From IMG/VR virus record IMGVR_UViG_3300027970_000889, positions 1 through 39,612 of that record: a DNA stretch of 39,612 nt, one strand, 5' to 3'. The stretch is from a virus. This document shows positions 1 through 39,612 of this stretch, piece by piece; within the stretch, counting starts at the first letter, position 1, and each line of letters starts with the position of its first letter. Under the pieces are notes generated by a model. That model worked only from the letters and a program-made list of their open reading frames with translations. It did not search any database and was not told where the DNA came from. Made by a program: the position numbers and the translations under genes.

Positions 1-183
1 CTGTTCACCAAGATATTCTTGGCTGAATTCCTTTGCCGCTTGCATTGTTACTGTATCTAACGCCCACAATGTTTTATCATTGCCATAGTCATCAGTACCT
101 AGGGGCACTTCAACCATATACCGTTGACGGAATGTACTAACACATTCTACAAGAACCCATTGTGTTTCTTCTTTATTGCTCAT
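1..183 (-). CDS. Conserved hypothetical phage protein (cut at window edge)
   Basis: The reading frame opens with ATG at 181-183 and stays open to base 1, giving about 61 residues beginning MSNKEETQWVLVECV; the C-terminus lies outside the window. The start overlaps the stop of the upstream nuclease gene as ATGA, typical of coupled phage genes, which supports the frame. The segment is soluble and mixed, with a GTDDYGND stretch and an AKEFSQEYLGE stretch. I recognise no enzyme motif and assign no function. Confidence 0.7.
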   Translation of the reverse strand, partial: MSNKEETQWVLVECVSTFRQRYMVEVPLGTDDYGNDKTLWALDTVTMQAAKEFSQEYLGEQ

Positions 184-1178
184 ACTAAATTACCTTTATA
201 AGGACTGTTCAACCACTTTGCATAGGTCTCAGCTTGGTCACTAATTTTAGTCAACTCATACTTACCACAGAATCGCATAAAGTGAATGCCTACTTGAGGG
301 GTAGTAGTTACACGAACACCCTCTTTAATACGTTGGTCAACTAAATCTTTAATCTCTTGTGGTTGTGCGGTCAAGTCAATCAGTACACGGTTACGTTCGT
401 AATCATCTTTAACCCTGTGTTCAACCTCATTATGGTCTACCCAACGTTGCAACATCATATTGTTCCAATTGAAGCCCATTTTATGTCTATCAGCATACGC
501 TTCAGTTAGTCCAACTTTGTTCTTAGTACCTTTCTCACGTACCCCGGGATAAGCACTGAACACATTGTCAGAACTATCACCGCGCATACACTTCATAAAA
601 AGATGCCATTGTGGGTCACCAAGTAACTTGGGTTCTTTAGTTTTCTTATCTACAACTAATCTACCCTTTTCATCATGGTATCCTTCGAGGGTGATGAATT
701 GATTTGTGATACCGTTGTATTGGTGCACGTTGTCACTAATAAGTTGAATGTAATCAGTATCAGAACTAATAATGTAATGCGTGTCATTTGGGTGTAAGTG
801 AACGAAACGGGCAATCATATCATCAGCTTCAGCACGTTCATGCCTGAGTACTGATACGTTTGTTTTTTCTTTTAGAAACGTAGTGAACTTTTCATACGTA
901 TCCCAAAACATTTCATTTTCTTCACGTTCAGCTTCAGTCTGTGATAGAGTATCTACTACCCTATTTTTCTTATACGGAGCATAATGATCCTTACGCCAGC
1001 TACGGCCTTCTAAGCAGAACACTACGTGATCGGCTCCAAACTTGCGTACAACCTGATTGACTGATGCAAGTGTAAGATGTAGTGCCATTCCAATCTTCTC
1101 CCAAGTATCACTATTGCGTGAAGCAATGTGTCGTGCCCGAAAGAAGGTATTTGCTGTGTCGATAAGTGCGTATTTCAT
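180..1178 (-). CDS. rnh: T4 Rnh-like 5'-3' nuclease / RNase H (FEN-1/PIN-like)
   Basis: This 332-residue protein is close in length to T4 Rnh (305), which removes RNA primers from lagging-strand fragments. It opens with the family start MKYALIDTANTFF, placing the first metal-binding Asp at residue 7. Further acidic clusters follow in order: ERAEADDMIARF near 115-126, ISSDTDYIQLI near 137-147 and MRGDSSDNVF near 198-207, as in FEN-1/PIN-type nucleases with a helix-hairpin-helix region after the last cluster. The start is firm because residue 7 is catalytic, yet a perfect sigma-70 -10 box ends only 6 bases before the ATG, so an mRNA from that promoter would have almost no leader. Its stop overlaps the next gene as ATGA. 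Confidence 0.9.
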   Translation of the reverse strand: MKYALIDTANTFFRARHIASRNSDTWEKIGMALHLTLASVNQVVRKFGADHVVFCLEGRSWRKDHYAPYKKNRVVDTLSQTEAEREENEMFWDTYEKFTTFLKEKTNVSVLRHERAEADDMIARFVHLHPNDTHYIISSDTDYIQLISDNVHQYNGITNQFITLEGYHDEKGRLVVDKKTKEPKLLGDPQWHLFMKCMRGDSSDNVFSAYPGVREKGTKNKVGLTEAYADRHKMGFNWNNMMLQRWVDHNEVEHRVKDDYERNRVLIDLTAQPQEIKDLVDQRIKEGVRVTTTPQVGIHFMRFCGKYELTKISDQAETYAKWLNSPYKGNLV

Positions 1179-1184
1179 ATTTGT

Positions 1185-1213
1185 ATTATATACTATTATT
1201 TAATAAATGTCAA
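1185..1213 (-). promoter_or_regulatory. Perfect sigma-70 promoter before rnh
   Basis: On the minus strand TTGACA (1208-1213) is followed by exactly 17 bases and TATAAT (1185-1190), a full 12/12 match to consensus. The -35 box contains the TGA stop of the upstream gene (1210-1212). The predicted start falls within a base or two of the rnh ATG at 1178, giving a leaderless or nearly leaderless transcript. Confidence 0.85.
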
Positions 1214-2079
1214 GTCATGATGATGCCAGCCTGAGTTAAACGGTCAATCACATTGTCGCCGTCTTTCCAATTAGGGGGCATAGTTGTTTTCCATTTAAAA
1301 TAATTGTTTAACAAATCGGCTTCTGCATCGCTAATATAAGCCACTGCTAAATTTCGCTGTATCATATCAGCAACATCTTGTACAGAATAGTTGTTTTTAT
1401 ACATTTCTAATGCCGTTTTTTCTATCCAGGCACACGGAACAATATGCTCACAATATGCATTTTTGGTTGTAAGTTGTTGTCGTCCTGCAATACTATAACC
1501 TTTAGTAACTAATTTTTTTACATGAAGGTTATCAAAAATATCTGCACCCCTGCCTAATAAAACAGGCATTCCGTATTTTTGTGCAGTATATAACACTTCG
1601 GCTGATGCAATCGCATAATTGTGTGGATTAATGGTAATACTTCTTCTAGGACCACCGGGACTTCTAAGAATTGTATTAATATTTTCAACACAGTCAACTA
1701 GTTCCCAAAAACCATCCATAACATTTTCTGCTAATTGGATGAAGAGATAATCACGATTGTCATGTACTATGACCATTCCTTTAGATTCAATTTCCTGTCT
1801 CAATATTAGAGTTTTAGCTTCTGCATTTTTAAAACCAGCAATATACACTACTTTGGGTTTACCTTCTGGATATCCCTTGGTAACAACTTTTAGTTCACAA
1901 TCTACGCCATTATTAGACCTAATAGTAAATCCATTATGTATAATATGCTCTTCTGGTCTTCTATCTTTAGCACGATATCCTCGAGATGCTGCCTCATTTT
2001 CAAATATAGAGAAAGGAATATATCTTTCAAGGTCTACACTCCAAATACCTTTGTGGCTAGTGCGAATATTAGTTGACAT
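1210..2079 (-). CDS. Phage protein with EHIVP motif, possibly HNH-related
   Basis: A 289-residue soluble protein of unknown function. The one suggestive motif is YCEHIVPCAWI near residues 209-219, similar to the E-H-x-x-P core of some His-Me finger (HNH-like) nucleases; it is followed by a helical segment with NLAVAYIS and KTTMPPNW. I cannot find the usual downstream Asn/His partner residues, so nuclease activity is only a guess. It sits 11 bases after a helicase that itself ends in an HNH domain, and before the Rnh nuclease, so a role in nucleic-acid processing fits the context. Its stop codon is embedded in the -35 box of the rnh promoter. Confidence 0.7.
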   Translation of the reverse strand: MSTNIRTSHKGIWSVDLERYIPFSIFENEAASRGYRAKDRRPEEHIIHNGFTIRSNNGVDCELKVVTKGYPEGKPKVVYIAGFKNAEAKTLILRQEIESKGMVIVHDNRDYLFIQLAENVMDGFWELVDCVENINTILRSPGGPRRSITINPHNYAIASAEVLYTAQKYGMPVLLGRGADIFDNLHVKKLVTKGYSIAGRQQLTTKNAYCEHIVPCAWIEKTALEMYKNNYSVQDVADMIQRNLAVAYISDAEADLLNNYFKWKTTMPPNWKDGDNVIDRLTQAGIIMT

Positions 2080-2090
2080 TTAACTCTTTC

Positions 2091-3899
2091 TTATTTTTTA
2101 TTGCCAAAAGTATATTTGTTCAAAAAGTCTTTTTGTCTCTGAGTTTTCAACATATGTACATTTGGACAAACTGTTGCATGATTTGATGTGTCGTTATTGT
2201 AACGATTACCATCAATATGATCTACTTGCAATGTAGTTTTCCAATCTTCAATGAAGTCTCCTAATGAACTAGTATCGTCTCCGTATTGTTCAATGTAACC
2301 CTTAATTGCTTGCTCAAAACAAACACCTTTACAGGCTTCACAATGGTCCTTGCGAAACAATTGATTAAGTTGGCCGTTATCAAACGCAAGTCGCAAACCC
2401 GAAAGCAACTTTTTTGGATCCTTACCTCCGAACACTCCCTTCAGAATGTAATCGATACCATCGATCATTTCAAACGTATCTTCTGTGTAGAATTCTTCTA
2501 CTAACTGCATCAATTCAGTATCTTGCGGAAGAATGGCAAACGATGTAGACAGTAACGAATAGTATGAACACACTAGTGATTTCACTTCATCGGACACTTT
2601 CATCTTGCGAATGAATTCAATTCCCAATTCATGGTCACGGAAGAAAGGCAAACGACAAGTACGTGCAACAAACTGTGTATAGCTGTTGTGAATCTTTTGT
2701 TGTGCGGGGACTTTACAAACTACTGCCGTAATCAATCGAGGAATGTTGATACCCATCTTACCTGAATCAACAACAACCATCACAAGCGGTCTGTTCAGGT
2801 AAGCAGGGCTATTAGCCAATTTAATACCGTCACTCATGCGCTTGATAGCCTTACCATCAAAATGCTTTTCTTTAGATGTAGAAACAAACAACACCGCATT
2901 GATTCGTTTAACGAACTCTTTAACATCTTTCATTACTGCACCAATTGGGATACCATTAACTGCGTTATTGCGTCCTAAACTAATAATGATGCCGGGCATC
3001 ATTTTTGGTATCTTATCAGAAACAGAATCCCATGTGTCTTGTGGAATCAAAACTTGTTGATTGCGAATCTCATTAACTTGCCAAGCAAATGTCTTGTAGG
3101 CGGCATCTAATGTCTCATTCAAATCTTCACGATTTCCATGATATTCAAATTTAGTGAATGCATTTGCTTCTTTGAATTTAGGCATTGTAGGCAACTGTAT
3201 GTACTTGTCAGCACCAACCAATGTTTTCATACGTTGAGATTGGGTAGGTGTTGCAGTCAAATGAATGACGATAGTACCACTATCCATCATTGCAGTCTGC
3301 ATGTCAAACCATTTAGGTTCCCAGTTATTATTAGTAATGCCCTGGTCATCTTTAGTAGTTGACTTGTCAGGTACGCCTAAACCACGATGTGCCTCATCAT
3401 TAAAGATAAGATCGGGTAACATCAAATCAAAGTCATCGGGATTCGCTGGGTCATAGTTCTCATACAGACCATACATATATTGTGTAGTCATAAAGAAATA
3501 ACGAATGTCACCCGGTAAGTCAATATTATTGACCAATGAATATTTCAATTGTTTACTGTCATAGACTTTAACTAATTTGTTGCCAATGTAGGTGCCATCA
3601 TACTTCATCATACTTTCAAGTGGCTCGTCAACACATTCCTGTGAAGGCGCCGCAAAGAAAATATTTTTAATTTTCTTAAAGTTTTGTGCAATAAGAATAG
3701 AGGTGTAGTTAGTGATAGTGAAACTTTTACCACTACCAGTAGGAGCCTGCACTACAATAGCTTTTTTTACGGCTGATTTTAAAAACCTAGTGATTGCATC
3801 AAGAATATTGTCTACTAGATATTCCTGTTGTAATGGTTCGATATCGGGAATTGAAATTTCATCAACTGCTAACGCTACTGATGTTTTATTACGCTTCAT
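2091..3899 (-). CDS. SF2 DEAH-type helicase with C-terminal HNH domain
   Basis: A 602-residue protein with a complete superfamily 2 helicase core: Walker A QAPTGSGKS (51-59), DEAH (168-171), motif III LTATPTQ (213-219) and a motif VI-like QFVARTCRLP. The layout resembles phage UvsW or the Res subunit of type III restriction enzymes. The last 84 residues differ from ordinary UvsW: HCEAC (519-523), VDHIDGN (559-565) and VCPNVHMLKT (577-586) make a zinc-stabilised HNH module. The protein could therefore unwind and cut DNA; the HNH part might instead descend from a homing endonuclease. It has its own perfect promoter with a leader of about 24 bases. Helicase fold is certain; the cutting activity is inferred. 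Confidence 0.88.
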   Translation of the reverse strand: MKRNKTSVALAVDEISIPDIEPLQQEYLVDNILDAITRFLKSAVKKAIVVQAPTGSGKSFTITNYTSILIAQNFKKIKNIFFAAPSQECVDEPLESMMKYDGTYIGNKLVKVYDSKQLKYSLVNNIDLPGDIRYFFMTTQYMYGLYENYDPANPDDFDLMLPDLIFNDEAHRGLGVPDKSTTKDDQGITNNNWEPKWFDMQTAMMDSGTIVIHLTATPTQSQRMKTLVGADKYIQLPTMPKFKEANAFTKFEYHGNREDLNETLDAAYKTFAWQVNEIRNQQVLIPQDTWDSVSDKIPKMMPGIIISLGRNNAVNGIPIGAVMKDVKEFVKRINAVLFVSTSKEKHFDGKAIKRMSDGIKLANSPAYLNRPLVMVVVDSGKMGINIPRLITAVVCKVPAQQKIHNSYTQFVARTCRLPFFRDHELGIEFIRKMKVSDEVKSLVCSYYSLLSTSFAILPQDTELMQLVEEFYTEDTFEMIDGIDYILKGVFGGKDPKKLLSGLRLAFDNGQLNQLFRKDHCEACKGVCFEQAIKGYIEQYGDDTSSLGDFIEDWKTTLQVDHIDGNRYNNDTSNHATVCPNVHMLKTQRQKDFLNKYTFGNKK

Positions 3900-3929
3900 G
3901 TGTTACCTATAGTTTGTTGCAATGTATGT

Positions 3930-3958
3930 ATTATACATCCATATGGTATTATTGTCAA
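3930..3958 (-). promoter_or_regulatory. Perfect sigma-70 promoter before the helicase gene
   Basis: Minus strand TTGACA (3953-3958), 17-base spacer, TATAAT (3930-3935), a 12/12 match. The -10 lies in a near-palindrome ATGTATAATACAT. The predicted start near 3923 leaves a leader of about 24 bases with an AGGT ribosome-binding element before the ATG at 3899. Confidence 0.85.
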
Positions 3959-3990
3959 ATTTTATTTTGTTGTATTTTTACAACACTACT

Positions 3991-4401
3991 TCAACTAACT
4001 TCTGTACGGCCATCACCCAAGTTTTTAGTACGGACCACACGTAAGTCACGGTTTGTAGGATCAGCCTGTTGTTGCTCATATACTTCTAATGCGATATTTC
4101 TGCAAACTGTTTGGAACCAGCGGTCTACTAGTACATCATCTGTATCACTATCTTTTTGTTTATACCCTGCACGAATCAAATTCAAAATGAACTTATCATT
4201 CCAATCTAATTCAAATGCACCGTTATTAACATCATTGGGGTCAAGCTCCATACTTAGAATGTTAACGTATGGCTCGCCAGCCGCCGTTGCTTTCTCTTTA
4301 GCAGTAAGTTCGGGTGCAACTTTCTTTTCTTTAACCTTCTTAGGTGCAGGCTCAGATTTAACTTCTGGCTTCTTAAATAAATTCTTTAATTTTTCAAACA
4401 T
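3991..4401 (-). CDS. Conserved hypothetical protein of T4-like marine phages
   Basis: A 136-residue protein. It opens MFEKLKNLFKK and has a Lys/Glu/Pro-rich tail to about residue 35, followed by a compact domain with FELDWNDKFI, RAGYKQ, VDRWFQTVCRNIALE and a C-terminus LGDGRTEVS. I believe this family is common in marine T4-like phages but know no function. Its start lies inside the end of the UV-endonuclease gene (16-base overlap), so the two are probably translated together. The 89 bases after its promoter-proximal neighbour carry only the helicase promoter. Confidence 0.75.
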   Translation of the reverse strand: MFEKLKNLFKKPEVKSEPAPKKVKEKKVAPELTAKEKATAAGEPYVNILSMELDPNDVNNGAFELDWNDKFILNLIRAGYKQKDSDTDDVLVDRWFQTVCRNIALEVYEQQQADPTNRDLRVVRTKNLGDGRTEVS

Positions 4402-5414
4402 TTATATCTCTCTAGTAATTTAAAGCTGGCAAGATTCTTTGCCTTTGATTCACACATCATATCAAAATTATCAATGAATGTCAATGCCCAATCGTTAACA
4501 GCTTCGTTCCAATAGTAATCACTATGTGCCCGAAGTTTTTGCTTACTGTATCCTGCCTCAATCAACGCATCATGGGCGGGACGTTCATTGCGGGAGTGTT
4601 CAACAAGACAATCTTCCCTACTGACAGAATAGTGTAAAGTAGGGCGAACGCCACGCCAACTGTCAATAACCCTTTTAACACGGTCATCAGTAGGTTCAAT
4701 GTATTCCCCTTCACGTATCCAGTGATGATGTATGTCCATGACCGTAGGTACGAGGTCAGATAATGATAAGCAGTCTGTAAGTCCATGTGTGTATTCCTCA
4801 TTCTCTAGTGTTAGTGTGTTTCTCGCTTCTGGCGACAATCTGTTGTACACATCCCTAATGCCTTGTGGGCCTCTACGTCCTGAAATGTGTACGTTTACTT
4901 TGAAGTCTTGAAATGATTTGCCATAGCCCATAAAACGAACCATGTCACAATGATATTCAAATTCTTCAATACTCTTATTTACTACCTCATCACGGTCGCT
5001 TGCTAAAACAACAAACTGATCGGGGTGAAAGCTAAGACGCACATCATTAGCACGTGCTGTTTCACCTATAGGGGCAAACCATCGAGCCAAGCTATTCTGT
5101 ACATCTGTACTATGCCAAAAGTCTTTGTATTCATCCATAGTATAGAAACTAAGCATGTCGCTAGTCAAACGCAACATACGCAATTCTGGTTCTAGTGTAG
5201 CAACACGTTTAACAAGTGCGTGAGTATTCATAATATTGCGTTTAGCAACATCCATAATCTTTTCTTCTACTACACTTCGATTATTACGCTTTGCCCAAGC
5301 TTGAGTTGTACCTCCTGTGTTAAAACCTTCGACTGAAACAATCTCATCTTTGTGATTGATTTCTGCCCATTTACAAGCGAAACCGATACGTTTGATTGAC
5401 TGATTTGTGTGCAT
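4386..5414 (-). CDS. uvdE: UvdE-type UV-damage endonuclease
   Basis: A 342-residue protein matching the UvdE family, which nicks DNA 5' of UV photoproducts using a metal-binding TIM barrel. Family signatures appear in order: RIGFACKW near the N-terminus (strand 1), LRLTSDMLSFYT, RLSFHPDQFVVLAS, VNVHISGRRG, TLENEEYT, PTVMDIHHHW and LHYSVSRE. The repeated His, Asp and Glu residues are those that bind metals in this fold. A phage living in sunlit water would benefit from repairing its own DNA. The gene has its own promoter at 5445-5473 and faces away from the plus-strand pair. Confidence 0.9.
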   Translation of the reverse strand: MHTNQSIKRIGFACKWAEINHKDEIVSVEGFNTGGTTQAWAKRNNRSVVEEKIMDVAKRNIMNTHALVKRVATLEPELRMLRLTSDMLSFYTMDEYKDFWHSTDVQNSLARWFAPIGETARANDVRLSFHPDQFVVLASDRDEVVNKSIEEFEYHCDMVRFMGYGKSFQDFKVNVHISGRRGPQGIRDVYNRLSPEARNTLTLENEEYTHGLTDCLSLSDLVPTVMDIHHHWIREGEYIEPTDDRVKRVIDSWRGVRPTLHYSVSREDCLVEHSRNERPAHDALIEAGYSKQKLRAHSDYYWNEAVNDWALTFIDNFDMMCESKAKNLASFKLLERYKCLKN

Positions 5415-5428
5415 AGATAGACCAAAAT

Positions 5429-5436
5429 GATAAATA
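5429..5436 (+). promoter_or_regulatory. Putative T4-late-like promoter box (GATAAATA), plus strand
   Basis: GATAAATA lies 55 bases before the ATG of the first rightward gene. It fits the NATAAATA form of the T4-like late box (T4 itself uses TATAAATA) and recurs before three other gene starts in the window. It sits inside the transcribed leader of the divergent uvdE promoter. Confidence 0.5.
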
Positions 5437-5444
5437 ATAGATGT

Positions 5445-5473
5445 AGTGTAGCATACCTACGCAATAAAGTCAA
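5445..5473 (-). promoter_or_regulatory. Sigma-70 promoter before uvdE
   Basis: Minus strand TTGACT (5468-5473), 17-base spacer, TACACT (5445-5450). Each box differs from consensus at one or two positions. Predicted start near 5438, leader about 24 bases. Confidence 0.7.
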
Positions 5474-5491
5474 CTATTTACGGATACCACT

Positions 5492-6046
5492 ATGAAAATT
5501 ACTGAAGTACTAACAGAATCAAGCAAGATTTGTCCACAATGTGGAATGAGAGGTTGCACTTGCAAACCCGGAACTTGCAAATGCAAACCAAAGCCCGGCT
5601 ATCCAAAGAACATTGATGAAGCCGCTAATCCAGCACAACAAGCCGCTATTGCTATTAGTATGAAAAAGGCTGGTAAGAAGCCAAAAGATATACAAGAAGA
5701 AGATTTAGATGAGGATTGGCAAAAGGTCAACAAAAAAGACAAAACTGATGGCATGAGCAGTAAGGCTGTCAAAGCATATCGCAGAGAGAATCCAGGATCT
5801 AAACTAAAGACTGCTGTTACTACTAAGCCTTCAAAACTAAAGAAGGGTAGTAAAGCCGCTAAACGCCGTAAATCATTCTGTGCTAGAATGAGTGGAATGA
5901 AGAAGGCTCACGCAAGTGCTAAGACTAAACGAGATCCGGATAGCCCAATCAACAAAGCACTACGCAGATGGAACTGTGAAAGTGTACAACAGATGGAAAA
6001 ATTGGTAATGATTGCTGAACAGAAAATTAGAAACCTTAAGAAATAA
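5492..6046 (+). CDS. Cys-cluster and Lys-rich protein, putative packaged protein
   Basis: A 184-residue protein in three parts. Residues 1-10, MKITEVLTES, match the putative capsid-targeting signature, with LTE at 7-9. Residues 14-31 hold six cysteines (CPQCGMRGC, CTC, CKC), a likely zinc-binding knuckle. From about residue 85 to the end is a strongly basic domain (KGSKAAKRRKSFCARM, INKALRRWNC) that I associate with a phage domain of unknown function (DUF6321-like). IDE (41-43), IQE (67-69) and LDE (72-74) lie in the linker and fit prohead-protease cut sites, so maturation would release the zinc and basic parts separately. DNA binding inside the head is plausible but inferred. Confidence 0.78.
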   Translation: MKITEVLTESSKICPQCGMRGCTCKPGTCKCKPKPGYPKNIDEAANPAQQAAIAISMKKAGKKPKDIQEEDLDEDWQKVNKKDKTDGMSSKAVKAYRRENPGSKLKTAVTTKPSKLKKGSKAAKRRKSFCARMSGMKKAHASAKTKRDPDSPINKALRRWNCESVQQMEKLVMIAEQKIRNLKK

Positions 6047-6047
6047 C

Positions 6048-6725
6048 GTGAGAGCAAACGAATTCATCAGCGAAGCTATTAGCCGTAGAGACTTACTTAA
6101 AGGTGTAGCGGGTGCCGCCGCATTGGGCGCTACTGGTTTAGCTAAAGCAGGTGAATATCAAGATTTAGAAACTATAAAAAAACAACCTGACGTTTGGATG
6201 CCTAGATTCGAACAACTGCAACAACGTAGTAATGGTATGTTAGGTAAATTAATGCGAGCCGCCGGTCCAGAATGGGCACAAAGACTGACAGGGACAAAGG
6301 TTCGTGTTATGTCGAATGACCAATGGGTTCAAGGAAATGCTGACAATCGCACTGTCAGTCTTGACCTAACTGTGTTTTGGGATGCTCCTGATGCTACACT
6401 GGCATTTGCTATAGCACATGAACTGGGACACATTGCCCTAGGACACGGTTTTCAGCCTGATCTCGGGCAAGCACGTCGGGAAGAAATGGATGCTGACGAC
6501 TTTGCTATTAGGTTATGTAGGGCTTTGGGCTACAACAAAGTTGAGATGTTTAAGTTCTTGCATCAAAAACAATCTGATTACGACTTTTACAATAGTATAA
6601 CTAAACTGCCTAATAGCAGTCATCCTAGTTATGACCAACGAATCAATCGTGCAGGTCAAAAAGGATTTCAGTTGTCAAAAGGTGGAGTTAAACAAATGAA
6701 TACGCTAATGACACACTTAGCATAA
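6048..6725 (+). CDS. M48-like zinc metalloprotease with buried Tat-type signal
   Basis: The GTG at 6048 is chosen because it follows the previous stop by one base and gives the signature VRANEFISEA; an upstream in-frame ATG lies inside the preceding gene. Of 225 residues, 1-9 match the capsid-targeting signature with ISE at 7-9. SRRDLLKG (12-19), a hydrophobic stretch rich in Ala and Gly and AKA at 32-34 form a textbook twin-arginine signal. HELGH (124-128) followed by EEMDAD (146-151) is the M48 zinc and catalytic site. Cutting after residue 9 would leave the Tat signal at the new N-terminus, suggesting a protease packaged, delivered and exported to the periplasm. The enzyme class is clear; the route is inferred. 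Confidence 0.82.
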   Translation: MRANEFISEAISRRDLLKGVAGAAALGATGLAKAGEYQDLETIKKQPDVWMPRFEQLQQRSNGMLGKLMRAAGPEWAQRLTGTKVRVMSNDQWVQGNADNRTVSLDLTVFWDAPDATLAFAIAHELGHIALGHGFQPDLGQARREEMDADDFAIRLCRALGYNKVEMFKFLHQKQSDYDFYNSITKLPNSSHPSYDQRINRAGQKGFQLSKGGVKQMNTLMTHLA

Positions 6726-7550
6726 TTAAATCTTCAATAACTGATCCATCGTATACAAGTTACGCATATAAGGTGACACATCTTCTAGCACACTGCTAGC
6801 AATATCGCCCTTTCTTCTTGGGCCGTATTTCACGTTGAAGCTAACATCATTGACTTTTTGAAACTCATCAACAATCTCTTTAACAGTATATCCTACTCCG
6901 TGACCAAGTGATTCAACGCTATTGCTAGGCTTCTCAATAGCTTGTTTCAATGCGTCACATATCTCGTTTACGTGTACATAATCACGCACACAAGTGCCAT
7001 CGGGTGATACTTCATAATCATTACCAAATACAGTAAACTCTTTTGATTGCATAGCCATAATGAGATTGTACATTAACCCATCGGGGTTAGTGGGAGCAAA
7101 GCCTTCGCTTCCAATAACATTATAAAATCTAAAGATTGTATATGGTATTTGACGATGAGTTGTACAATATTCTTTCACTACATCCTCTGCCGCACGTTTA
7201 CTGATACCATATGCACTCTCACAATCTTGTGCGGCACCTGTACTTGCAAAGATAAAGTTCTTTGTCTTAATCTTGTTTAGTACATTCATTGTACCATTCA
7301 AATTAGTAATATAGTATTGAATAGGTTTCTGTTCACTTTCACCTACATTAACCAATGCGGCTAAATGAATAACACAATCAAATTCATCTTCTAAACTAAA
7401 TGGTCTATTGATATCACATTGATAAAATGTATAAGGTGATTCTTGTGGTTCTACTTTATCTAAACCATACACTTGATATTCACCCTTCAACATCTTAGTA
7501 AGATGTGAACCAATGTAACCACTGTTACCTGTAATTAAAATCTTTTTCAT
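6726..7550 (-). CDS. NAD-dependent sugar epimerase/dehydratase (GalE-like SDR)
   Basis: A 274-residue extended short-chain dehydrogenase. The NAD-binding glycine motif is TGNSGYIG (7-14), an HLAALVNVG segment follows at 62-70, the catalytic Tyr and Lys are in YGISK (114-118), and FRFYNVIG plus RDYVHVNEI are typical of nucleotide-sugar epimerases. It most likely epimerises or dehydrates a UDP- or other NDP-hexose. The protein is shorter than GalE (about 330-340), missing part of the C-terminal substrate domain. It ends the queD operon beside two glycosyltransferase-pathway genes. Its stop touches the stop of the convergent protease gene with no base between them. Confidence 0.88.
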   Translation of the reverse strand: MKKILITGNSGYIGSHLTKMLKGEYQVYGLDKVEPQESPYTFYQCDINRPFSLEDEFDCVIHLAALVNVGESEQKPIQYYITNLNGTMNVLNKIKTKNFIFASTGAAQDCESAYGISKRAAEDVVKEYCTTHRQIPYTIFRFYNVIGSEGFAPTNPDGLMYNLIMAMQSKEFTVFGNDYEVSPDGTCVRDYVHVNEICDALKQAIEKPSNSVESLGHGVGYTVKEIVDEFQKVNDVSFNVKYGPRRKGDIASSVLEDVSPYMRNLYTMDQLLKI

Positions 7551-8065
7551 AATCCTTCAAATAAATCTGTTGTATCTCTTGACGTGGACAAAGTTCCTTT
7601 AAGATTTTCTAACTGTTGAAAACCAAACCATTCAAAACAATCATCATTCAGTAAAGTTTGAAATTCAAAGATTAATCCGCTTTCCAAGAATTCTAATTGT
7701 TTTTTCGTAATTTTGTTTTGGAAAGACACAAAAATATAATCGCTATCTTGTTCTAAACTATACCTTTCTGTTTTACACCAGCTATGAAAATAATCCCAAA
7801 CTTTATGAGGTTTATTTTTGTCATAATCTTTACCTTTGTCTGCCCTACCCATGTGCCTTTCAAATCTACTATTAGCACTTGATTCAGTCATTCCTATATA
7901 TATTATTCCTAACTTGTCACTATGAGTAATATATATACCACAGGTATTTGGTAATTTATCGGTTTTGTATTTTTTTAGCTCTCCGTCAAAAATGACGAAG
8001 GGTATTCCAAACTTATTTTTAAACTTGTTACTATTAATAAAATCTATAACTTTTTGTTTCATCAT
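7547..8065 (-). CDS. GIY-YIG nuclease-domain protein
   Basis: A 172-residue protein with GIY at 43-45, YIG at 56-58 (in IIYIGMT), conserved Arg residues in SRFERH (66-71) and a candidate metal-binding Glu in LEFLE (124-128). This is the order found in GIY-YIG endonucleases. Many phage GIY-YIG proteins are free-standing homing endonucleases; this one has no obvious DNA-recognition tail and sits between two sugar genes, overlapping one as TAATG and the other by 4 bases. Those overlaps suggest it is an established operon member rather than a recent insertion. The extra length after residue 100 is of unknown role. Confidence 0.75.
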   Translation of the reverse strand: MMKQKVIDFINSNKFKNKFGIPFVIFDGELKKYKTDKLPNTCGIYITHSDKLGIIYIGMTESSANSRFERHMGRADKGKDYDKNKPHKVWDYFHSWCKTERYSLEQDSDYIFVSFQNKITKKQLEFLESGLIFEFQTLLNDDCFEWFGFQQLENLKGTLSTSRDTTDLFEGL

Positions 8066-9456
8066 TATTTCTCAATTTCAAACAAATCTTCCATTGGGTT
8101 ACCGGTAAGATTTGATTGTATAGTTGGTTGCAATATTACAATTGGTGCGGGTACAAATGCAGGATCAAGAGTCAAATATGTATCGTCATCAGTATAAATT
8201 ACACGATATTTGTATTTGTTTGTAAACACACTACGGGCATCATCAATGCAGATTATTCTTCTGTTTAGGGTTGCAATAAAATCTGCATATCTAACAGTTA
8301 AATTTGGAGAAGTGAGAGTCTTGCAAATACCTGCAGTACTGTTCCTTGATTGTTTACAAGCAAATTGATTAAAACAATCATTCCATTTATGAAATACTAA
8401 ACTATCCATAGTTTGAGTATGTTTTAATGAGCCTTCATCATACCAACTTTGTGCAGTGTCATATGAATGATACAACGCTTCCACTACAGTTACCATTGTT
8501 TGTTTTGTACAAGTGAAAAAATATTGACTATTAAAATTGTTAGTCCATCGTATATTATCTAACGCAACAGTTGGCATTTGTGTCATTTGTTCTAAAAATG
8601 CAATCCCGTAACTCTCAACTAAACTAGGATTAAATGCAACACGACAACTAGTTATGAAATCAACCTTCTCTTGACCAATAATACCTATACGAATTTCATA
8701 TGGTACACCAATTTCTTTTAATCGTGCTTCAAACTTTTTAGCACCAGTCGCACTTGTCATTACTCTTGCTGGCAATCGTGTTTGCTCAATTAAATCTAAA
8801 TAGAGTTCGGGATTCTTACCCTCTTCCCATCTACCAATAAACAGTACACCTTCACGTGGCTTATGGTGTTCTTTTAATAAATCTTTTTCTGGCAATGGGA
8901 TAGGTAATTCATATGCATTTTGAAATTGCAATTGATTGTATTTACTTTGTGTCCCTATAAACAATGCATTCATCTCTAATTGTTTACGCATCATTTCATT
9001 CGTACTTAATAGAAATGGATTTGAAGTATTAGTAAAGATTTGACTTTCTAAGTGAGTGTACGCAATAATTTGAATAATATCTTCTAATCCCATAGTTGAA
9101 GCTAATTGCACAGTTTCATATGTATTACATACGAGTGCATCATACATATTTTCTTCTAGTGCTTCAACAATACTATTACGGAAGTTGGCCATACGCTCAT
9201 AGCAGAATGTATCACCATACATAAAGATAGCACTATGGTCTGTGTATTTTAATACATTAGTCGGTGCGATAATTTTTGCATTAAGTGACTTGATGAAATC
9301 TGTATTCTGCGGTTGTTTATCAGTAATGATATCAACTTTAATATTATGACTATCCATCAATTCACAAAAGCTTTTTGTAAATTGTCCTATACCACCATGT
9401 GGTATCAATGTTTGTGAGCTTACTAAGAAGCCAATTCGTTTATCGTATGTTCTCAT
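8065..9456 (-). CDS. GT-B (GT4-like) glycosyltransferase
   Basis: A 463-residue protein. The N-terminal half has the acceptor-domain glycine loop PHGGIGQFTKS. The C-terminal half has the donor-domain strand GVLFIGRWEEGKNPEL and the retaining-transferase E-x7-E motif in ESYGIAFLE, as in family GT4. It would move a sugar from a nucleotide donor to an unknown acceptor such as a glycan, a virion protein or modified DNA. The last 100 residues are extra and unassigned. It lies between a 57-residue gene (ATGA overlap) and the GIY-YIG gene, with a sugar epimerase downstream. Confidence 0.85.
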   Translation of the reverse strand: MRTYDKRIGFLVSSQTLIPHGGIGQFTKSFCELMDSHNIKVDIITDKQPQNTDFIKSLNAKIIAPTNVLKYTDHSAIFMYGDTFCYERMANFRNSIVEALEENMYDALVCNTYETVQLASTMGLEDIIQIIAYTHLESQIFTNTSNPFLLSTNEMMRKQLEMNALFIGTQSKYNQLQFQNAYELPIPLPEKDLLKEHHKPREGVLFIGRWEEGKNPELYLDLIEQTRLPARVMTSATGAKKFEARLKEIGVPYEIRIGIIGQEKVDFITSCRVAFNPSLVESYGIAFLEQMTQMPTVALDNIRWTNNFNSQYFFTCTKQTMVTVVEALYHSYDTAQSWYDEGSLKHTQTMDSLVFHKWNDCFNQFACKQSRNSTAGICKTLTSPNLTVRYADFIATLNRRIICIDDARSVFTNKYKYRVIYTDDDTYLTLDPAFVPAPIVILQPTIQSNLTGNPMEDLFEIEK

Positions 9457-9626
9457 TTATCTTTCACTGTGGGCACATCTTGCCATTCAGTCCATTCACG
9501 CTTTTTAGTAAAACTACCTTTATCAGTGGTTGTACTATAATCTGTTACTTCAATTTGTGTTCTATATTGTAACACTTTTTCTGGTCCGTCCCAACCGTTT
9601 CGGACAAGATATCTTAATTCATACAT
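9453..9626 (-). CDS. Small hypothetical protein, 57 aa
   Basis: A short frame of 57 residues, MYELRYLVRNGWDGPEKVLQ at the start and ending VPTVKDK. ATG is at 9624-9626. The TGA stop overlaps the glycosyltransferase ATG as ATGA, the same coupling used throughout this operon, and without it 170 bases would be empty in a region with almost no spacing. The composition is aromatic and charged with a strand-rich look. Function unknown. Confidence 0.72.
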   Translation of the reverse strand: MYELRYLVRNGWDGPEKVLQYRTQIEVTDYSTTTDKGSFTKKREWTEWQDVPTVKDK

Positions 9627-9630
9627 ATAT

Positions 9631-9870
9631 TTACCTTTTTAATAACCACATAATATGGGTATTCTTATCGTGCCAACTGTGTTCTAATACGGCAGCATCG
9701 GGGCCGTGCCAGATACTAGTTAGTCTGTAAGCTTTTACTAACCAGATACGTTTACCTGTTAGATTGCATCTTTCAGGTAACCAAACAAATTTAAGTTCTG
9801 CTCCTAGATAACTATTACGATTAAACTCAGAAGTATGACCCATGCTATCTAGTGGCATAACTATCTCCAT
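9631..9870 (-). CDS. Small hypothetical protein, 79 aa
   Basis: A 79-residue soluble protein starting MEIVMPLDSMGH and ending THIMWLLKR, with several Trp residues (FVWLPERC, IWLVKAYRL, SIWHGPDA). It is tightly packed, 4 bases before the next gene and overlapping the previous one by 10 bases. No known motif seen. Confidence 0.65.
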   Translation of the reverse strand: MEIVMPLDSMGHTSEFNRNSYLGAELKFVWLPERCNLTGKRIWLVKAYRLTSIWHGPDAAVLEHSWHDKNTHIMWLLKR

Positions 9871-10103
9871 CGTAACATAAAATGAATATAATCTTTCTCA
9901 TCTGTGAATTTGAACGTAGTTTCAAATCCATCATCTTGTGTATCTTTATATTCATACGTCCACCTAGACTTTGTTCTACCAGGACCAAAAGTATCAACAC
10001 ACCAATCTAATGGATTATTTTTATCTCTTATAGAACCGTCTGGTCCCATATAGTATTTCCAATAATCCCATGGCAATAATACAATGTGCTGATATTTTTT
10101 CAT
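9861..10103 (-). CDS. Small hypothetical protein, 80 aa
   Basis: The start MKKYQHIVLLPWDYW at 10101-10103 is preferred to an upstream GTG because it forms an ATGA overlap with the queE stop. The 80-residue protein is rich in Trp, Tyr and Asp (YWKYYMGPDG, RWTYEYKDTQDDGF) and probably soluble. Function unknown; position directly after queE suggests co-translation only. Confidence 0.65.
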   Translation of the reverse strand: MKKYQHIVLLPWDYWKYYMGPDGSIRDKNNPLDWCVDTFGPGRTKSRWTYEYKDTQDDGFETTFKFTDEKDYIHFMLRWR

Positions 10104-10948
10104 GTTCCCCACTCATTTTTAAATAACGGTACTTGCAGTCTATCACTATAACGATAACCACGATTCATTGCTTCAATAGCAACATTCTTTGCATTTAGTT
10201 TATATAATGACTCTACGCCACCGCATGGCATGAAGTATACAGGGCCTCTAAATCCACCATTGCGAAATTCTTTTACTGCTTTATCTGCTTCAAGTGCATC
10301 ATCTTCTGTTGCTACTACAAACTTAAGATAAACAAAACCTACACTTTCATATTGACGAATAATACTAGGACAAATTGCTTCTTGCCACTTCTCGCCACTG
10401 ATACTTAGTTTAGGACTAACACTAAATGTTAATGCATTCTTTTCTCTGTTAATCTTCCACTTCTGTAAATATATTGTGAGGTCTTGACTAAGTTCTTGTG
10501 TACCGTTAGTTTCGAATGTAATCTCTTTAAGACTTCTCATTTTTTCATTTGAAAGTAAGTCTGGATACGCTCTTTGCCATCCAAGAAGAGGTTCACCACC
10601 TGTGATAACAAGGTGTTCATCCATCCAACGCTTGTGAGGAAGTATATCCATAATGCTGTCAACAATACTATCGGTAGCGATAACAGGACTAAGATGTTTA
10701 AAGCGAGGGTCCCAGCTTGCGTAACTATCACATCCTGTACTGACAAGCGGTAAGGATTTATAATCTGTATAATCTTCTGCTTTAATTGCAATAACATCTC
10801 TCTCACTACTCATTTCTCCCTTAGGCATACCGAAGCCACCGCATGTAAAATTACATCCATATGTTCGTAAGAACACACTGGGAACACCCATGTATCTACC
10901 CTCACCTTGAATGCTATAAAATAATTCTGATACTTTTAAATGACTCAT
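10100..10948 (-). CDS. queE: 7-carboxy-7-deazaguanine synthase QueE (radical SAM)
   Basis: QueE converts 6-carboxytetrahydropterin to 7-carboxy-7-deazaguanine with an iron-sulfur cluster and SAM. This 282-residue protein has the N-terminal signature ELFYSIQGEGRYMGVPSVFLR (8-28) and GCNFTC with Cys 32 and Cys 36. The third ligand is displaced by a long insertion to Cys 73 in TGCDSYASW, where ordinary QueE has a compact cluster loop. ITGGEPLLGW is the glycine-rich SAM motif and TFETNGTQ a further family motif. The GFGMPKGE run inside the insert looks conserved in marine phage QueE. Works with folE and queD in this window to make a deazaguanine. Confidence 0.9.
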   Translation of the reverse strand: MSHLKVSELFYSIQGEGRYMGVPSVFLRTYGCNFTCGGFGMPKGEMSSERDVIAIKAEDYTDYKSLPLVSTGCDSYASWDPRFKHLSPVIATDSIVDSIMDILPHKRWMDEHLVITGGEPLLGWQRAYPDLLSNEKMRSLKEITFETNGTQELSQDLTIYLQKWKINREKNALTFSVSPKLSISGEKWQEAICPSIIRQYESVGFVYLKFVVATEDDALEADKAVKEFRNGGFRGPVYFMPCGGVESLYKLNAKNVAIEAMNRGYRYSDRLQVPLFKNEWGT

Positions 10949-11163
10949 TTGATTTTTATGTTGTAGTTGGTAAGGATGACTTCACCCCAAGTGCCGCCAC
11001 CTTGTTTGTAAATGTGATTAACTTGTTTAGCACAATCACGTATAATTAATTCAGCAAATTTTTCAATAGATTCACTATCAGCAGTTTGACCTGCAAGTGA
11101 TGCTCGTTTTAATGCCCAGTCAAACCCTGCTTCTTTTGCTAGTTCTTCTATTTTTTTGTTCAT
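10945..11163 (-). CDS. Small hypothetical protein, 72 aa
   Basis: A 72-residue protein beginning MNKKIEELAKEAGF, containing ESIEKFAELIIRDCAKQV and ending TNYNIKIK. This pattern (short helix, 'KFAELIIRDC') is common in small proteins of T4-like phages, without a known role. It overlaps queE as ATGA. Confidence 0.7.
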   Translation of the reverse strand: MNKKIEELAKEAGFDWALKRASLAGQTADSESIEKFAELIIRDCAKQVNHIYKQGGGTWGEVILTNYNIKIK

Positions 11164-11166
11164 TTA

Positions 11167-11358
11167 TTACCAATGACGTATAGTATTTGCTATAATGACA
11201 CAACATGTTATCACATGTAGCACCACCCAGAAAGTCTTTAGGAACAATGCAATCCTCGCTTCACCCAATGTAAGAATAGGAACATCAGGCCTGTCATCAT
11301 CTGTATTACCCATTAAATGGCCGGTTGCTCTTGCCCAAATTTTTTCTAAACTATTCAT
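11167..11358 (-). CDS. Small single-pass membrane protein, 63 aa
   Basis: The start MNSLEKIWARATGHLMG at 11356-11358 is used; a longer frame would run deep into the preceding gene. This leaves an 8-base overlap with that gene's stop. A hydrophilic half with GNTDDDRPDVPIL is followed by LGEARIALFLKT and one membrane segment (about 37-58) ending IANTIRHW. I believe similar proteins are widespread in marine myoviruses; function unknown. Confidence 0.68.
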   Translation of the reverse strand: MNSLEKIWARATGHLMGNTDDDRPDVPILTLGEARIALFLKTFWVVLHVITCCVIIANTIRHW

Positions 11359-11986
11359 GTTTTTCCTCAATAGAATAAAACCAATCATCTCCTGCACTCC
11401 ATTTACGTGTACCATCTACTGTCCATAGATTTTGAGCCGCCTGAAAATCAGGAAATTTAGTTTCACCGGGAATCAAACTTTGATCGTACCACAAGCAACG
11501 GTTGTTAGGCTGACAAGCAAACTGTCCATTTTCTAACTTAATAAAATTAAACGATTTGTGTTCTTCTGCAACTTCAGTAAAGCCTGTGTCCACATCCATG
11601 CCGTCAGCACAAAAGTCTACAGTAAACAAATAAGTTCCGTAATGCCATTCCTTGTCTTTACCTAGAAACTTAACACCTAAATTGCGTAATCCTATTTTTT
11701 CAATGATAGTAAAACGATACCCCATACAGTCCCAAAGCTGTAACATATCAATAGGTAACGTTGCTGTGTGGTCTTTTTTCCATACATAAGCGTGTATAGG
11801 TAGTTTATCATACAATGCTCCGTAATTGGGTAATAAACTTTCAATACGAAATACTTGTCCACGCAATGCTTTAAGACTAACCCAGATGGCAGGTTCTAAT
11901 TCTCCGTGCCCCTTTTCAAAGTTATAAAGAAATTCACGTTTTATCCAACACTTAATTGGTGGCAATGATCCTACAATGTAACTCAT
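11351..11986 (-). CDS. Conserved hypothetical phage protein, 211 aa
   Basis: A soluble 211-residue protein starting MSYIVGSLPPIKCWIKREFL. It is beta-rich with many aromatic residues (AYVWKKDHT, LWDCMGYRF, WHYGTYLFTVDFC, WSAGDDWFYSIEE). I recognise no catalytic motif. It lies immediately downstream of the class II aldolase (one base between them), so it may act in the same pathway, but this is context only. Confidence 0.7.
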   Translation of the reverse strand: MSYIVGSLPPIKCWIKREFLYNFEKGHGELEPAIWVSLKALRGQVFRIESLLPNYGALYDKLPIHAYVWKKDHTATLPIDMLQLWDCMGYRFTIIEKIGLRNLGVKFLGKDKEWHYGTYLFTVDFCADGMDVDTGFTEVAEEHKSFNFIKLENGQFACQPNNRCLWYDQSLIPGETKFPDFQAAQNLWTVDGTRKWSAGDDWFYSIEEKHE

Positions 11987-11987
11987 T

Positions 11988-12626
11988 TTAATATTTTCCT
12001 GATGCTAATACGATTTGACAAATATGTTCTAATCGTTCAATGTGTTCAAACGCACGCCAGGGGCTTGTGTCAATTGCTACTACTCCGTGTCCTTTAATAC
12101 CTACAATGTCATAGGCAATGTTGCCTTTATTGTCTAATTGTAATTGATTATGGCATTGATCCGCAAGCTCTTGGCTAATGGGAGCCACATCCCTTACATT
12201 GGGTGCTACCTTAGTGTAACGATTCAATTCTGGAAACGCACTACTGATAGTGCTTAAATCAATACCGGCGTGCATAGCGGCAATACAATAAGTAGGGTGT
12301 AAATGAACTACAACTCTTACATCATCACTGTGTTGTCCTAGTCTCTTTTGCAATCCAAAATGCAAAGGCAATTCTCCACTAGGTCTCAATCCTTGGCTTA
12401 TATCTGAATAAGGAAGTTCTATCAACGACGGATCTTCTTGCCAAATCTGATCGATTATCCCAATCTTCTTAAACTGGTCGGGTTGCATCGTTTGCTTACG
12501 AACACCACTGGGTGTGATGTAGAAGTGGTCACGGTCGTGATGACGAATACTTACATTGCCATCACGACTGGTAATCCAGTTGCGTCTATATGCTTCAACT
12601 AATGTATCGCAAATTGTTTCTAACAT
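11988..12626 (-). CDS. Class II aldolase/adducin-family enzyme
   Basis: A 212-residue zinc-dependent aldolase fold like L-fuculose-phosphate aldolase, ribulose-phosphate 4-epimerase and methylthioribulose-phosphate dehydratase. Visible residues: GNVSIR (23-28), the phosphate-binding ITPSGV (37-42), PSGELPLH with Glu 85, zinc ligands in HLHP (His 108 and His 110) and GIKGHGVVAI (His 180). All key residues are present, so it should be active. The exact reaction cannot be told from sequence. In a phage operon with an epimerase and glycosyltransferase it most likely feeds sugar metabolism. Confidence 0.88.
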   Translation of the reverse strand: MLETICDTLVEAYRRNWITSRDGNVSIRHHDRDHFYITPSGVRKQTMQPDQFKKIGIIDQIWQEDPSLIELPYSDISQGLRPSGELPLHFGLQKRLGQHSDDVRVVVHLHPTYCIAAMHAGIDLSTISSAFPELNRYTKVAPNVRDVAPISQELADQCHNQLQLDNKGNIAYDIVGIKGHGVVAIDTSPWRAFEHIERLEHICQIVLASGKY

Positions 12627-12628
12627 TT

Positions 12629-12847
12629 TTATCCTTTATAATATTGTAACATACCTAGAAACCATACTGATGCCAGCATGCCAAAGTTTGCGGCACTAGG
12701 CCAATCTCTAGTACGTACGGCAGTTACCAACCAAGCGGCGTTGCCTACAAATAGTAGCTCAATGCCTATTATAGGATCTAGATTAAAACTAACTACTATG
12801 GCTCCTGCGAACATAATGCCAAAGCAAATCCATTTGATTATTGCCAT
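12629..12847 (-). CDS. Small three-segment membrane protein, 72 aa
   Basis: ATG at 12845-12847 (MAIIKWICFGIMF) follows the previous stop by one base and is preferred to an upstream TTG. The 72 residues contain three hydrophobic stretches (about 3-21, 27-44, 54-69) separated by NLDP and RTRDWPSA. Likely an inner-membrane protein of the infected cell. It follows three other tiny genes, two of them clearly membrane proteins, in the same operon. Confidence 0.7.
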   Translation of the reverse strand: MAIIKWICFGIMFAGAIVVSFNLDPIIGIELLFVGNAAWLVTAVRTRDWPSAANFGMLASVWFLGMLQYYKG

Positions 12848-12848
12848 A

Positions 12849-12983
12849 TCAAGCCATTGTGATGGCAATAAAAGCCAACATAAAACTTAATACTGCTCCC
12901 ACAATAGGAATCACAACCGGTGCGTGTTTGGTTATATCTTCTAACCATTGTTCTGTTTCAGGTTCTTTATTCTCTTGGTTCAT
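12849..12983 (-). CDS. Small single-pass membrane protein, 44 aa
   Basis: A 44-residue frame, MNQENKEPETEQWLEDITKH followed by one hydrophobic segment (APVVIPIVGAVLS..., residues 21-44). A soluble acidic N-terminus and C-terminal anchor are what I would expect of a conserved tiny phage membrane protein. The ATG (12981-12983) lies 17 bases inside the end of the upstream gene and the stop is one base before the next ATG. Confidence 0.68.
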   Translation of the reverse strand: MNQENKEPETEQWLEDITKHAPVVIPIVGAVLSFMLAFIAITMA

Positions 12984-13083
12984 CTTCTTTACTTAATCCA
13001 TTTTTGTGTATATCCCATAGTACTATTCCTACTACAGTTACCATTATTATTACGGCAATAATTTCATTAACAGTCATACTCAT
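12967..13083 (-). CDS. Tiny single-pass membrane protein, 38 aa
   Basis: A 38-residue frame, MSMTVNEIIAVIIMVTVVGI with one membrane segment (about 7-23), then a charged tail DIHKNGLSKEDEPRE. The start overlaps the upstream stop as ATGA and the end overlaps the next gene by 17 bases, supporting translation although it is very short. Confidence 0.6.
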   Translation of the reverse strand: MSMTVNEIIAVIIMVTVVGIVLWDIHKNGLSKEDEPRE

Positions 13084-13511
13084 GCTCCGTAATAAGTTTC
13101 TTTATCTTTTTCAGAATGTTTAGGTTCGTTCCAAACATTACGATTGTTCCATTCTTGTACTTTTTCAAGTCGTTGTTGTTCAGTAAGTTCGTCACAACGG
13201 CTACTGTAATCTGGCATACGTAGCCAGTCTACTGTGCCACCGCGTGGACCATAAGTATTTTCTACTGAACGAAACACTGCCCAAGTAGCAAACACCATGC
13301 TAATGATAGCAATGTGTCCAATCATGTTGTAGCCGATAGTCAGTAGTTCACCAACGTAAAGACCAAACGCCAGACTCCAAAAACAGCCTAGTAGGATACT
13401 GAGAAAGTATTTGACATATACGGGCGCATGACGCAGAGGATTCATATTAGGGTTTATAATATTCCAAGAGGAACGACTAATCAACCAAATGAATTTGAGT
13501 ACACTAAACAT
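13080..13511 (-). CDS. Membrane protein, 143 aa
   Basis: Two hydrophobic segments (about 33-56 and 60-81, GELLTIGYNMIGHIAIISMV across the second) are followed by a hydrophilic tail of about 60 residues with YGPRGGTVDWLRMPDYSSRC and a Tyr-rich end KETYYGA. Topology is probably two-pass with a long soluble tail. Second gene of the queD operon, sharing one base with queD. Function unknown; conserved in my recollection among marine T4-like phages. Confidence 0.7.
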   Translation of the reverse strand: MFSVLKFIWLISRSSWNIINPNMNPLRHAPVYVKYFLSILLGCFWSLAFGLYVGELLTIGYNMIGHIAIISMVFATWAVFRSVENTYGPRGGTVDWLRMPDYSSRCDELTEQQRLEKVQEWNNRNVWNEPKHSEKDKETYYGA

Positions 13512-13993
13512 TATGCAAACTCCCCGTCTTCCCTATGACCACTACGTCCTGCCATATTGCTATCAGTCTCACGTACCTCTACTCTGCAACACCAAACACG
13601 TTTAGCTTCTTCACTACCACAGTTGGGTAAGAAAATTGTGTTAATGTATTCGTATAAGAAGTCAGATATACCTTCACAACCAGTACGTTCTACTTCTGTA
13701 ATCTTTGCTAGTTTCAATTCACCTAAACGCAATAGTTCATCACGCATAGGATCATCTTGTGCGACTAATAGAGTATGGTCAAACCATTCCTCTAGTTTAT
13801 CTTTGAGGGGTCGTAATCCACCGAAGTCAGTTACCCAGTTACGTGCGTCTAATGTATCAGCTTCAAACTCAAAGTGAAAACTCATAGCATAGCCATGAAT
13901 TAAATTACAATGACTGTCAGCACGCCATTGACGATATGCAACAGGACCTATTTGTCTGTATGTTTTTGTTGAAAAGAATTTTTTGTTTGCCAT
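13511..13993 (-). CDS. queD: 6-carboxytetrahydropterin synthase QueD / PTPS family
   Basis: QueD turns dihydroneopterin triphosphate (made by FolE) into 6-carboxytetrahydropterin for QueE. The 160-residue protein shows the T-fold site ADSHCNLIHGY (25-35): His 28, catalytic Cys 29 and His 33, then DFGGLRPLK (56-64), FDHTLL (71-76, catalytic His 73) and VEVRET near the C-terminus. In most family members the second motif is HGH; here it is HGY, so one zinc ligand is replaced or supplied elsewhere (His 40 is nearby). First gene of a long operon with its own promoter and a strong AGGAG site. Confidence 0.87.
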   Translation of the reverse strand: MANKKFFSTKTYRQIGPVAYRQWRADSHCNLIHGYAMSFHFEFEADTLDARNWVTDFGGLRPLKDKLEEWFDHTLLVAQDDPMRDELLRLGELKLAKITEVERTGCEGISDFLYEYINTIFLPNCGSEEAKRVWCCRVEVRETDSNMAGRSGHREDGEFA

Positions 13994-14011
13994 GAATTTC
14001 TCCTATGTTGT

Positions 14012-14040
14012 ATTATAGCATAGGCAGCAGAATTTGTAAA
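14012..14040 (-). promoter_or_regulatory. Sigma-70 promoter of the queD operon, with palindrome over the -10
   Basis: Minus strand TTTACA (14035-14040), 17-base spacer, TGC-TATAAT with the -10 at 14012-14017, an extended -10. CCTATG (14002-14007) and CATAGG (14019-14024) flank the -10 as an inverted repeat, a possible operator. The predicted leader is only about 12 bases and begins next to AGGAG (14000-14004). Confidence 0.75.
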
Positions 14041-14068
14041 GCGGGATGATGTCCAAAGACCGCTATAG

Positions 14069-14542
14069 TTATTTATTAAGAGTGTTAATAATCTGGGCAT
14101 CAGCTACCCTTTTTCTTAAACTTGAACTACTGAAACTATGGTCACGTCCATTAAACACAAGTTCAATGCCACGTTCTCCACCTTCATATCTTCCGGTAAA
14201 TTCTTTTTCTGCATATTCTACACCTAGTATGCGAACATCTACTGGTAGTATTAATAACAAGTCAATTAAGTCCTGTTCAGTTTGATAAACCACTACTTCA
14301 TCAACATAGCGACAAGCCGCTAACTGAATTTGTCGTTCTACAATACTTTGAATGGGTTTATTCTTAGTATCAGGTCTATCGATAGTTGGATCAGTTTGTA
14401 ATCCACAAATCAAGTAATCACAATGATTCTTTGCCTCACTTAACATAGCAACGTGGCCTGCGTGTAGTAAGTCAAATGTGCTAAAAGTAATACCAATCTT
14501 TTTACCTTCTTGTTTAAGTTTTTTAATGTGGTTGAAAATCAT
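14069..14542 (-). CDS. Cytidylyltransferase-like nucleotidyltransferase (TagD/RfaE-C type)
   Basis: The start MIFNHIKKLKQEGKK at 14540-14542 is chosen for its ATGA overlap with the preceding gene. The 157-residue protein has the HxGH site in FDLLHAGH (23-30) and a C-terminal SSSSLRKRV that corresponds to the ISSTxxR motif. It should join a nucleotide to a sugar phosphate or polyol phosphate such as glycerol-3-phosphate. A related protein fused to a cupin lies at 18021-18782. It is the last gene of its transcription unit; the 75 bases after it hold the queD promoter. Confidence 0.87.
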   Translation of the reverse strand: MIFNHIKKLKQEGKKIGITFSTFDLLHAGHVAMLSEAKNHCDYLICGLQTDPTIDRPDTKNKPIQSIVERQIQLAACRYVDEVVVYQTEQDLIDLLLILPVDVRILGVEYAEKEFTGRYEGGERGIELVFNGRDHSFSSSSLRKRVADAQIINTLNK

Positions 14543-14775
14543 TTTGAAAGTGCTCTCCACATTTTAGTTTGGTCATGTTCTTTTAAAAATTCTTCTTCAC
14601 CTGCAAACGTAGGACTATCAGACATAATTTCATCTAATAACCATTTTAATTTATGTAAATCTTTTTTGATTTCAAATTGATTGAAACCATCATTATAGTT
14701 ACTATGAAGTTCTACACCACTCATATAGATTTGATGATGTACACTGTTGTAATCCATTTGTTTACGAAAGCCCAT
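14539..14775 (-). CDS. Hypothetical protein, 78 aa
   Basis: A 78-residue soluble protein starting MGFRKQMDYNSVHHQIYMSG, with a helical second half (FEIKKDLHKLKWLLDEIMSD) and an acidic FAGEEEFLKEHDQTK. Overlaps both neighbours by a few bases. No known motif. Confidence 0.65.
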   Translation of the reverse strand: MGFRKQMDYNSVHHQIYMSGVELHSNYNDGFNQFEIKKDLHKLKWLLDEIMSDSPTFAGEEEFLKEHDQTKMWRALSK

Positions 14776-14972
14776 TATTGGTGTCCCTTGTGGATTAATT
14801 TATTTACAATGTTAAGGTCAAACTGTAAATTCGTAATTTTATCTTTAAGAGATTGATATTCTGGACTAGACATATCACCGTCATTAGTAACAATATCTAA
14901 ATACAAATTAGCAGCCTCTTCGTGGGCTTTTGTAATTTCTTGCTCTAGTAAAACTCGTCTATCTTTTAACAT
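14775..14972 (-). CDS. Small coiled-coil protein, 65 aa
   Basis: ATG at 14970-14972 is used (TAATG overlap with the folE stop) rather than an upstream TTG. The 65 residues are almost wholly helical with heptad-like spacing in LLEQEITKAHEEAANLYLDI and DKITNLQFDLNIVNKLI. Function unknown. Confidence 0.62.
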   Translation of the reverse strand: MLKDRRVLLEQEITKAHEEAANLYLDIVTNDGDMSSPEYQSLKDKITNLQFDLNIVNKLIHKGHQ

Positions 14973-15658
14973 TATTTGCAACCTTTATTAGCAATTTGTA
15001 AGAACTCACTACGTGCCGCGGGGTCTGATTTGAAACCTCCACCTAAACGACAAGTAACAGTACTACTACCTGTATCTTCTACACCGCGTGACTTAACACA
15101 ATAATGCTGTGCATCAATCATAACTGCAACATCTTCTGTATCAAGGATGAACTGTAAGGTGTGAAAAATTTGCTCTGTTAACCTCTCTTGGATTTGAGGT
15201 CTTTTGCTAAAATATTCTACGATACGGTTTATCTTACTAAGCCCTAATACTTTTTGTTTAGGGACATAAGCTACAGTAGCCAATCCATCGATGACTACAA
15301 AATGATGTTCGCAGTTAGATTGAACATTAACATTACGCTCTACAACCATTTCGTTATATTGCATCTTGTTGTCAACTGTTGTACATTTAGGGAATGCTTC
15401 ATAATCAAGTCCCCAAAAGATTTCATTCACATACATCTTAGCAACACGTTTGGGTGTTTCGATGAGACTATCATCATCTAGGTCTAAACCCATTGTTTCC
15501 ATAATAGCCTTGAAATGACCTTCAATCTTTTCAATGCGATCCTTACGATCACCTAAATCAATTGTGTCGTCAATTGGTGTTTCTACTCCCATATTTAATA
15601 GATGTAGATGAACTTTTTGACCCAACTCTGGATCAGTTTTTGTTTTATTATAACTCAT
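14972..15658 (-). CDS. folE: GTP cyclohydrolase I FolE
   Basis: Converts GTP to dihydroneopterin triphosphate, the first step to folate and to 7-deazaguanines. The 228-residue protein carries the family core: ETPKRVAKMYVNEIFWGL (67-84), the zinc site NCEHHF (115-120) with Cys 116, HYCVKSRGVED (185-195) with zinc ligand Cys 187, and GLSKINRIVEYF (139-150). All catalytic residues are present. With queD and queE elsewhere in the window it gives a complete route to 7-carboxy-7-deazaguanine. Preceded by a good AAGGAAGG ribosome site, a strong hairpin and a late-type promoter box. Confidence 0.94.
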   Translation of the reverse strand: MSYNKTKTDPELGQKVHLHLLNMGVETPIDDTIDLGDRKDRIEKIEGHFKAIMETMGLDLDDDSLIETPKRVAKMYVNEIFWGLDYEAFPKCTTVDNKMQYNEMVVERNVNVQSNCEHHFVVIDGLATVAYVPKQKVLGLSKINRIVEYFSKRPQIQERLTEQIFHTLQFILDTEDVAVMIDAQHYCVKSRGVEDTGSSTVTCRLGGGFKSDPAARSEFLQIANKGCK

Positions 15659-15694
15659 AGATAACCTTCCTTTGTGATGGTTTTTGTTTTGAAG

Positions 15695-15720
15695 TGTAAG
15701 CTACCGTTGTGTAGCTTACA
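15695..15720. other. Perfect 10-bp inverted repeat in the folE leader
   Basis: TGTAAGCTAC (15695-15704), loop CGTTGT and GTAGCTTACA (15711-15720) are a perfect 10-base-pair hairpin. Neither strand has a T-run after it, so it is not a standard terminator. It would be transcribed from the GATAAATAC box just upstream and lies 37 bases before the folE start, so it may stabilise or regulate that mRNA. Confidence 0.7.
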
Positions 15721-15722
15721 TT

Positions 15723-15731
15723 GTATTTATC
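15723..15731 (-). promoter_or_regulatory. Putative late promoter box GATAAATAC before folE
   Basis: Minus-strand GATAAATAC, identical to the copies at 27516-27524 and 36634-36642. It lies immediately upstream of the folE leader hairpin and downstream of the histone-like gene. Confidence 0.5.
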
Positions 15732-15735
15732 ACGA

Positions 15736-15933
15736 TTACTTAGCTTTAGCTTTTTCTTCAGCACGTGCGGCTTTCTCTGCTGTAATTTCATTACGGCGTG
15801 CCTTAACTGCTTTAGCTAACTCGGCTAGTGCCTTACGGGCACGTGTACCAGCGGCTGCATTGCCTTTGTTAAATTTGTCGTTCTCACTATTGTATGCTTC
15901 TAAACTTGTTTCGATATCATTTTGTGCGCTCAT
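15736..15933 (-). CDS. Histone-H1-like (Hc1-type) small basic protein
   Basis: A 65-residue protein, MSAQNDIETSLEAYNSENDK at the start, then an Ala/Lys/Arg-rich tail with GTRARKALAELAKAVKARRN and EKAARAEEKAKAK. This composition and the R-x-RKAL-x-EL-x-K pattern match small histone-H1-like proteins of marine T4-like phages. It probably binds phage or host DNA without sequence preference. Overlaps the upstream gene by 4 bases. Confidence 0.72.
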   Translation of the reverse strand: MSAQNDIETSLEAYNSENDKFNKGNAAAGTRARKALAELAKAVKARRNEITAEKAARAEEKAKAK

Positions 15934-16124
15934 TGTTTTTCCTTTATTAATTTGCGTTTTGCTTTTGGTACTTCTACCGAGTTGAGTGCTTCTCGCACTT
16001 CTTTTAATAATGCGTCATCATCCCATTCTAACATAGTTTTGCCGTCAGGAAAAGTAGTTACGGTCAAATGATTACCTTTAACTACTGTTGGTTCTGTAAT
16101 TTCTTTTTTCTTGCGAGTTGCCAT
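15930..16124 (-). CDS. Small hypothetical protein, 64 aa
   Basis: 64 residues, with basic ends (MATRKKKEITEP and KAKRKLIKEKQ) around a strand-rich core VVKGNHLTVTTFPDGKTMLEW followed by an acidic helix. The charge pattern suggests a nucleic-acid or protein-binding peptide. No family recognised. It sits between the BI-1 membrane gene and the histone-like gene. Confidence 0.65.
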   Translation of the reverse strand: MATRKKKEITEPTVVKGNHLTVTTFPDGKTMLEWDDDALLKEVREALNSVEVPKAKRKLIKEKQ

Positions 16125-16126
16125 GA

Positions 16127-16816
16127 TTATTTCCTATCACCAAAAATTTGTAATAGATTAATAAACAAGTTAATAAAGTCCATATACAGCGTCAATGCCC
16201 CACGTACTTCTGCAACATCACTGGCTTGTACACTTAGTTCTTCACGGATCTTTTGTGTGTCATAGGCAGTTAAGCCAAGAAAGATGATAATAGCTAATGC
16301 TGATATTACCATTTGCATCACGGTACTTCCAATAAAGATATTAACAATACTAGCAATGATAATAGCAATCAATCCTACAAACATAAACTTTCCAACACTA
16401 TCTAAACTTTGTTTAGTAAAGTAACCATATCCACTCATAACACCAAACAGTATTGCCGCACCCATAAATGCTGACACAATACTACCCATAGTGAATACAG
16501 CAAAGATTGTAGCAAAGCTTAATCCCATCAATGCCGCAAAGCCATGCAAGCATAACTGTGCAGTACCTTTACTAGGATTATTTCCTAGGATCATAGCAAT
16601 ACCAAAAATTGCTACTAATGGTGAAAAGATTACAATCCATTTCATTACGCCTGTAAAAAAGAATGCCAGCAACTCTGGGCTTGTGCCTACAAAGTAACTA
16701 ACAATCATTGATACAATAACAGCAATACTCATATGTCCGTAAACTCGACCCATTGCTGAGTTTACCTCGCTTGCCGAACGATACGACATTTCATTTTCAT
16801 AAGTTGTTTCAAACAT
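16127..16816 (-). CDS. Bax inhibitor-1 / YccA-family membrane protein
   Basis: A 229-residue protein with about seven membrane-spanning segments and family signatures near the end: LGLTAYDTQKI and ALTLYMDFINLFINLL(QIFG). The N-terminal MFETTYENEMSYRSASEVN and SAMGRVYGHMSIAV also match bacterial BI-1 (YccA/YbhL) proteins. In Escherichia coli, YccA binds and restrains the membrane protease FtsH; human BI-1 acts on calcium leakage and cell death. A phage copy could protect phage proteins from FtsH or delay membrane failure. Separated by 12 bases from the upstream glycosyltransferase. Confidence 0.92.
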   Translation of the reverse strand: MFETTYENEMSYRSASEVNSAMGRVYGHMSIAVIVSMIVSYFVGTSPELLAFFFTGVMKWIVIFSPLVAIFGIAMILGNNPSKGTAQLCLHGFAALMGLSFATIFAVFTMGSIVSAFMGAAILFGVMSGYGYFTKQSLDSVGKFMFVGLIAIIIASIVNIFIGSTVMQMVISALAIIIFLGLTAYDTQKIREELSVQASDVAEVRGALTLYMDFINLFINLLQIFGDRK

Positions 16817-16828
16817 AATAGTCTCCTT

Positions 16829-18028
16829 TTAGTATTTACTCTCTCTGGTATGTTTGCGATAGTCTGTGTCCATACGCAACCATTGTTGTCCATTACCCTC
16901 TAGAATATCACAGATTCTATCAATAGTACCATCAGTCCAATCACTGATTTTACCTTGATTTACATGCGGCTGATGTAACATATTATACAATTTAATTGTT
17001 GCATCTTCAACACTCCAGGGTGTATATAGTCTTGTATAATCATTCGCAAATGTTTCTGGGAAACTGCGATATGCCGGATACAATACATTACAACCCAATG
17101 CATCTGCTTCACTAACTGTATTACTTACCCAGTCTTGTAAAGCACAGTTAAACAATACTCTAGTATCATTTAATAACTCATAGTATGCGTTTTTATCTAG
17201 GTCTTCGTGTACTTTTAACAAACCACGATTTTGCATATCTTGTGTACGCTTCATATAACTATCGTTATTGCTTTTCAATTTACTACCACTAAACACACAG
17301 AACTCTACACTACGATATACACCATGACGATCCTTCATACCATAACGGTTAAAGAATTCTTCAATCACATCCATATAGAAATCAGGTTGTTTTTCTTGAT
17401 CCCAACGTGCTGAGAATGCAATACGCATCTTTCGTTCATCAAAAGGCTTGATGTTATTATTGATACGACCTCGTACTTCTTCTTTACCAAATGCTAAGCC
17501 TGAGATATTGTAGATCGGAGCACGCCAACCCGCAATCTTCATATGCATTACCATTTCTTCATTACTAGCAAGTACACCATCAGCGAATGAATCAACCATC
17601 TTCTCATAGTGACCCATGAATTCACTCATACCCCATACGTGTACGAAATCATCAGGATCAATACTTTGTGCTAGACAGCGAACAAAAATCTTAGGACGAC
17701 TTGTGATCGGAATCTGTTTCATAATGTAAGGCAATGACTCAATTCCGGGCTGAAACATATCTTCAAAATAAACTATATCACCTGCGCCTACATCGCCTTG
17801 CTTCATCATCTTAACAAGATTCATAAGTTGACTCATACCAAAGTATGTGCGACCATGTGCATCCAACACTTGTCCCGTAACGATAGCTTGGTCATTACTT
17901 AATGTTTCGCCCGGGACAATAACATAGTTAATGCCCCTACGTTTAAATACACTTTCATTCCAGTCTTGCAACTGTAATGTGTATCGTGCTTTGTAAGGCT
18001 CTAGGCCCATGTAAAATAGTTTATGCAT
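16829..18028 (-). CDS. GT-B-type glycosyltransferase
   Basis: A 399-residue protein. The C-terminal half has the donor-domain strand IAFSARWDQEKQPDFYMDVI and SNTVSEADALGCNVLYP, a variant of the family-1/GT4 E-x7-E region. The N-terminal half (GDIVYFEDMFQPG, PKIFVRCLAQS) forms an acceptor-type Rossmann domain. It overlaps the nucleotidyltransferase-cupin gene by 8 bases, so the two probably supply donor and transferase of one pathway. Substrate unknown. Confidence 0.82.
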   Translation of the reverse strand: MHKLFYMGLEPYKARYTLQLQDWNESVFKRRGINYVIVPGETLSNDQAIVTGQVLDAHGRTYFGMSQLMNLVKMMKQGDVGAGDIVYFEDMFQPGIESLPYIMKQIPITSRPKIFVRCLAQSIDPDDFVHVWGMSEFMGHYEKMVDSFADGVLASNEEMVMHMKIAGWRAPIYNISGLAFGKEEVRGRINNNIKPFDERKMRIAFSARWDQEKQPDFYMDVIEEFFNRYGMKDRHGVYRSVEFCVFSGSKLKSNNDSYMKRTQDMQNRGLLKVHEDLDKNAYYELLNDTRVLFNCALQDWVSNTVSEADALGCNVLYPAYRSFPETFANDYTRLYTPWSVEDATIKLYNMLHQPHVNQGKISDWTDGTIDRICDILEGNGQQWLRMDTDYRKHTRESKY

Positions 18029-18782
18029 TTTGTCGTTTGATATCTTCTTCTACACATTTCTTACCATATTGAATCTCAACGATTTTACAAGGTTTACTAA
18101 ATGTGTTAGTTAACTGATGCCACTCATCAGGTTTAATAGTAATTGTATCATGTTTAGTTAGAATTGTCTCGGTCAATTCACCCGTTTCGGCATATCTACG
18201 TATCTTACACTTACCTTCAGTAACGATCCAGTGTTCACTACGTTTGGCATGTTTTTGCATACTAAGAGATTGTTTTGGTTCTACTGTAAGTTCTTTTACT
18301 TTAGTACCATCTACCTCATGCAATACACGATAGTATCCCCACTCACGTTCTGTTTTGGGTGCTTTCCAAGTGTCGAGAATCCAACTACTAGAATTTACCT
18401 TGTCTTCTCCGCCTACACCAAAAACGAATTCAATGTTATTATCATCGATATCCATTTCTGGAATGTTGTCACTGGTTCTATCACCACCATTAGCAAACAC
18501 AATAGTTGCTTCCGGATAGTTTTCTCTGATTTGTCTAATAGCATCTTTGGCAGTGTCATCACTATCATCAAATAACAATAATGCATTAGGTGTGTCTAAT
18601 GCTGAAGTTACTGCTACTCGCTCACCTAATGGCAAGAATGGTCTACCTTTTTTGCGAGATAACCAAGCATCGCTATTAAGTCCGATGACTAACATATCTC
18701 CTAATTTTTTAGCCGCATTAATGTATGCGATATGTCCGCTGTGTAGTGGATCAAATCCACCTGTAATTAATACTACTTTCAT
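18021..18782 (-). CDS. Fused cytidylyltransferase and mannose-phosphate-isomerase-type cupin
   Basis: The ATG at 18780-18782 makes an ATGA overlap with the preceding gene. Of 253 residues, 1-140 are an RfaE-C/TagD-like nucleotidyltransferase: GGFDPLHSGH (8-17), NSSSWIL near 135. From about 150 a cupin follows with the type II phosphomannose isomerase pattern: WGYYRVLHE, KVKELTVEP, LSMQKHAKRSEHWIVTEG, KPDEWHQLTN, metal-binding His residues included. So one chain activates a sugar or polyol phosphate and isomerises or senses a sugar phosphate. Upstream partner of a glycosyltransferase. Confidence 0.87.
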   Translation of the reverse strand: MKVVLITGGFDPLHSGHIAYINAAKKLGDMLVIGLNSDAWLSRKKGRPFLPLGERVAVTSALDTPNALLLFDDSDDTAKDAIRQIRENYPEATIVFANGGDRTSDNIPEMDIDDNNIEFVFGVGGEDKVNSSSWILDTWKAPKTEREWGYYRVLHEVDGTKVKELTVEPKQSLSMQKHAKRSEHWIVTEGKCKIRRYAETGELTETILTKHDTITIKPDEWHQLTNTFSKPCKIVEIQYGKKCVEEDIKRQNA

Positions 18783-18982
18783 GGGCGCATATCCTCTGCC
18801 CACTGATCCTTAGCCCATTTACCTGTACAGGCTTTGCTATATTGACGATATGCAAAAACACGCATATCATATAGTGTTGCCTCATCGTATTTGTATCCAT
18901 AGTCCTGACAGAAAGCTAGATAGCCTTCTAGGTCCTCAAACAGTTGTTGAACACGTGGATTAGATTGTTGTTGTTTTGCCAT
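18779..18982 (-). CDS. Small conserved hypothetical protein, 67 aa
   Basis: The true start is taken as MAKQQQSNPRVQQLFEDL at 18980-18982; the longer frame would overlap the previous gene by over 130 bases with unlike composition. The 67 residues are helical: YLAFCQDYGYKYDEATLYDM and KWAKDQWAEDMRP. A frequent small T4-like phage family in my recollection, function unknown. Confidence 0.7.
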   Translation of the reverse strand: MAKQQQSNPRVQQLFEDLEGYLAFCQDYGYKYDEATLYDMRVFAYRQYSKACTGKWAKDQWAEDMRP

Positions 18983-18995
18983 TTTAATAATTCCT

Positions 18996-19451
18996 TTAAA
19001 TAGCGATTGAAAGAGAGGGTTTATAAGTATTGTAAACAATCGTAGCACCGTTTTCATTATCTTCCGATACTTGAATAACGATATTACGATCTGGATATCG
19101 AGTTGCGATAACATCATAGAGGTCATCACTAATCATTTCACAACTTTTGTAATCCAATTGAAGAATGCCTTGAGAATATTGATTCTCTAACCATCTTTTG
19201 AATTGAATAAACTCAATATCACGGTCGTTGTGAAATACTTCAATAGACACTTCAAAGTGAAAGATGTGTCTATGCGGAGTTGCTAGAAAGCTAACATCAT
19301 ACTCATCACCTGTTGCCAAGTTAGGGTCTGTTGCTGCCGCTGGGTATTTATGAATACCTTCTTTTTGAAAACGCACAAAAATTGTACGTACTGCTTTGTC
19401 TTTAATTCGCTGACGTTTTTCAGCTAGTGCTTGTATATGTTGTTCGTTCAT
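18996..19451 (-). CDS. Putative T-fold (PTPS-like) protein lacking the catalytic Cys
   Basis: A 151-residue protein I do not know by name. Its motifs line up in the order of the QueD/PTPS T-fold: EGIHKYP (31-37), PHRHIFHFEV (59-68), RDIEFIQFKRWL (77-88, compare the DF-x-x-LK of QueD), SCEMISDDLY (103-112) and VSEDNENGA (128-136, compare the conserved V-x-Et). His 34, His 60 and His 62 could be the zinc ligands. No Cys lies at the catalytic place. It sits three genes from the DpdA-like transglycosylase, which favours a pterin or deazaguanine role, but this is inference from motif order. Confidence 0.62.
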   Translation of the reverse strand: MNEQHIQALAEKRQRIKDKAVRTIFVRFQKEGIHKYPAAATDPNLATGDEYDVSFLATPHRHIFHFEVSIEVFHNDRDIEFIQFKRWLENQYSQGILQLDYKSCEMISDDLYDVIATRYPDRNIVIQVSEDNENGATIVYNTYKPSLSIAI

Positions 19452-19660
19452 CTATCATCTCCTAAGTCTACCGTGTTATGGTCATGATCCCATTGCACTC
19501 TATTCATTAATCGCAAATCAGTAAAATATTTATCCTTAGTTTCTTTTAACTCGGATATTTTTTTAATATCTGTTGATCCGTTTTTTTCTAATTGAAAAAT
19601 TTGATTGTCTAATAATCTAATTGATTCTTCTAGTGTTTTAATACGATTTTTATATGGCAT
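19448..19660 (-). CDS. Small coiled-coil protein, 70 aa
   Basis: 70 residues, mostly helix with leucine/isoleucine heptads (RIKTLEESIRLLDNQIFQLE, KISELKETKDKYF) and a short polar tail WDHDHNTVDLGDDR. Overlaps the next gene by 4 bases and is one base from the transglycosylase gene. Function unknown. Confidence 0.65.
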   Translation of the reverse strand: MPYKNRIKTLEESIRLLDNQIFQLEKNGSTDIKKISELKETKDKYFTDLRLMNRVQWDHDHNTVDLGDDR

Positions 19661-19661
19661 A

Positions 19662-21212
19662 TTATTCTCCTAATATTTTAGAAATTTCATCATCGCTATC
19701 TTCAATGACTTCTTCGAACTCTGGTTCGTCTTGTACATCAAACAATTCATCAAACATTGTTAGTGCATTCATAGTTTTCTTACCACTAATACCTTGACTA
19801 CCTGATTGAAATTGCATCCACAATCTACTGTTTTGATTAATTAAATCAATAGATTCCTGTTTTGTTTTCTTACTGAAAATTTCATCAATCACATCTTTAA
19901 ACAAAACACGTTCAAATTGTTCATTCATCAACATCTTAGGTACAACGCCCCTTTCATATTGACGATTAGCTTCCTGCACAGCGTTCATATGCATCCATAC
20001 ATTATGACTTTGAATCAATGTATAACTCAACGTATCCCAGCTTGTTTTAGTTTCTTTACCATGTTGACCAATGAATCCTTGACCTCTATAGCACAAGTCC
20101 TTAAGTAACAGTTTATCAGTTACTGGACTGTCTGTAAAGACTTTATGGATGCCTTCAGCTAGTACAGCATCACGATATTTACGATTATCATTAGCATAAC
20201 TTTTCTTTTCAGCAGTCTTTTCCATACTGTATGACCATTTTTTATTATGCTCAATACTTGTATTAAAATATGCTAAACCTTTAGCCGCACTAAAGAATGG
20301 GCTTGCACAGTCAAATGTAATTTGTAGTTTAGGGTTATGATACTTGCGAATAGCTTTCTGAATATCAGTAAACAATACAGCATACTCTAAGATACTTGTA
20401 CCCAAACAGTGAATCAAATCGTGTTTACCTTCTACCAGTAAACCATCATAGATAATATCAACCATTCGTGTTAGCATCAAATGAACATCAATCTTATTCT
20501 GACCACCGAATGCCCAACCATTAAAATGATTGTCTGGATACTGATTTGGATCACAATACTTTTTCATTTCAGCATACCAATCGTCACTTTGTTTATGTGT
20601 ACGACCTTGTAATACATTTAAAAACTTACATTTACCATTACGATTCTTAATGAAGTATTCGTTATTGATATGGGTAGCACTAATAGCTTCTTCAATAGTA
20701 CTGATACCGTGAAGACTGACACCATTCTTATCTTTCATATGAAAGGTAGTTAATGATTGTGAAGGAATATCAAGGACCATACCATAGTCCATATATGTAT
20801 CCATCCAGTTCAACACCGCTTTACGCTTTATCATAGCTTTAGGGCAGTTAGGATCTTTCCAATCAGCAGGCCATTGACCTTTAAGAATCTGAAATCCACC
20901 ACTGTCACCTAACATAAACGTGCCAGATTCACGTTCTCTAATGATACTTTCACTAGGATCGTTTTTAGTAGTATCTAAGTTTGCGTGACCAGCACTGTAC
21001 AAGCCCCATTTGTAATAATAGAGACCTTCACTACTATTTAAGAAGTTTAGTTTTTCTACATCACCATTAAATTGTGCAGGGATACGTGCAGGATCAAAGT
21101 ACTGTTCACCTTTACGTTGTTTACCCAAGCCAGCAATATAAAAACTACTGACTGCAGGTAAGAACAATGCCCAATCAGGGTTTTGTTTTTGTGATAGATT
21201 GTCTTGTTCCAT
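19662..21212 (-). CDS. dpdA: DpdA-like DNA-guanine transglycosylase (TGT superfamily)
   Basis: A 516-residue protein with the TIM-barrel signature of tRNA-guanine transglycosylases: GDSGGFQILKG (102-112, Asp 103 matches the general base), LNVLQGRTHKQS (198-209), WAFGGQ (233-238), FDCASP with Asp 301 at the place of the nucleophile, and SHNVWMHM with His 403 at a zinc-ligand place. Only one Cys (374) remains of the usual zinc cluster, unlike bacterial Tgt. DpdA enzymes replace guanine in phage DNA with a 7-deazaguanine; FolE, QueD and QueE in this window provide the base. An acidic tail (EFEEVIEDSDDE) ends the protein. Tgt for tRNA is less likely given the length and neighbours (clamp, polymerase). 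Confidence 0.82.
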   Translation of the reverse strand: MEQDNLSQKQNPDWALFLPAVSSFYIAGLGKQRKGEQYFDPARIPAQFNGDVEKLNFLNSSEGLYYYKWGLYSAGHANLDTTKNDPSESIIRERESGTFMLGDSGGFQILKGQWPADWKDPNCPKAMIKRKAVLNWMDTYMDYGMVLDIPSQSLTTFHMKDKNGVSLHGISTIEEAISATHINNEYFIKNRNGKCKFLNVLQGRTHKQSDDWYAEMKKYCDPNQYPDNHFNGWAFGGQNKIDVHLMLTRMVDIIYDGLLVEGKHDLIHCLGTSILEYAVLFTDIQKAIRKYHNPKLQITFDCASPFFSAAKGLAYFNTSIEHNKKWSYSMEKTAEKKSYANDNRKYRDAVLAEGIHKVFTDSPVTDKLLLKDLCYRGQGFIGQHGKETKTSWDTLSYTLIQSHNVWMHMNAVQEANRQYERGVVPKMLMNEQFERVLFKDVIDEIFSKKTKQESIDLINQNSRLWMQFQSGSQGISGKKTMNALTMFDELFDVQDEPEFEEVIEDSDDEISKILGE

Positions 21213-21943
21213 TATTTTGCGTTAGCTGGCAATAGATATGTATATGTAGCCAGACCTGAATCTACTGTAATCTCAGTAGCACCTGCATCAGCAATACGAA
21301 CTTTCTTGTCACCCGGCAAGTCCATAATAGCTAAGAACACTTTAACTGGCCAATTCCAAGCTTTGTTTAATGAACCAGTAACACCCGGTTGAAATACAAA
21401 GTTACCACTGTGAGTTGATGGATCACCAAAGTTAACCTTCAAGTCACCATTAACTGTTGTGAATGTAAAATGTTCTTCTTCACTATTAGCACTTGCTTGT
21501 TTCTTTAGTCGTTGAATGCCTGCGATAGTAGGCTCAAACTCAACATTCCAAGTAGTACCCTTGAATGTAACACTTTTAACTTTTTCTTCAACGATTGATT
21601 TAGTCATCAAGCGATAGTCATTAACAAATGAACCGTCTTTTGTTTCAAAGTGAATAGTACTAGGTACATCAACACCATCACGATTAGTGCGTAATACAGA
21701 AATTTTAGCGTGTTCATCGTAGTCATCAAAACCTAGAATAGTTTTGAGTTTAGTTAAGTTAGGCATACCGAACACACCGATGAAATCAGCTATTGGGCTA
21801 TTCAATACTCCTGATACAATAACAGTTTTCTTTTCTGAAATTGCGTTGATAGTTGTCTCGGTATCAGTACCTGAAACTTTAATTAAGTCTACATCACCTA
21901 GACCGTTTGTGTGTGTAATTAAATCTTGTAAATAATCTTTCAT
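21212..21943 (-). CDS. 45: Sliding clamp (gp45 type)
   Basis: A 243-residue processivity clamp, close to T4 gp45 (228). Gene order (clamp beside polymerase), size and segments such as VIVSGVLNSPIADFIGVFGM, LKTILGFDDYDEHAKI and a C-terminal DSGLATYTYLLP fit the family. As a trimer it would hold the polymerase on DNA and, with late sigma proteins, activate late promoters. It has its own promoter and an AAAGGA ribosome site, and shares one base with the transglycosylase gene after it. Confidence 0.88.
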   Translation of the reverse strand: MKDYLQDLITHTNGLGDVDLIKVSGTDTETTINAISEKKTVIVSGVLNSPIADFIGVFGMPNLTKLKTILGFDDYDEHAKISVLRTNRDGVDVPSTIHFETKDGSFVNDYRLMTKSIVEEKVKSVTFKGTTWNVEFEPTIAGIQRLKKQASANSEEEHFTFTTVNGDLKVNFGDPSTHSGNFVFQPGVTGSLNKAWNWPVKVFLAIMDLPGDKKVRIADAGATEITVDSGLATYTYLLPANAK

Positions 21944-21984
21944 GTTTTTCCTTTGTATACCTATTTAGGCAGTTTATGTTGTAT

Positions 21985-22013
21985 ATTATATTATATTTTA
22001 TTGCGTAATGCAA
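21985..22013 (-). promoter_or_regulatory. Sigma-70 promoter before the clamp gene
   Basis: Minus strand TTGCAT (22008-22013), 17-base spacer, TATAAT (21985-21990); a second overlapping TATAAT (21990-21995) could use TTGCTA at 22014-22019 with 18 bases. Predicted start near 21978, leader about 35 bases, ribosome site AAAGGA at 21949-21954. Confidence 0.7.
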
Positions 22014-22020
22014 TAGCAAT

Positions 22021-24738
22021 TTACCCGAAGCTGAATAAATCATCAAATGTACTATTCGTATCTGTACTACTACGAATATCCCAACCAAGTACTCCCAACA
22101 AGTTATCAATCTTTTCATCAACCAATGTTTGTTCCATTGCTTGGTCATCGAATGGTAACTCTGTGAACCATTTTGGTAATCGTAATTCGTCAACAGGATA
22201 TGCGATACTGGTAAAGCCTAATGGATTAGGTTTAAGTTTGCATACCACTACCTTCATACCATCAATAATCTTCTGACTATAGTTGTCGCTGTTTACTCTA
22301 CGCAAGTAGTTGTAGTTTAATGCCGCTCTTACGTGACCGGGCATATTTGCACGACCAGTACTGCTCTTAGCTTCTAAATCACCGTACATTGTAAGTTTGT
22401 TAACACCTTTAGGAGAACCTTTAGTCCAACTGTCTTGTGCAGTTAATACTCGTTTAAAGTCTTTGATAGCTTCAATGACCTCATCACGACCTTTACCTTC
22501 TTGCAGAATCATTTGCAATACATTCATTAAAAATTCTTGTATGTATTTAGGAGTATCAGCACGTTTCAAGTCAAGACCCATAGCTTTGATATCACCAAGC
22601 TTACCATCTTTATCTTTACGATTACCTTCTTTGTCAAAGATGTTAATAGCATAACGTTTCTTAACAATAAAGATAGCACGATCACCAATTAGTTCACGAC
22701 CAGCTTTAATGATTTCACCATTCTTACGAGGTGCGTGAAATGCCTTCTCCATAAATGATGGGAAACTTTCATTAGCTTGGTCTGCAATACTATCATACAA
22801 TCCGATACAGAGTTCTTTGTCCCATACTAACTCACCTTTATCAATCTGTGGCTTCAGTGTGGGATAAGCAGTGAAGTAACAACTATCAGTATCACCATAT
22901 ACAATTGCATTGCCTTCGTGTGAATACGTGCCCTCAACTGATTCGTTGATGGTACTCATCATATGACGAACAATTTGACGACCGCTTAGTGTAACACTTT
23001 GACCTATACGTTTATCATAGAACCTACAATGTTCATTCAACAATGCACCATACGCTGAATTCAATAAAATCTTACGAACAAGTTGTCGCTTATCCCAGTA
23101 TTCTCTATCTTCAGTCGTAGTTGCTTCTTTTAGATTCTTCTGCATTTCTTTACGGTCTGAGTACCAACGTGTTAGTAGACCAGGAACAACACCTTCTTTC
23201 TCATAAGTAAAGATTGTACCATTAGCACTTAGCATCCAGGGCTTATGACTATCAAATATCATCTTCCAGACTTCTGCCGCTGACATTTCTTCAGTACGAC
23301 CATCTTCAAAGTCAACTGTAAGCATAGTACCACGTTCTTGGTTCATAATCGCAGTATACTCTAATGCACCGAACAGATTCTCCCATAGTATGGCACCAGT
23401 CACATCATCGTCACCTTCTTTATAGCGTTTCTTCTCACTTGCTAGTCGAAGGCCCTTGTCTTTCATATACTGGTCTGTGATTGTCTGTCTGATTTGAGCA
23501 ACGATGGTCTCTCCACCCATGTTGAGGGCACGAATAACCGAGGGATAGAGCGAGTTAATGTCAACTGCCCCGACATATTCGTGCATTCCTCTTTTCGGCG
23601 TAGCAACAAAGGCACCTGCCGCTTGCTGGATTTCTTCTTCATTTTCAACCTTTCGTTTTTTATCTGGAACAACTAACCCACGTTCGTGAGCCTCATTAAA
23701 AATAGCCATCTCAATCATTGCTACTGAACCCATTACTGTTGGAAGCAGTACTGTGTTTTCGTGTGCAAGTTGATTAGCTAATTCTAAAAACTTAAGTTTG
23801 TTGTGAATCTTCACTAACAACATTGTATCTTGTCTATTGTATTCAATGAACTTTTTAAAGTCTTTGTTATACAGTTGGTCAAGCGTACCTTCATATTGTG
23901 TTTTGTTTTCACCGACTTCCATCTCACCGATAGAGTCAAGTTTATAACTGTGACGAGATTCATAGTTATACTTTTTGTACAACTGTAAATAGTCCAAGTG
24001 AATACGACCTACTAAGTCATAAGTTGTTTCACTCTTACCGAATCGTTCGTATTCTCTAGCTTTAGGAAGTTGACCCATCAAGCAAAACTTGCGTGTGTCA
24101 TCTTTACTCATCACTCTAGTAACACGATTGACCATATAGGGAATATCATAGCCCTCTGAGTTCCAGCCAGTCAATACATCTGCATCTTCAATGAGTTGAA
24201 AGAAAACATCAAACATTTCCTTCTCTGATTTGAATAGCATTGTGTTTTCAAATTCATTAGTGATTTCTTGGGCTGTTTCACTAGACATATGTTTAGGAGC
24301 AATCACTAGTGTAATGCATTGGTCTAGCCAATCTAAGTAACAACTGATAGCAGTTACAGGATTGAATGGATCGCTAGTAGGACTGAAACCCTTCTCAGGA
24401 TCAAAGTCTACCTCAATGTCAAAGAAGCAAGTATGAAGTTTAGGAGCATCAACTTTAAGATAGTTTTCACTTAGACAGCGAAAGACTACGTTAACATCAC
24501 TTTCAAATAATTTCTTACCTGAATGAATGCGTCTTTCTTTTTCAAACTCTTGTCGTTTTCGAGTACTGAAACGACTGACTGGATCGCCATAGATACTACG
24601 ATGTTTACCCTTAGGGTCAGGATAATACAATACATAGTTAGTGGGATATTCTTTGTATTGACGCTTGCCGTTATTATCCCGTTCTACTACGTAGATACGA
24701 TCCTCATCCCTGCTGTGAATAGCGTCAACGTAACTCAA
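22021..24738 (-). CDS. 43: Family B DNA polymerase (gp43 type)
   Basis: The replicative polymerase, 905 residues (T4 gp43 has 898). Proofreading motifs: FFDIEVDFD (105-113, Asp 107 and Glu 109), GWNSEGYDIPY (191-201) and YNRQDTMLL (300-308). Polymerase motifs: VDINSLYPSVIRALN (392-406), KILLNSAYGALLN (556-568) and YGDTDSCYF (614-622) with the metal-binding Asp 616 and 618. The C-terminus TFDDLFSFG looks like a clamp-binding peptide. All catalytic residues are intact. Overlaps dsbA by 4 bases and is probably transcribed from the dsbA promoter. Confidence 0.97.
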   Translation of the reverse strand: MSYVDAIHSRDEDRIYVVERDNNGKRQYKEYPTNYVLYYPDPKGKHRSIYGDPVSRFSTRKRQEFEKERRIHSGKKLFESDVNVVFRCLSENYLKVDAPKLHTCFFDIEVDFDPEKGFSPTSDPFNPVTAISCYLDWLDQCITLVIAPKHMSSETAQEITNEFENTMLFKSEKEMFDVFFQLIEDADVLTGWNSEGYDIPYMVNRVTRVMSKDDTRKFCLMGQLPKAREYERFGKSETTYDLVGRIHLDYLQLYKKYNYESRHSYKLDSIGEMEVGENKTQYEGTLDQLYNKDFKKFIEYNRQDTMLLVKIHNKLKFLELANQLAHENTVLLPTVMGSVAMIEMAIFNEAHERGLVVPDKKRKVENEEEIQQAAGAFVATPKRGMHEYVGAVDINSLYPSVIRALNMGGETIVAQIRQTITDQYMKDKGLRLASEKKRYKEGDDDVTGAILWENLFGALEYTAIMNQERGTMLTVDFEDGRTEEMSAAEVWKMIFDSHKPWMLSANGTIFTYEKEGVVPGLLTRWYSDRKEMQKNLKEATTTEDREYWDKRQLVRKILLNSAYGALLNEHCRFYDKRIGQSVTLSGRQIVRHMMSTINESVEGTYSHEGNAIVYGDTDSCYFTAYPTLKPQIDKGELVWDKELCIGLYDSIADQANESFPSFMEKAFHAPRKNGEIIKAGRELIGDRAIFIVKKRYAINIFDKEGNRKDKDGKLGDIKAMGLDLKRADTPKYIQEFLMNVLQMILQEGKGRDEVIEAIKDFKRVLTAQDSWTKGSPKGVNKLTMYGDLEAKSSTGRANMPGHVRAALNYNYLRRVNSDNYSQKIIDGMKVVVCKLKPNPLGFTSIAYPVDELRLPKWFTELPFDDQAMEQTLVDEKIDNLLGVLGWDIRSSTDTNSTFDDLFSFG

Positions 24739-25001
24739 AGTGTTTTGCCCACAGTTTCCAAGATAGTGTTGAGTTCATCGTGGTCTTTGTTAGTCTGACC
24801 GAGACTTGCCTTGTGAGCAATCTTAATTGCTTTCTTCAATGTAGAAGCCTTGATTTCAAGTTCTTCTGCAACTGCTTTAATAGTGTCGTTTAGTCCACCA
24901 TTCAATGTGTCAATTTCGTGTAGTACAGTCATACCCTCATTGACTAGTTGAGTTAGCTTAATCTTTGCTTCACCGTTAAAGGTTCTGTTATAATCTGACA
25001 T
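24735..25001 (-). CDS. dsbA: DsbA-type double-stranded DNA-binding late coactivator
   Basis: An 88-residue helical protein (T4 DsbA has 89). The segments LVNEGMTVLHEIDTLNGGLN, TIKAVAEELEIKASTLKKAI and ELNTILETVGKTL are typical of this family. T4 DsbA binds DNA and enhances late transcription; here it is directly upstream of the polymerase gene, with its own promoter and an AAGGAG site 6 bases before the ATG. GATAAATA-type late boxes elsewhere in the window would be its likely field of action. Confidence 0.85.
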   Translation of the reverse strand: MSDYNRTFNGEAKIKLTQLVNEGMTVLHEIDTLNGGLNDTIKAVAEELEIKASTLKKAIKIAHKASLGQTNKDHDELNTILETVGKTL

Positions 25002-25024
25002 AGGTTCTCCTTAAATAATTAGTT

Positions 25025-25053
25025 AGTATACTTGGCTTGCGTAGAGAAGTCAA
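25025..25053 (-). promoter_or_regulatory. Sigma-70 promoter of the dsbA-polymerase unit
   Basis: Minus strand TTGACT (25048-25053), 17-base spacer, TATACT (25025-25030). The -35 box contains the TGA stop of the tilS-like gene. Leader about 17 bases with AAGGAG at 25007-25012. Confidence 0.75.
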
Positions 25054-25646
25054 GTATTTTGCTTACCTTCGACAATCTTTTTGACCAAAGTATGTAAGCC
25101 TGGGTTGACTCGTAATGCGTGTGGCATCAATTCATTACGAATGTAATTACGGGTATAGCGTGAATTTTTGTTTGATTCATCTTCAATCCAAGGCACATTA
25201 TGGCTTTCGCACCAATAGATAAACTCTTGTTTGCGTGTAGTTAAAAATGGTCTGATTACATTGTTGCGTGTTAATGGAATGACTTTGGGTGTGCCGTGTA
25301 ATGCTGACCAAATATATGTTTCAACACAATCATCCAAATGATGACAAGTAATGACTGGACCAAGCTCACTTAAAAATTCATAGCGTTCTCTACGCCAGTA
25401 TTCTTCCTGTGATTCTTTGCTACCTTTTTGACTACGAGGTGATCCGTACAACATAGGAATATTGTTATCACCGCAATACCTAGAAACAAACTCACTGGCT
25501 TTTTCACCGTTTTGTGTTCTGTGATTAAAATGGGCAATCGTTACTTCGTGCTTGCGACTTAGAAAGTCAACTACTGCCATACTATCTACACCACCGCTAC
25601 ATGCGATTGTAATACTTTTGGGTAAGGGAACTGTTAGCTTAATCAT
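25050..25646 (-). CDS. tilS: TilS-like tRNA(Ile)-lysidine synthase, catalytic domain only
   Basis: An N-type ATP pyrophosphatase of 198 residues. TilS motifs: ACSGGVDSMAVVDF (15-28), AHFNHRTQNGE (38-48), CHHLDDCVET (101-110), then RPFLTTRKQEF, PWIEDESN and TRNYIRNELMP. TilS attaches lysine to C34 of tRNA-Ile(CAU), changing it to read AUA. Bacterial TilS has 320-430 residues; the C-terminal tRNA-binding domains are missing here. QueC was considered and rejected because the motifs after the P-loop are those of TilS. No tRNA gene is in the window. Its -10 box lies 6 bases before the ATG. Confidence 0.88.
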   Translation of the reverse strand: MIKLTVPLPKSITIACSGGVDSMAVVDFLSRKHEVTIAHFNHRTQNGEKASEFVSRYCGDNNIPMLYGSPRSQKGSKESQEEYWRRERYEFLSELGPVITCHHLDDCVETYIWSALHGTPKVIPLTRNNVIRPFLTTRKQEFIYWCESHNVPWIEDESNKNSRYTRNYIRNELMPHALRVNPGLHTLVKKIVEGKQNT

Positions 25647-25664
25647 CTATGCATTATAGCATAG
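25647..25664 (-). promoter_or_regulatory. Palindromic extended -10 before the tilS-like gene
   Basis: Minus strand CTATGCTATAATGCATAG: a TG-C-TATAAT extended -10 (TATAAT at 25653-25658) enclosed by CTATGC/GCATAG arms. No good -35 is present. A start here would again fall on or next to the ATG (25646). The CTATGCTATAAT core is shared with the queD promoter. Confidence 0.45.
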
Positions 25665-25691
25665 ATTAATCTTTATTGAAAGATATGACGG

Positions 25692-26633
25692 TCATTCATA
25701 TTTCCATAATATAGAACCATCTAACTCTATACTTTTTAATTTAAGATTGGTTATATTATTCCAATCTATTTCATCAATATTTTCTATGTCACCTATAGGA
25801 TATCGATTGAGTTTTTTATTTGAATTGATTACAAATTGTTGAAATTCAGGATCTTCTATTGTTTTTGTAAATACTTTATTAGGGTCAAATGTAATATTGG
25901 GAGTCATTAAATTGTTACCGCCAATATCATCATTACTAGGGTCATCTTCTTCAAACCAACATTTAAAATGATCCTTACCCAAAATATCATCAGTTATCCA
26001 AACATTATGATTATATGATTGTACGCTAAAATCAAATTCTTCAGTTATATATTCTACTGTCTCTGTTCCCCATATTGCCTCGTTATCTTCTAAATGACTA
26101 GTAGATGCGGCATGTAACCCATAATACATTTGGTTAGGAACTAGTTTGTTTATCCTAGATAATTTTGGATATGTTAATGTTTCTAGTAGATGTGAATTAT
26201 TGTTTAATTCATGTATTGCATGATGTATTTTATCTATTGGTGTGTCGGTAAATGTAGTAGAGGATACAAAGGGATTTAATAATTTTGCCAGTGATGTAAA
26301 GTGTCTATGCCACTTGTTTAAATGATGTTGAGTAAGATTACTATAATCAATTAATAAAGATTTAAGTTCTATTATTTCTGCACTATAATCAATTTGATAG
26401 TGTTTACCTAATAATATAAATGATTTAAGGATATTAAATATAAAAAATCTATAATTTACATTAGTAACAAGCTGTTGTGTTACATGATGTGGATGAAAAG
26501 ACCAATCTAAATGTGGGAGACGTTTTGAAGTACGTGTAACATAATCTTTCCAATTAGATACGAATGAATTATTCAATAATTTTATTTTTATATAAACATT
26601 TGTTTGGTCATTATTAAATTTATATATTAACAT
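25692..26633 (-). CDS. Hypothetical protein, 313 aa
   Basis: A 313-residue protein, visibly more AT-rich than its neighbours (many Asn, Ile, Lys). The start MLIYKFNNDQTNVYIKIKLL is strand-like; a His-rich middle (LTQHHLNKWHRHF, FHPHHV) follows, then an acidic stretch WFEEDDPSNDDIGG. I recognise no domain. It is two bases downstream of the metallopeptidase gene and carries no capsid-targeting signature. The composition suggests a later acquisition. Confidence 0.6.
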   Translation of the reverse strand: MLIYKFNNDQTNVYIKIKLLNNSFVSNWKDYVTRTSKRLPHLDWSFHPHHVTQQLVTNVNYRFFIFNILKSFILLGKHYQIDYSAEIIELKSLLIDYSNLTQHHLNKWHRHFTSLAKLLNPFVSSTTFTDTPIDKIHHAIHELNNNSHLLETLTYPKLSRINKLVPNQMYYGLHAASTSHLEDNEAIWGTETVEYITEEFDFSVQSYNHNVWITDDILGKDHFKCWFEEDDPSNDDIGGNNLMTPNITFDPNKVFTKTIEDPEFQQFVINSNKKLNRYPIGDIENIDEIDWNNITNLKLKSIELDGSILWKYE

Positions 26634-26635
26634 TT

Positions 26636-27208
26636 TTATTGAAAGATATGGTTATTTTTTTCTCCATAAATTTTGATATATTTTCCTGCAAGCATATCTG
26701 CCATTGCTTCAATTGGGCTACCGGGATAACTATCCCCGGGTTCAATCATATTTAGTTCACCTTGACGGACATGTACTAATTCATGGAATACTGTACGTAG
26801 TATATCTACAAGGTTACGATTTTTAGCATAGACCCAAATATTATCAGTACCCATTTGATGACCACCGGTATGATGATTAGTTTGAGCCTCTTCGGTATCC
26901 ATACTTAATTCAATAGATGGAGTAGATTTTAAATGTAATATTTTGGAGGCCCACTGAACAAACATATCAACTTCTCGTTGTAGTTCATTTTCACCAGCCT
27001 CATCTAGTTTATTTTTAATCCAACTGTCAGGGTTACGATGATATTTTTTGACAAATAAATCATGTAATGCTTTACCAGTAATTTTATGTTTACTAGCGAT
27101 TCTTCTCATTAGCCTGTCGATTGTATTATAGTCGTGCTTTTCTAAGCTAGGAAGTTTCTTTGCTAGCTCATTGGCAGGCGACTCTAATACAATCTGACTA
27201 AACCGCAT
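26636..27208 (-). CDS. HELVH zinc metallopeptidase-like protein, putative packaged protein
   Basis: A 190-residue protein. Residues 1-9 (MRFSQIVLE) fit the shared capsid-targeting signature. A helical domain with DYNTIDRLMRRIASKHKITG and LHDLFVKKY precedes LDE (68-70), a second candidate prohead-protease site. The zincin site is FHELVHVRQGE (141-151), with Glu 167 in PIEAMADMLAG as probable third ligand. This is the arrangement of compact gluzincin peptidases. It would be the second packaged peptidase in this window after the M48-like one at 6048-6725. Confidence 0.75.
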   Translation of the reverse strand: MRFSQIVLESPANELAKKLPSLEKHDYNTIDRLMRRIASKHKITGKALHDLFVKKYHRNPDSWIKNKLDEAGENELQREVDMFVQWASKILHLKSTPSIELSMDTEEAQTNHHTGGHQMGTDNIWVYAKNRNLVDILRTVFHELVHVRQGELNMIEPGDSYPGSPIEAMADMLAGKYIKIYGEKNNHIFQ

Positions 27209-27216
27209 TTAATATA

Positions 27217-27492
27217 TTATAGATATTCGTGATAGTCGTTAACAATTTCAGTACCATCGGTACGTTTAATCGTATGTATTAATTTTTGAGATACTAACCA
27301 TTCTGCATAATAATCAGAACCAATATCAGTGTGGTTACCAACACTGTCATTAGCAAGCCAATAATCATATTCTTCTTTAGTTTTGGTAGCTGATAACCAA
27401 TCGTTTAGTGGTAAAAATTTATCAACTTCGTATACAAATGTGTGCATTCTTCCTGCATCATCTGGAATTGGAGTAGTAAATGTTTTTGTCAT
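27217..27492 (-). CDS. Small hypothetical protein, 91 aa
   Basis: 91 residues, MTKTFTTPIPDDAGRMHTFV at the start, with YEVDKFLPLNDWL and YYAEWLVSQKLIHTI. Soluble, no motif. A GATAAATAC box lies 24 bases upstream and AAAGGAA between box and start, so it probably begins a late transcription unit that continues through the metallopeptidase gene. Confidence 0.65.
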   Translation of the reverse strand: MTKTFTTPIPDDAGRMHTFVYEVDKFLPLNDWLSATKTKEEYDYWLANDSVGNHTDIGSDYYAEWLVSQKLIHTIKRTDGTEIVNDYHEYL

Positions 27493-27515
27493 ATAAAAGT
27501 TCCTTTATTATACAT

Positions 27516-27524
27516 GTATTTATC
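27516..27524 (-). promoter_or_regulatory. Putative late promoter box GATAAATAC
   Basis: Minus-strand GATAAATAC, 24 bases before the 91-residue gene and 20 bases after the nuclease gene stop. Same sequence as at 15723-15731 and 36634-36642. Confidence 0.55.
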
Positions 27525-27543
27525 AAAAATCTCTAAAAGTAGT

Positions 27544-27990
27544 TTAATTACACCAACTTTGTTTGGCTTCTCCGTAGTATTCTCTTGCAAATCCGTTTTG
27601 TATTAGCATCATTCTTAAACTTTGTCCATCAAGTAATATATCACCTAATACACGACCACCGTATTTATCCCAATCAGCGATAGCTACTTGACGTTTTTGT
27701 GCTTTACTGATAGCATTCTTTGTAAATGCAGTAGCGGCTTGACCACGTTGGTCTTCGCTTGGGCACATTGCTCTATGACCTTTTTCAGGTGTATCAACAC
27801 CAAATACACGAATACTTAGTTCTTGTTTTAAAGGTGGAGGTAAGAATGTTGCTTGAAATGCAACAGTATCCCCATCAATAATCCTAGTGATAGGAAAATC
27901 ATAGATGTTCATTGGCTTTTGCTTTTGTGCAAATGCAACACTAGTTAATGTTAGAATTACTAATATTATTATTTTTTTCATTTTTATCAT
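27544..27990 (-). CDS. Staphylococcal-nuclease-type (thermonuclease) with Sec signal peptide
   Basis: A 148-residue SNase-fold nuclease. Residues 1-21 form a Sec signal (MIKMKKIIILVILT then FAQ). Then IIDGDTV (37-43) with Asp 41, IRVFGVDTPE (60-69) with Arg 61, Asp 66 and Glu 69, and GGRVLGD (111-117) with Arg 113, so the calcium-dependent active site is complete. The domain ends with AREYYG. It would be exported and degrade DNA or RNA outside the cytoplasm, perhaps competing DNA or host DNA at lysis. The start overlaps the upstream stop as ATGA. Confidence 0.9.
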   Translation of the reverse strand: MIKMKKIIILVILTLTSVAFAQKQKPMNIYDFPITRIIDGDTVAFQATFLPPPLKQELSIRVFGVDTPEKGHRAMCPSEDQRGQAATAFTKNAISKAQKRQVAIADWDKYGGRVLGDILLDGQSLRMMLIQNGFAREYYGEAKQSWCN

Positions 27991-28532
27991 ATTACCTTAC
28001 GATTCTTTACTCTTTCAATATCAATACCAAACGGTGTCTTGTTTGTTATTGATTTAACTATTTTCTCAGTAGCACCTTGGCCAGGCTTTAGTTCTGCGGC
28101 AACTATTTGAAAGATATATCTGTTCTTCTTTACACCCAAGAACTCACCTACTAACACTTGATAGTTAGGATAGTTGGGTGTTAAATCTACTTTAGGATTT
28201 TCTTGTTCTTCTAAATAAAATACATCCTCATCTGAGGATACTTGCAATGTAGGATGTGCGGTTAATACAACATATGCATTTTCACCATAATTATCTTTTT
28301 GCTTGGCTATAGCTACTCCTAAATCAGTAGTTTTAACTACAAAAGTAATATATGGCATTTTCATTAGTTCATGTCCACGTCTAGTTTCTAACTTATGTAA
28401 TACTCGAAGGACTTTTTCTATGGGAATGTTACGTTCAGAACCATCACTTCTATCATTAATAAAGTGTTTGCTCACAACTAAATACCCGTCTGCAAAAGGT
28501 ATTTCCTTATTAATAAACTCTGTTGCTCTCAT
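27987..28532 (-). CDS. Unknown protein with weak capsid-targeting-like start
   Basis: 181 residues. The start MRATEFINKE is clearly related to the shared signature, but the residue-9 Glu is Lys and Glu follows at 10, so it may not be cut. The segment SKHFINDRSDGSERNIPIEK and VLRVLHKLETRR, followed by a strand-rich part with FVVKTT and YVVLTAHP, recalls small RelE/colicin-D-like ribonuclease folds (His, Arg-rich helix, then sheet). I would not assign the family firmly. Flanked by the nuclease and the amidoligase-like gene. Confidence 0.6.
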   Translation of the reverse strand: MRATEFINKEIPFADGYLVVSKHFINDRSDGSERNIPIEKVLRVLHKLETRRGHELMKMPYITFVVKTTDLGVAIAKQKDNYGENAYVVLTAHPTLQVSSDEDVFYLEEQENPKVDLTPNYPNYQVLVGEFLGVKKNRYIFQIVAAELKPGQGATEKIVKSITNKTPFGIDIERVKNRKVI

Positions 28533-28533
28533 A

Positions 28534-30876
28534 TTAGCTCATTATAGGTAATACTTCAATGTCTGTACCTTGATCGTACCCATTGTCTCTTAGCCATTGA
28601 ATAGCTACACGATTAGCATCACGTTGAACGTTACCTACTCCACTAAAGCGATGTACTTCTTGTCCATCAGCTAACACTTTCCAAGCACCAGTAAAGCCAC
28701 CGGCTGCACGTTGTTGTTGTATATCAGTTGTGCTACCTGGTGCGGGTGCTGGTTGATCCATACGTGATAGACCATAACCTCTTCTATCAATACCTTGTTG
28801 TAACAACCAAGCTTGAGCTTTTTCTCTTGCTTCTTCAACTGATGTAGCTTGGAATGTATAAACTATACTTTGGTCTGCTGTTCTGTATAGTTTGTAATCT
28901 TGTGTTTCACCACCTGTAGCACGAATAGGTTGTGCTAATATAGGCTCACTATCACCAACACGTCTTATACCAAACATATCTCTTGCTTGGAATGGTTGTA
29001 GTCTATGTGGTCCGTGTTCAAGGTAATCATTTAGACGAATCAATGCTTCTCTATCATTGGTAATGCCTTCAGCATCTTCTACCTTTCGGTTAGTATCCAA
29101 ATTGAATATTTCATACTTTGGTTCACTACTGTCGTCCCTTTCATACGGACGCAATGGCTTGGCAACCAATGAACTTCGATAGTCAGCCCAATTTGGATAA
29201 CCACCAATGGCTTTTTCTCTTGCTTCTTCTTTAGATAAGGCAACAACTTCTATACTAGCAGTACCACCAGGACTACGAACACTCCACCAATATTTTTTGC
29301 CGCCGGTAGTATCTTTCTTCAACTTGCGTTCTAGTTGTGCTTGCTGAACAAAGCTACGCAATGCAGCCTTAGGTAACTCACCTGCGGCATACTTAGCAAA
29401 GTATTGAATAGTGTCGGTACTATCTTTACTTGGTGCTAATAACTTATAAAGTTTTGTTAGATATTCTTTTCTATATTTCTGTGGATCAACTGCGGCATCT
29501 AATGCTACTACAAATCGTAACAACGTGTTTTCAATCTTAGGGATATCAGCATCTAACCAATCACCACCGGGACTACGAAACTCAATGTAGCCGTCTTTGG
29601 TATTGATACTTGTGTATTTGTGTGTTGCACCACTATGAACTAGTTTGCTAGCGATATCACTTAGTCCTTCTTTCATTCCATCTAACAACTTTTTAGCACT
29701 ATCTGGATTTTGTCTAATGTTATCTTTAACTTGTTTCAAAGCACTCTTACAAAAAGTGTTACCTTCACGGTCAAACTCTTTCAATATATATTCGTCACCT
29801 AACAATAATGCTAACTTAACATAGTCAAGTTTTTCTCTACTAAAGTCAGGTACACTTACATTAATATGTAATCCAGTGCTATCATTCGTGTAGCAACCTT
29901 TATCTTTCGCCCAAGCAACAACTTTGTTAAAGTCACTTATCATTTCATCTATGGGCATTGGTGGAGATACGAACTCTAATCCACCATCACTGGAATCGTC
30001 AGGCTCTAAGCTACCATCAGGCTCAACAACATAGTGACCTGCTTCTCTGCGAGCACCGTGATAACGTTCGCTTGTATTGACTGGCTTACCAATCATTCTG
30101 CTAAACTCATCACCAATATCATCAACGCTTAACTCACCACCGTTATCGGGATAATACCAATGTGGCCAACTAATATCATAGTTACTTTCAACGTCTTGCA
30201 TTGTATAAAGACCTTCACTTTCTAACCAATCGCTTTCGTCTGGCCAGTCAGTTTCATCCATCCACTTTTCACGTGCATTGTCATACAATCTTTCTTGATT
30301 GTCCCATTCTTCTTCAACAAATTGGTCACGCTTTTCTTCTACCATATCAGTAGCTTCTTTCCAGTGTTTCCAATCTTCGTTATTTTCTTTGTCTTTTAGT
30401 TTAGTTGTTTTTGCGCCGGCTTTGTTTGCCGCTTCTTTTTGTTCATCTGTTAAGCCTAACTGGTCATAAGCCTCATCTAGTGCGGCATCTTCATCAAACT
30501 CGCCTTCACTTTCAATATATTCACGTAGATAATCTTTACCTTCACTATCCCATTGTTCGCTACGTCTTTCATCAGCCCATTCGAGATAAGATTGAGTTAG
30601 TTCATCAACTAAACTTTCTACTTCTCTAAGACCATTGTAGTTACGGTCATAAAAAAAGTTGCGTATGTTTTGGATACTACCGGAACTCTCATCACTATCA
30701 TAATCAGCTTCTGGATCCCCGTCACCTTCTTCTTGTTTAACGTTTGGAACAATCATCTCAAATTCCATACCAGCCTGAGCACCAGTCTTGGCAGCTTCTT
30801 GCTTTAGTCGTGTAGGATTCATCGCTACTTCGTCAAGTACTTCTGTTTCTAATATTATAAAGTCTAGTGCTCTCAT
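28534..30876 (-). CDS. Putative amidoligase-like packaged protein, 780 aa
   Basis: Start MRALDFIILETEVLDE carries the shared signature with ILE (8-10) and LDE (14-16). AGMEFEM (35-41), DGGLEFVSPP (297-306), STGLHINVSV (333-342) and KYTSIN...IEFRSPGGDW (420-440) match, in order, the putative amidoligase family (COOH-NH2 ligase), whose members join an amine to a carboxylate using ATP. Residues 85-230 are a very acidic, Trp-rich insertion. From about 540 to 780 there are four short repeats of about 60 residues (WSVRSPGG, YEIFNLDT, YKLYRTAD, WKVLADGQ), each a strand pair plus A-rich helix. A substrate cannot be named. Expected location: virion interior, by its start. Confidence 0.72.
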   Translation of the reverse strand: MRALDFIILETEVLDEVAMNPTRLKQEAAKTGAQAGMEFEMIVPNVKQEEGDGDPEADYDSDESSGSIQNIRNFFYDRNYNGLREVESLVDELTQSYLEWADERRSEQWDSEGKDYLREYIESEGEFDEDAALDEAYDQLGLTDEQKEAANKAGAKTTKLKDKENNEDWKHWKEATDMVEEKRDQFVEEEWDNQERLYDNAREKWMDETDWPDESDWLESEGLYTMQDVESNYDISWPHWYYPDNGGELSVDDIGDEFSRMIGKPVNTSERYHGARREAGHYVVEPDGSLEPDDSSDGGLEFVSPPMPIDEMISDFNKVVAWAKDKGCYTNDSTGLHINVSVPDFSREKLDYVKLALLLGDEYILKEFDREGNTFCKSALKQVKDNIRQNPDSAKKLLDGMKEGLSDIASKLVHSGATHKYTSINTKDGYIEFRSPGGDWLDADIPKIENTLLRFVVALDAAVDPQKYRKEYLTKLYKLLAPSKDSTDTIQYFAKYAAGELPKAALRSFVQQAQLERKLKKDTTGGKKYWWSVRSPGGTASIEVVALSKEEAREKAIGGYPNWADYRSSLVAKPLRPYERDDSSEPKYEIFNLDTNRKVEDAEGITNDREALIRLNDYLEHGPHRLQPFQARDMFGIRRVGDSEPILAQPIRATGGETQDYKLYRTADQSIVYTFQATSVEEAREKAQAWLLQQGIDRRGYGLSRMDQPAPAPGSTTDIQQQRAAGGFTGAWKVLADGQEVHRFSGVGNVQRDANRVAIQWLRDNGYDQGTDIEVLPIMS

Positions 30877-32216
30877 TTTTTTAACTTATTCCATTTATCG
30901 TATATATAGTTTTTCAACTCTATTGTGTTCTTAAAACCATTGTCGTTCATATATTTAATCAACTTCACGGCACTAGCTCTATCTCCTGCGTCTGGCTTAC
31001 GTGCGTTACTTAAATCAACACCTATGTTATGATCGCCTGTTGTATCGTGATACCATAACAGGTTCTTTAGTTGTCTCTTAGCTCTATCGCTTAAGTATTC
31101 CTCTTTGTCTTTTTCAATCAACTCAATCCAAGGCTTAACAAAGTCTGTTGGCTTGCGAGTAGAACCTCTAGTTGGTTGACCCTTCAATACATCTTTAGCT
31201 TGGCTTGGCTGAACACTCTTGCGTGTATCTAACAATCTCCAAGCTTTTTCATCTGTATAAAGATATACTGGTATATCTCTTTTTTTAGCTGTTATCATTA
31301 GCTGTCGTGTTTGTGGGCTACGATATTCATTTTGTTCTTTTAGTAAGATATGTATCTCTGTAACAGGTGTCATTGGTATACTTGGCTCTTTGCTGAATAC
31401 TCTATCTTCTGATTCACGTGTTCTTGTGCCATCACTTTTTAACCAAGCACTATTCCAATAGTCTATTGGCTTAACAATGTATCTACTGTTGAACCAATCA
31501 CCGTTCATTTTAAACATTACACCACCAGTACCAACATATCTATGATAGTCACCGGTTGGTGTGCGTGTTAAACTTAAAAAGTATGGATAACCTTTTGGTG
31601 CATAATCTTCTTCGCTTGGATTACCTGTTACACTTGCAAGTTCAAAGTTGCCTGATTGTAGAATCTTTAATGCGGCACCGGTACTAGTGTAATGAAATAC
31701 TACACTAGTTGCACGTTCATTCAGTTGTTCATTTTCACTAAGTTTATTTTCAGGCTTGTCGTATGCTCTACGGTCAGTTAGTGTAAAAATCATTCCATCG
31801 TGTGGATCTTTTTTGCTATATAAGTCCCAATCAGGTAATAAACGCTTAATCATCTTAGCATATAATCCAATGCGACTATCTTCTTTGGCATTGAATGTTA
31901 TTTCTTCTACTTTATCAAGACCATATTTTTGTAAGAACTCGCGGGTAATATCAACCGCGGTAGACAATACTTCGGCTGAATTACCTGTACCTGTTGTGCC
32001 CCAAATATCCATTTCCTGTGGATCAGTATCTTTTCTACCCATCATAAACTGAACTTCCCATTTCTTAGGATTGGCATTGCGGGAAAACGCTTGCCAATGA
32101 TAAGTTCTATCGCCTACTGTAAAGTTTGCTCTAGCTTCTTCACCGCCGCGAAATTTCCATTCCCAGTTCTTTTTACCTTGCTGGAATAGTTCGTTTAAAA
32201 ACTCATTCGCTCGCAT
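30873..32216 (-). CDS. Two-domain packaged protein with ART-like C-terminal domain
   Basis: 447 residues. The start MRANEFLNELF has LNE at 7-9. Domain 1 (about 18-148) is shared with the protein at 36664-38883: WEVQF, TTGTGNS, VLSTAVDITREFLQKYG, ITFNAKEDSRIGLYAKM; the pattern resembles an acyltransferase (GNAT) fold but is not certain. LSENEQLNE (159-167) ends this domain with two further candidate protease cuts. Domain 2 begins VVFHYTSTGAALKILQSG (172-189), then YFLSLTR (212-218) and ESEDR (268-272), an order like the H-Y-...-E sites of ADP-ribosyltransferases. If so it recalls T4 Alt, a packaged ADP-ribosyltransferase. Both domain assignments are inference. Confidence 0.7.
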   Translation of the reverse strand: MRANEFLNELFQQGKKNWEWKFRGGEEARANFTVGDRTYHWQAFSRNANPKKWEVQFMMGRKDTDPQEMDIWGTTGTGNSAEVLSTAVDITREFLQKYGLDKVEEITFNAKEDSRIGLYAKMIKRLLPDWDLYSKKDPHDGMIFTLTDRRAYDKPENKLSENEQLNERATSVVFHYTSTGAALKILQSGNFELASVTGNPSEEDYAPKGYPYFLSLTRTPTGDYHRYVGTGGVMFKMNGDWFNSRYIVKPIDYWNSAWLKSDGTRTRESEDRVFSKEPSIPMTPVTEIHILLKEQNEYRSPQTRQLMITAKKRDIPVYLYTDEKAWRLLDTRKSVQPSQAKDVLKGQPTRGSTRKPTDFVKPWIELIEKDKEEYLSDRAKRQLKNLLWYHDTTGDHNIGVDLSNARKPDAGDRASAVKLIKYMNDNGFKNTIELKNYIYDKWNKLKK

Positions 32217-32656
32217 TACTCACGTTCTCGTTTTAATATAGAACGAATGAACCAAGCTTTCTTGCCGTACAAATCTTGTAGTTCGGCCATATAGTTTTCG
32301 ATACCGTGTTGATTCTCACTAGCTGCCTCATCAAACATTGCTGTTACTAACTTAAGCATTAATTCACAGTCTTGTAATGATTCAGCAAACATTAGTTCAG
32401 CACGTGGGATTTTAATTTGGTCTTCAATGATTGATAGTTCTGCGTATCTTGTTAAACTTCCGGGCGTATACGAACCTAATATTCTGATATATTCAGCAAT
32501 AGGGTCAATAGTAGCATTTACATCTTCGTACAATGTATTAAAGAAGTCGTGATATTGTGGAAAGTTGCTGCCTTCAACATTCCAATGAAAGTTCTGGCTT
32601 TTGATAGCAAAGCTTTGTGTACTAGCTAATAGTACTTTTAGATTATCTGATAACAT
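32216..32656 (-). CDS. dps: Dps-like ferritin-family DNA protection protein
   Basis: A 146-residue four-helix protein with the Dps signature NFHWNVEGSNFPQYHDFF (22-39) and DPIAEYIRILG (51-61). Ferroxidase ligands are kept with correct spacing: His 24, His 36, Asp 51 and Glu 55; the usual Asp four residues after the second His is Asn 40. Dps oxidises iron with peroxide and, in many bacteria, coats DNA; this copy lacks the basic tail used for DNA binding. It overlaps neighbours by one base and sits between two large virion-type genes, so it may be a virion or late product. Confidence 0.88.
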   Translation of the reverse strand: MLSDNLKVLLASTQSFAIKSQNFHWNVEGSNFPQYHDFFNTLYEDVNATIDPIAEYIRILGSYTPGSLTRYAELSIIEDQIKIPRAELMFAESLQDCELMLKLVTAMFDEAASENQHGIENYMAELQDLYGKKAWFIRSILKRERE

Positions 32657-35550
32657 TATTGTCCTTGCTTTAATAGTTCTTGTGCTTTCTCAACACTAAT
32701 CATAGGTCTTGGATGTGTGCCATTTACCACGCTCTGTAGATATTCTTTACTAAAGCCTTTTGGTGCTTCTGCTTTTGTAGGAGTTTGAGTTTGTACAGGT
32801 TGTGTGATATTGGGTTTGCCTGTTAAACGATTAATATTAGGATCATCACCGGGTGTAACTCTAGCATTAGCGCCGGCTGCTCCTAGTGCCATTGCCCCGG
32901 TTAATGCAGCCGCACCTAATTTCTGTTTCCAATTCTCGTCTACATTTTCATTAGAGTTTTTCTTTGTATTAACATTGATAGCTTTACCACTACGTTCTGG
33001 ATTAGGATCTTCTCTACGCTTACGTTGAGCGGCACTAGCACGACCTTTTTTACCTAGACTGTGAGCTTTTGCTTGTGGCAAACATTTTGGTTTACCTTCT
33101 CCGGGTTCTCTAGCACAAGGACCTTTAATATTGCCTTTAGTATCCATACGAACCCATTTTTCTTTATTGAACCAATCGTGCAAACTTTCATCCGCTTGTT
33201 CAATACCTTCTAGTATAGAACTTTCATTTTTCTTTCCACCGTTGCCCCAATTGCTTGCACCTTTTTTACGACACTTTACTAATGCACCACTGGCATAAGC
33301 ACTTGGCCATACTTTATAACGGCTCTTTACTTTATAGTAGCAAGCATCTTTCTTTTCGTTCATTATCATTTCACTGAACATTGGGCCATTACAATGTGGA
33401 CATTTTTCTTCCGTTATATCTTGCTCATATACATTCTTATCATACACAATACCTTCATCGTCATCGCCAATTAAATCAATAATTTTTAAGCTGTTAGTGT
33501 CACTATTATACTCTAAGTCAGGTAATCCGCGATATTTACTCATTGGTTTTTTAGAGTCATACCATGCTTCTCTTGCAATAGAATGTAAAAATAAAATATC
33601 CATGTCATCTTCAAATATAGAAGTTTCATAACCAAGTGCTTTAAATTGTGCTACATTTTGATTAAATATTTTAGTTTGTTCTTGTTGACTTAATTGTGCC
33701 ATTTGCCCTTGTGCGGCTGTTGGTACATAAGAACCTTCCCAAAATATTTCTAATGCAGTTTCACTTAATGCTTTAAGTTGTATGATGAGGTTTTTATTCA
33801 AAGGATTACGAGGTTGCATTGGAATAACCTCCCCTTCTTCTACACTTTCTTTTGGCACACAGTTGGGAACTTGTTTACCGCCCTTACTTTTCATACCTAC
33901 TTGCTTATGCGTATCCCAACATTTTTCATCTAGCTGTTCTTCATTAGTATTTTTTACACAGTTAGGATATGTTTTGCCAAACATTTTCTTGTTACCCTCT
34001 TTGTGATAACCTTTCCAACAGGCTTCATCTAAATTAGTATGGTCTACGTGTGTTTCACACATACCGCAGTCTTCACATACCATTTCCATTTCAATACTTT
34101 CATTGTGCTTTTTCTTACCAGCACAATGAGCCTTTTGACTGAAACCTTTAGGATGACTACAGTTGATACTACTCTTATACTTTTGACTCCAACCTTCATC
34201 AACACCTTTTGGTTTAGCATATGCGGCTTTGTTAGTCAATAATCTGTTCTTAACATACTCTAATGCTTTGTCTAGTTTTCTATTCAACTCAACATAGTTA
34301 TCTCTTGCACCATCACGTGCTAACATACTTGTATCAACACCGGCTTCAATGTTTGGTGTCAACAGACCCTTCTTATCAAGCTTTTGAACTAAGTTATCTA
34401 ATATACCTTGTTTTTCAATAGCTTTATCAAGTTGGCTTAATCTTGCTTTTAGTTCAGAATGTTTCTCACCTGGCATTGCTACCATAGGGGTAGATGTAGC
34501 TCTTTGTCTAAAATTAGGTTCTCTTGCTGTGAACTTAGAAACAGTATTTTGTTTAAAATCTTTTTCCCACTGCTCTAAATCAGCTATACGTTGTTGTTCA
34601 AGTTGTTGTTTAACTTGCTGTAATGCTTCTAATGATTTAGATTTTAGTTCATCACCCAAACTTTCTGGCAGTGGTTTATCTAACTTCTTTACATTAGGTT
34701 TACTTGGTGGATAGTAAGCTGACTTAGCTCTATTTTTTGTTCCTAATATTTGAGGATTGTTTACTCTAGGGTAAGTAGATTTGAATGTTTTTTGTTCTTC
34801 ATCATCTATATTTTTTGTTAATGCATTAATAACTCTTTGTTGTGTATTTTCATCTAATTGTGTTATTAATGATTTAGCTTTTTTATATACAACATTGATA
34901 TCTTCTTTGACAGTTTTTGTATCATTGGCAAACTGTTTCTTAGTTGCTTTAACAATACCACTGAAACGTTTATCAGCTTTCTTATAGTCACCTGCTAAAT
35001 CAGCTTTACCTGCATCTAATGCCGCCGCTGTTTTATATTGACTTAATTTCTCATTAGAGATTTCATCAAGTTGTTCTTCACTAACACCTTGACCTAATTG
35101 TTGTAAGTCACTTGTTAATACATCTTGCGTAACTTCACCTATACCTTTTGAAATTGTGATGCGAGAATATTTACGATCCTTACTCATAGCAACTACTTTT
35201 GATGGTTGTCCAAAATACTTAACGGTGTCACCAGTCTGTATATTTTTAATAGAAACACCACCAAGATTAACCGGCTTATCACCTGCAAAGTTACCTTGAT
35301 CTCCCCATGGATCATCTATACCTTCATTAGTACCAGTTGCTAATCTATCATGGTCTGCATCACGTTTTTGTTTTTGGCTTAGTTGATACATCTTTTTAGA
35401 GTATGCAACATCGTCATCAAATGTATCATCTTCTTGTGAACGATAGCTGGAACGACTTCTGCCACTACTAGCAACGGCATTTTGGTAATCCCAATCACTG
35501 TCGTAGTTATGTGGGTTGACTTCGTTTAGACCTTTAAGAATTTTGCTCAT
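32656..35550 (-). CDS. Large modular internal-virion-type polyprotein, 964 aa
   Basis: A very long multi-part protein. The start MSKILKGLNE has LNE at 8-10. Further [LIV]-x-E sites lie at domain borders: 161-163, 232-234, 450-452, 507-509, 540-542, 712-714, 870-872. Modules: a Gly/Ser-rich linker; a small beta domain (IQTGDTVKYFGQPSK); a helical LDEISNEKLSQY module (161-210) also found in the next gene; coiled coil (295-440); a PKGFSQKAHCAGKKK box; two repeats of CW...GK...PNCV (511-532, 544-565); a CPHC zinc knuckle; DACYYKVKSRYKVWPS and WVRMDTKGNIKGPC boxes (DUF5872-like). Residues 873-896 (NWKQK then a hydrophobic Ala/Gly run ending ANA) look like a signal peptide freed by a cut after VDE. 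No enzyme seen. Confidence 0.75.
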   Translation of the reverse strand: MSKILKGLNEVNPHNYDSDWDYQNAVASSGRSRSSYRSQEDDTFDDDVAYSKKMYQLSQKQKRDADHDRLATGTNEGIDDPWGDQGNFAGDKPVNLGGVSIKNIQTGDTVKYFGQPSKVVAMSKDRKYSRITISKGIGEVTQDVLTSDLQQLGQGVSEEQLDEISNEKLSQYKTAAALDAGKADLAGDYKKADKRFSGIVKATKKQFANDTKTVKEDINVVYKKAKSLITQLDENTQQRVINALTKNIDDEEQKTFKSTYPRVNNPQILGTKNRAKSAYYPPSKPNVKKLDKPLPESLGDELKSKSLEALQQVKQQLEQQRIADLEQWEKDFKQNTVSKFTAREPNFRQRATSTPMVAMPGEKHSELKARLSQLDKAIEKQGILDNLVQKLDKKGLLTPNIEAGVDTSMLARDGARDNYVELNRKLDKALEYVKNRLLTNKAAYAKPKGVDEGWSQKYKSSINCSHPKGFSQKAHCAGKKKHNESIEMEMVCEDCGMCETHVDHTNLDEACWKGYHKEGNKKMFGKTYPNCVKNTNEEQLDEKCWDTHKQVGMKSKGGKQVPNCVPKESVEEGEVIPMQPRNPLNKNLIIQLKALSETALEIFWEGSYVPTAAQGQMAQLSQQEQTKIFNQNVAQFKALGYETSIFEDDMDILFLHSIAREAWYDSKKPMSKYRGLPDLEYNSDTNSLKIIDLIGDDDEGIVYDKNVYEQDITEEKCPHCNGPMFSEMIMNEKKDACYYKVKSRYKVWPSAYASGALVKCRKKGASNWGNGGKKNESSILEGIEQADESLHDWFNKEKWVRMDTKGNIKGPCAREPGEGKPKCLPQAKAHSLGKKGRASAAQRKRREDPNPERSGKAINVNTKKNSNENVDENWKQKLGAAALTGAMALGAAGANARVTPGDDPNINRLTGKPNITQPVQTQTPTKAEAPKGFSKEYLQSVVNGTHPRPMISVEKAQELLKQGQ

Positions 35551-35551
35551 A

Positions 35552-36613
35552 TTACTTTTTACTAGTTATTTTATCTACTGCACGGTCAATACCAGCCTGA
35601 CGTTTTTCAATCTTAGCATCTTTCTCAAAACGACTTGCAGGTAATTTTGAATTGAATGCAGATGTAGCTACCCTAGCACCTTTTTGAAACTGTGTATTAC
35701 CTTTACGGTTTGCCATATCACCGGCTGCTGATTTTACATAACTTCCTAATGCTTGCGGGCTTAACTCGTCAAGTTGACTTTCACCCATCTCACCATTAGT
35801 CATAGCACCAGTAGTGCCTAAACTTTCAGTAGCACCTTGCTTACTATATGCATCAATCATTTGCCTAATATAGAAATTATAAAAACCACGACGGCTATTG
35901 TATTCTCTATCTCCTAGTACAGTCTTTAGTGCCTTTACAGCATCACCTACTTCTGCACCACGCATTATTTTTAATGCGTCAGTAACAAGTGAGTCACCTC
36001 TTTGATTGTTTTCTGTAACACTTCGTAGTTGTTTACCTTCTAGGTATTCACGTACTGTGTTTAGATAGTCATTGGCTTTGATAATCTTTTCTTGTACCCA
36101 GCCTTCTAAGCCTTCTTCTTCACTAACACTTCTTACGATGTTATAGATTTTCTCAGCGTTCTTACCTGCACTGAATAAATCACTCACAGCCATTTCTACT
36201 TCGTGGTCTGTTCTATCTTTATCGTGTGATATAAAACCTGTCTTTACACTACGCCCTTGACCTGGCACAACGATTAAGTCTTGTTCGCTTAAGTCAGCTT
36301 CATTGACTGGTGGAGTTGGCTTTTGAGGTTGCTTGCTCATAGAAGCTTTCATTTCTTCTCTAGTTTTACCGTATTTCTTTTGAAATTCAGCTGGCTTCAT
36401 AGTCTGTAAGTCATACGCTAAATCTTTCATTGCGGCTTCGTTTAAGCTATTAGCAAATGGCTTGCTAGTTTTCTTACCTTTAAGTAGGTTGCCTACTTTA
36501 TTGCCACCGTAAACACTTGGGTTACGACTTTGCATTTTGACGAAACCGTGTTCTGTAGGTGCTATTGAACCTGCTGTTGTACTTGTTTCTTGGATAATTT
36601 GACTGATTTTCAT
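35552..36613 (-). CDS. Putative internal capsid / scaffold-associated protein, 353 aa
   Basis: Start MKISQIIQETSTT has IQE at 7-9. A further LNE lies at 57-59 (NSLNEAAMKD) and SQLDE near the C-terminal module. The middle (about 136-195) is helical: DHEVEMAVSDLFSAGKNAEK then WVQEKIIKANDYLNTVREYL, a pattern I associate with marine T4-like phage proteins of unknown role. The C-terminal LDELSPQALGSYVKSAAGD module repeats one in the 964-residue protein. Preceded by a GATAAATAC box and a GGGA site, so probably a late gene. Confidence 0.7.
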   Translation of the reverse strand: MKISQIIQETSTTAGSIAPTEHGFVKMQSRNPSVYGGNKVGNLLKGKKTSKPFANSLNEAAMKDLAYDLQTMKPAEFQKKYGKTREEMKASMSKQPQKPTPPVNEADLSEQDLIVVPGQGRSVKTGFISHDKDRTDHEVEMAVSDLFSAGKNAEKIYNIVRSVSEEEGLEGWVQEKIIKANDYLNTVREYLEGKQLRSVTENNQRGDSLVTDALKIMRGAEVGDAVKALKTVLGDREYNSRRGFYNFYIRQMIDAYSKQGATESLGTTGAMTNGEMGESQLDELSPQALGSYVKSAAGDMANRKGNTQFQKGARVATSAFNSKLPASRFEKDAKIEKRQAGIDRAVDKITSKK

Positions 36614-36633
36614 ATGGGATCCCGTTTGATGTA

Positions 36634-36642
36634 GTATTTATC
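36634..36642 (-). promoter_or_regulatory. Putative late promoter box GATAAATAC
   Basis: Minus-strand GATAAATAC, 20 bases before the ATG at 36613 and within the 50-base gap after the 739-residue gene. The short leader contains GGGA before the start. Identical to two other boxes in the window. Confidence 0.55.
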
Positions 36643-36663
36643 AAAATACCATAATATGGAAAC

Positions 36664-38883
36664 TTAAGAGATTTTGCCTGATGGCTTTGCTGTTGGAGGA
36701 ATACCAGCTCTAGTTGTGAGCCAGCCGAACGCTTTTGCATTCTTTTTGATACTATATGGATTAACATCTACTGTTAATGCTGTCTTAAAACGTGGGTCGT
36801 TTTTCTGTTTTTCGCTTGGAATGTAGCCAGACGCTTCATTAATCGGCTGTTTTAATATCTCAATGACTTTATCTGCGGCATCTTTTATTGCTTGGTCATA
36901 TCCCATTTCATCTGCTTCTTCGCTAGATTTACCTAAGAACGGTTTAAGCATACTCTTAGCAACATCCAACATTACTTTTTTCTCGTCGGGATGATTGTAT
37001 ATTCGTTGTAATTGGCTTTCACGTTGGAAATAACTAGACCAACCAATAGCATCAGCTAATCCTTGTATATCGTATCGTCTATGTTGTAGTGTTGGATTAC
37101 GATTATCAAACATCTTATGTTGTTTAATAATACGTGGATCTAACACAACTCCTTGTGTTGGTTCATTGTAAGCAATCCAACCACCACCGTCGTCATACAC
37201 ACTGGTAAAGCCTAAATCACGCAATACTTTATTCCAACGAACAACATTAGTTTCATCATTTTGTCCTAGTCTACTTAAGCAGTCATAGATAAACCAGTAT
37301 GGTGTACCATCGTATTCATCTTCTTCACTTGCTTGTTGTATTACTTCTTCAGGGCAATATTGACTTAATACTTGTTTTAGTTTAGCAAGATCAACTTTAG
37401 TTTGTTTAGTCATTTCGCCTGAACGGTTATACTGAAACAACTGTAGATAGGGGAAGTTATCTCCCCAAGGCAATGATTCATCACGGTCAGCCATTTGCAT
37501 AAAATATCTTAATGGATAAAAGTAAATGCCTTTGGGGGTGTCTTCACTAACAGCCGCACGTGGATTAATACCTAACTTGGGCTCCATAGTCATACTAACA
37601 GCCCAGTTATCTTTATCATCAATATTATCTTCGGCGTAATTAATAAGGTCATATTTTCCAGAGCCACTTTTTCTATTCTGTTCTGGGTTTCTACGTGCTT
37701 CTTCTACGTCTTTTTTTATCTTACTCAATTCGTAGATAACTTTGTTGCCGGTGTCTGCACGGAACGCTTTAAATCCCCAAGACTTGGCATAGCGTTGAAC
37801 TAATCTATCATACAAGCTGGATCTACTTTCTGCATTCTGTCCTTGTTCAACTTCTTTACTGGCTGAAAAGATTACACGATTAGGCTTATACTTTTTAATA
37901 AATGTTTGAATAGCACTTAACACAGTGGCAAATACACGTTGTGCATCACCTTCGCCTGTGACTTCCTGGCTATTGTTTCTATAGAATTCAACACTCCAGG
38001 CTTCCTCTTTTGAATCTTTACTGACTCCCTTGTTGAACATAATACTTAGAAAGGTGTTGTCATCTAATCGTGCTATTGCGTCTACATCACCGTAGTCACC
38101 CTTTTCCCATCTAAGTATTTTATAAGGTTTATCAAATGCTTCATTGACCTCATCATTGATAGGCTGATACATCGTTTCGATAGTTAACTTCTCACTATGT
38201 AATTTGTCACGCAAATCATATAACTTAGTGATGTAACCCTGTACTCTTAATGCTTTATATGCTAGATTCTCAGGACCAAACTCACCACCTTTATCTAGTC
38301 CAGCTTGACGATAACGTTTGATAGTTTGTAATACTTGTTTTACTTTACTTAATTTCTTTGACTTTAATGCATATTCTGCTAGTTTTAATAACTTTTCATA
38401 TTTCTGTTTAGTAGCAGTTTGGTCTAAATTACTTCTACGTTTAGTAGGAATTCTAAGCCACTTGTCTTTTAATATGCTGTATTCGCCTAAACTAATTACA
38501 GGTTCGTTGCTATCTTGCACATACAATTCTACTGGAATTCCGTGAACTTTAATGTTGTGTGAATCATTGTATATTGTTTTTTTAGCGTGAAATAGCTCTT
38601 GGTATATCTCATCGTCTGGATACTGACTTAAATCAACTAATATATGTAAGTCTAAGTCGCTGTTGGGCGTATAGCTGTAAGCCGCATTAGATCCGGATAT
38701 AGTTATATCTTTAACATCTAAATCTTTAATGCCTAACTCTTGCAAAAAATCTTGTGCTATAACTTTTAATTGATCGGATACGTCAGCTTGTAGGTAAGTG
38801 CCACGAAATAACTTTGGGTTAAGTTGGTCGTGAAATGTGATTGCATCCGACATTTTAAATGAGTCGAGTTCTTTTAAGTCCAT
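36664..38883 (-). CDS. Nucleotidyltransferase-headed multidomain phage protein, 739 aa
   Basis: The ATG at 38881-38883 (MDLKELDSFKMSDAITFHDQ) is preferred to an in-frame TTG 27 bases upstream; a GCTAAATAC late-like box (38887-38895) sits just before it. Domain 1 (1-200) is a polymerase-beta-type nucleotidyltransferase: SGSNAAYSYTPNSDLDLHI with the two metal Asp residues. A VNEA linker then leads to domain 2, shared with the 447-residue protein (WSVEF, VTGEGDA, VFATVLSAIQTF, SRSSLYDRL). Domain 3 has PKLGINPRAAVSEDTPKGIY and LPWGDNFPYLQLFQY, unknown. Near the C-terminus INE precedes ASGYIPSEK. No capsid signature at the start. Target of the nucleotidyltransferase unknown. Confidence 0.72.
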   Translation of the reverse strand: MDLKELDSFKMSDAITFHDQLNPKLFRGTYLQADVSDQLKVIAQDFLQELGIKDLDVKDITISGSNAAYSYTPNSDLDLHILVDLSQYPDDEIYQELFHAKKTIYNDSHNIKVHGIPVELYVQDSNEPVISLGEYSILKDKWLRIPTKRRSNLDQTATKQKYEKLLKLAEYALKSKKLSKVKQVLQTIKRYRQAGLDKGGEFGPENLAYKALRVQGYITKLYDLRDKLHSEKLTIETMYQPINDEVNEAFDKPYKILRWEKGDYGDVDAIARLDDNTFLSIMFNKGVSKDSKEEAWSVEFYRNNSQEVTGEGDAQRVFATVLSAIQTFIKKYKPNRVIFSASKEVEQGQNAESRSSLYDRLVQRYAKSWGFKAFRADTGNKVIYELSKIKKDVEEARRNPEQNRKSGSGKYDLINYAEDNIDDKDNWAVSMTMEPKLGINPRAAVSEDTPKGIYFYPLRYFMQMADRDESLPWGDNFPYLQLFQYNRSGEMTKQTKVDLAKLKQVLSQYCPEEVIQQASEEDEYDGTPYWFIYDCLSRLGQNDETNVVRWNKVLRDLGFTSVYDDGGGWIAYNEPTQGVVLDPRIIKQHKMFDNRNPTLQHRRYDIQGLADAIGWSSYFQRESQLQRIYNHPDEKKVMLDVAKSMLKPFLGKSSEEADEMGYDQAIKDAADKVIEILKQPINEASGYIPSEKQKNDPRFKTALTVDVNPYSIKKNAKAFGWLTTRAGIPPTAKPSGKIS

Positions 38884-38931
38884 AGTGTATTTAGCTGTTA
38901 ACAAATACAAATGAAAAAGAGCTGAATTATG

Positions 38932-39612
38932 TTAATTCCAGTATTTAGATGAGTCTAAACTATCCCAATATTGTTTATTATTACGATTAATGAAATTCTT
39001 TACTACATATTTACCCATACCAAAATATCCCATCTTTTTAAATCTACGACTATCTTGACCACAGTGATGTTTTATTATTCTGAACTTTTTTGGACTATAT
39101 TTTCTGGACAAAAAGAAATCTTCGCTTGTTACTAAGTTTTCAGGGAAGCCACCGTATTCATCAAATTTATCTTTGCGGGTTAGCATAAACGCTCCAACTG
39201 CGAAAGGACTAAAGAATTTTAATGTGTGATTGATTAAGTTAAATGCAGTGAATCCAATCTTTGCCCTTGGATCTTTATCATAAGATTTAATATTCAATCC
39301 TACAAGATCCAAGTTTATTGATTCCATTTTATTGACAGCATCATGAATTACCGTATCCTTAAAGAAACGAACATCGGCGTCAATAAACAATATATACGGA
39401 GTAGTGACTAATCGTGCTCCATTGTTCTTGGCAACGGATACAGGGCCGCCTTCAATGATTTCTACATTCAATAAATAACTGTTATCTTTTATCACTTGTC
39501 TAGTATTGTCAGTACTACAATCAGCAATGATAATTCTAGTGTTACCTATGTTTTGTGAGCGTAGTGAATTGAACAAATGATGAATATAATTTTCTTCATT
39601 TTTGCAAGGAAC
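38932..39612 (-). CDS. Family 2 glycosyltransferase (cut at window edge)
   Basis: The frame is open to the last base, so the N-terminus lies outside; the visible part starts VPCKNEENYIHHLFNSLRSQ, the usual GT2 beginning, and the in-frame TTG at 39576 is not a real start. ADCSTDNTRQVI (nucleotide contact), ILFIDADVRF (metal-binding DxD-like) and DFFLSRKY (catalytic region, TSEDFFL) follow. Family GT2 enzymes move sugars from nucleotide donors. The 48 bases after it carry only the late-like box. Confidence 0.88.
   Translation of the reverse strand, partial: VPCKNEENYIHHLFNSLRSQNIGNTRIIIADCSTDNTRQVIKDNSYLLNVEIIEGGPVSVAKNNGARLVTTPYILFIDADVRFFKDTVIHDAVNKMESINLDLVGLNIKSYDKDPRAKIGFTAFNLINHTLKFFSPFAVGAFMLTRKDKFDEYGGFPENLVTSEDFFLSRKYSPKKFRIIKHHCGQDSRRFKKMGYFGMGKYVVKNFINRNNKQYWDSLDSSKYWN

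Follow-up and report, generated by a model that had tools for sequence, protein, structure and literature searches.

Why should proteins that are otherwise unrelated begin with nearly the same few residues? The question is raised by a linear 39.6-kb piece of a virus record, which we analysed over its whole length of 39,612 nucleotides (hereafter, the window). Its replication genes are T4-like, tRNA genes are absent, and its polymerase is nearest to its counterparts in Phosso and Atu_ph07, both jumbo T4-like phages. A sequence-only reading had singled out seven such starts and had proposed that they mark a T4-type set of internal proteins, packaged in the head and cut by a prohead protease.

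A common leader in front of unrelated proteins

All seven N-termini were found where the sequence-only reading had placed them, five with the glutamate at residue 9 and two with it at residue 10 (Table 1). The 181-aa gene is an eighth, weaker member of this leader set.

Table 1. Putative cargo genes and promoter-like elements of the window. A slash marks the predicted cut.
Feature	Position	Strand	Leader, modules and context
TGATAAATA, late-promoter-like	5428..5436	+	ahead of plus-strand cargo pair
184-aa cargo	5492..6046	+	leader MKITEVLTE (5492-5518); basic C-terminal DUF6321 module
225-aa cargo, GTG start	6048..6725	+	leader VRANEFISE (6048-6074); Tat signal AISRRDLLKGVAGAAALGATGLAKA (6075-6149); M48 metallopeptidase body (HELGH)
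190-aa cargo	26636..27208	-	leader MRFSQIVLE (27182-27208); zincin-like HELVH peptidase
TGATAAATA	27517..27525	-	precedes 27217-27492 and the gene for the 190-aa cargo
181-aa cargo	27987..28532	-	weak leader MRATEFINKE, without clean LxE; internal YLEE/QENPKV
780-aa cargo	28534..30876	-	leader MRALDFIILE; second site VLDE/VAMNP; amidoligase_2 domain (Pfam 2.9e-10)
447-aa two-module polyprotein	30873..32216	-	leader MRANEFLNE (32190-32216); DUF6934-like module, then DarT-like ART module (30876-31715)
964-aa polyprotein	32656..35550	-	leader MSKILKGLNE; Sec-like signal NVDE/NWKQKLGAAALTGAMALGAAGANA (32863-32946)
353-aa polyprotein	35552..36613	-	leader MKISQIIQE (36587-36613); internal SLNE/AAM and QLDE/LSPQALGSYVK
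TGATAAATA	36635..36643	-	ahead of minus-strand cargo operon
748-aa polyprotein, leaderless	36664..38910	-	junctions DEVNE/AFDKPY and PINE/ASGYIPS, same type as in the cargo set

The starts are not a product of chance, either in the window or in three large relatives, G001 (524 kb), G002 (352 kb) and G003 (349 kb), whose genes were called by a simple codon-bias script. More specifically, the strict motif M[KR]xxx[FIVL][ILV]xE opens 27 of the 1420 called genes of these relatives, an excess of about 20-fold over the column-shuffle expectation (mean 1.4, maximum 6), and follows an internal methionine in only 5 of 6212 cases. In the window, 5 of 50 called genes carry the strict motif against 0.05 expected (P ~2e-9, an approximate value since the count permits alternative in-frame starts).

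Homology of the bodies was used to gather 143 distinct N-terminal 9-mers, for which the query side was selected by pattern and the subject side was not. They give the profile M[RK][AI][NTS][ED][FI][IL]xE, with glutamate in the final place in 124. On a held-out set of 38 contigs fetched later, glutamate stands at -1 in only 16 of 37 N-terminal placements. Among 17 aligned members of the 190-aa family the glutamate before the body is kept in nearly all while the other leader residues vary, and the GTG start at 6048 is kept in relatives (VRANEFISE four times, VRANEFIDE twice). The bodies behind the leader are unrelated, as had been claimed: 184 proteins of the clade fall into 53 first-module families. 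Equal frequency of the motif among cytoplasmic enzymes would have refuted the sequence-only reading; in the window it is missing from replication and metabolic genes. We also considered whether the leader is common in the same form to all T4-like phages and rejected this, as Syn9 has one such start and Phosso five (null 2.6); the expansion of the leader thus belongs to the clade of the window phage.

Protease-type sites at module junctions

The sequence-only reading overlooked internal protease sites, module shuffling and export signals exposed by a cut. Junctions were assessed with modules that follow the leader in one phage and are found inside a different protein elsewhere, at residue 60 or later. 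In 70 of 96 non-redundant internal placements, glutamate stands exactly before the aligned start, and in 63 of the 96 a residue of [LIVMF] stands two before it. Other offsets typically give about 7 of 96, apart from lesser peaks due to a further LxE in spacers. The held-out set has glutamate at the junction in 14 of 28 placements, all of them LxE, against 1 of 77 (LxE, 0 of 77) in a control of 822 genes without early LxE (Fisher's exact test on junction LxE versus control, P = 8e-23 for the main set and 4e-10 for the held-out set). The exact position of LxE at the junctions indicates that the putative cargo consists of modular polyproteins joined at protease-type sites.

Several junctions can be read in the window itself. 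The 447-aa protein contains EQLNE/RATSVVFHYT (cut between 31716 and 31715), and in G002 and G001 RATSVVFHYT belongs to a gene of its own, which starts MRANEFLIE/RATSVVFHYT. The 184-aa protein has internal sites after residue 43 (NIDE/AANPAQQ) and after residue 74 (DLDE/DWQKVNK), and both AANPAQQ and DWQKVNK stand directly behind a leader in relatives. The stop of the 181-aa gene coincides with the position of the cut site in relatives: the window protein ends with RVKNRKVI, where G002 reads RVRNRKVLE/DLTRRGFLGG and continues into a GH19 domain. For the 780-aa protein, alignment with relatives suggests that the body starts past the second site, LDE/VAMNP. A short motif such as LxE arises by chance in large proteins, and the 780-aa protein has 17 copies versus 16.4 expected; the 964-aa protein has 22 versus 14 expected from its composition. 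Module exchange between phages, in units bounded by protease sites, should leave a junction pattern of this kind. The phage collection yielded no homologues from cultured phages for the M48, 353-aa or 190-aa proteins.

Export signals behind the predicted cuts

When 2629 open frames were scanned, 24 candidate Tat signals were obtained, each defined as RRx[FLMVI][LMIVF] followed by a hydrophobic stretch. Of these, 21 stand after [LIVMF]xE and one after TDE; the remaining two, one at a frame edge and one in a probable fibre, are not credible. Four more signals, all after LxE, were present on the held-out contigs, so that all 26 credible signals (22 + 4) lie directly behind xxE. They have the form (S)RRxFLx plus a hydrophobic stretch, and most are internal to polyproteins, at residues 87 to 924; at such positions they could function only once the predicted cut has made them N-terminal. 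The bodies that follow are M48 peptidases, GH19 chitinase/lysozymes or unknown, and a Tat-M48 unit lies internally behind xxE in L053 and L056. In the window, the 6048 gene matches M48 (Pfam, 1.8e-8) and TAT_signal (4.5e-4, just under the curated cut-off). The Tat modules probably share ancestry, and their count therefore does not represent independent events; what is informative is that the glutamate is kept although the upstream module changes. Sec-like stretches occur behind NVDE in the 964-aa protein and behind LxE in relatives. No published description of buried export signals behind LxE in cargo polyproteins was found in the literature searched.

G002 encodes an ordinary GH19 endolysin, without leader or Tat signal, beside its leader-Tat-GH19 protein, and a similar ordinary GH19 is found in G004. 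The idea that the Tat-GH19 protein is the only endolysin is thereby ruled out in G002, and the Tat-tagged GH19 is probably not the lysis enzyme.

Likeness to T4 internal proteins and the prohead protease

T4 IPI-III and Alt likewise have a short leader, cut after [LI]xE by a gp21-family protease, in front of unrelated mature bodies. IPII and IPIII start with MKTYQEFIAE/A, and the FIxE that ends their leader is also the core of the clade leader. In IPIII, experiments assign capsid targeting mainly to residues 4 and 7 and processing to residues 8 and 10 (PMC9026906); the F, I and E of the clade leader correspond to IPIII residues 7, 8 and 10 and stand one position earlier. T4 has a handful of single-body proteins; the clade has dozens of families, with internal sites in chains and Tat or Sec-like signals behind the site.

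The prohead protease gene that the sequence-only reading had suggested looking for is not in the window and lies outside the fragment; nor was an S77 protease found in five near-identical contigs, all fragments. Among the matches listed, a Peptidase_S77 gene (the gp21 family) is present in 7 of 12 relative records, including the six largest, and the records lacking it are smaller fragments. In the large relatives the gene sits between portal and gp23, in the gp20-gp23 cluster, and their gp23 reads QLLAE/SS near the N-terminus, comparable to FLTE/A of T4 gp23. A phmmer search with Syn9 gp22 found no match in the relatives, and gene order is the sole basis on which their scaffold gene was assigned. 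In G001, a 74-aa protein with the leader-like start MKLFEMFDEAV (C1:352493-352717) directly follows the portal gene and lies near the protease. The T4-type internal-protein interpretation is thus supported by the FIxE core, the S77 gene of the relatives and the motif-free replication and metabolic genes, with packaging and cleavage inferred.

Enzyme domains of the putative cargo

The enzymatic content had been described as peptidases, an ADP-ribosyltransferase (ART)-like protein and an amidoligase-like protein. Pfam confirms the M48 peptidase and amidoligase_2; support is weaker for the zincin-like HExxH protein of 190 aa, whose fold is nearest to Wss1 (weak), and for the DarT-like ART fold. 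Foldseek relates the ART-like module to DarT (E 3e-4, probability 1.0) with low TM values (0.36-0.49) on a model of pLDDT 78; Pfam gave no match, and neither did a PDB sequence search. The N-terminal part of the 748-aa protein is weakly nucleotidyltransferase-like. In relatives, the bodies include GH19, GNAT, zeta-toxin/AAA_33, sigma-70 region 4, LysM with phage lysozyme, and GGACT, and some chains of the clade hold several unrelated enzymatic domains each.

The ART-like module has relatives in Salicola phage SCTP-2, Dickeya phage JA13, Pseudomonas phage Lu11, Alishewanella phage Slickus01, Vibrio phage K566 and a Salmonella phage, Sen-NF (L237-L242), three of the six having two copies side by side. 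Sigma-70 region 4 stands behind a capsid-type leader at L123:14064-14750 and L044:260-1255, possibly a packaged sigma factor.

Proposed mechanism and alternative readings

From the leader, the junctions, the protease gene of the relatives and the signals, all present in the sequences, we infer packaging, cutting, ejection and export as follows. The nine-residue leader would be a T4-type capsid-targeting sequence that draws late-made cargo, via the core, into the assembling head, where a gp21-family prohead protease would cut behind [LIVMF]xE and so take it off. Within long chains this site would be reused, one polyprotein giving several mature modules in the head, and modules would be swapped between phages as site-bounded units. 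In some modules a Tat or Sec-like signal would become N-terminal only after the cut. Following ejection into a new host, the M48 peptidase and GH19 lysozyme could be exported to the envelope or periplasm, and other cargo (ART, GNAT, amidoligase-like) would act in the cytoplasm.

We regard T4-type capsid targeting and prohead-protease cutting of the clade's cargo as probable on this evidence; neither was observed. The fuller proposal, that the protease cuts packaged chains into effectors and unmasks Tat or Sec-like signals in a two-step targeting to the head and then to the new-host envelope, could go either way, and for the inferred export in the new host we see the balance as about even. On this reading, T4-like capsid targeting, a known kind of system, would have been extended to shuffled cargo polyproteins, some of them with export signals that the cut unmasks.

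The absence of any proteomics for the window phage or its clade counts against the packaging case. The main texts of virion proteomics studies of relatives gave no support. The cyanophage homologues of the 964-aa protein, which in Syn9 and S-SM1 have glutamate-ending sites at module starts, bear only a number or the label hypothetical and are not annotated as virion proteins, even though Syn9 and S-SM1 virions have been analysed. This missing annotation is a gap in the packaging case. Lysine-rich fragments can be missed by trypsin-based work.

The strongest alternative, which we still consider unlikely, is that the packaged and cut proteins serve only inside the head, in the core or in DNA condensation, with no role in a new host. 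Certain products are highly basic, with a net charge of +27 for the 184-aa protein, and in T4 several peptides arise by cleavage of the core proteins gp22 and gp67 (PMC9026906), but it is not evident what use a head would have for M48, GH19, amidoligase, ART-like, GNAT and zeta-toxin-like bodies or for export signals. Slightly less plausible again is processing in the producing cell followed by late export, for lysis or superinfection exclusion, with another role for the leader. Phage endolysins are commonly of the GH19 family, and lysis could make use of Tat export; against this stand the separate ordinary GH19 of G002 and the similar one of G004, and the need of an internal Tat signal for a cut whose specificity is known from a protease that acts inside proheads.

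Polyvalent proteins are another precedent for the chains. Like the clade's chains, they fuse unrelated effectors thought to be delivered with DNA, including ART, GNAT, nucleotidyltransferase and peptidase themes, and these multi-enzyme, likely packaged proteins are thought to be self-processed by embedded zincins (PMC5512222). The clade does encode zincin-like cargo. However, no peptidase domain, embedded zincins included, is recognised by Pfam in the 447-, 964-, 353- and 780-aa chains, and the clade junctions are of the gp21 prohead-protease type, LxE, identical to the end of the leader; zincin processing in place of the prohead protease is accordingly improbable. Chance or common ancestry of the starts could appeal to the shortness of LxE and the likeness of the leaders, and has next to no standing, being already contradicted by the 20-fold excess, the 53 families and the control junctions.

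Two further systems resemble parts of the mechanism that we favour. In SPN3US, the prohead protease gp245 strips propeptides from giant-phage head proteins, as proposed for the clade; in the parts of that account available to us, all identified cleavages except self-cleavage give N-terminal propeptides, and, unlike in the clade, no polyprotein cargo or export signals are described (PMC10052503). In P1 DarB, an N-terminal signal sends large defence cargo to the head, as we propose here; the signal is a different one, within the first 30 residues, and the portion of the source consulted describes no LxE-joined modules (PMC9024508).

If the proposal is correct, the leader and LxE junctions would form a sequence rule that names the host-delivered proteins of a giant T4-like phage from its genome alone, with the start and end of each. 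The prohead protease would become a polyprotein-processing enzyme, and injected phage enzymes would be re-exported by the host Tat pathway, the first case as far as we found. The cargo set holds many unannotated candidate anti-defence and envelope-active proteins.

A promoter-like element and neighbouring genes

Both cargo units are preceded by the element TGATAAATA, at distances of 30 and 64 bases. Across G001-G003, 74 of 82 copies are at most 130 bases ahead of a gene start; the targets in relatives include fibre-like genes, gp18 (G003) and some metabolic genes too. The four copies in the window are not an unusual number (shuffling mean 1.5). Placement of the element makes late control of the cargo likely, but this is not shown. 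In G001-G003 it behaves like a clade-wide promoter element and precedes many glycine-rich fibre-like genes.

A Dps/ferritin-like 146-aa gene without leader lies within the cargo operon (32216-32656, minus strand) and has the same place in G002 (194429). Two further observations on the minus strand were made by inspection only: directly after the 181-aa cargo gene, a thermonuclease-like protein whose Sec signal is of the ordinary N-terminal kind (27544-27990), and a queuosine/preQ0 synthesis-like island of QueE-, FolE-, QueD- and transglycosylase-like genes (10100-21212).

Follow-up and report, generated by a model that had tools for sequence, protein, structure and literature searches.

Proteins that are packaged into the phage head, cut there by a gp21-type protease and ejected into the next cell are already known from T4 and from giant phages, and multi-domain delivered proteins have been described as well (PMC5512222). 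In the passages of PMC9026906 on T4 internal proteins, the first ten residues of IPIII are enough for packaging, gp21 cuts after L/I-x-E, and the C-terminal part of the capsid-targeting sequence (CTS) directs processing. The heads of large phages such as phiKZ and SPN3US are full of ejected proteins that are cut by a gp21-like protease, and for these ejection proteins no leader for export after cleavage is described in the relevant passages of PMC9026906 and PMC5694885. The polyvalent proteins of phages and plasmids (Iyer et al. 2017, PMC5512222), some of which contain peptidase or lysozyme domains, are long and multi-domain and are believed to be packaged and to enter the cell together with the DNA; in the text of that paper, Tat, signal peptides or export leaders behind prohead-protease sites were not found. 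In open-licence papers, no description was found that links phages, capsid targeting and the twin-arginine motif.

The locus described here lies on a 39.6-kb IMG/VR fragment, called the window below. It seems to originate from a large freshwater bacterial virus of a jumbo T4-like lineage. The isolates nearest to its DNA polymerase are jumbo phages of Sinorhizobium, Agrobacterium, Vibrio, Xanthomonas and Klebsiella, with 49% identity at best. The polymerase is 97% identical to that of G109 (a 525-kb record), 93% to that of G001, and 54-85% to those of the remaining Tat-bearing records where a polymerase was found. G109 is the closest long relative and encodes gp21 (1.9e-27) and gp23 (4.4e-99); its gp23 carries LLAE/SS (the slash marks the cut, here and below) at the T4 gp23 cut position, placed by eye. 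No gp21 gene is present in the window or in its shortest relatives. G109 may be a joined assembly, since the polymerase occurs twice in it, near opposite ends and in opposite orientation (97 and 92% identity to the window polymerase). The exact CTS pattern is absent from five polymerase-nearest jumbo isolates (Phosso, Atu_ph07, Vibrio 2.275.O, XaC1 and RaK2), and the one Tat protein of Phosso is of the ordinary N-terminal type.

The gene of interest combines three elements without a spacer between them:

6048..6725, + strand: CTS-Tat-M48 metalloprotease gene, 225 aa, GTG start
6048..6074, + strand: capsid-targeting sequence MRANEFISE by the T4 CTS rule, residues 1-9, predicted prohead-protease cut after E9
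6075..6149, + strand: Tat signal peptide, residues 10-34 (AISRRDLLKGVAGAAALGATGLAKA), with RR at 6084-6089 and AKA at 6141-6149
6417..6485, + strand: M48 zinc site HELGH (6417-6431) and downstream EExxDAD, likely third ligand at ~6480-6485

The translation opens VRANEFISEAISRRDLLKGVAGAAALGATGLAKAGEYQ..., so that the N-terminus of the protein is (M)RANEFISEAISRRDLLKGVAGAAALGATGLAKAGEYQ. The GTG start is supported by an ATG in the same place in the relatives L034-L036. An alternative start, TTG at 6012, was set aside because L034 has a stop two codons upstream of the matching ATG.

Residues 5-9 (EFISE) follow the pattern of the capsid-targeting sequence of T4 IPIII, MKTYQEFIAE/A. The predicted head-protease site of the I-x-E type, at which MRANEFISE/A ends, is the sole [ILV]xE of the whole protein. 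The Tat signal behind it reads ISRRDLLKGVAGAAALGATGLAKA and has the RR motif, the short hydrophobic region and the AxA of a Tat substrate. With TIGR01409 the full-length product scored 20.0 bits, above the NCBIfam cut-off of 16.7, and with PF10518 it scored 20.5 bits, slightly below the Pfam cut-off of 22.7; a 75-aa piece from residue 8 on gave 22.1 and 22.7, respectively. These near-equal scores indicate that trimming matters little to the Tat HMM. PF01435 (M48) was matched above its cut-off (E=1.8e-8), and HELGH and EExxDAD are invariant, as expected for an M48 metallopeptidase. Thus, the assignments made in the first-pass annotation, namely a capsid signature in residues 1-9, a twin-arginine signal directly after the predicted cut, and a metalloprotease, are all borne out.

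The AlphaFold model of the protein (pLDDT 56) gives a rough M48-like core only; the folds closest to this low-confidence model are selecase(s) and BepA, with no match at E 0.001. BepA is a periplasmic protease. The phage enzyme shares the M48 fold and HExxH with the bacterial periplasmic M48 proteases BepA and LoiP, and the profile models of both match it weakly. Unlike them, it is short, single-domain and placed behind a CTS.

Relatives of the M48 protein were found on 17 contigs, all of which retain the [ILV]xE cut site and RR. Fifteen of them are stand-alone proteins with CTS and RR and the motif RAN/RAS-EFI[SDN]E; three of these are only ~66% identical overall and have almost the same leader, MRA[NS]EFINE/DI[NS]RRDLLKGVAGAA. 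In the other two, L009 and L012, a CTS-bearing domain of ~290 residues precedes the M48 protein in one fused chain, and the old CTS is without its phenylalanine, while LAE/AISRR and VSE/AINRR, respectively, are kept ahead of RR. The first-pass annotation had regarded homologues lacking the RR or the capsid motif as evidence against its proposal. The cut site and RR held throughout; the capsid motif departed from this in L009 and L012, where it now heads the new upstream domain. CTS-bearing domains at 4152-5018 of L009 and 2414-2992 of L044 look ADP-ribosyltransferase-like by eye; a Pfam search gave no match for the L044 domain or in that part of L009. In a comparison with L034, codon changes in the leader numbered 8 synonymous and 3 non-synonymous, against 43 and 69 in the rest of the protein (Fisher p 0.05, and 0.03 for L036), which indicates a constraint on the leader at least equal to that on the enzyme. 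No cellular relatives were found in genome contigs by the method used, tblastn searches of 50,697 phage records with the M48 protein and with the cassette gave no match, and the exact CTS+RR DNA pattern found nothing in IMG/VR beyond this M48 protein family.

Related M48 modules, 29-33% identical to that of the window, occur in L146 and L394. L146 has MRAIEFLTE ... SLEE/VDRRGFLKG, M48 and DUF6321 in one chain, which corresponds to the window M48 gene plus its upstream DUF6321 gene, with DUF6321 behind Tat-M48. L394, encoded in G109, is a homologue of the window gene 36664-38910, with flanks that are 72 and 78% identical. Its Tat-M48 module stands between VDE/DISRR and LAE/ASGYIPSEK; the window gene has a different module in its place and resumes with INE/ASGYIPSEK. 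The alignment of the window M48 protein with L394 begins at residue 7, at the cut site. Based on this exchange and on where the alignment starts, the mobile unit comprises cut site, leader and enzyme. L009, L146 and L394 are long and multi-domain, as polyvalent proteins are; the 225-aa product of the window gene is not.

At least five further window proteins have a CTS-type start (MRATEFINKE, MRALDFIILE, MRANEFLNE, MKISQIIQE and MKITEVLTE). The genes with such starts and the polyproteins of the window are:

5492..6046, + strand: DUF6321 protein (PF19846, 3.6e-12), start MKITEVLTE/SS, internal LxE sites
26636..27208, - strand: CTS-like protein by its N-terminal motif, MRFSQIVLE/S
27987..28532, - strand: CTS-like protein by its N-terminal motif, MRATEFINKE
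28534..30876, - strand: amidoligase-domain protein (PF12224, 2.9e-10) with CTS, MRALDFIILE/T
30873..32216, - strand: CTS-bearing protein by its N-terminal motif, MRANEFLNE/L
32656..35550, - strand: 964-aa polyprotein, start MSKILKGLNE/V, 18 [ILV]xE sites
32863..32934, - strand: internal Sec-like leader VDE/NWKQKLGAAALTGAMALGAAGANA, residues 873-896 of the 964-aa polyprotein, directly behind an LxE-type site
35552..36613, - strand: CTS-like protein MKISQIIQE/TS, several LxE sites
36664..38910, - strand: polyprotein homologous to L394, likely true start ATG at 38883

The DUF6321 gene lies directly upstream of the M48 gene, the stop of the former being separated by a single base from the start of the latter, and its homologue in L013 contains an inserted Tat module. 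DUF6321 proteins are common in T4-like cyanophages and found in some pelagiphages; in P-TIM68 one is located at the terminase large-subunit gene. The amidoligase-domain product is a possible head-delivered ligase. Two other proteins are encoded among these genes, a small nuclease-like protein (27544-27990, - strand) with a conventional Sec-type signal at its N-terminus (MKKIIILVILTLTSVAFAQ) and no CTS, and a 146-aa protein (32216-32656, - strand) that is Dps/ferritin-like by eye.

IMG/VR was scanned for RRGFLKGxGAA, a pattern that is blind to the upstream side, which yielded 47 matches in total, 38 of them distinct. An [ILV]xE was present 2-4 residues ahead of RR in 34 of these 38; L352, L357, L367 and one match in L366 (TDE/AID) were without it. 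A random position in the same polyproteins meets this criterion 4.6% of the time, and among bacterial Tat leaders, used as a control, the site was found in 3 of 114 (Fisher p=5e-26 versus 34/38). The 34 cases are not fully independent, since many cassettes are clearly related (GVAEGSLEE/IDRRGFLKG...), and divergent cut-site and leader forms also exist: FISE/AISRRDLLKG, FIAE/IDRRGFLGALG, IISE/LNRRDFLKK and VNE/AGMNRRGFLKGAAATTAAGVAGC. Many of the sites have V in the P3 position, which is not a known preference of T4 gp21; when P3 was restricted to I or L, 26 of the 38 still counted. Most matches lie deep in polyproteins, up to 994 residues into the open frame, and 28 of the 38 leaders end in AxA or a lipobox. 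Many polyproteins with Tat or Sec-like leaders have CTS-like N-termini. A second scan with RRDFLKGxGA gave 8 distinct matches, with the site in 4.

A search with TIGR01409 covered 108 viral records that had been fetched for a CTS, related motifs or relatives. Outside the window M48 family, nine Tat leaders in CTS-bearing records had [ILV]xE 2-4 residues before RR (L146, L044, L068, L013, L034, L174, L183, L320 and L333), and the Tat leader of one CTS-bearing record, L056, had no such site. L056 and L336 (MSITRRAFLK) and L334 (PhoX-like by eye) were regarded as ordinary Tat proteins and excluded from the layout cases. L161 and L164 form a separate group with a 318-aa protein that has LEE/AINRRDFLKGLG at residue ~30 and no clear CTS at its start. 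Within a GP88 polyprotein at position 8129 of L034 (+ strand), a Tat leader has a lipobox end (GVAGC), and the product is a possible head-delivered lipoprotein. Taken together, conservation in the 17 relatives, the scan that ignored the upstream side and the bacterial control confirm at the sequence level that the arrangement of CTS, cut site and Tat signal in the window gene is more than chance.

Leaders of a different type are found in the same position. Behind cut sites in seven places, all internal and one of them in the window, L/V-x-E is directly followed by [GND]WKxxL, a hydrophobic stretch and AxA, and the type of leader at 32863-32934 of the window also stands behind LxE in L127, L341, L370, L372 and L375. 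A small domain with the signature LGxGFVxTTIxVAGHxxxAVxD is preceded by a Tat leader in L337 and L344 and by a Sec-like leader in L375. The occurrence of such unlike leaders at one position of one cargo domain argues for both types being export signals and for the importance of that position. Cargo of known family is of the envelope type, and most other cargo has no known family. The known families are M48 (window, L146 and L394), GH19 (L044 and L068; 1.7e-11 and 4e-13), LysM plus SLT (L338; 3e-10 and 4e-9) and, Tat-led in L356, L358 and L366, TonB_2 (PF13103, the TonB/TolA C-terminal domain; about 1e-18). The latter may disturb Ton or Tol function, and as cargo they hint at interference with envelope uptake, perhaps as a means to keep rivals out.

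That the M48 protein is packaged, cleaved, ejected, exported and active in the periplasm is inferred here from these sequences, and we assign a probability of about 0.6 to the reading that it is head-packaged cargo which the prohead protease trims, which enters the new cell together with the DNA and which the new host then exports. Its first nine residues would carry it into the prohead core, and at head maturation a gp21-type protease would cut after ISE, creating the new N-terminus AISRRDLLKG.... The trimmed metalloprotease would stay in the head, leave it with the DNA and be exported by the Tat system of the next cell; following removal of the leader by signal peptidase at AKA, its M48 domain would act in the periplasm. 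Tat moves folded, finished proteins, and would therefore suit head-delivered cargo, which has already been made. Polyproteins would hold several cargo modules between LxE sites, those bound for the periplasm being led by a Tat or Sec-like leader that becomes N-terminal only once cleaved. As in T4 IPI-IPIII and Alt, there is a short N-terminal targeting sequence with an L/I-x-E cut, and the cargo is expected in the head and then ejected (compare the T4 passages of PMC9026906). Unlike the T4 internal proteins with their cytoplasmic cargo, the cut would be followed by an export address read by the host, and storage in polyproteins is frequent.

The first-pass annotation had further proposed that the signal is buried until the cut. 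The order of CTS, cut site and Tat signal agrees with this, and the signal, in residues 10-34, would be N-terminal only given a cut at E9; masking by nine residues finds no support in the HMM scores, which are nearly the same with and without them. Moreover, in at least one case, the Streptomyces Rieske membrane protein (PMC13186574), Tat reads a signal that is internal, and together with these scores this suggests that nine residues may not hide the window leader. If they do not, packaging would compete with export and would not be gated by cleavage. Hiding by upstream residues is likelier for leaders that lie hundreds of residues deep; a leader buried in this way would probably be silent in the producing cell, keeping the cargo for the head.

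In a rival scenario, the producing cell itself would export the protein through Tat at a late stage of infection, and the protein would help to weaken the envelope ahead of lysis; its capsid motif would be incidental or would serve to package only a fraction. We consider this rather unlikely. The near-independence of the Tat score from the nine extra residues speaks for it, as do very short leaders such as MKITE/IDRRGFLKG (L338), which resemble plain Tat n-regions, and GH19 and LysM+SLT cargo, which are typical lysis enzymes; however, it leaves unexplained why leaders lie hundreds of residues deep and almost always behind LxE, and why so many polyproteins have CTS-like N-termini. The RR-hydrophobic segment adjoins the cut, and in T4, according to a passage of PMC9026906, proheads leave the membrane after gp21 maturation, which would fit a membrane or core anchor for prohead building on the inner membrane that is freed by cleavage. 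This is very unlikely, given that a Tat model is matched above its cut-off, that 28 of 38 leaders have an AxA or lipobox end, that a Sec-like leader replaces Tat on the same domain (L375 versus L344) and that the segment stands ahead of envelope-type domains.

That the leader is a relic of captured host periplasmic enzymes, with no role since and with cytoplasmic cargo, appears highly improbable. M48, GH19, LysM/SLT and TonB_C are indeed all bacterial envelope families, but the leader is no less constrained than the enzyme, and its cassette is common to unrelated cargo and set precisely behind cut sites. Most improbable is that the nine-residue start is not a CTS and that LxE-like strings before RR are a habit of the lineage without cleavage: against the V-x-E sites, which fall outside the T4 consensus, stand the fit of the CTS to T4, the background of only 4.6%, and the presence in G109, the nearest long relative, of gp21 and of a gp23 whose LxE coincides with the T4 cut position. 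Delivery in the head followed by export in the new host remains the preferred reading for the M48 protein.

For the jumbo T4-like lineage as a whole, we give even odds to maturation-gated export, in which silent Tat and Sec-like leaders would be exposed by the prohead protease and periplasm-bound enzymes and TonB/TolA-like domains would be delivered and exported by the host at the start of infection. This would explain why predictors of N-terminal signals see nothing, the signals being placed after a cut site or far inside a polyprotein. In a Klebsiella screen (PMC13412088), mutation of tatC improved fitness in the presence of three phages, and SignalP 6.0 detected no Tat signal on the phage side. 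Hidden signals are worth checking in those phages, as a lead and not as evidence; nothing ties them to the present system. The main interest goes beyond the window gene and lies in a modular layout that recurs across a whole jumbo-phage lineage, with dozens of polyproteins carrying a leader behind a site. Phages inject proteins into the cytoplasm, and tail enzymes act from outside. If the reading is true, some phages would reach the periplasm from inside, early, with ready-made proteins and via host export.

Follow-up and report, generated by a model that had tools for sequence, protein, structure and literature searches.

The window analysed here is a 39,612-nt (39.6 kb) fragment of IMG/VR virus record IMGVR_UViG_3300027970_000889. 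On its minus strand, an open reading frame at 32656..35550, read from 35550 to 32656, encodes a 964-residue modular protein that we regard as a candidate head-cargo polyprotein. Rfam and tRNA scans gave no matches, NCBIfam had no match to the eight proteins scanned, and Pfam returned just one sub-threshold chance match for the 964-residue protein. AlphaFold, run on the whole chain with 19 relatives, gave a low-confidence model (mean pLDDT 43.7) by which domain borders are not confirmable.

The original prediction had listed eight [LIV]-x-E tripeptides in this protein (LNE at residues 8-10, LDE at 161-163 and 232-234, VDE at 450-452, LDE at 507-509 and 540-542, ITE at 712-714, and VDE at 870-872) and placed most of them at module borders. 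Each is present at its listed residues, as are the CW...PNCV repeats and the CPHC knuckle described with them. They are a subset of 18 [LIV]xE tripeptides, or 20 when M is counted. We examined these motifs site by site, accepting a joint if the motif is retained where the joint recurs after unrelated upstream sequence. From the original list, the joints at 10, 163, 452, 509, 542, 714 and 872 behave in this way, and 234 could be compared with near-identical relatives only, as could 572. The joints at 732 and 781 are further additions, and that at 296 is more weakly supported, giving nine to ten supported joints in a single chain. The motifs at 139, 216, 493, 499, 597, 647 and 709 found little or no support from unrelated upstream contexts, and most of them are probably chance occurrences within modules.

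The resulting map, all on the minus strand and with joints marked by a slash, begins with a putative capsid-targeting-like propeptide (residues 1-10, MSKILKGLNE/, 35521..35550), whose counterparts in relatives are MSNILKGIINE/ and MSSILRGILQE/. It is followed by an N-terminal region with the terminal joint SEEQLDE/ (residues 11-163, 35062..35520) and by the module ISNEKLSQYKTAAALDAGKADLAGDYKKADKRFSGIVKATKK (residues 164-234, 34849..35061), which retains the motif in 19 of the 22 contexts whose upstream sequences are unrelated. Residues 235-296 (34663..34848) end at the weakly supported joint LPE/SLGDELKS and lead to a helical region (residues 297-452, 34195..34662). The next module, GWSQKYKSSINCSHPKGFSQKAHC with CEDCGMCETH (residues 453-509, 34024..34194), keeps the joint E in all unrelated contexts. 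Two CW...PNCV modules follow, each after LDE/ (residues 510-542, 33925..34023, and residues 543-572, 33835..33924), and then a GEVIP... region known from near-identical relatives only (residues 573-714, 33409..33834). The CPHC knuckle stands after ITE/ and ends in MNE/ (residues 715-732, 33355..33408); behind it lie the DUF5872-like module KKDACYYKVKSRYKVWPSAYASGALVKC (residues 733-781, 33208..33354) and, after ILE/, the basic module HDWFNKEKWVRMDTKGNIKGPC (residues 782-872, 32935..33207). The chain closes, after VDE/, with a buried signal-peptide-like segment and its passenger, NWKQKLGAAALTGAMALGAAGANA/RV (residues 873-964, 32659..32934).

Several other genes in the window are built similarly, and the sites named there in the original prediction held up on inspection. 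The neighbouring gene (35552..36613, minus strand) encodes a second modular protein with the N-terminus MKISQIIQE/ and supported joints at 105/110, 165 and 201. On the other side, the product of 30873..32216 (minus strand) starts with MRANEFLNE/ and has the joint LNE/RATSVVFHYT at residue 167; in contig G003 the same boundary is N-terminal (MRANEFLIE/RATSVVFHYT). Further along the minus strand lie a protein with an amidoligase-like domain behind MRALDFIILE/TEVLDE/ (28534..30876) and a protein without assigned function starting with MRFSQIVLE/ (26636..27208). On the plus strand, the gene at 5492..6046 encodes MKITEVLTE/ and a Cys-rich module, then the module AANPAQQAAIAI after IDE/ and a DUF6321 module after LDE/ (joints 43 and 74). 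The adjacent gene at 6048..6725 (plus strand), for which a GTG start is proposed, encodes MRANEFISE/ followed by the Tat-like signal AISRRDLLKGVAGAAALGATGLA and an M48 peptidase.

The abundance of the motif is a poor guide to these proteins. In the 964-residue protein, 18 [LIV]xE compare with 11.1 expected by shuffling (p = 0.021), and [LI]xE alone gives 11 against 7.5 (p = 0.12). Its density is 1.71 per 100 aa in window genes with a targeting-like N-terminus and 1.59 in the remaining window ORFs; the genome-wide density count that had been suggested as a check thus does not discriminate, and bulk motif counts lend the polyprotein claim no support. The 964-residue protein is distinguished by the position of the motif, not by its density.

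Relatives were found in viral contigs of up to 524 kb and in 369 phage-collection records, nearly all from Synechococcus and Prochlorococcus cyanophages, where the gene (T4-GC 119) lies between gp16 and gp17. Except for two contigs that are identical across the 964-residue protein, relatives match it piecewise: a limited number of small modules recurs in varying order, and [LIVM]-x-E precedes each of them irrespective of the upstream sequence. CW modules come after LDE, ISNEKL modules mostly after LDE or LNE, and an Ala-rich hydrophobic module after VDE, LDE or similar; some joints of cultured cyanophages retain E alone (HAE/, QTE/, TNE/) and not the full motif. DUF6321 is also found alone in small podoviruses, which implies that a module is able to have a function of its own. 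N-terminal forms of DUF6321 have A or Q in 20 of 24 cases and E in 2, and embedded forms have GGLNE in 50 of 68, a contrast that is only suggestive, the site lying inside the domain and the groups being clades. The 'virion structural protein' 190 of S-SZBM1 was considered as a relative and rejected, as it is not a module protein.

The placement of the motif was quantified on the module W[ST]xKYKSSINCxxPKGFSQKAHC (SINC module). In 87 distinct upstream contexts, E occupied P1 in 87/87 and L, I, V or M occupied P3 in 92%, with other strong conservation absent; a larger set of loci gave 101/101 and 92/101, respectively. The background for P3 is 30%, the share of all Glu in these proteins with L, I, V or M two residues before. 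With similar upstream sequences collapsed, 64 contexts retained E in all 64 and the full motif in 59, these metagenomic contexts being partly related and p values indicative. For the 964-residue protein, 55% of BLAST match starts and 45% of match ends lay at most 4 residues from [LIVM]xE, against 17% in shifted controls, and none of ~940 circular shifts reached the observed breakpoint value. Seven controls with the E of [LIVM]xE exchanged for D, K, Q, N, S, G or A showed no enrichment at the breakpoints. When 122 non-redundant relatives were compared all against all (820 breakpoints) and every X.Z residue pattern was ranked, L.E came first, V.E second, I.E seventh and M.E ninth; BLAST matches are not independent, and these breakpoint results are rankings, not exact probabilities. 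A lack of motif enrichment at linkers compared with domains had been named beforehand as counting against a polyprotein, and the enrichment found there is strong.

The same residues end short targeting-like N-terminal peptides. The SINC module stands directly behind such a peptide in 26 of the 87 contexts and is internal in 61; in 20 of the 26 the peptide has exactly nine residues (e.g. MRANEFITE/A, MKINEVITE/E, MKAREFVTE/K). In the window, 9 of 40 ORFs have a motif E at residue 9-11, versus 1.6 in shuffles, and five of these nine sit in the 26.6-36.6 kb cluster. In T4, the first ten residues of IPIII form the capsid-targeting sequence, which gp21 removes after L/I-x-E (PMC9026906). A propeptide of ~10-20 residues ending in L/I-x-E characterises T4-type internal head proteins, and the N-terminal peptides described here, such as MSKILKGLNE/, resemble it. 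Peptidase S77, the gp21 family, was present in each of the four related contigs searched that measure 333 kb or more; its gene was not found in the window or in near-identical contigs, all of which are fragments. The gp23 homologue carries QLLAE/SSAG at the T4-type maturation site in the three giant contigs examined (3/3), and gp23 of cyanophage S-SM2 has MIAE/QPTNAVGNGGYTS (MIAE/QPTN) at its presumed maturation site, both positions being assigned by analogy with T4. In S-SM2 protein 108, MKTLKQFLKE/ is fused to a sequence near-identical to mature gp23, so shuffling took place exactly at a presumed maturation site.

Signal-peptide-like segments such as NWKQKLGAAALTGAMALGAAGANA (residues 873-896), late in the chain and immediately behind VDE, also occur in relatives. 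Bulk scanning gave only a modest excess of such segments after the motif (73/8557, 0.85%, versus 0.4-0.8% after other motifs), because chance hydrophobic segments dilute it. A strict Tat definition (RRx[FLM]-hydrophobic-AxA) was more informative and returned 19 distinct cases, of which 16 are internal, the furthest at residue 916 of 1445. The internal signals are immediately preceded by [LIVM]xE in 13 of 16 cases and have E within the six residues before them in 15 of 16. Of nine chains scanned with Pfam TAT_signal, most gave matches at the Tat positions, with scores below the curated cut-off. One of the N-terminal cases reads MRATEFVTE/MDRRGFLRGLAG.

From these comparisons we infer, with a probability of about 0.72, that the 964-residue protein is a capsid-cargo polyprotein processed by the prohead protease, a variant of the T4-type internal head proteins. 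Its first ten residues, like the T4 capsid-targeting sequence, would direct the entire chain to the core of the prohead. The gp21-type (S77) prohead protease of the phage would cut behind [LIVM]-x-E and free a set of small modules, most of them Cys-rich or basic, to be delivered to the next cell together with the DNA. The final module and its counterparts in relatives would begin with a Sec- or Tat-type signal peptide usable only once it is N-terminal, and export of these signal-bearing passengers would take place in the host infected next. We consider cutting at the joints highly probable: the P1/P3 pattern, its use in targeting peptides and at capsid-protein sites, and signals that would otherwise be useless are most simply explained by protease sites. 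It is likely, though with less certainty, that the pieces are carried as cargo and not discarded as core.

The chain might instead be a sacrificial core, cut at the same sites, that helps to build the prohead and has no role in the next host, most of its fragments exiting before DNA entry. In T4, cutting of the core proteins yields many fragments, most of which exit (PMC9026906), and the low peptide coverage of a virion relative could be taken the same way. S-CREM2 gp137, located between gp16 and gp17 and with DUF6321 behind MNE/, was detected in virions by four peptides at 4.1% coverage (PMC10665884 Table 3), a coverage compatible both with cutting that leaves small pieces in the head and with the loss of most fragments. 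S-SCSM1 gp029, which contains several of the modules, has the database record 'virion protein'; the S-SCSM1 paper reports 45 proteins by mass spectrometry, with gp029 not named in the text consulted. The conserved Cys patterns of the modules, the enzyme or periplasmic domains and signal peptides of some chains and the solitary DUF6321 of small podoviruses all speak against a core role, which we judge unlikely. To our knowledge, scaffold proteins show no module shuffling comparable to that of these chains.

A chain that stays uncut would be an ordinary multidomain structural protein with the motif at flexible linkers or at seams left by recombination, and one joint does point to seam recombination. 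The peptide QGVAEG is encoded by identical DNA, CAAGGTGTGGCGGAAGG, between unrelated flanks in many viral contigs, and this conservation goes beyond codon usage, GTG and GCG being used 80% at the seam versus 25% and 9% in the same proteins. The seam is in frame in 150/150 distinct contexts and occurs in at least 120 IMG/VR stretches, with up to four copies per chain; its DNA was looked for in the window and is absent. In contrast, synonymous positions of the joints QLDE, SVAE and GVSE vary freely, so it is the peptide that is conserved. The flat controls with E replaced, the recurrence of the joint residues at the ends of targeting-like N-terminal peptides and the uselessness of a Tat signal hundreds of residues from the start further weigh against an uncut chain, which we regard as improbable. 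The seam DNA suggests that recombination adds modules there, besides selection for the cut motif. Internal translation starts yielding the modules as separate proteins are very improbable and were rejected for most joints: several buried Tat segments have a Met just before RR (ADMNRRGFLKG), but the segments DLSRRGF, DISRRGF and AIDRRGF and the main modules have none at the joint, and a ribosome-binding site was not evident in the sequences inspected upstream of Met positions.

A cut, cargo-bearing chain would resemble T4 IPI-III and Alt in its short N-terminal propeptide ending in [LI]-x-E, in the S77 protease of its large relatives and, presumably, in being head cargo that is ejected. In T4, however, each internal protein has its own targeting peptide, whereas here one chain combines about ten modules, every joint has a site, the modules are exchanged between chains, and buried signal peptides follow joints. 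Multiple gp21-type sites per chain, predicted here, are known from T4 gp22, gp67 and gp68, whose fragments mostly leave the head and, unlike the present modules, are not shuffled conserved domains. The inner-head precursors of the giant phages phiKZ, 201phi2-1 and SPN3US likewise undergo several cuts with Glu at P1 (PMC10052503, PMC9026906). Those cuts follow S/A-x-E and remove long, discarded propeptides before one mature protein, with no string of cargo modules, whereas 59 of the 64 unrelated contexts here have V, L, M or I at P3. Further counterparts are the cyanophage T4-GC 119 proteins (Syn9 gp114, S-SM2, Bellamy gp123, S-CREM2 gp137), which share the DUF6321, CW, ACYHKVKSRYSVWPS and SIDC modules, have [LIVM]-x-E at many joints, and include members found in virions; they are annotated only as hypothetical or virion proteins, and their joints are less strict than those described here. 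Giant proteins of crAss-like phages have been proposed to be polyproteins that are cut and delivered; they differ in protease and gene set.

In the open-access literature searched, we found no polyprotein reading of T4-GC 119 proteins, no description of such an arrangement of module strings with cleavage joints, and nothing relevant on Tat signals in head proteins or on crAss-like polyproteins; searches on DUF6321, DUF5872, QGVAEG and phage polyproteins returned one unrelated algal-virus paper. As a rule, each gene for phage head cargo encodes a single protein, and a modular polyprotein would be a departure from this. DUF6321, the DUF5872-like family, phrog_727 and other unassigned families of marine and freshwater phages would then be exchangeable injected modules, and cargo would be predictable from sequence by in silico cuts behind [LIVM]-x-E at conserved joints.

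More tentatively, and with somewhat less than even odds, we suggest that prohead cutting unmasks the Sec and Tat signals, so that passengers stay in the producer as long as they are internal, travel in the head and reach the periplasm of the next host by export. This would be a new form of export timing, off in the producer and on in the next cell. Short in-frame seams, serving also as protease sites, would be where recombination brings in new cargo. In the periplasm of the new host, TonB-like domains, peptidases and peptidoglycan hydrolases might be active. Modules found after internal signal peptides match TonB_2 (the TonB C-terminus, 2.7e-19), GH19 (3e-15) and M48, domains that suit the periplasm. 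A sub-threshold HD_4 match also lies behind an internal signal peptide.

At joints between modules, the 17-bp in-frame DNA sequence CAAGGTGTGGCGGAAGG encodes QGVAEG between flanks that are unrelated to one another. Its conservation exceeds what codon usage would give, and it is carried by four loci of related phages and viral contigs (L452, at 1550-2634, L406, L441 and L465) and found in at least 120 IMG/VR stretches. Judged from sequence, it looks like a recombination seam through which modules get added.

In small Pelagibacter and Prochlorococcus phages, the DUF6321 module stands alone as an 84-residue protein (L293, 2435-2689; L294, 2429-2683), lacking the Glu that is present in embedded copies. 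Protein 108 of cyanophage S-SM2 (L074, 14674-15102) combines the targeting-like peptide MKTLKQFLKE with gp23-like sequence and a SIDC module, the fused segment being near-identical to the N-terminus of mature gp23, the major capsid protein. Within a 1352-residue chain from another related locus (L067, 4723-8778), a Tat signal is buried at residue 869 and followed by a TonB C-terminal domain (PF13103, 2.7e-19).

In the window, the M48 peptidase (6048-6725, plus strand) is preceded by the targeting-like peptide MRANEFISE and, immediately after it, a Tat-type signal; we propose that the gene starts at the GTG at 6048, not at the TTG at 6012. The cluster of targeting-peptide genes also contains a Staphylococcal-nuclease-like protein (27544-27990, minus strand) with what appears to be an ordinary N-terminal signal peptide. 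The Ferritin/Dps-like protein (32216-32656, minus strand), its gene flanked by those of two modular proteins, has no targeting peptide. Genes for GTP cyclohydrolase I and a PTPS/QueD-like protein (13511-15658, minus strand) suggest a 7-deazaguanine pathway.
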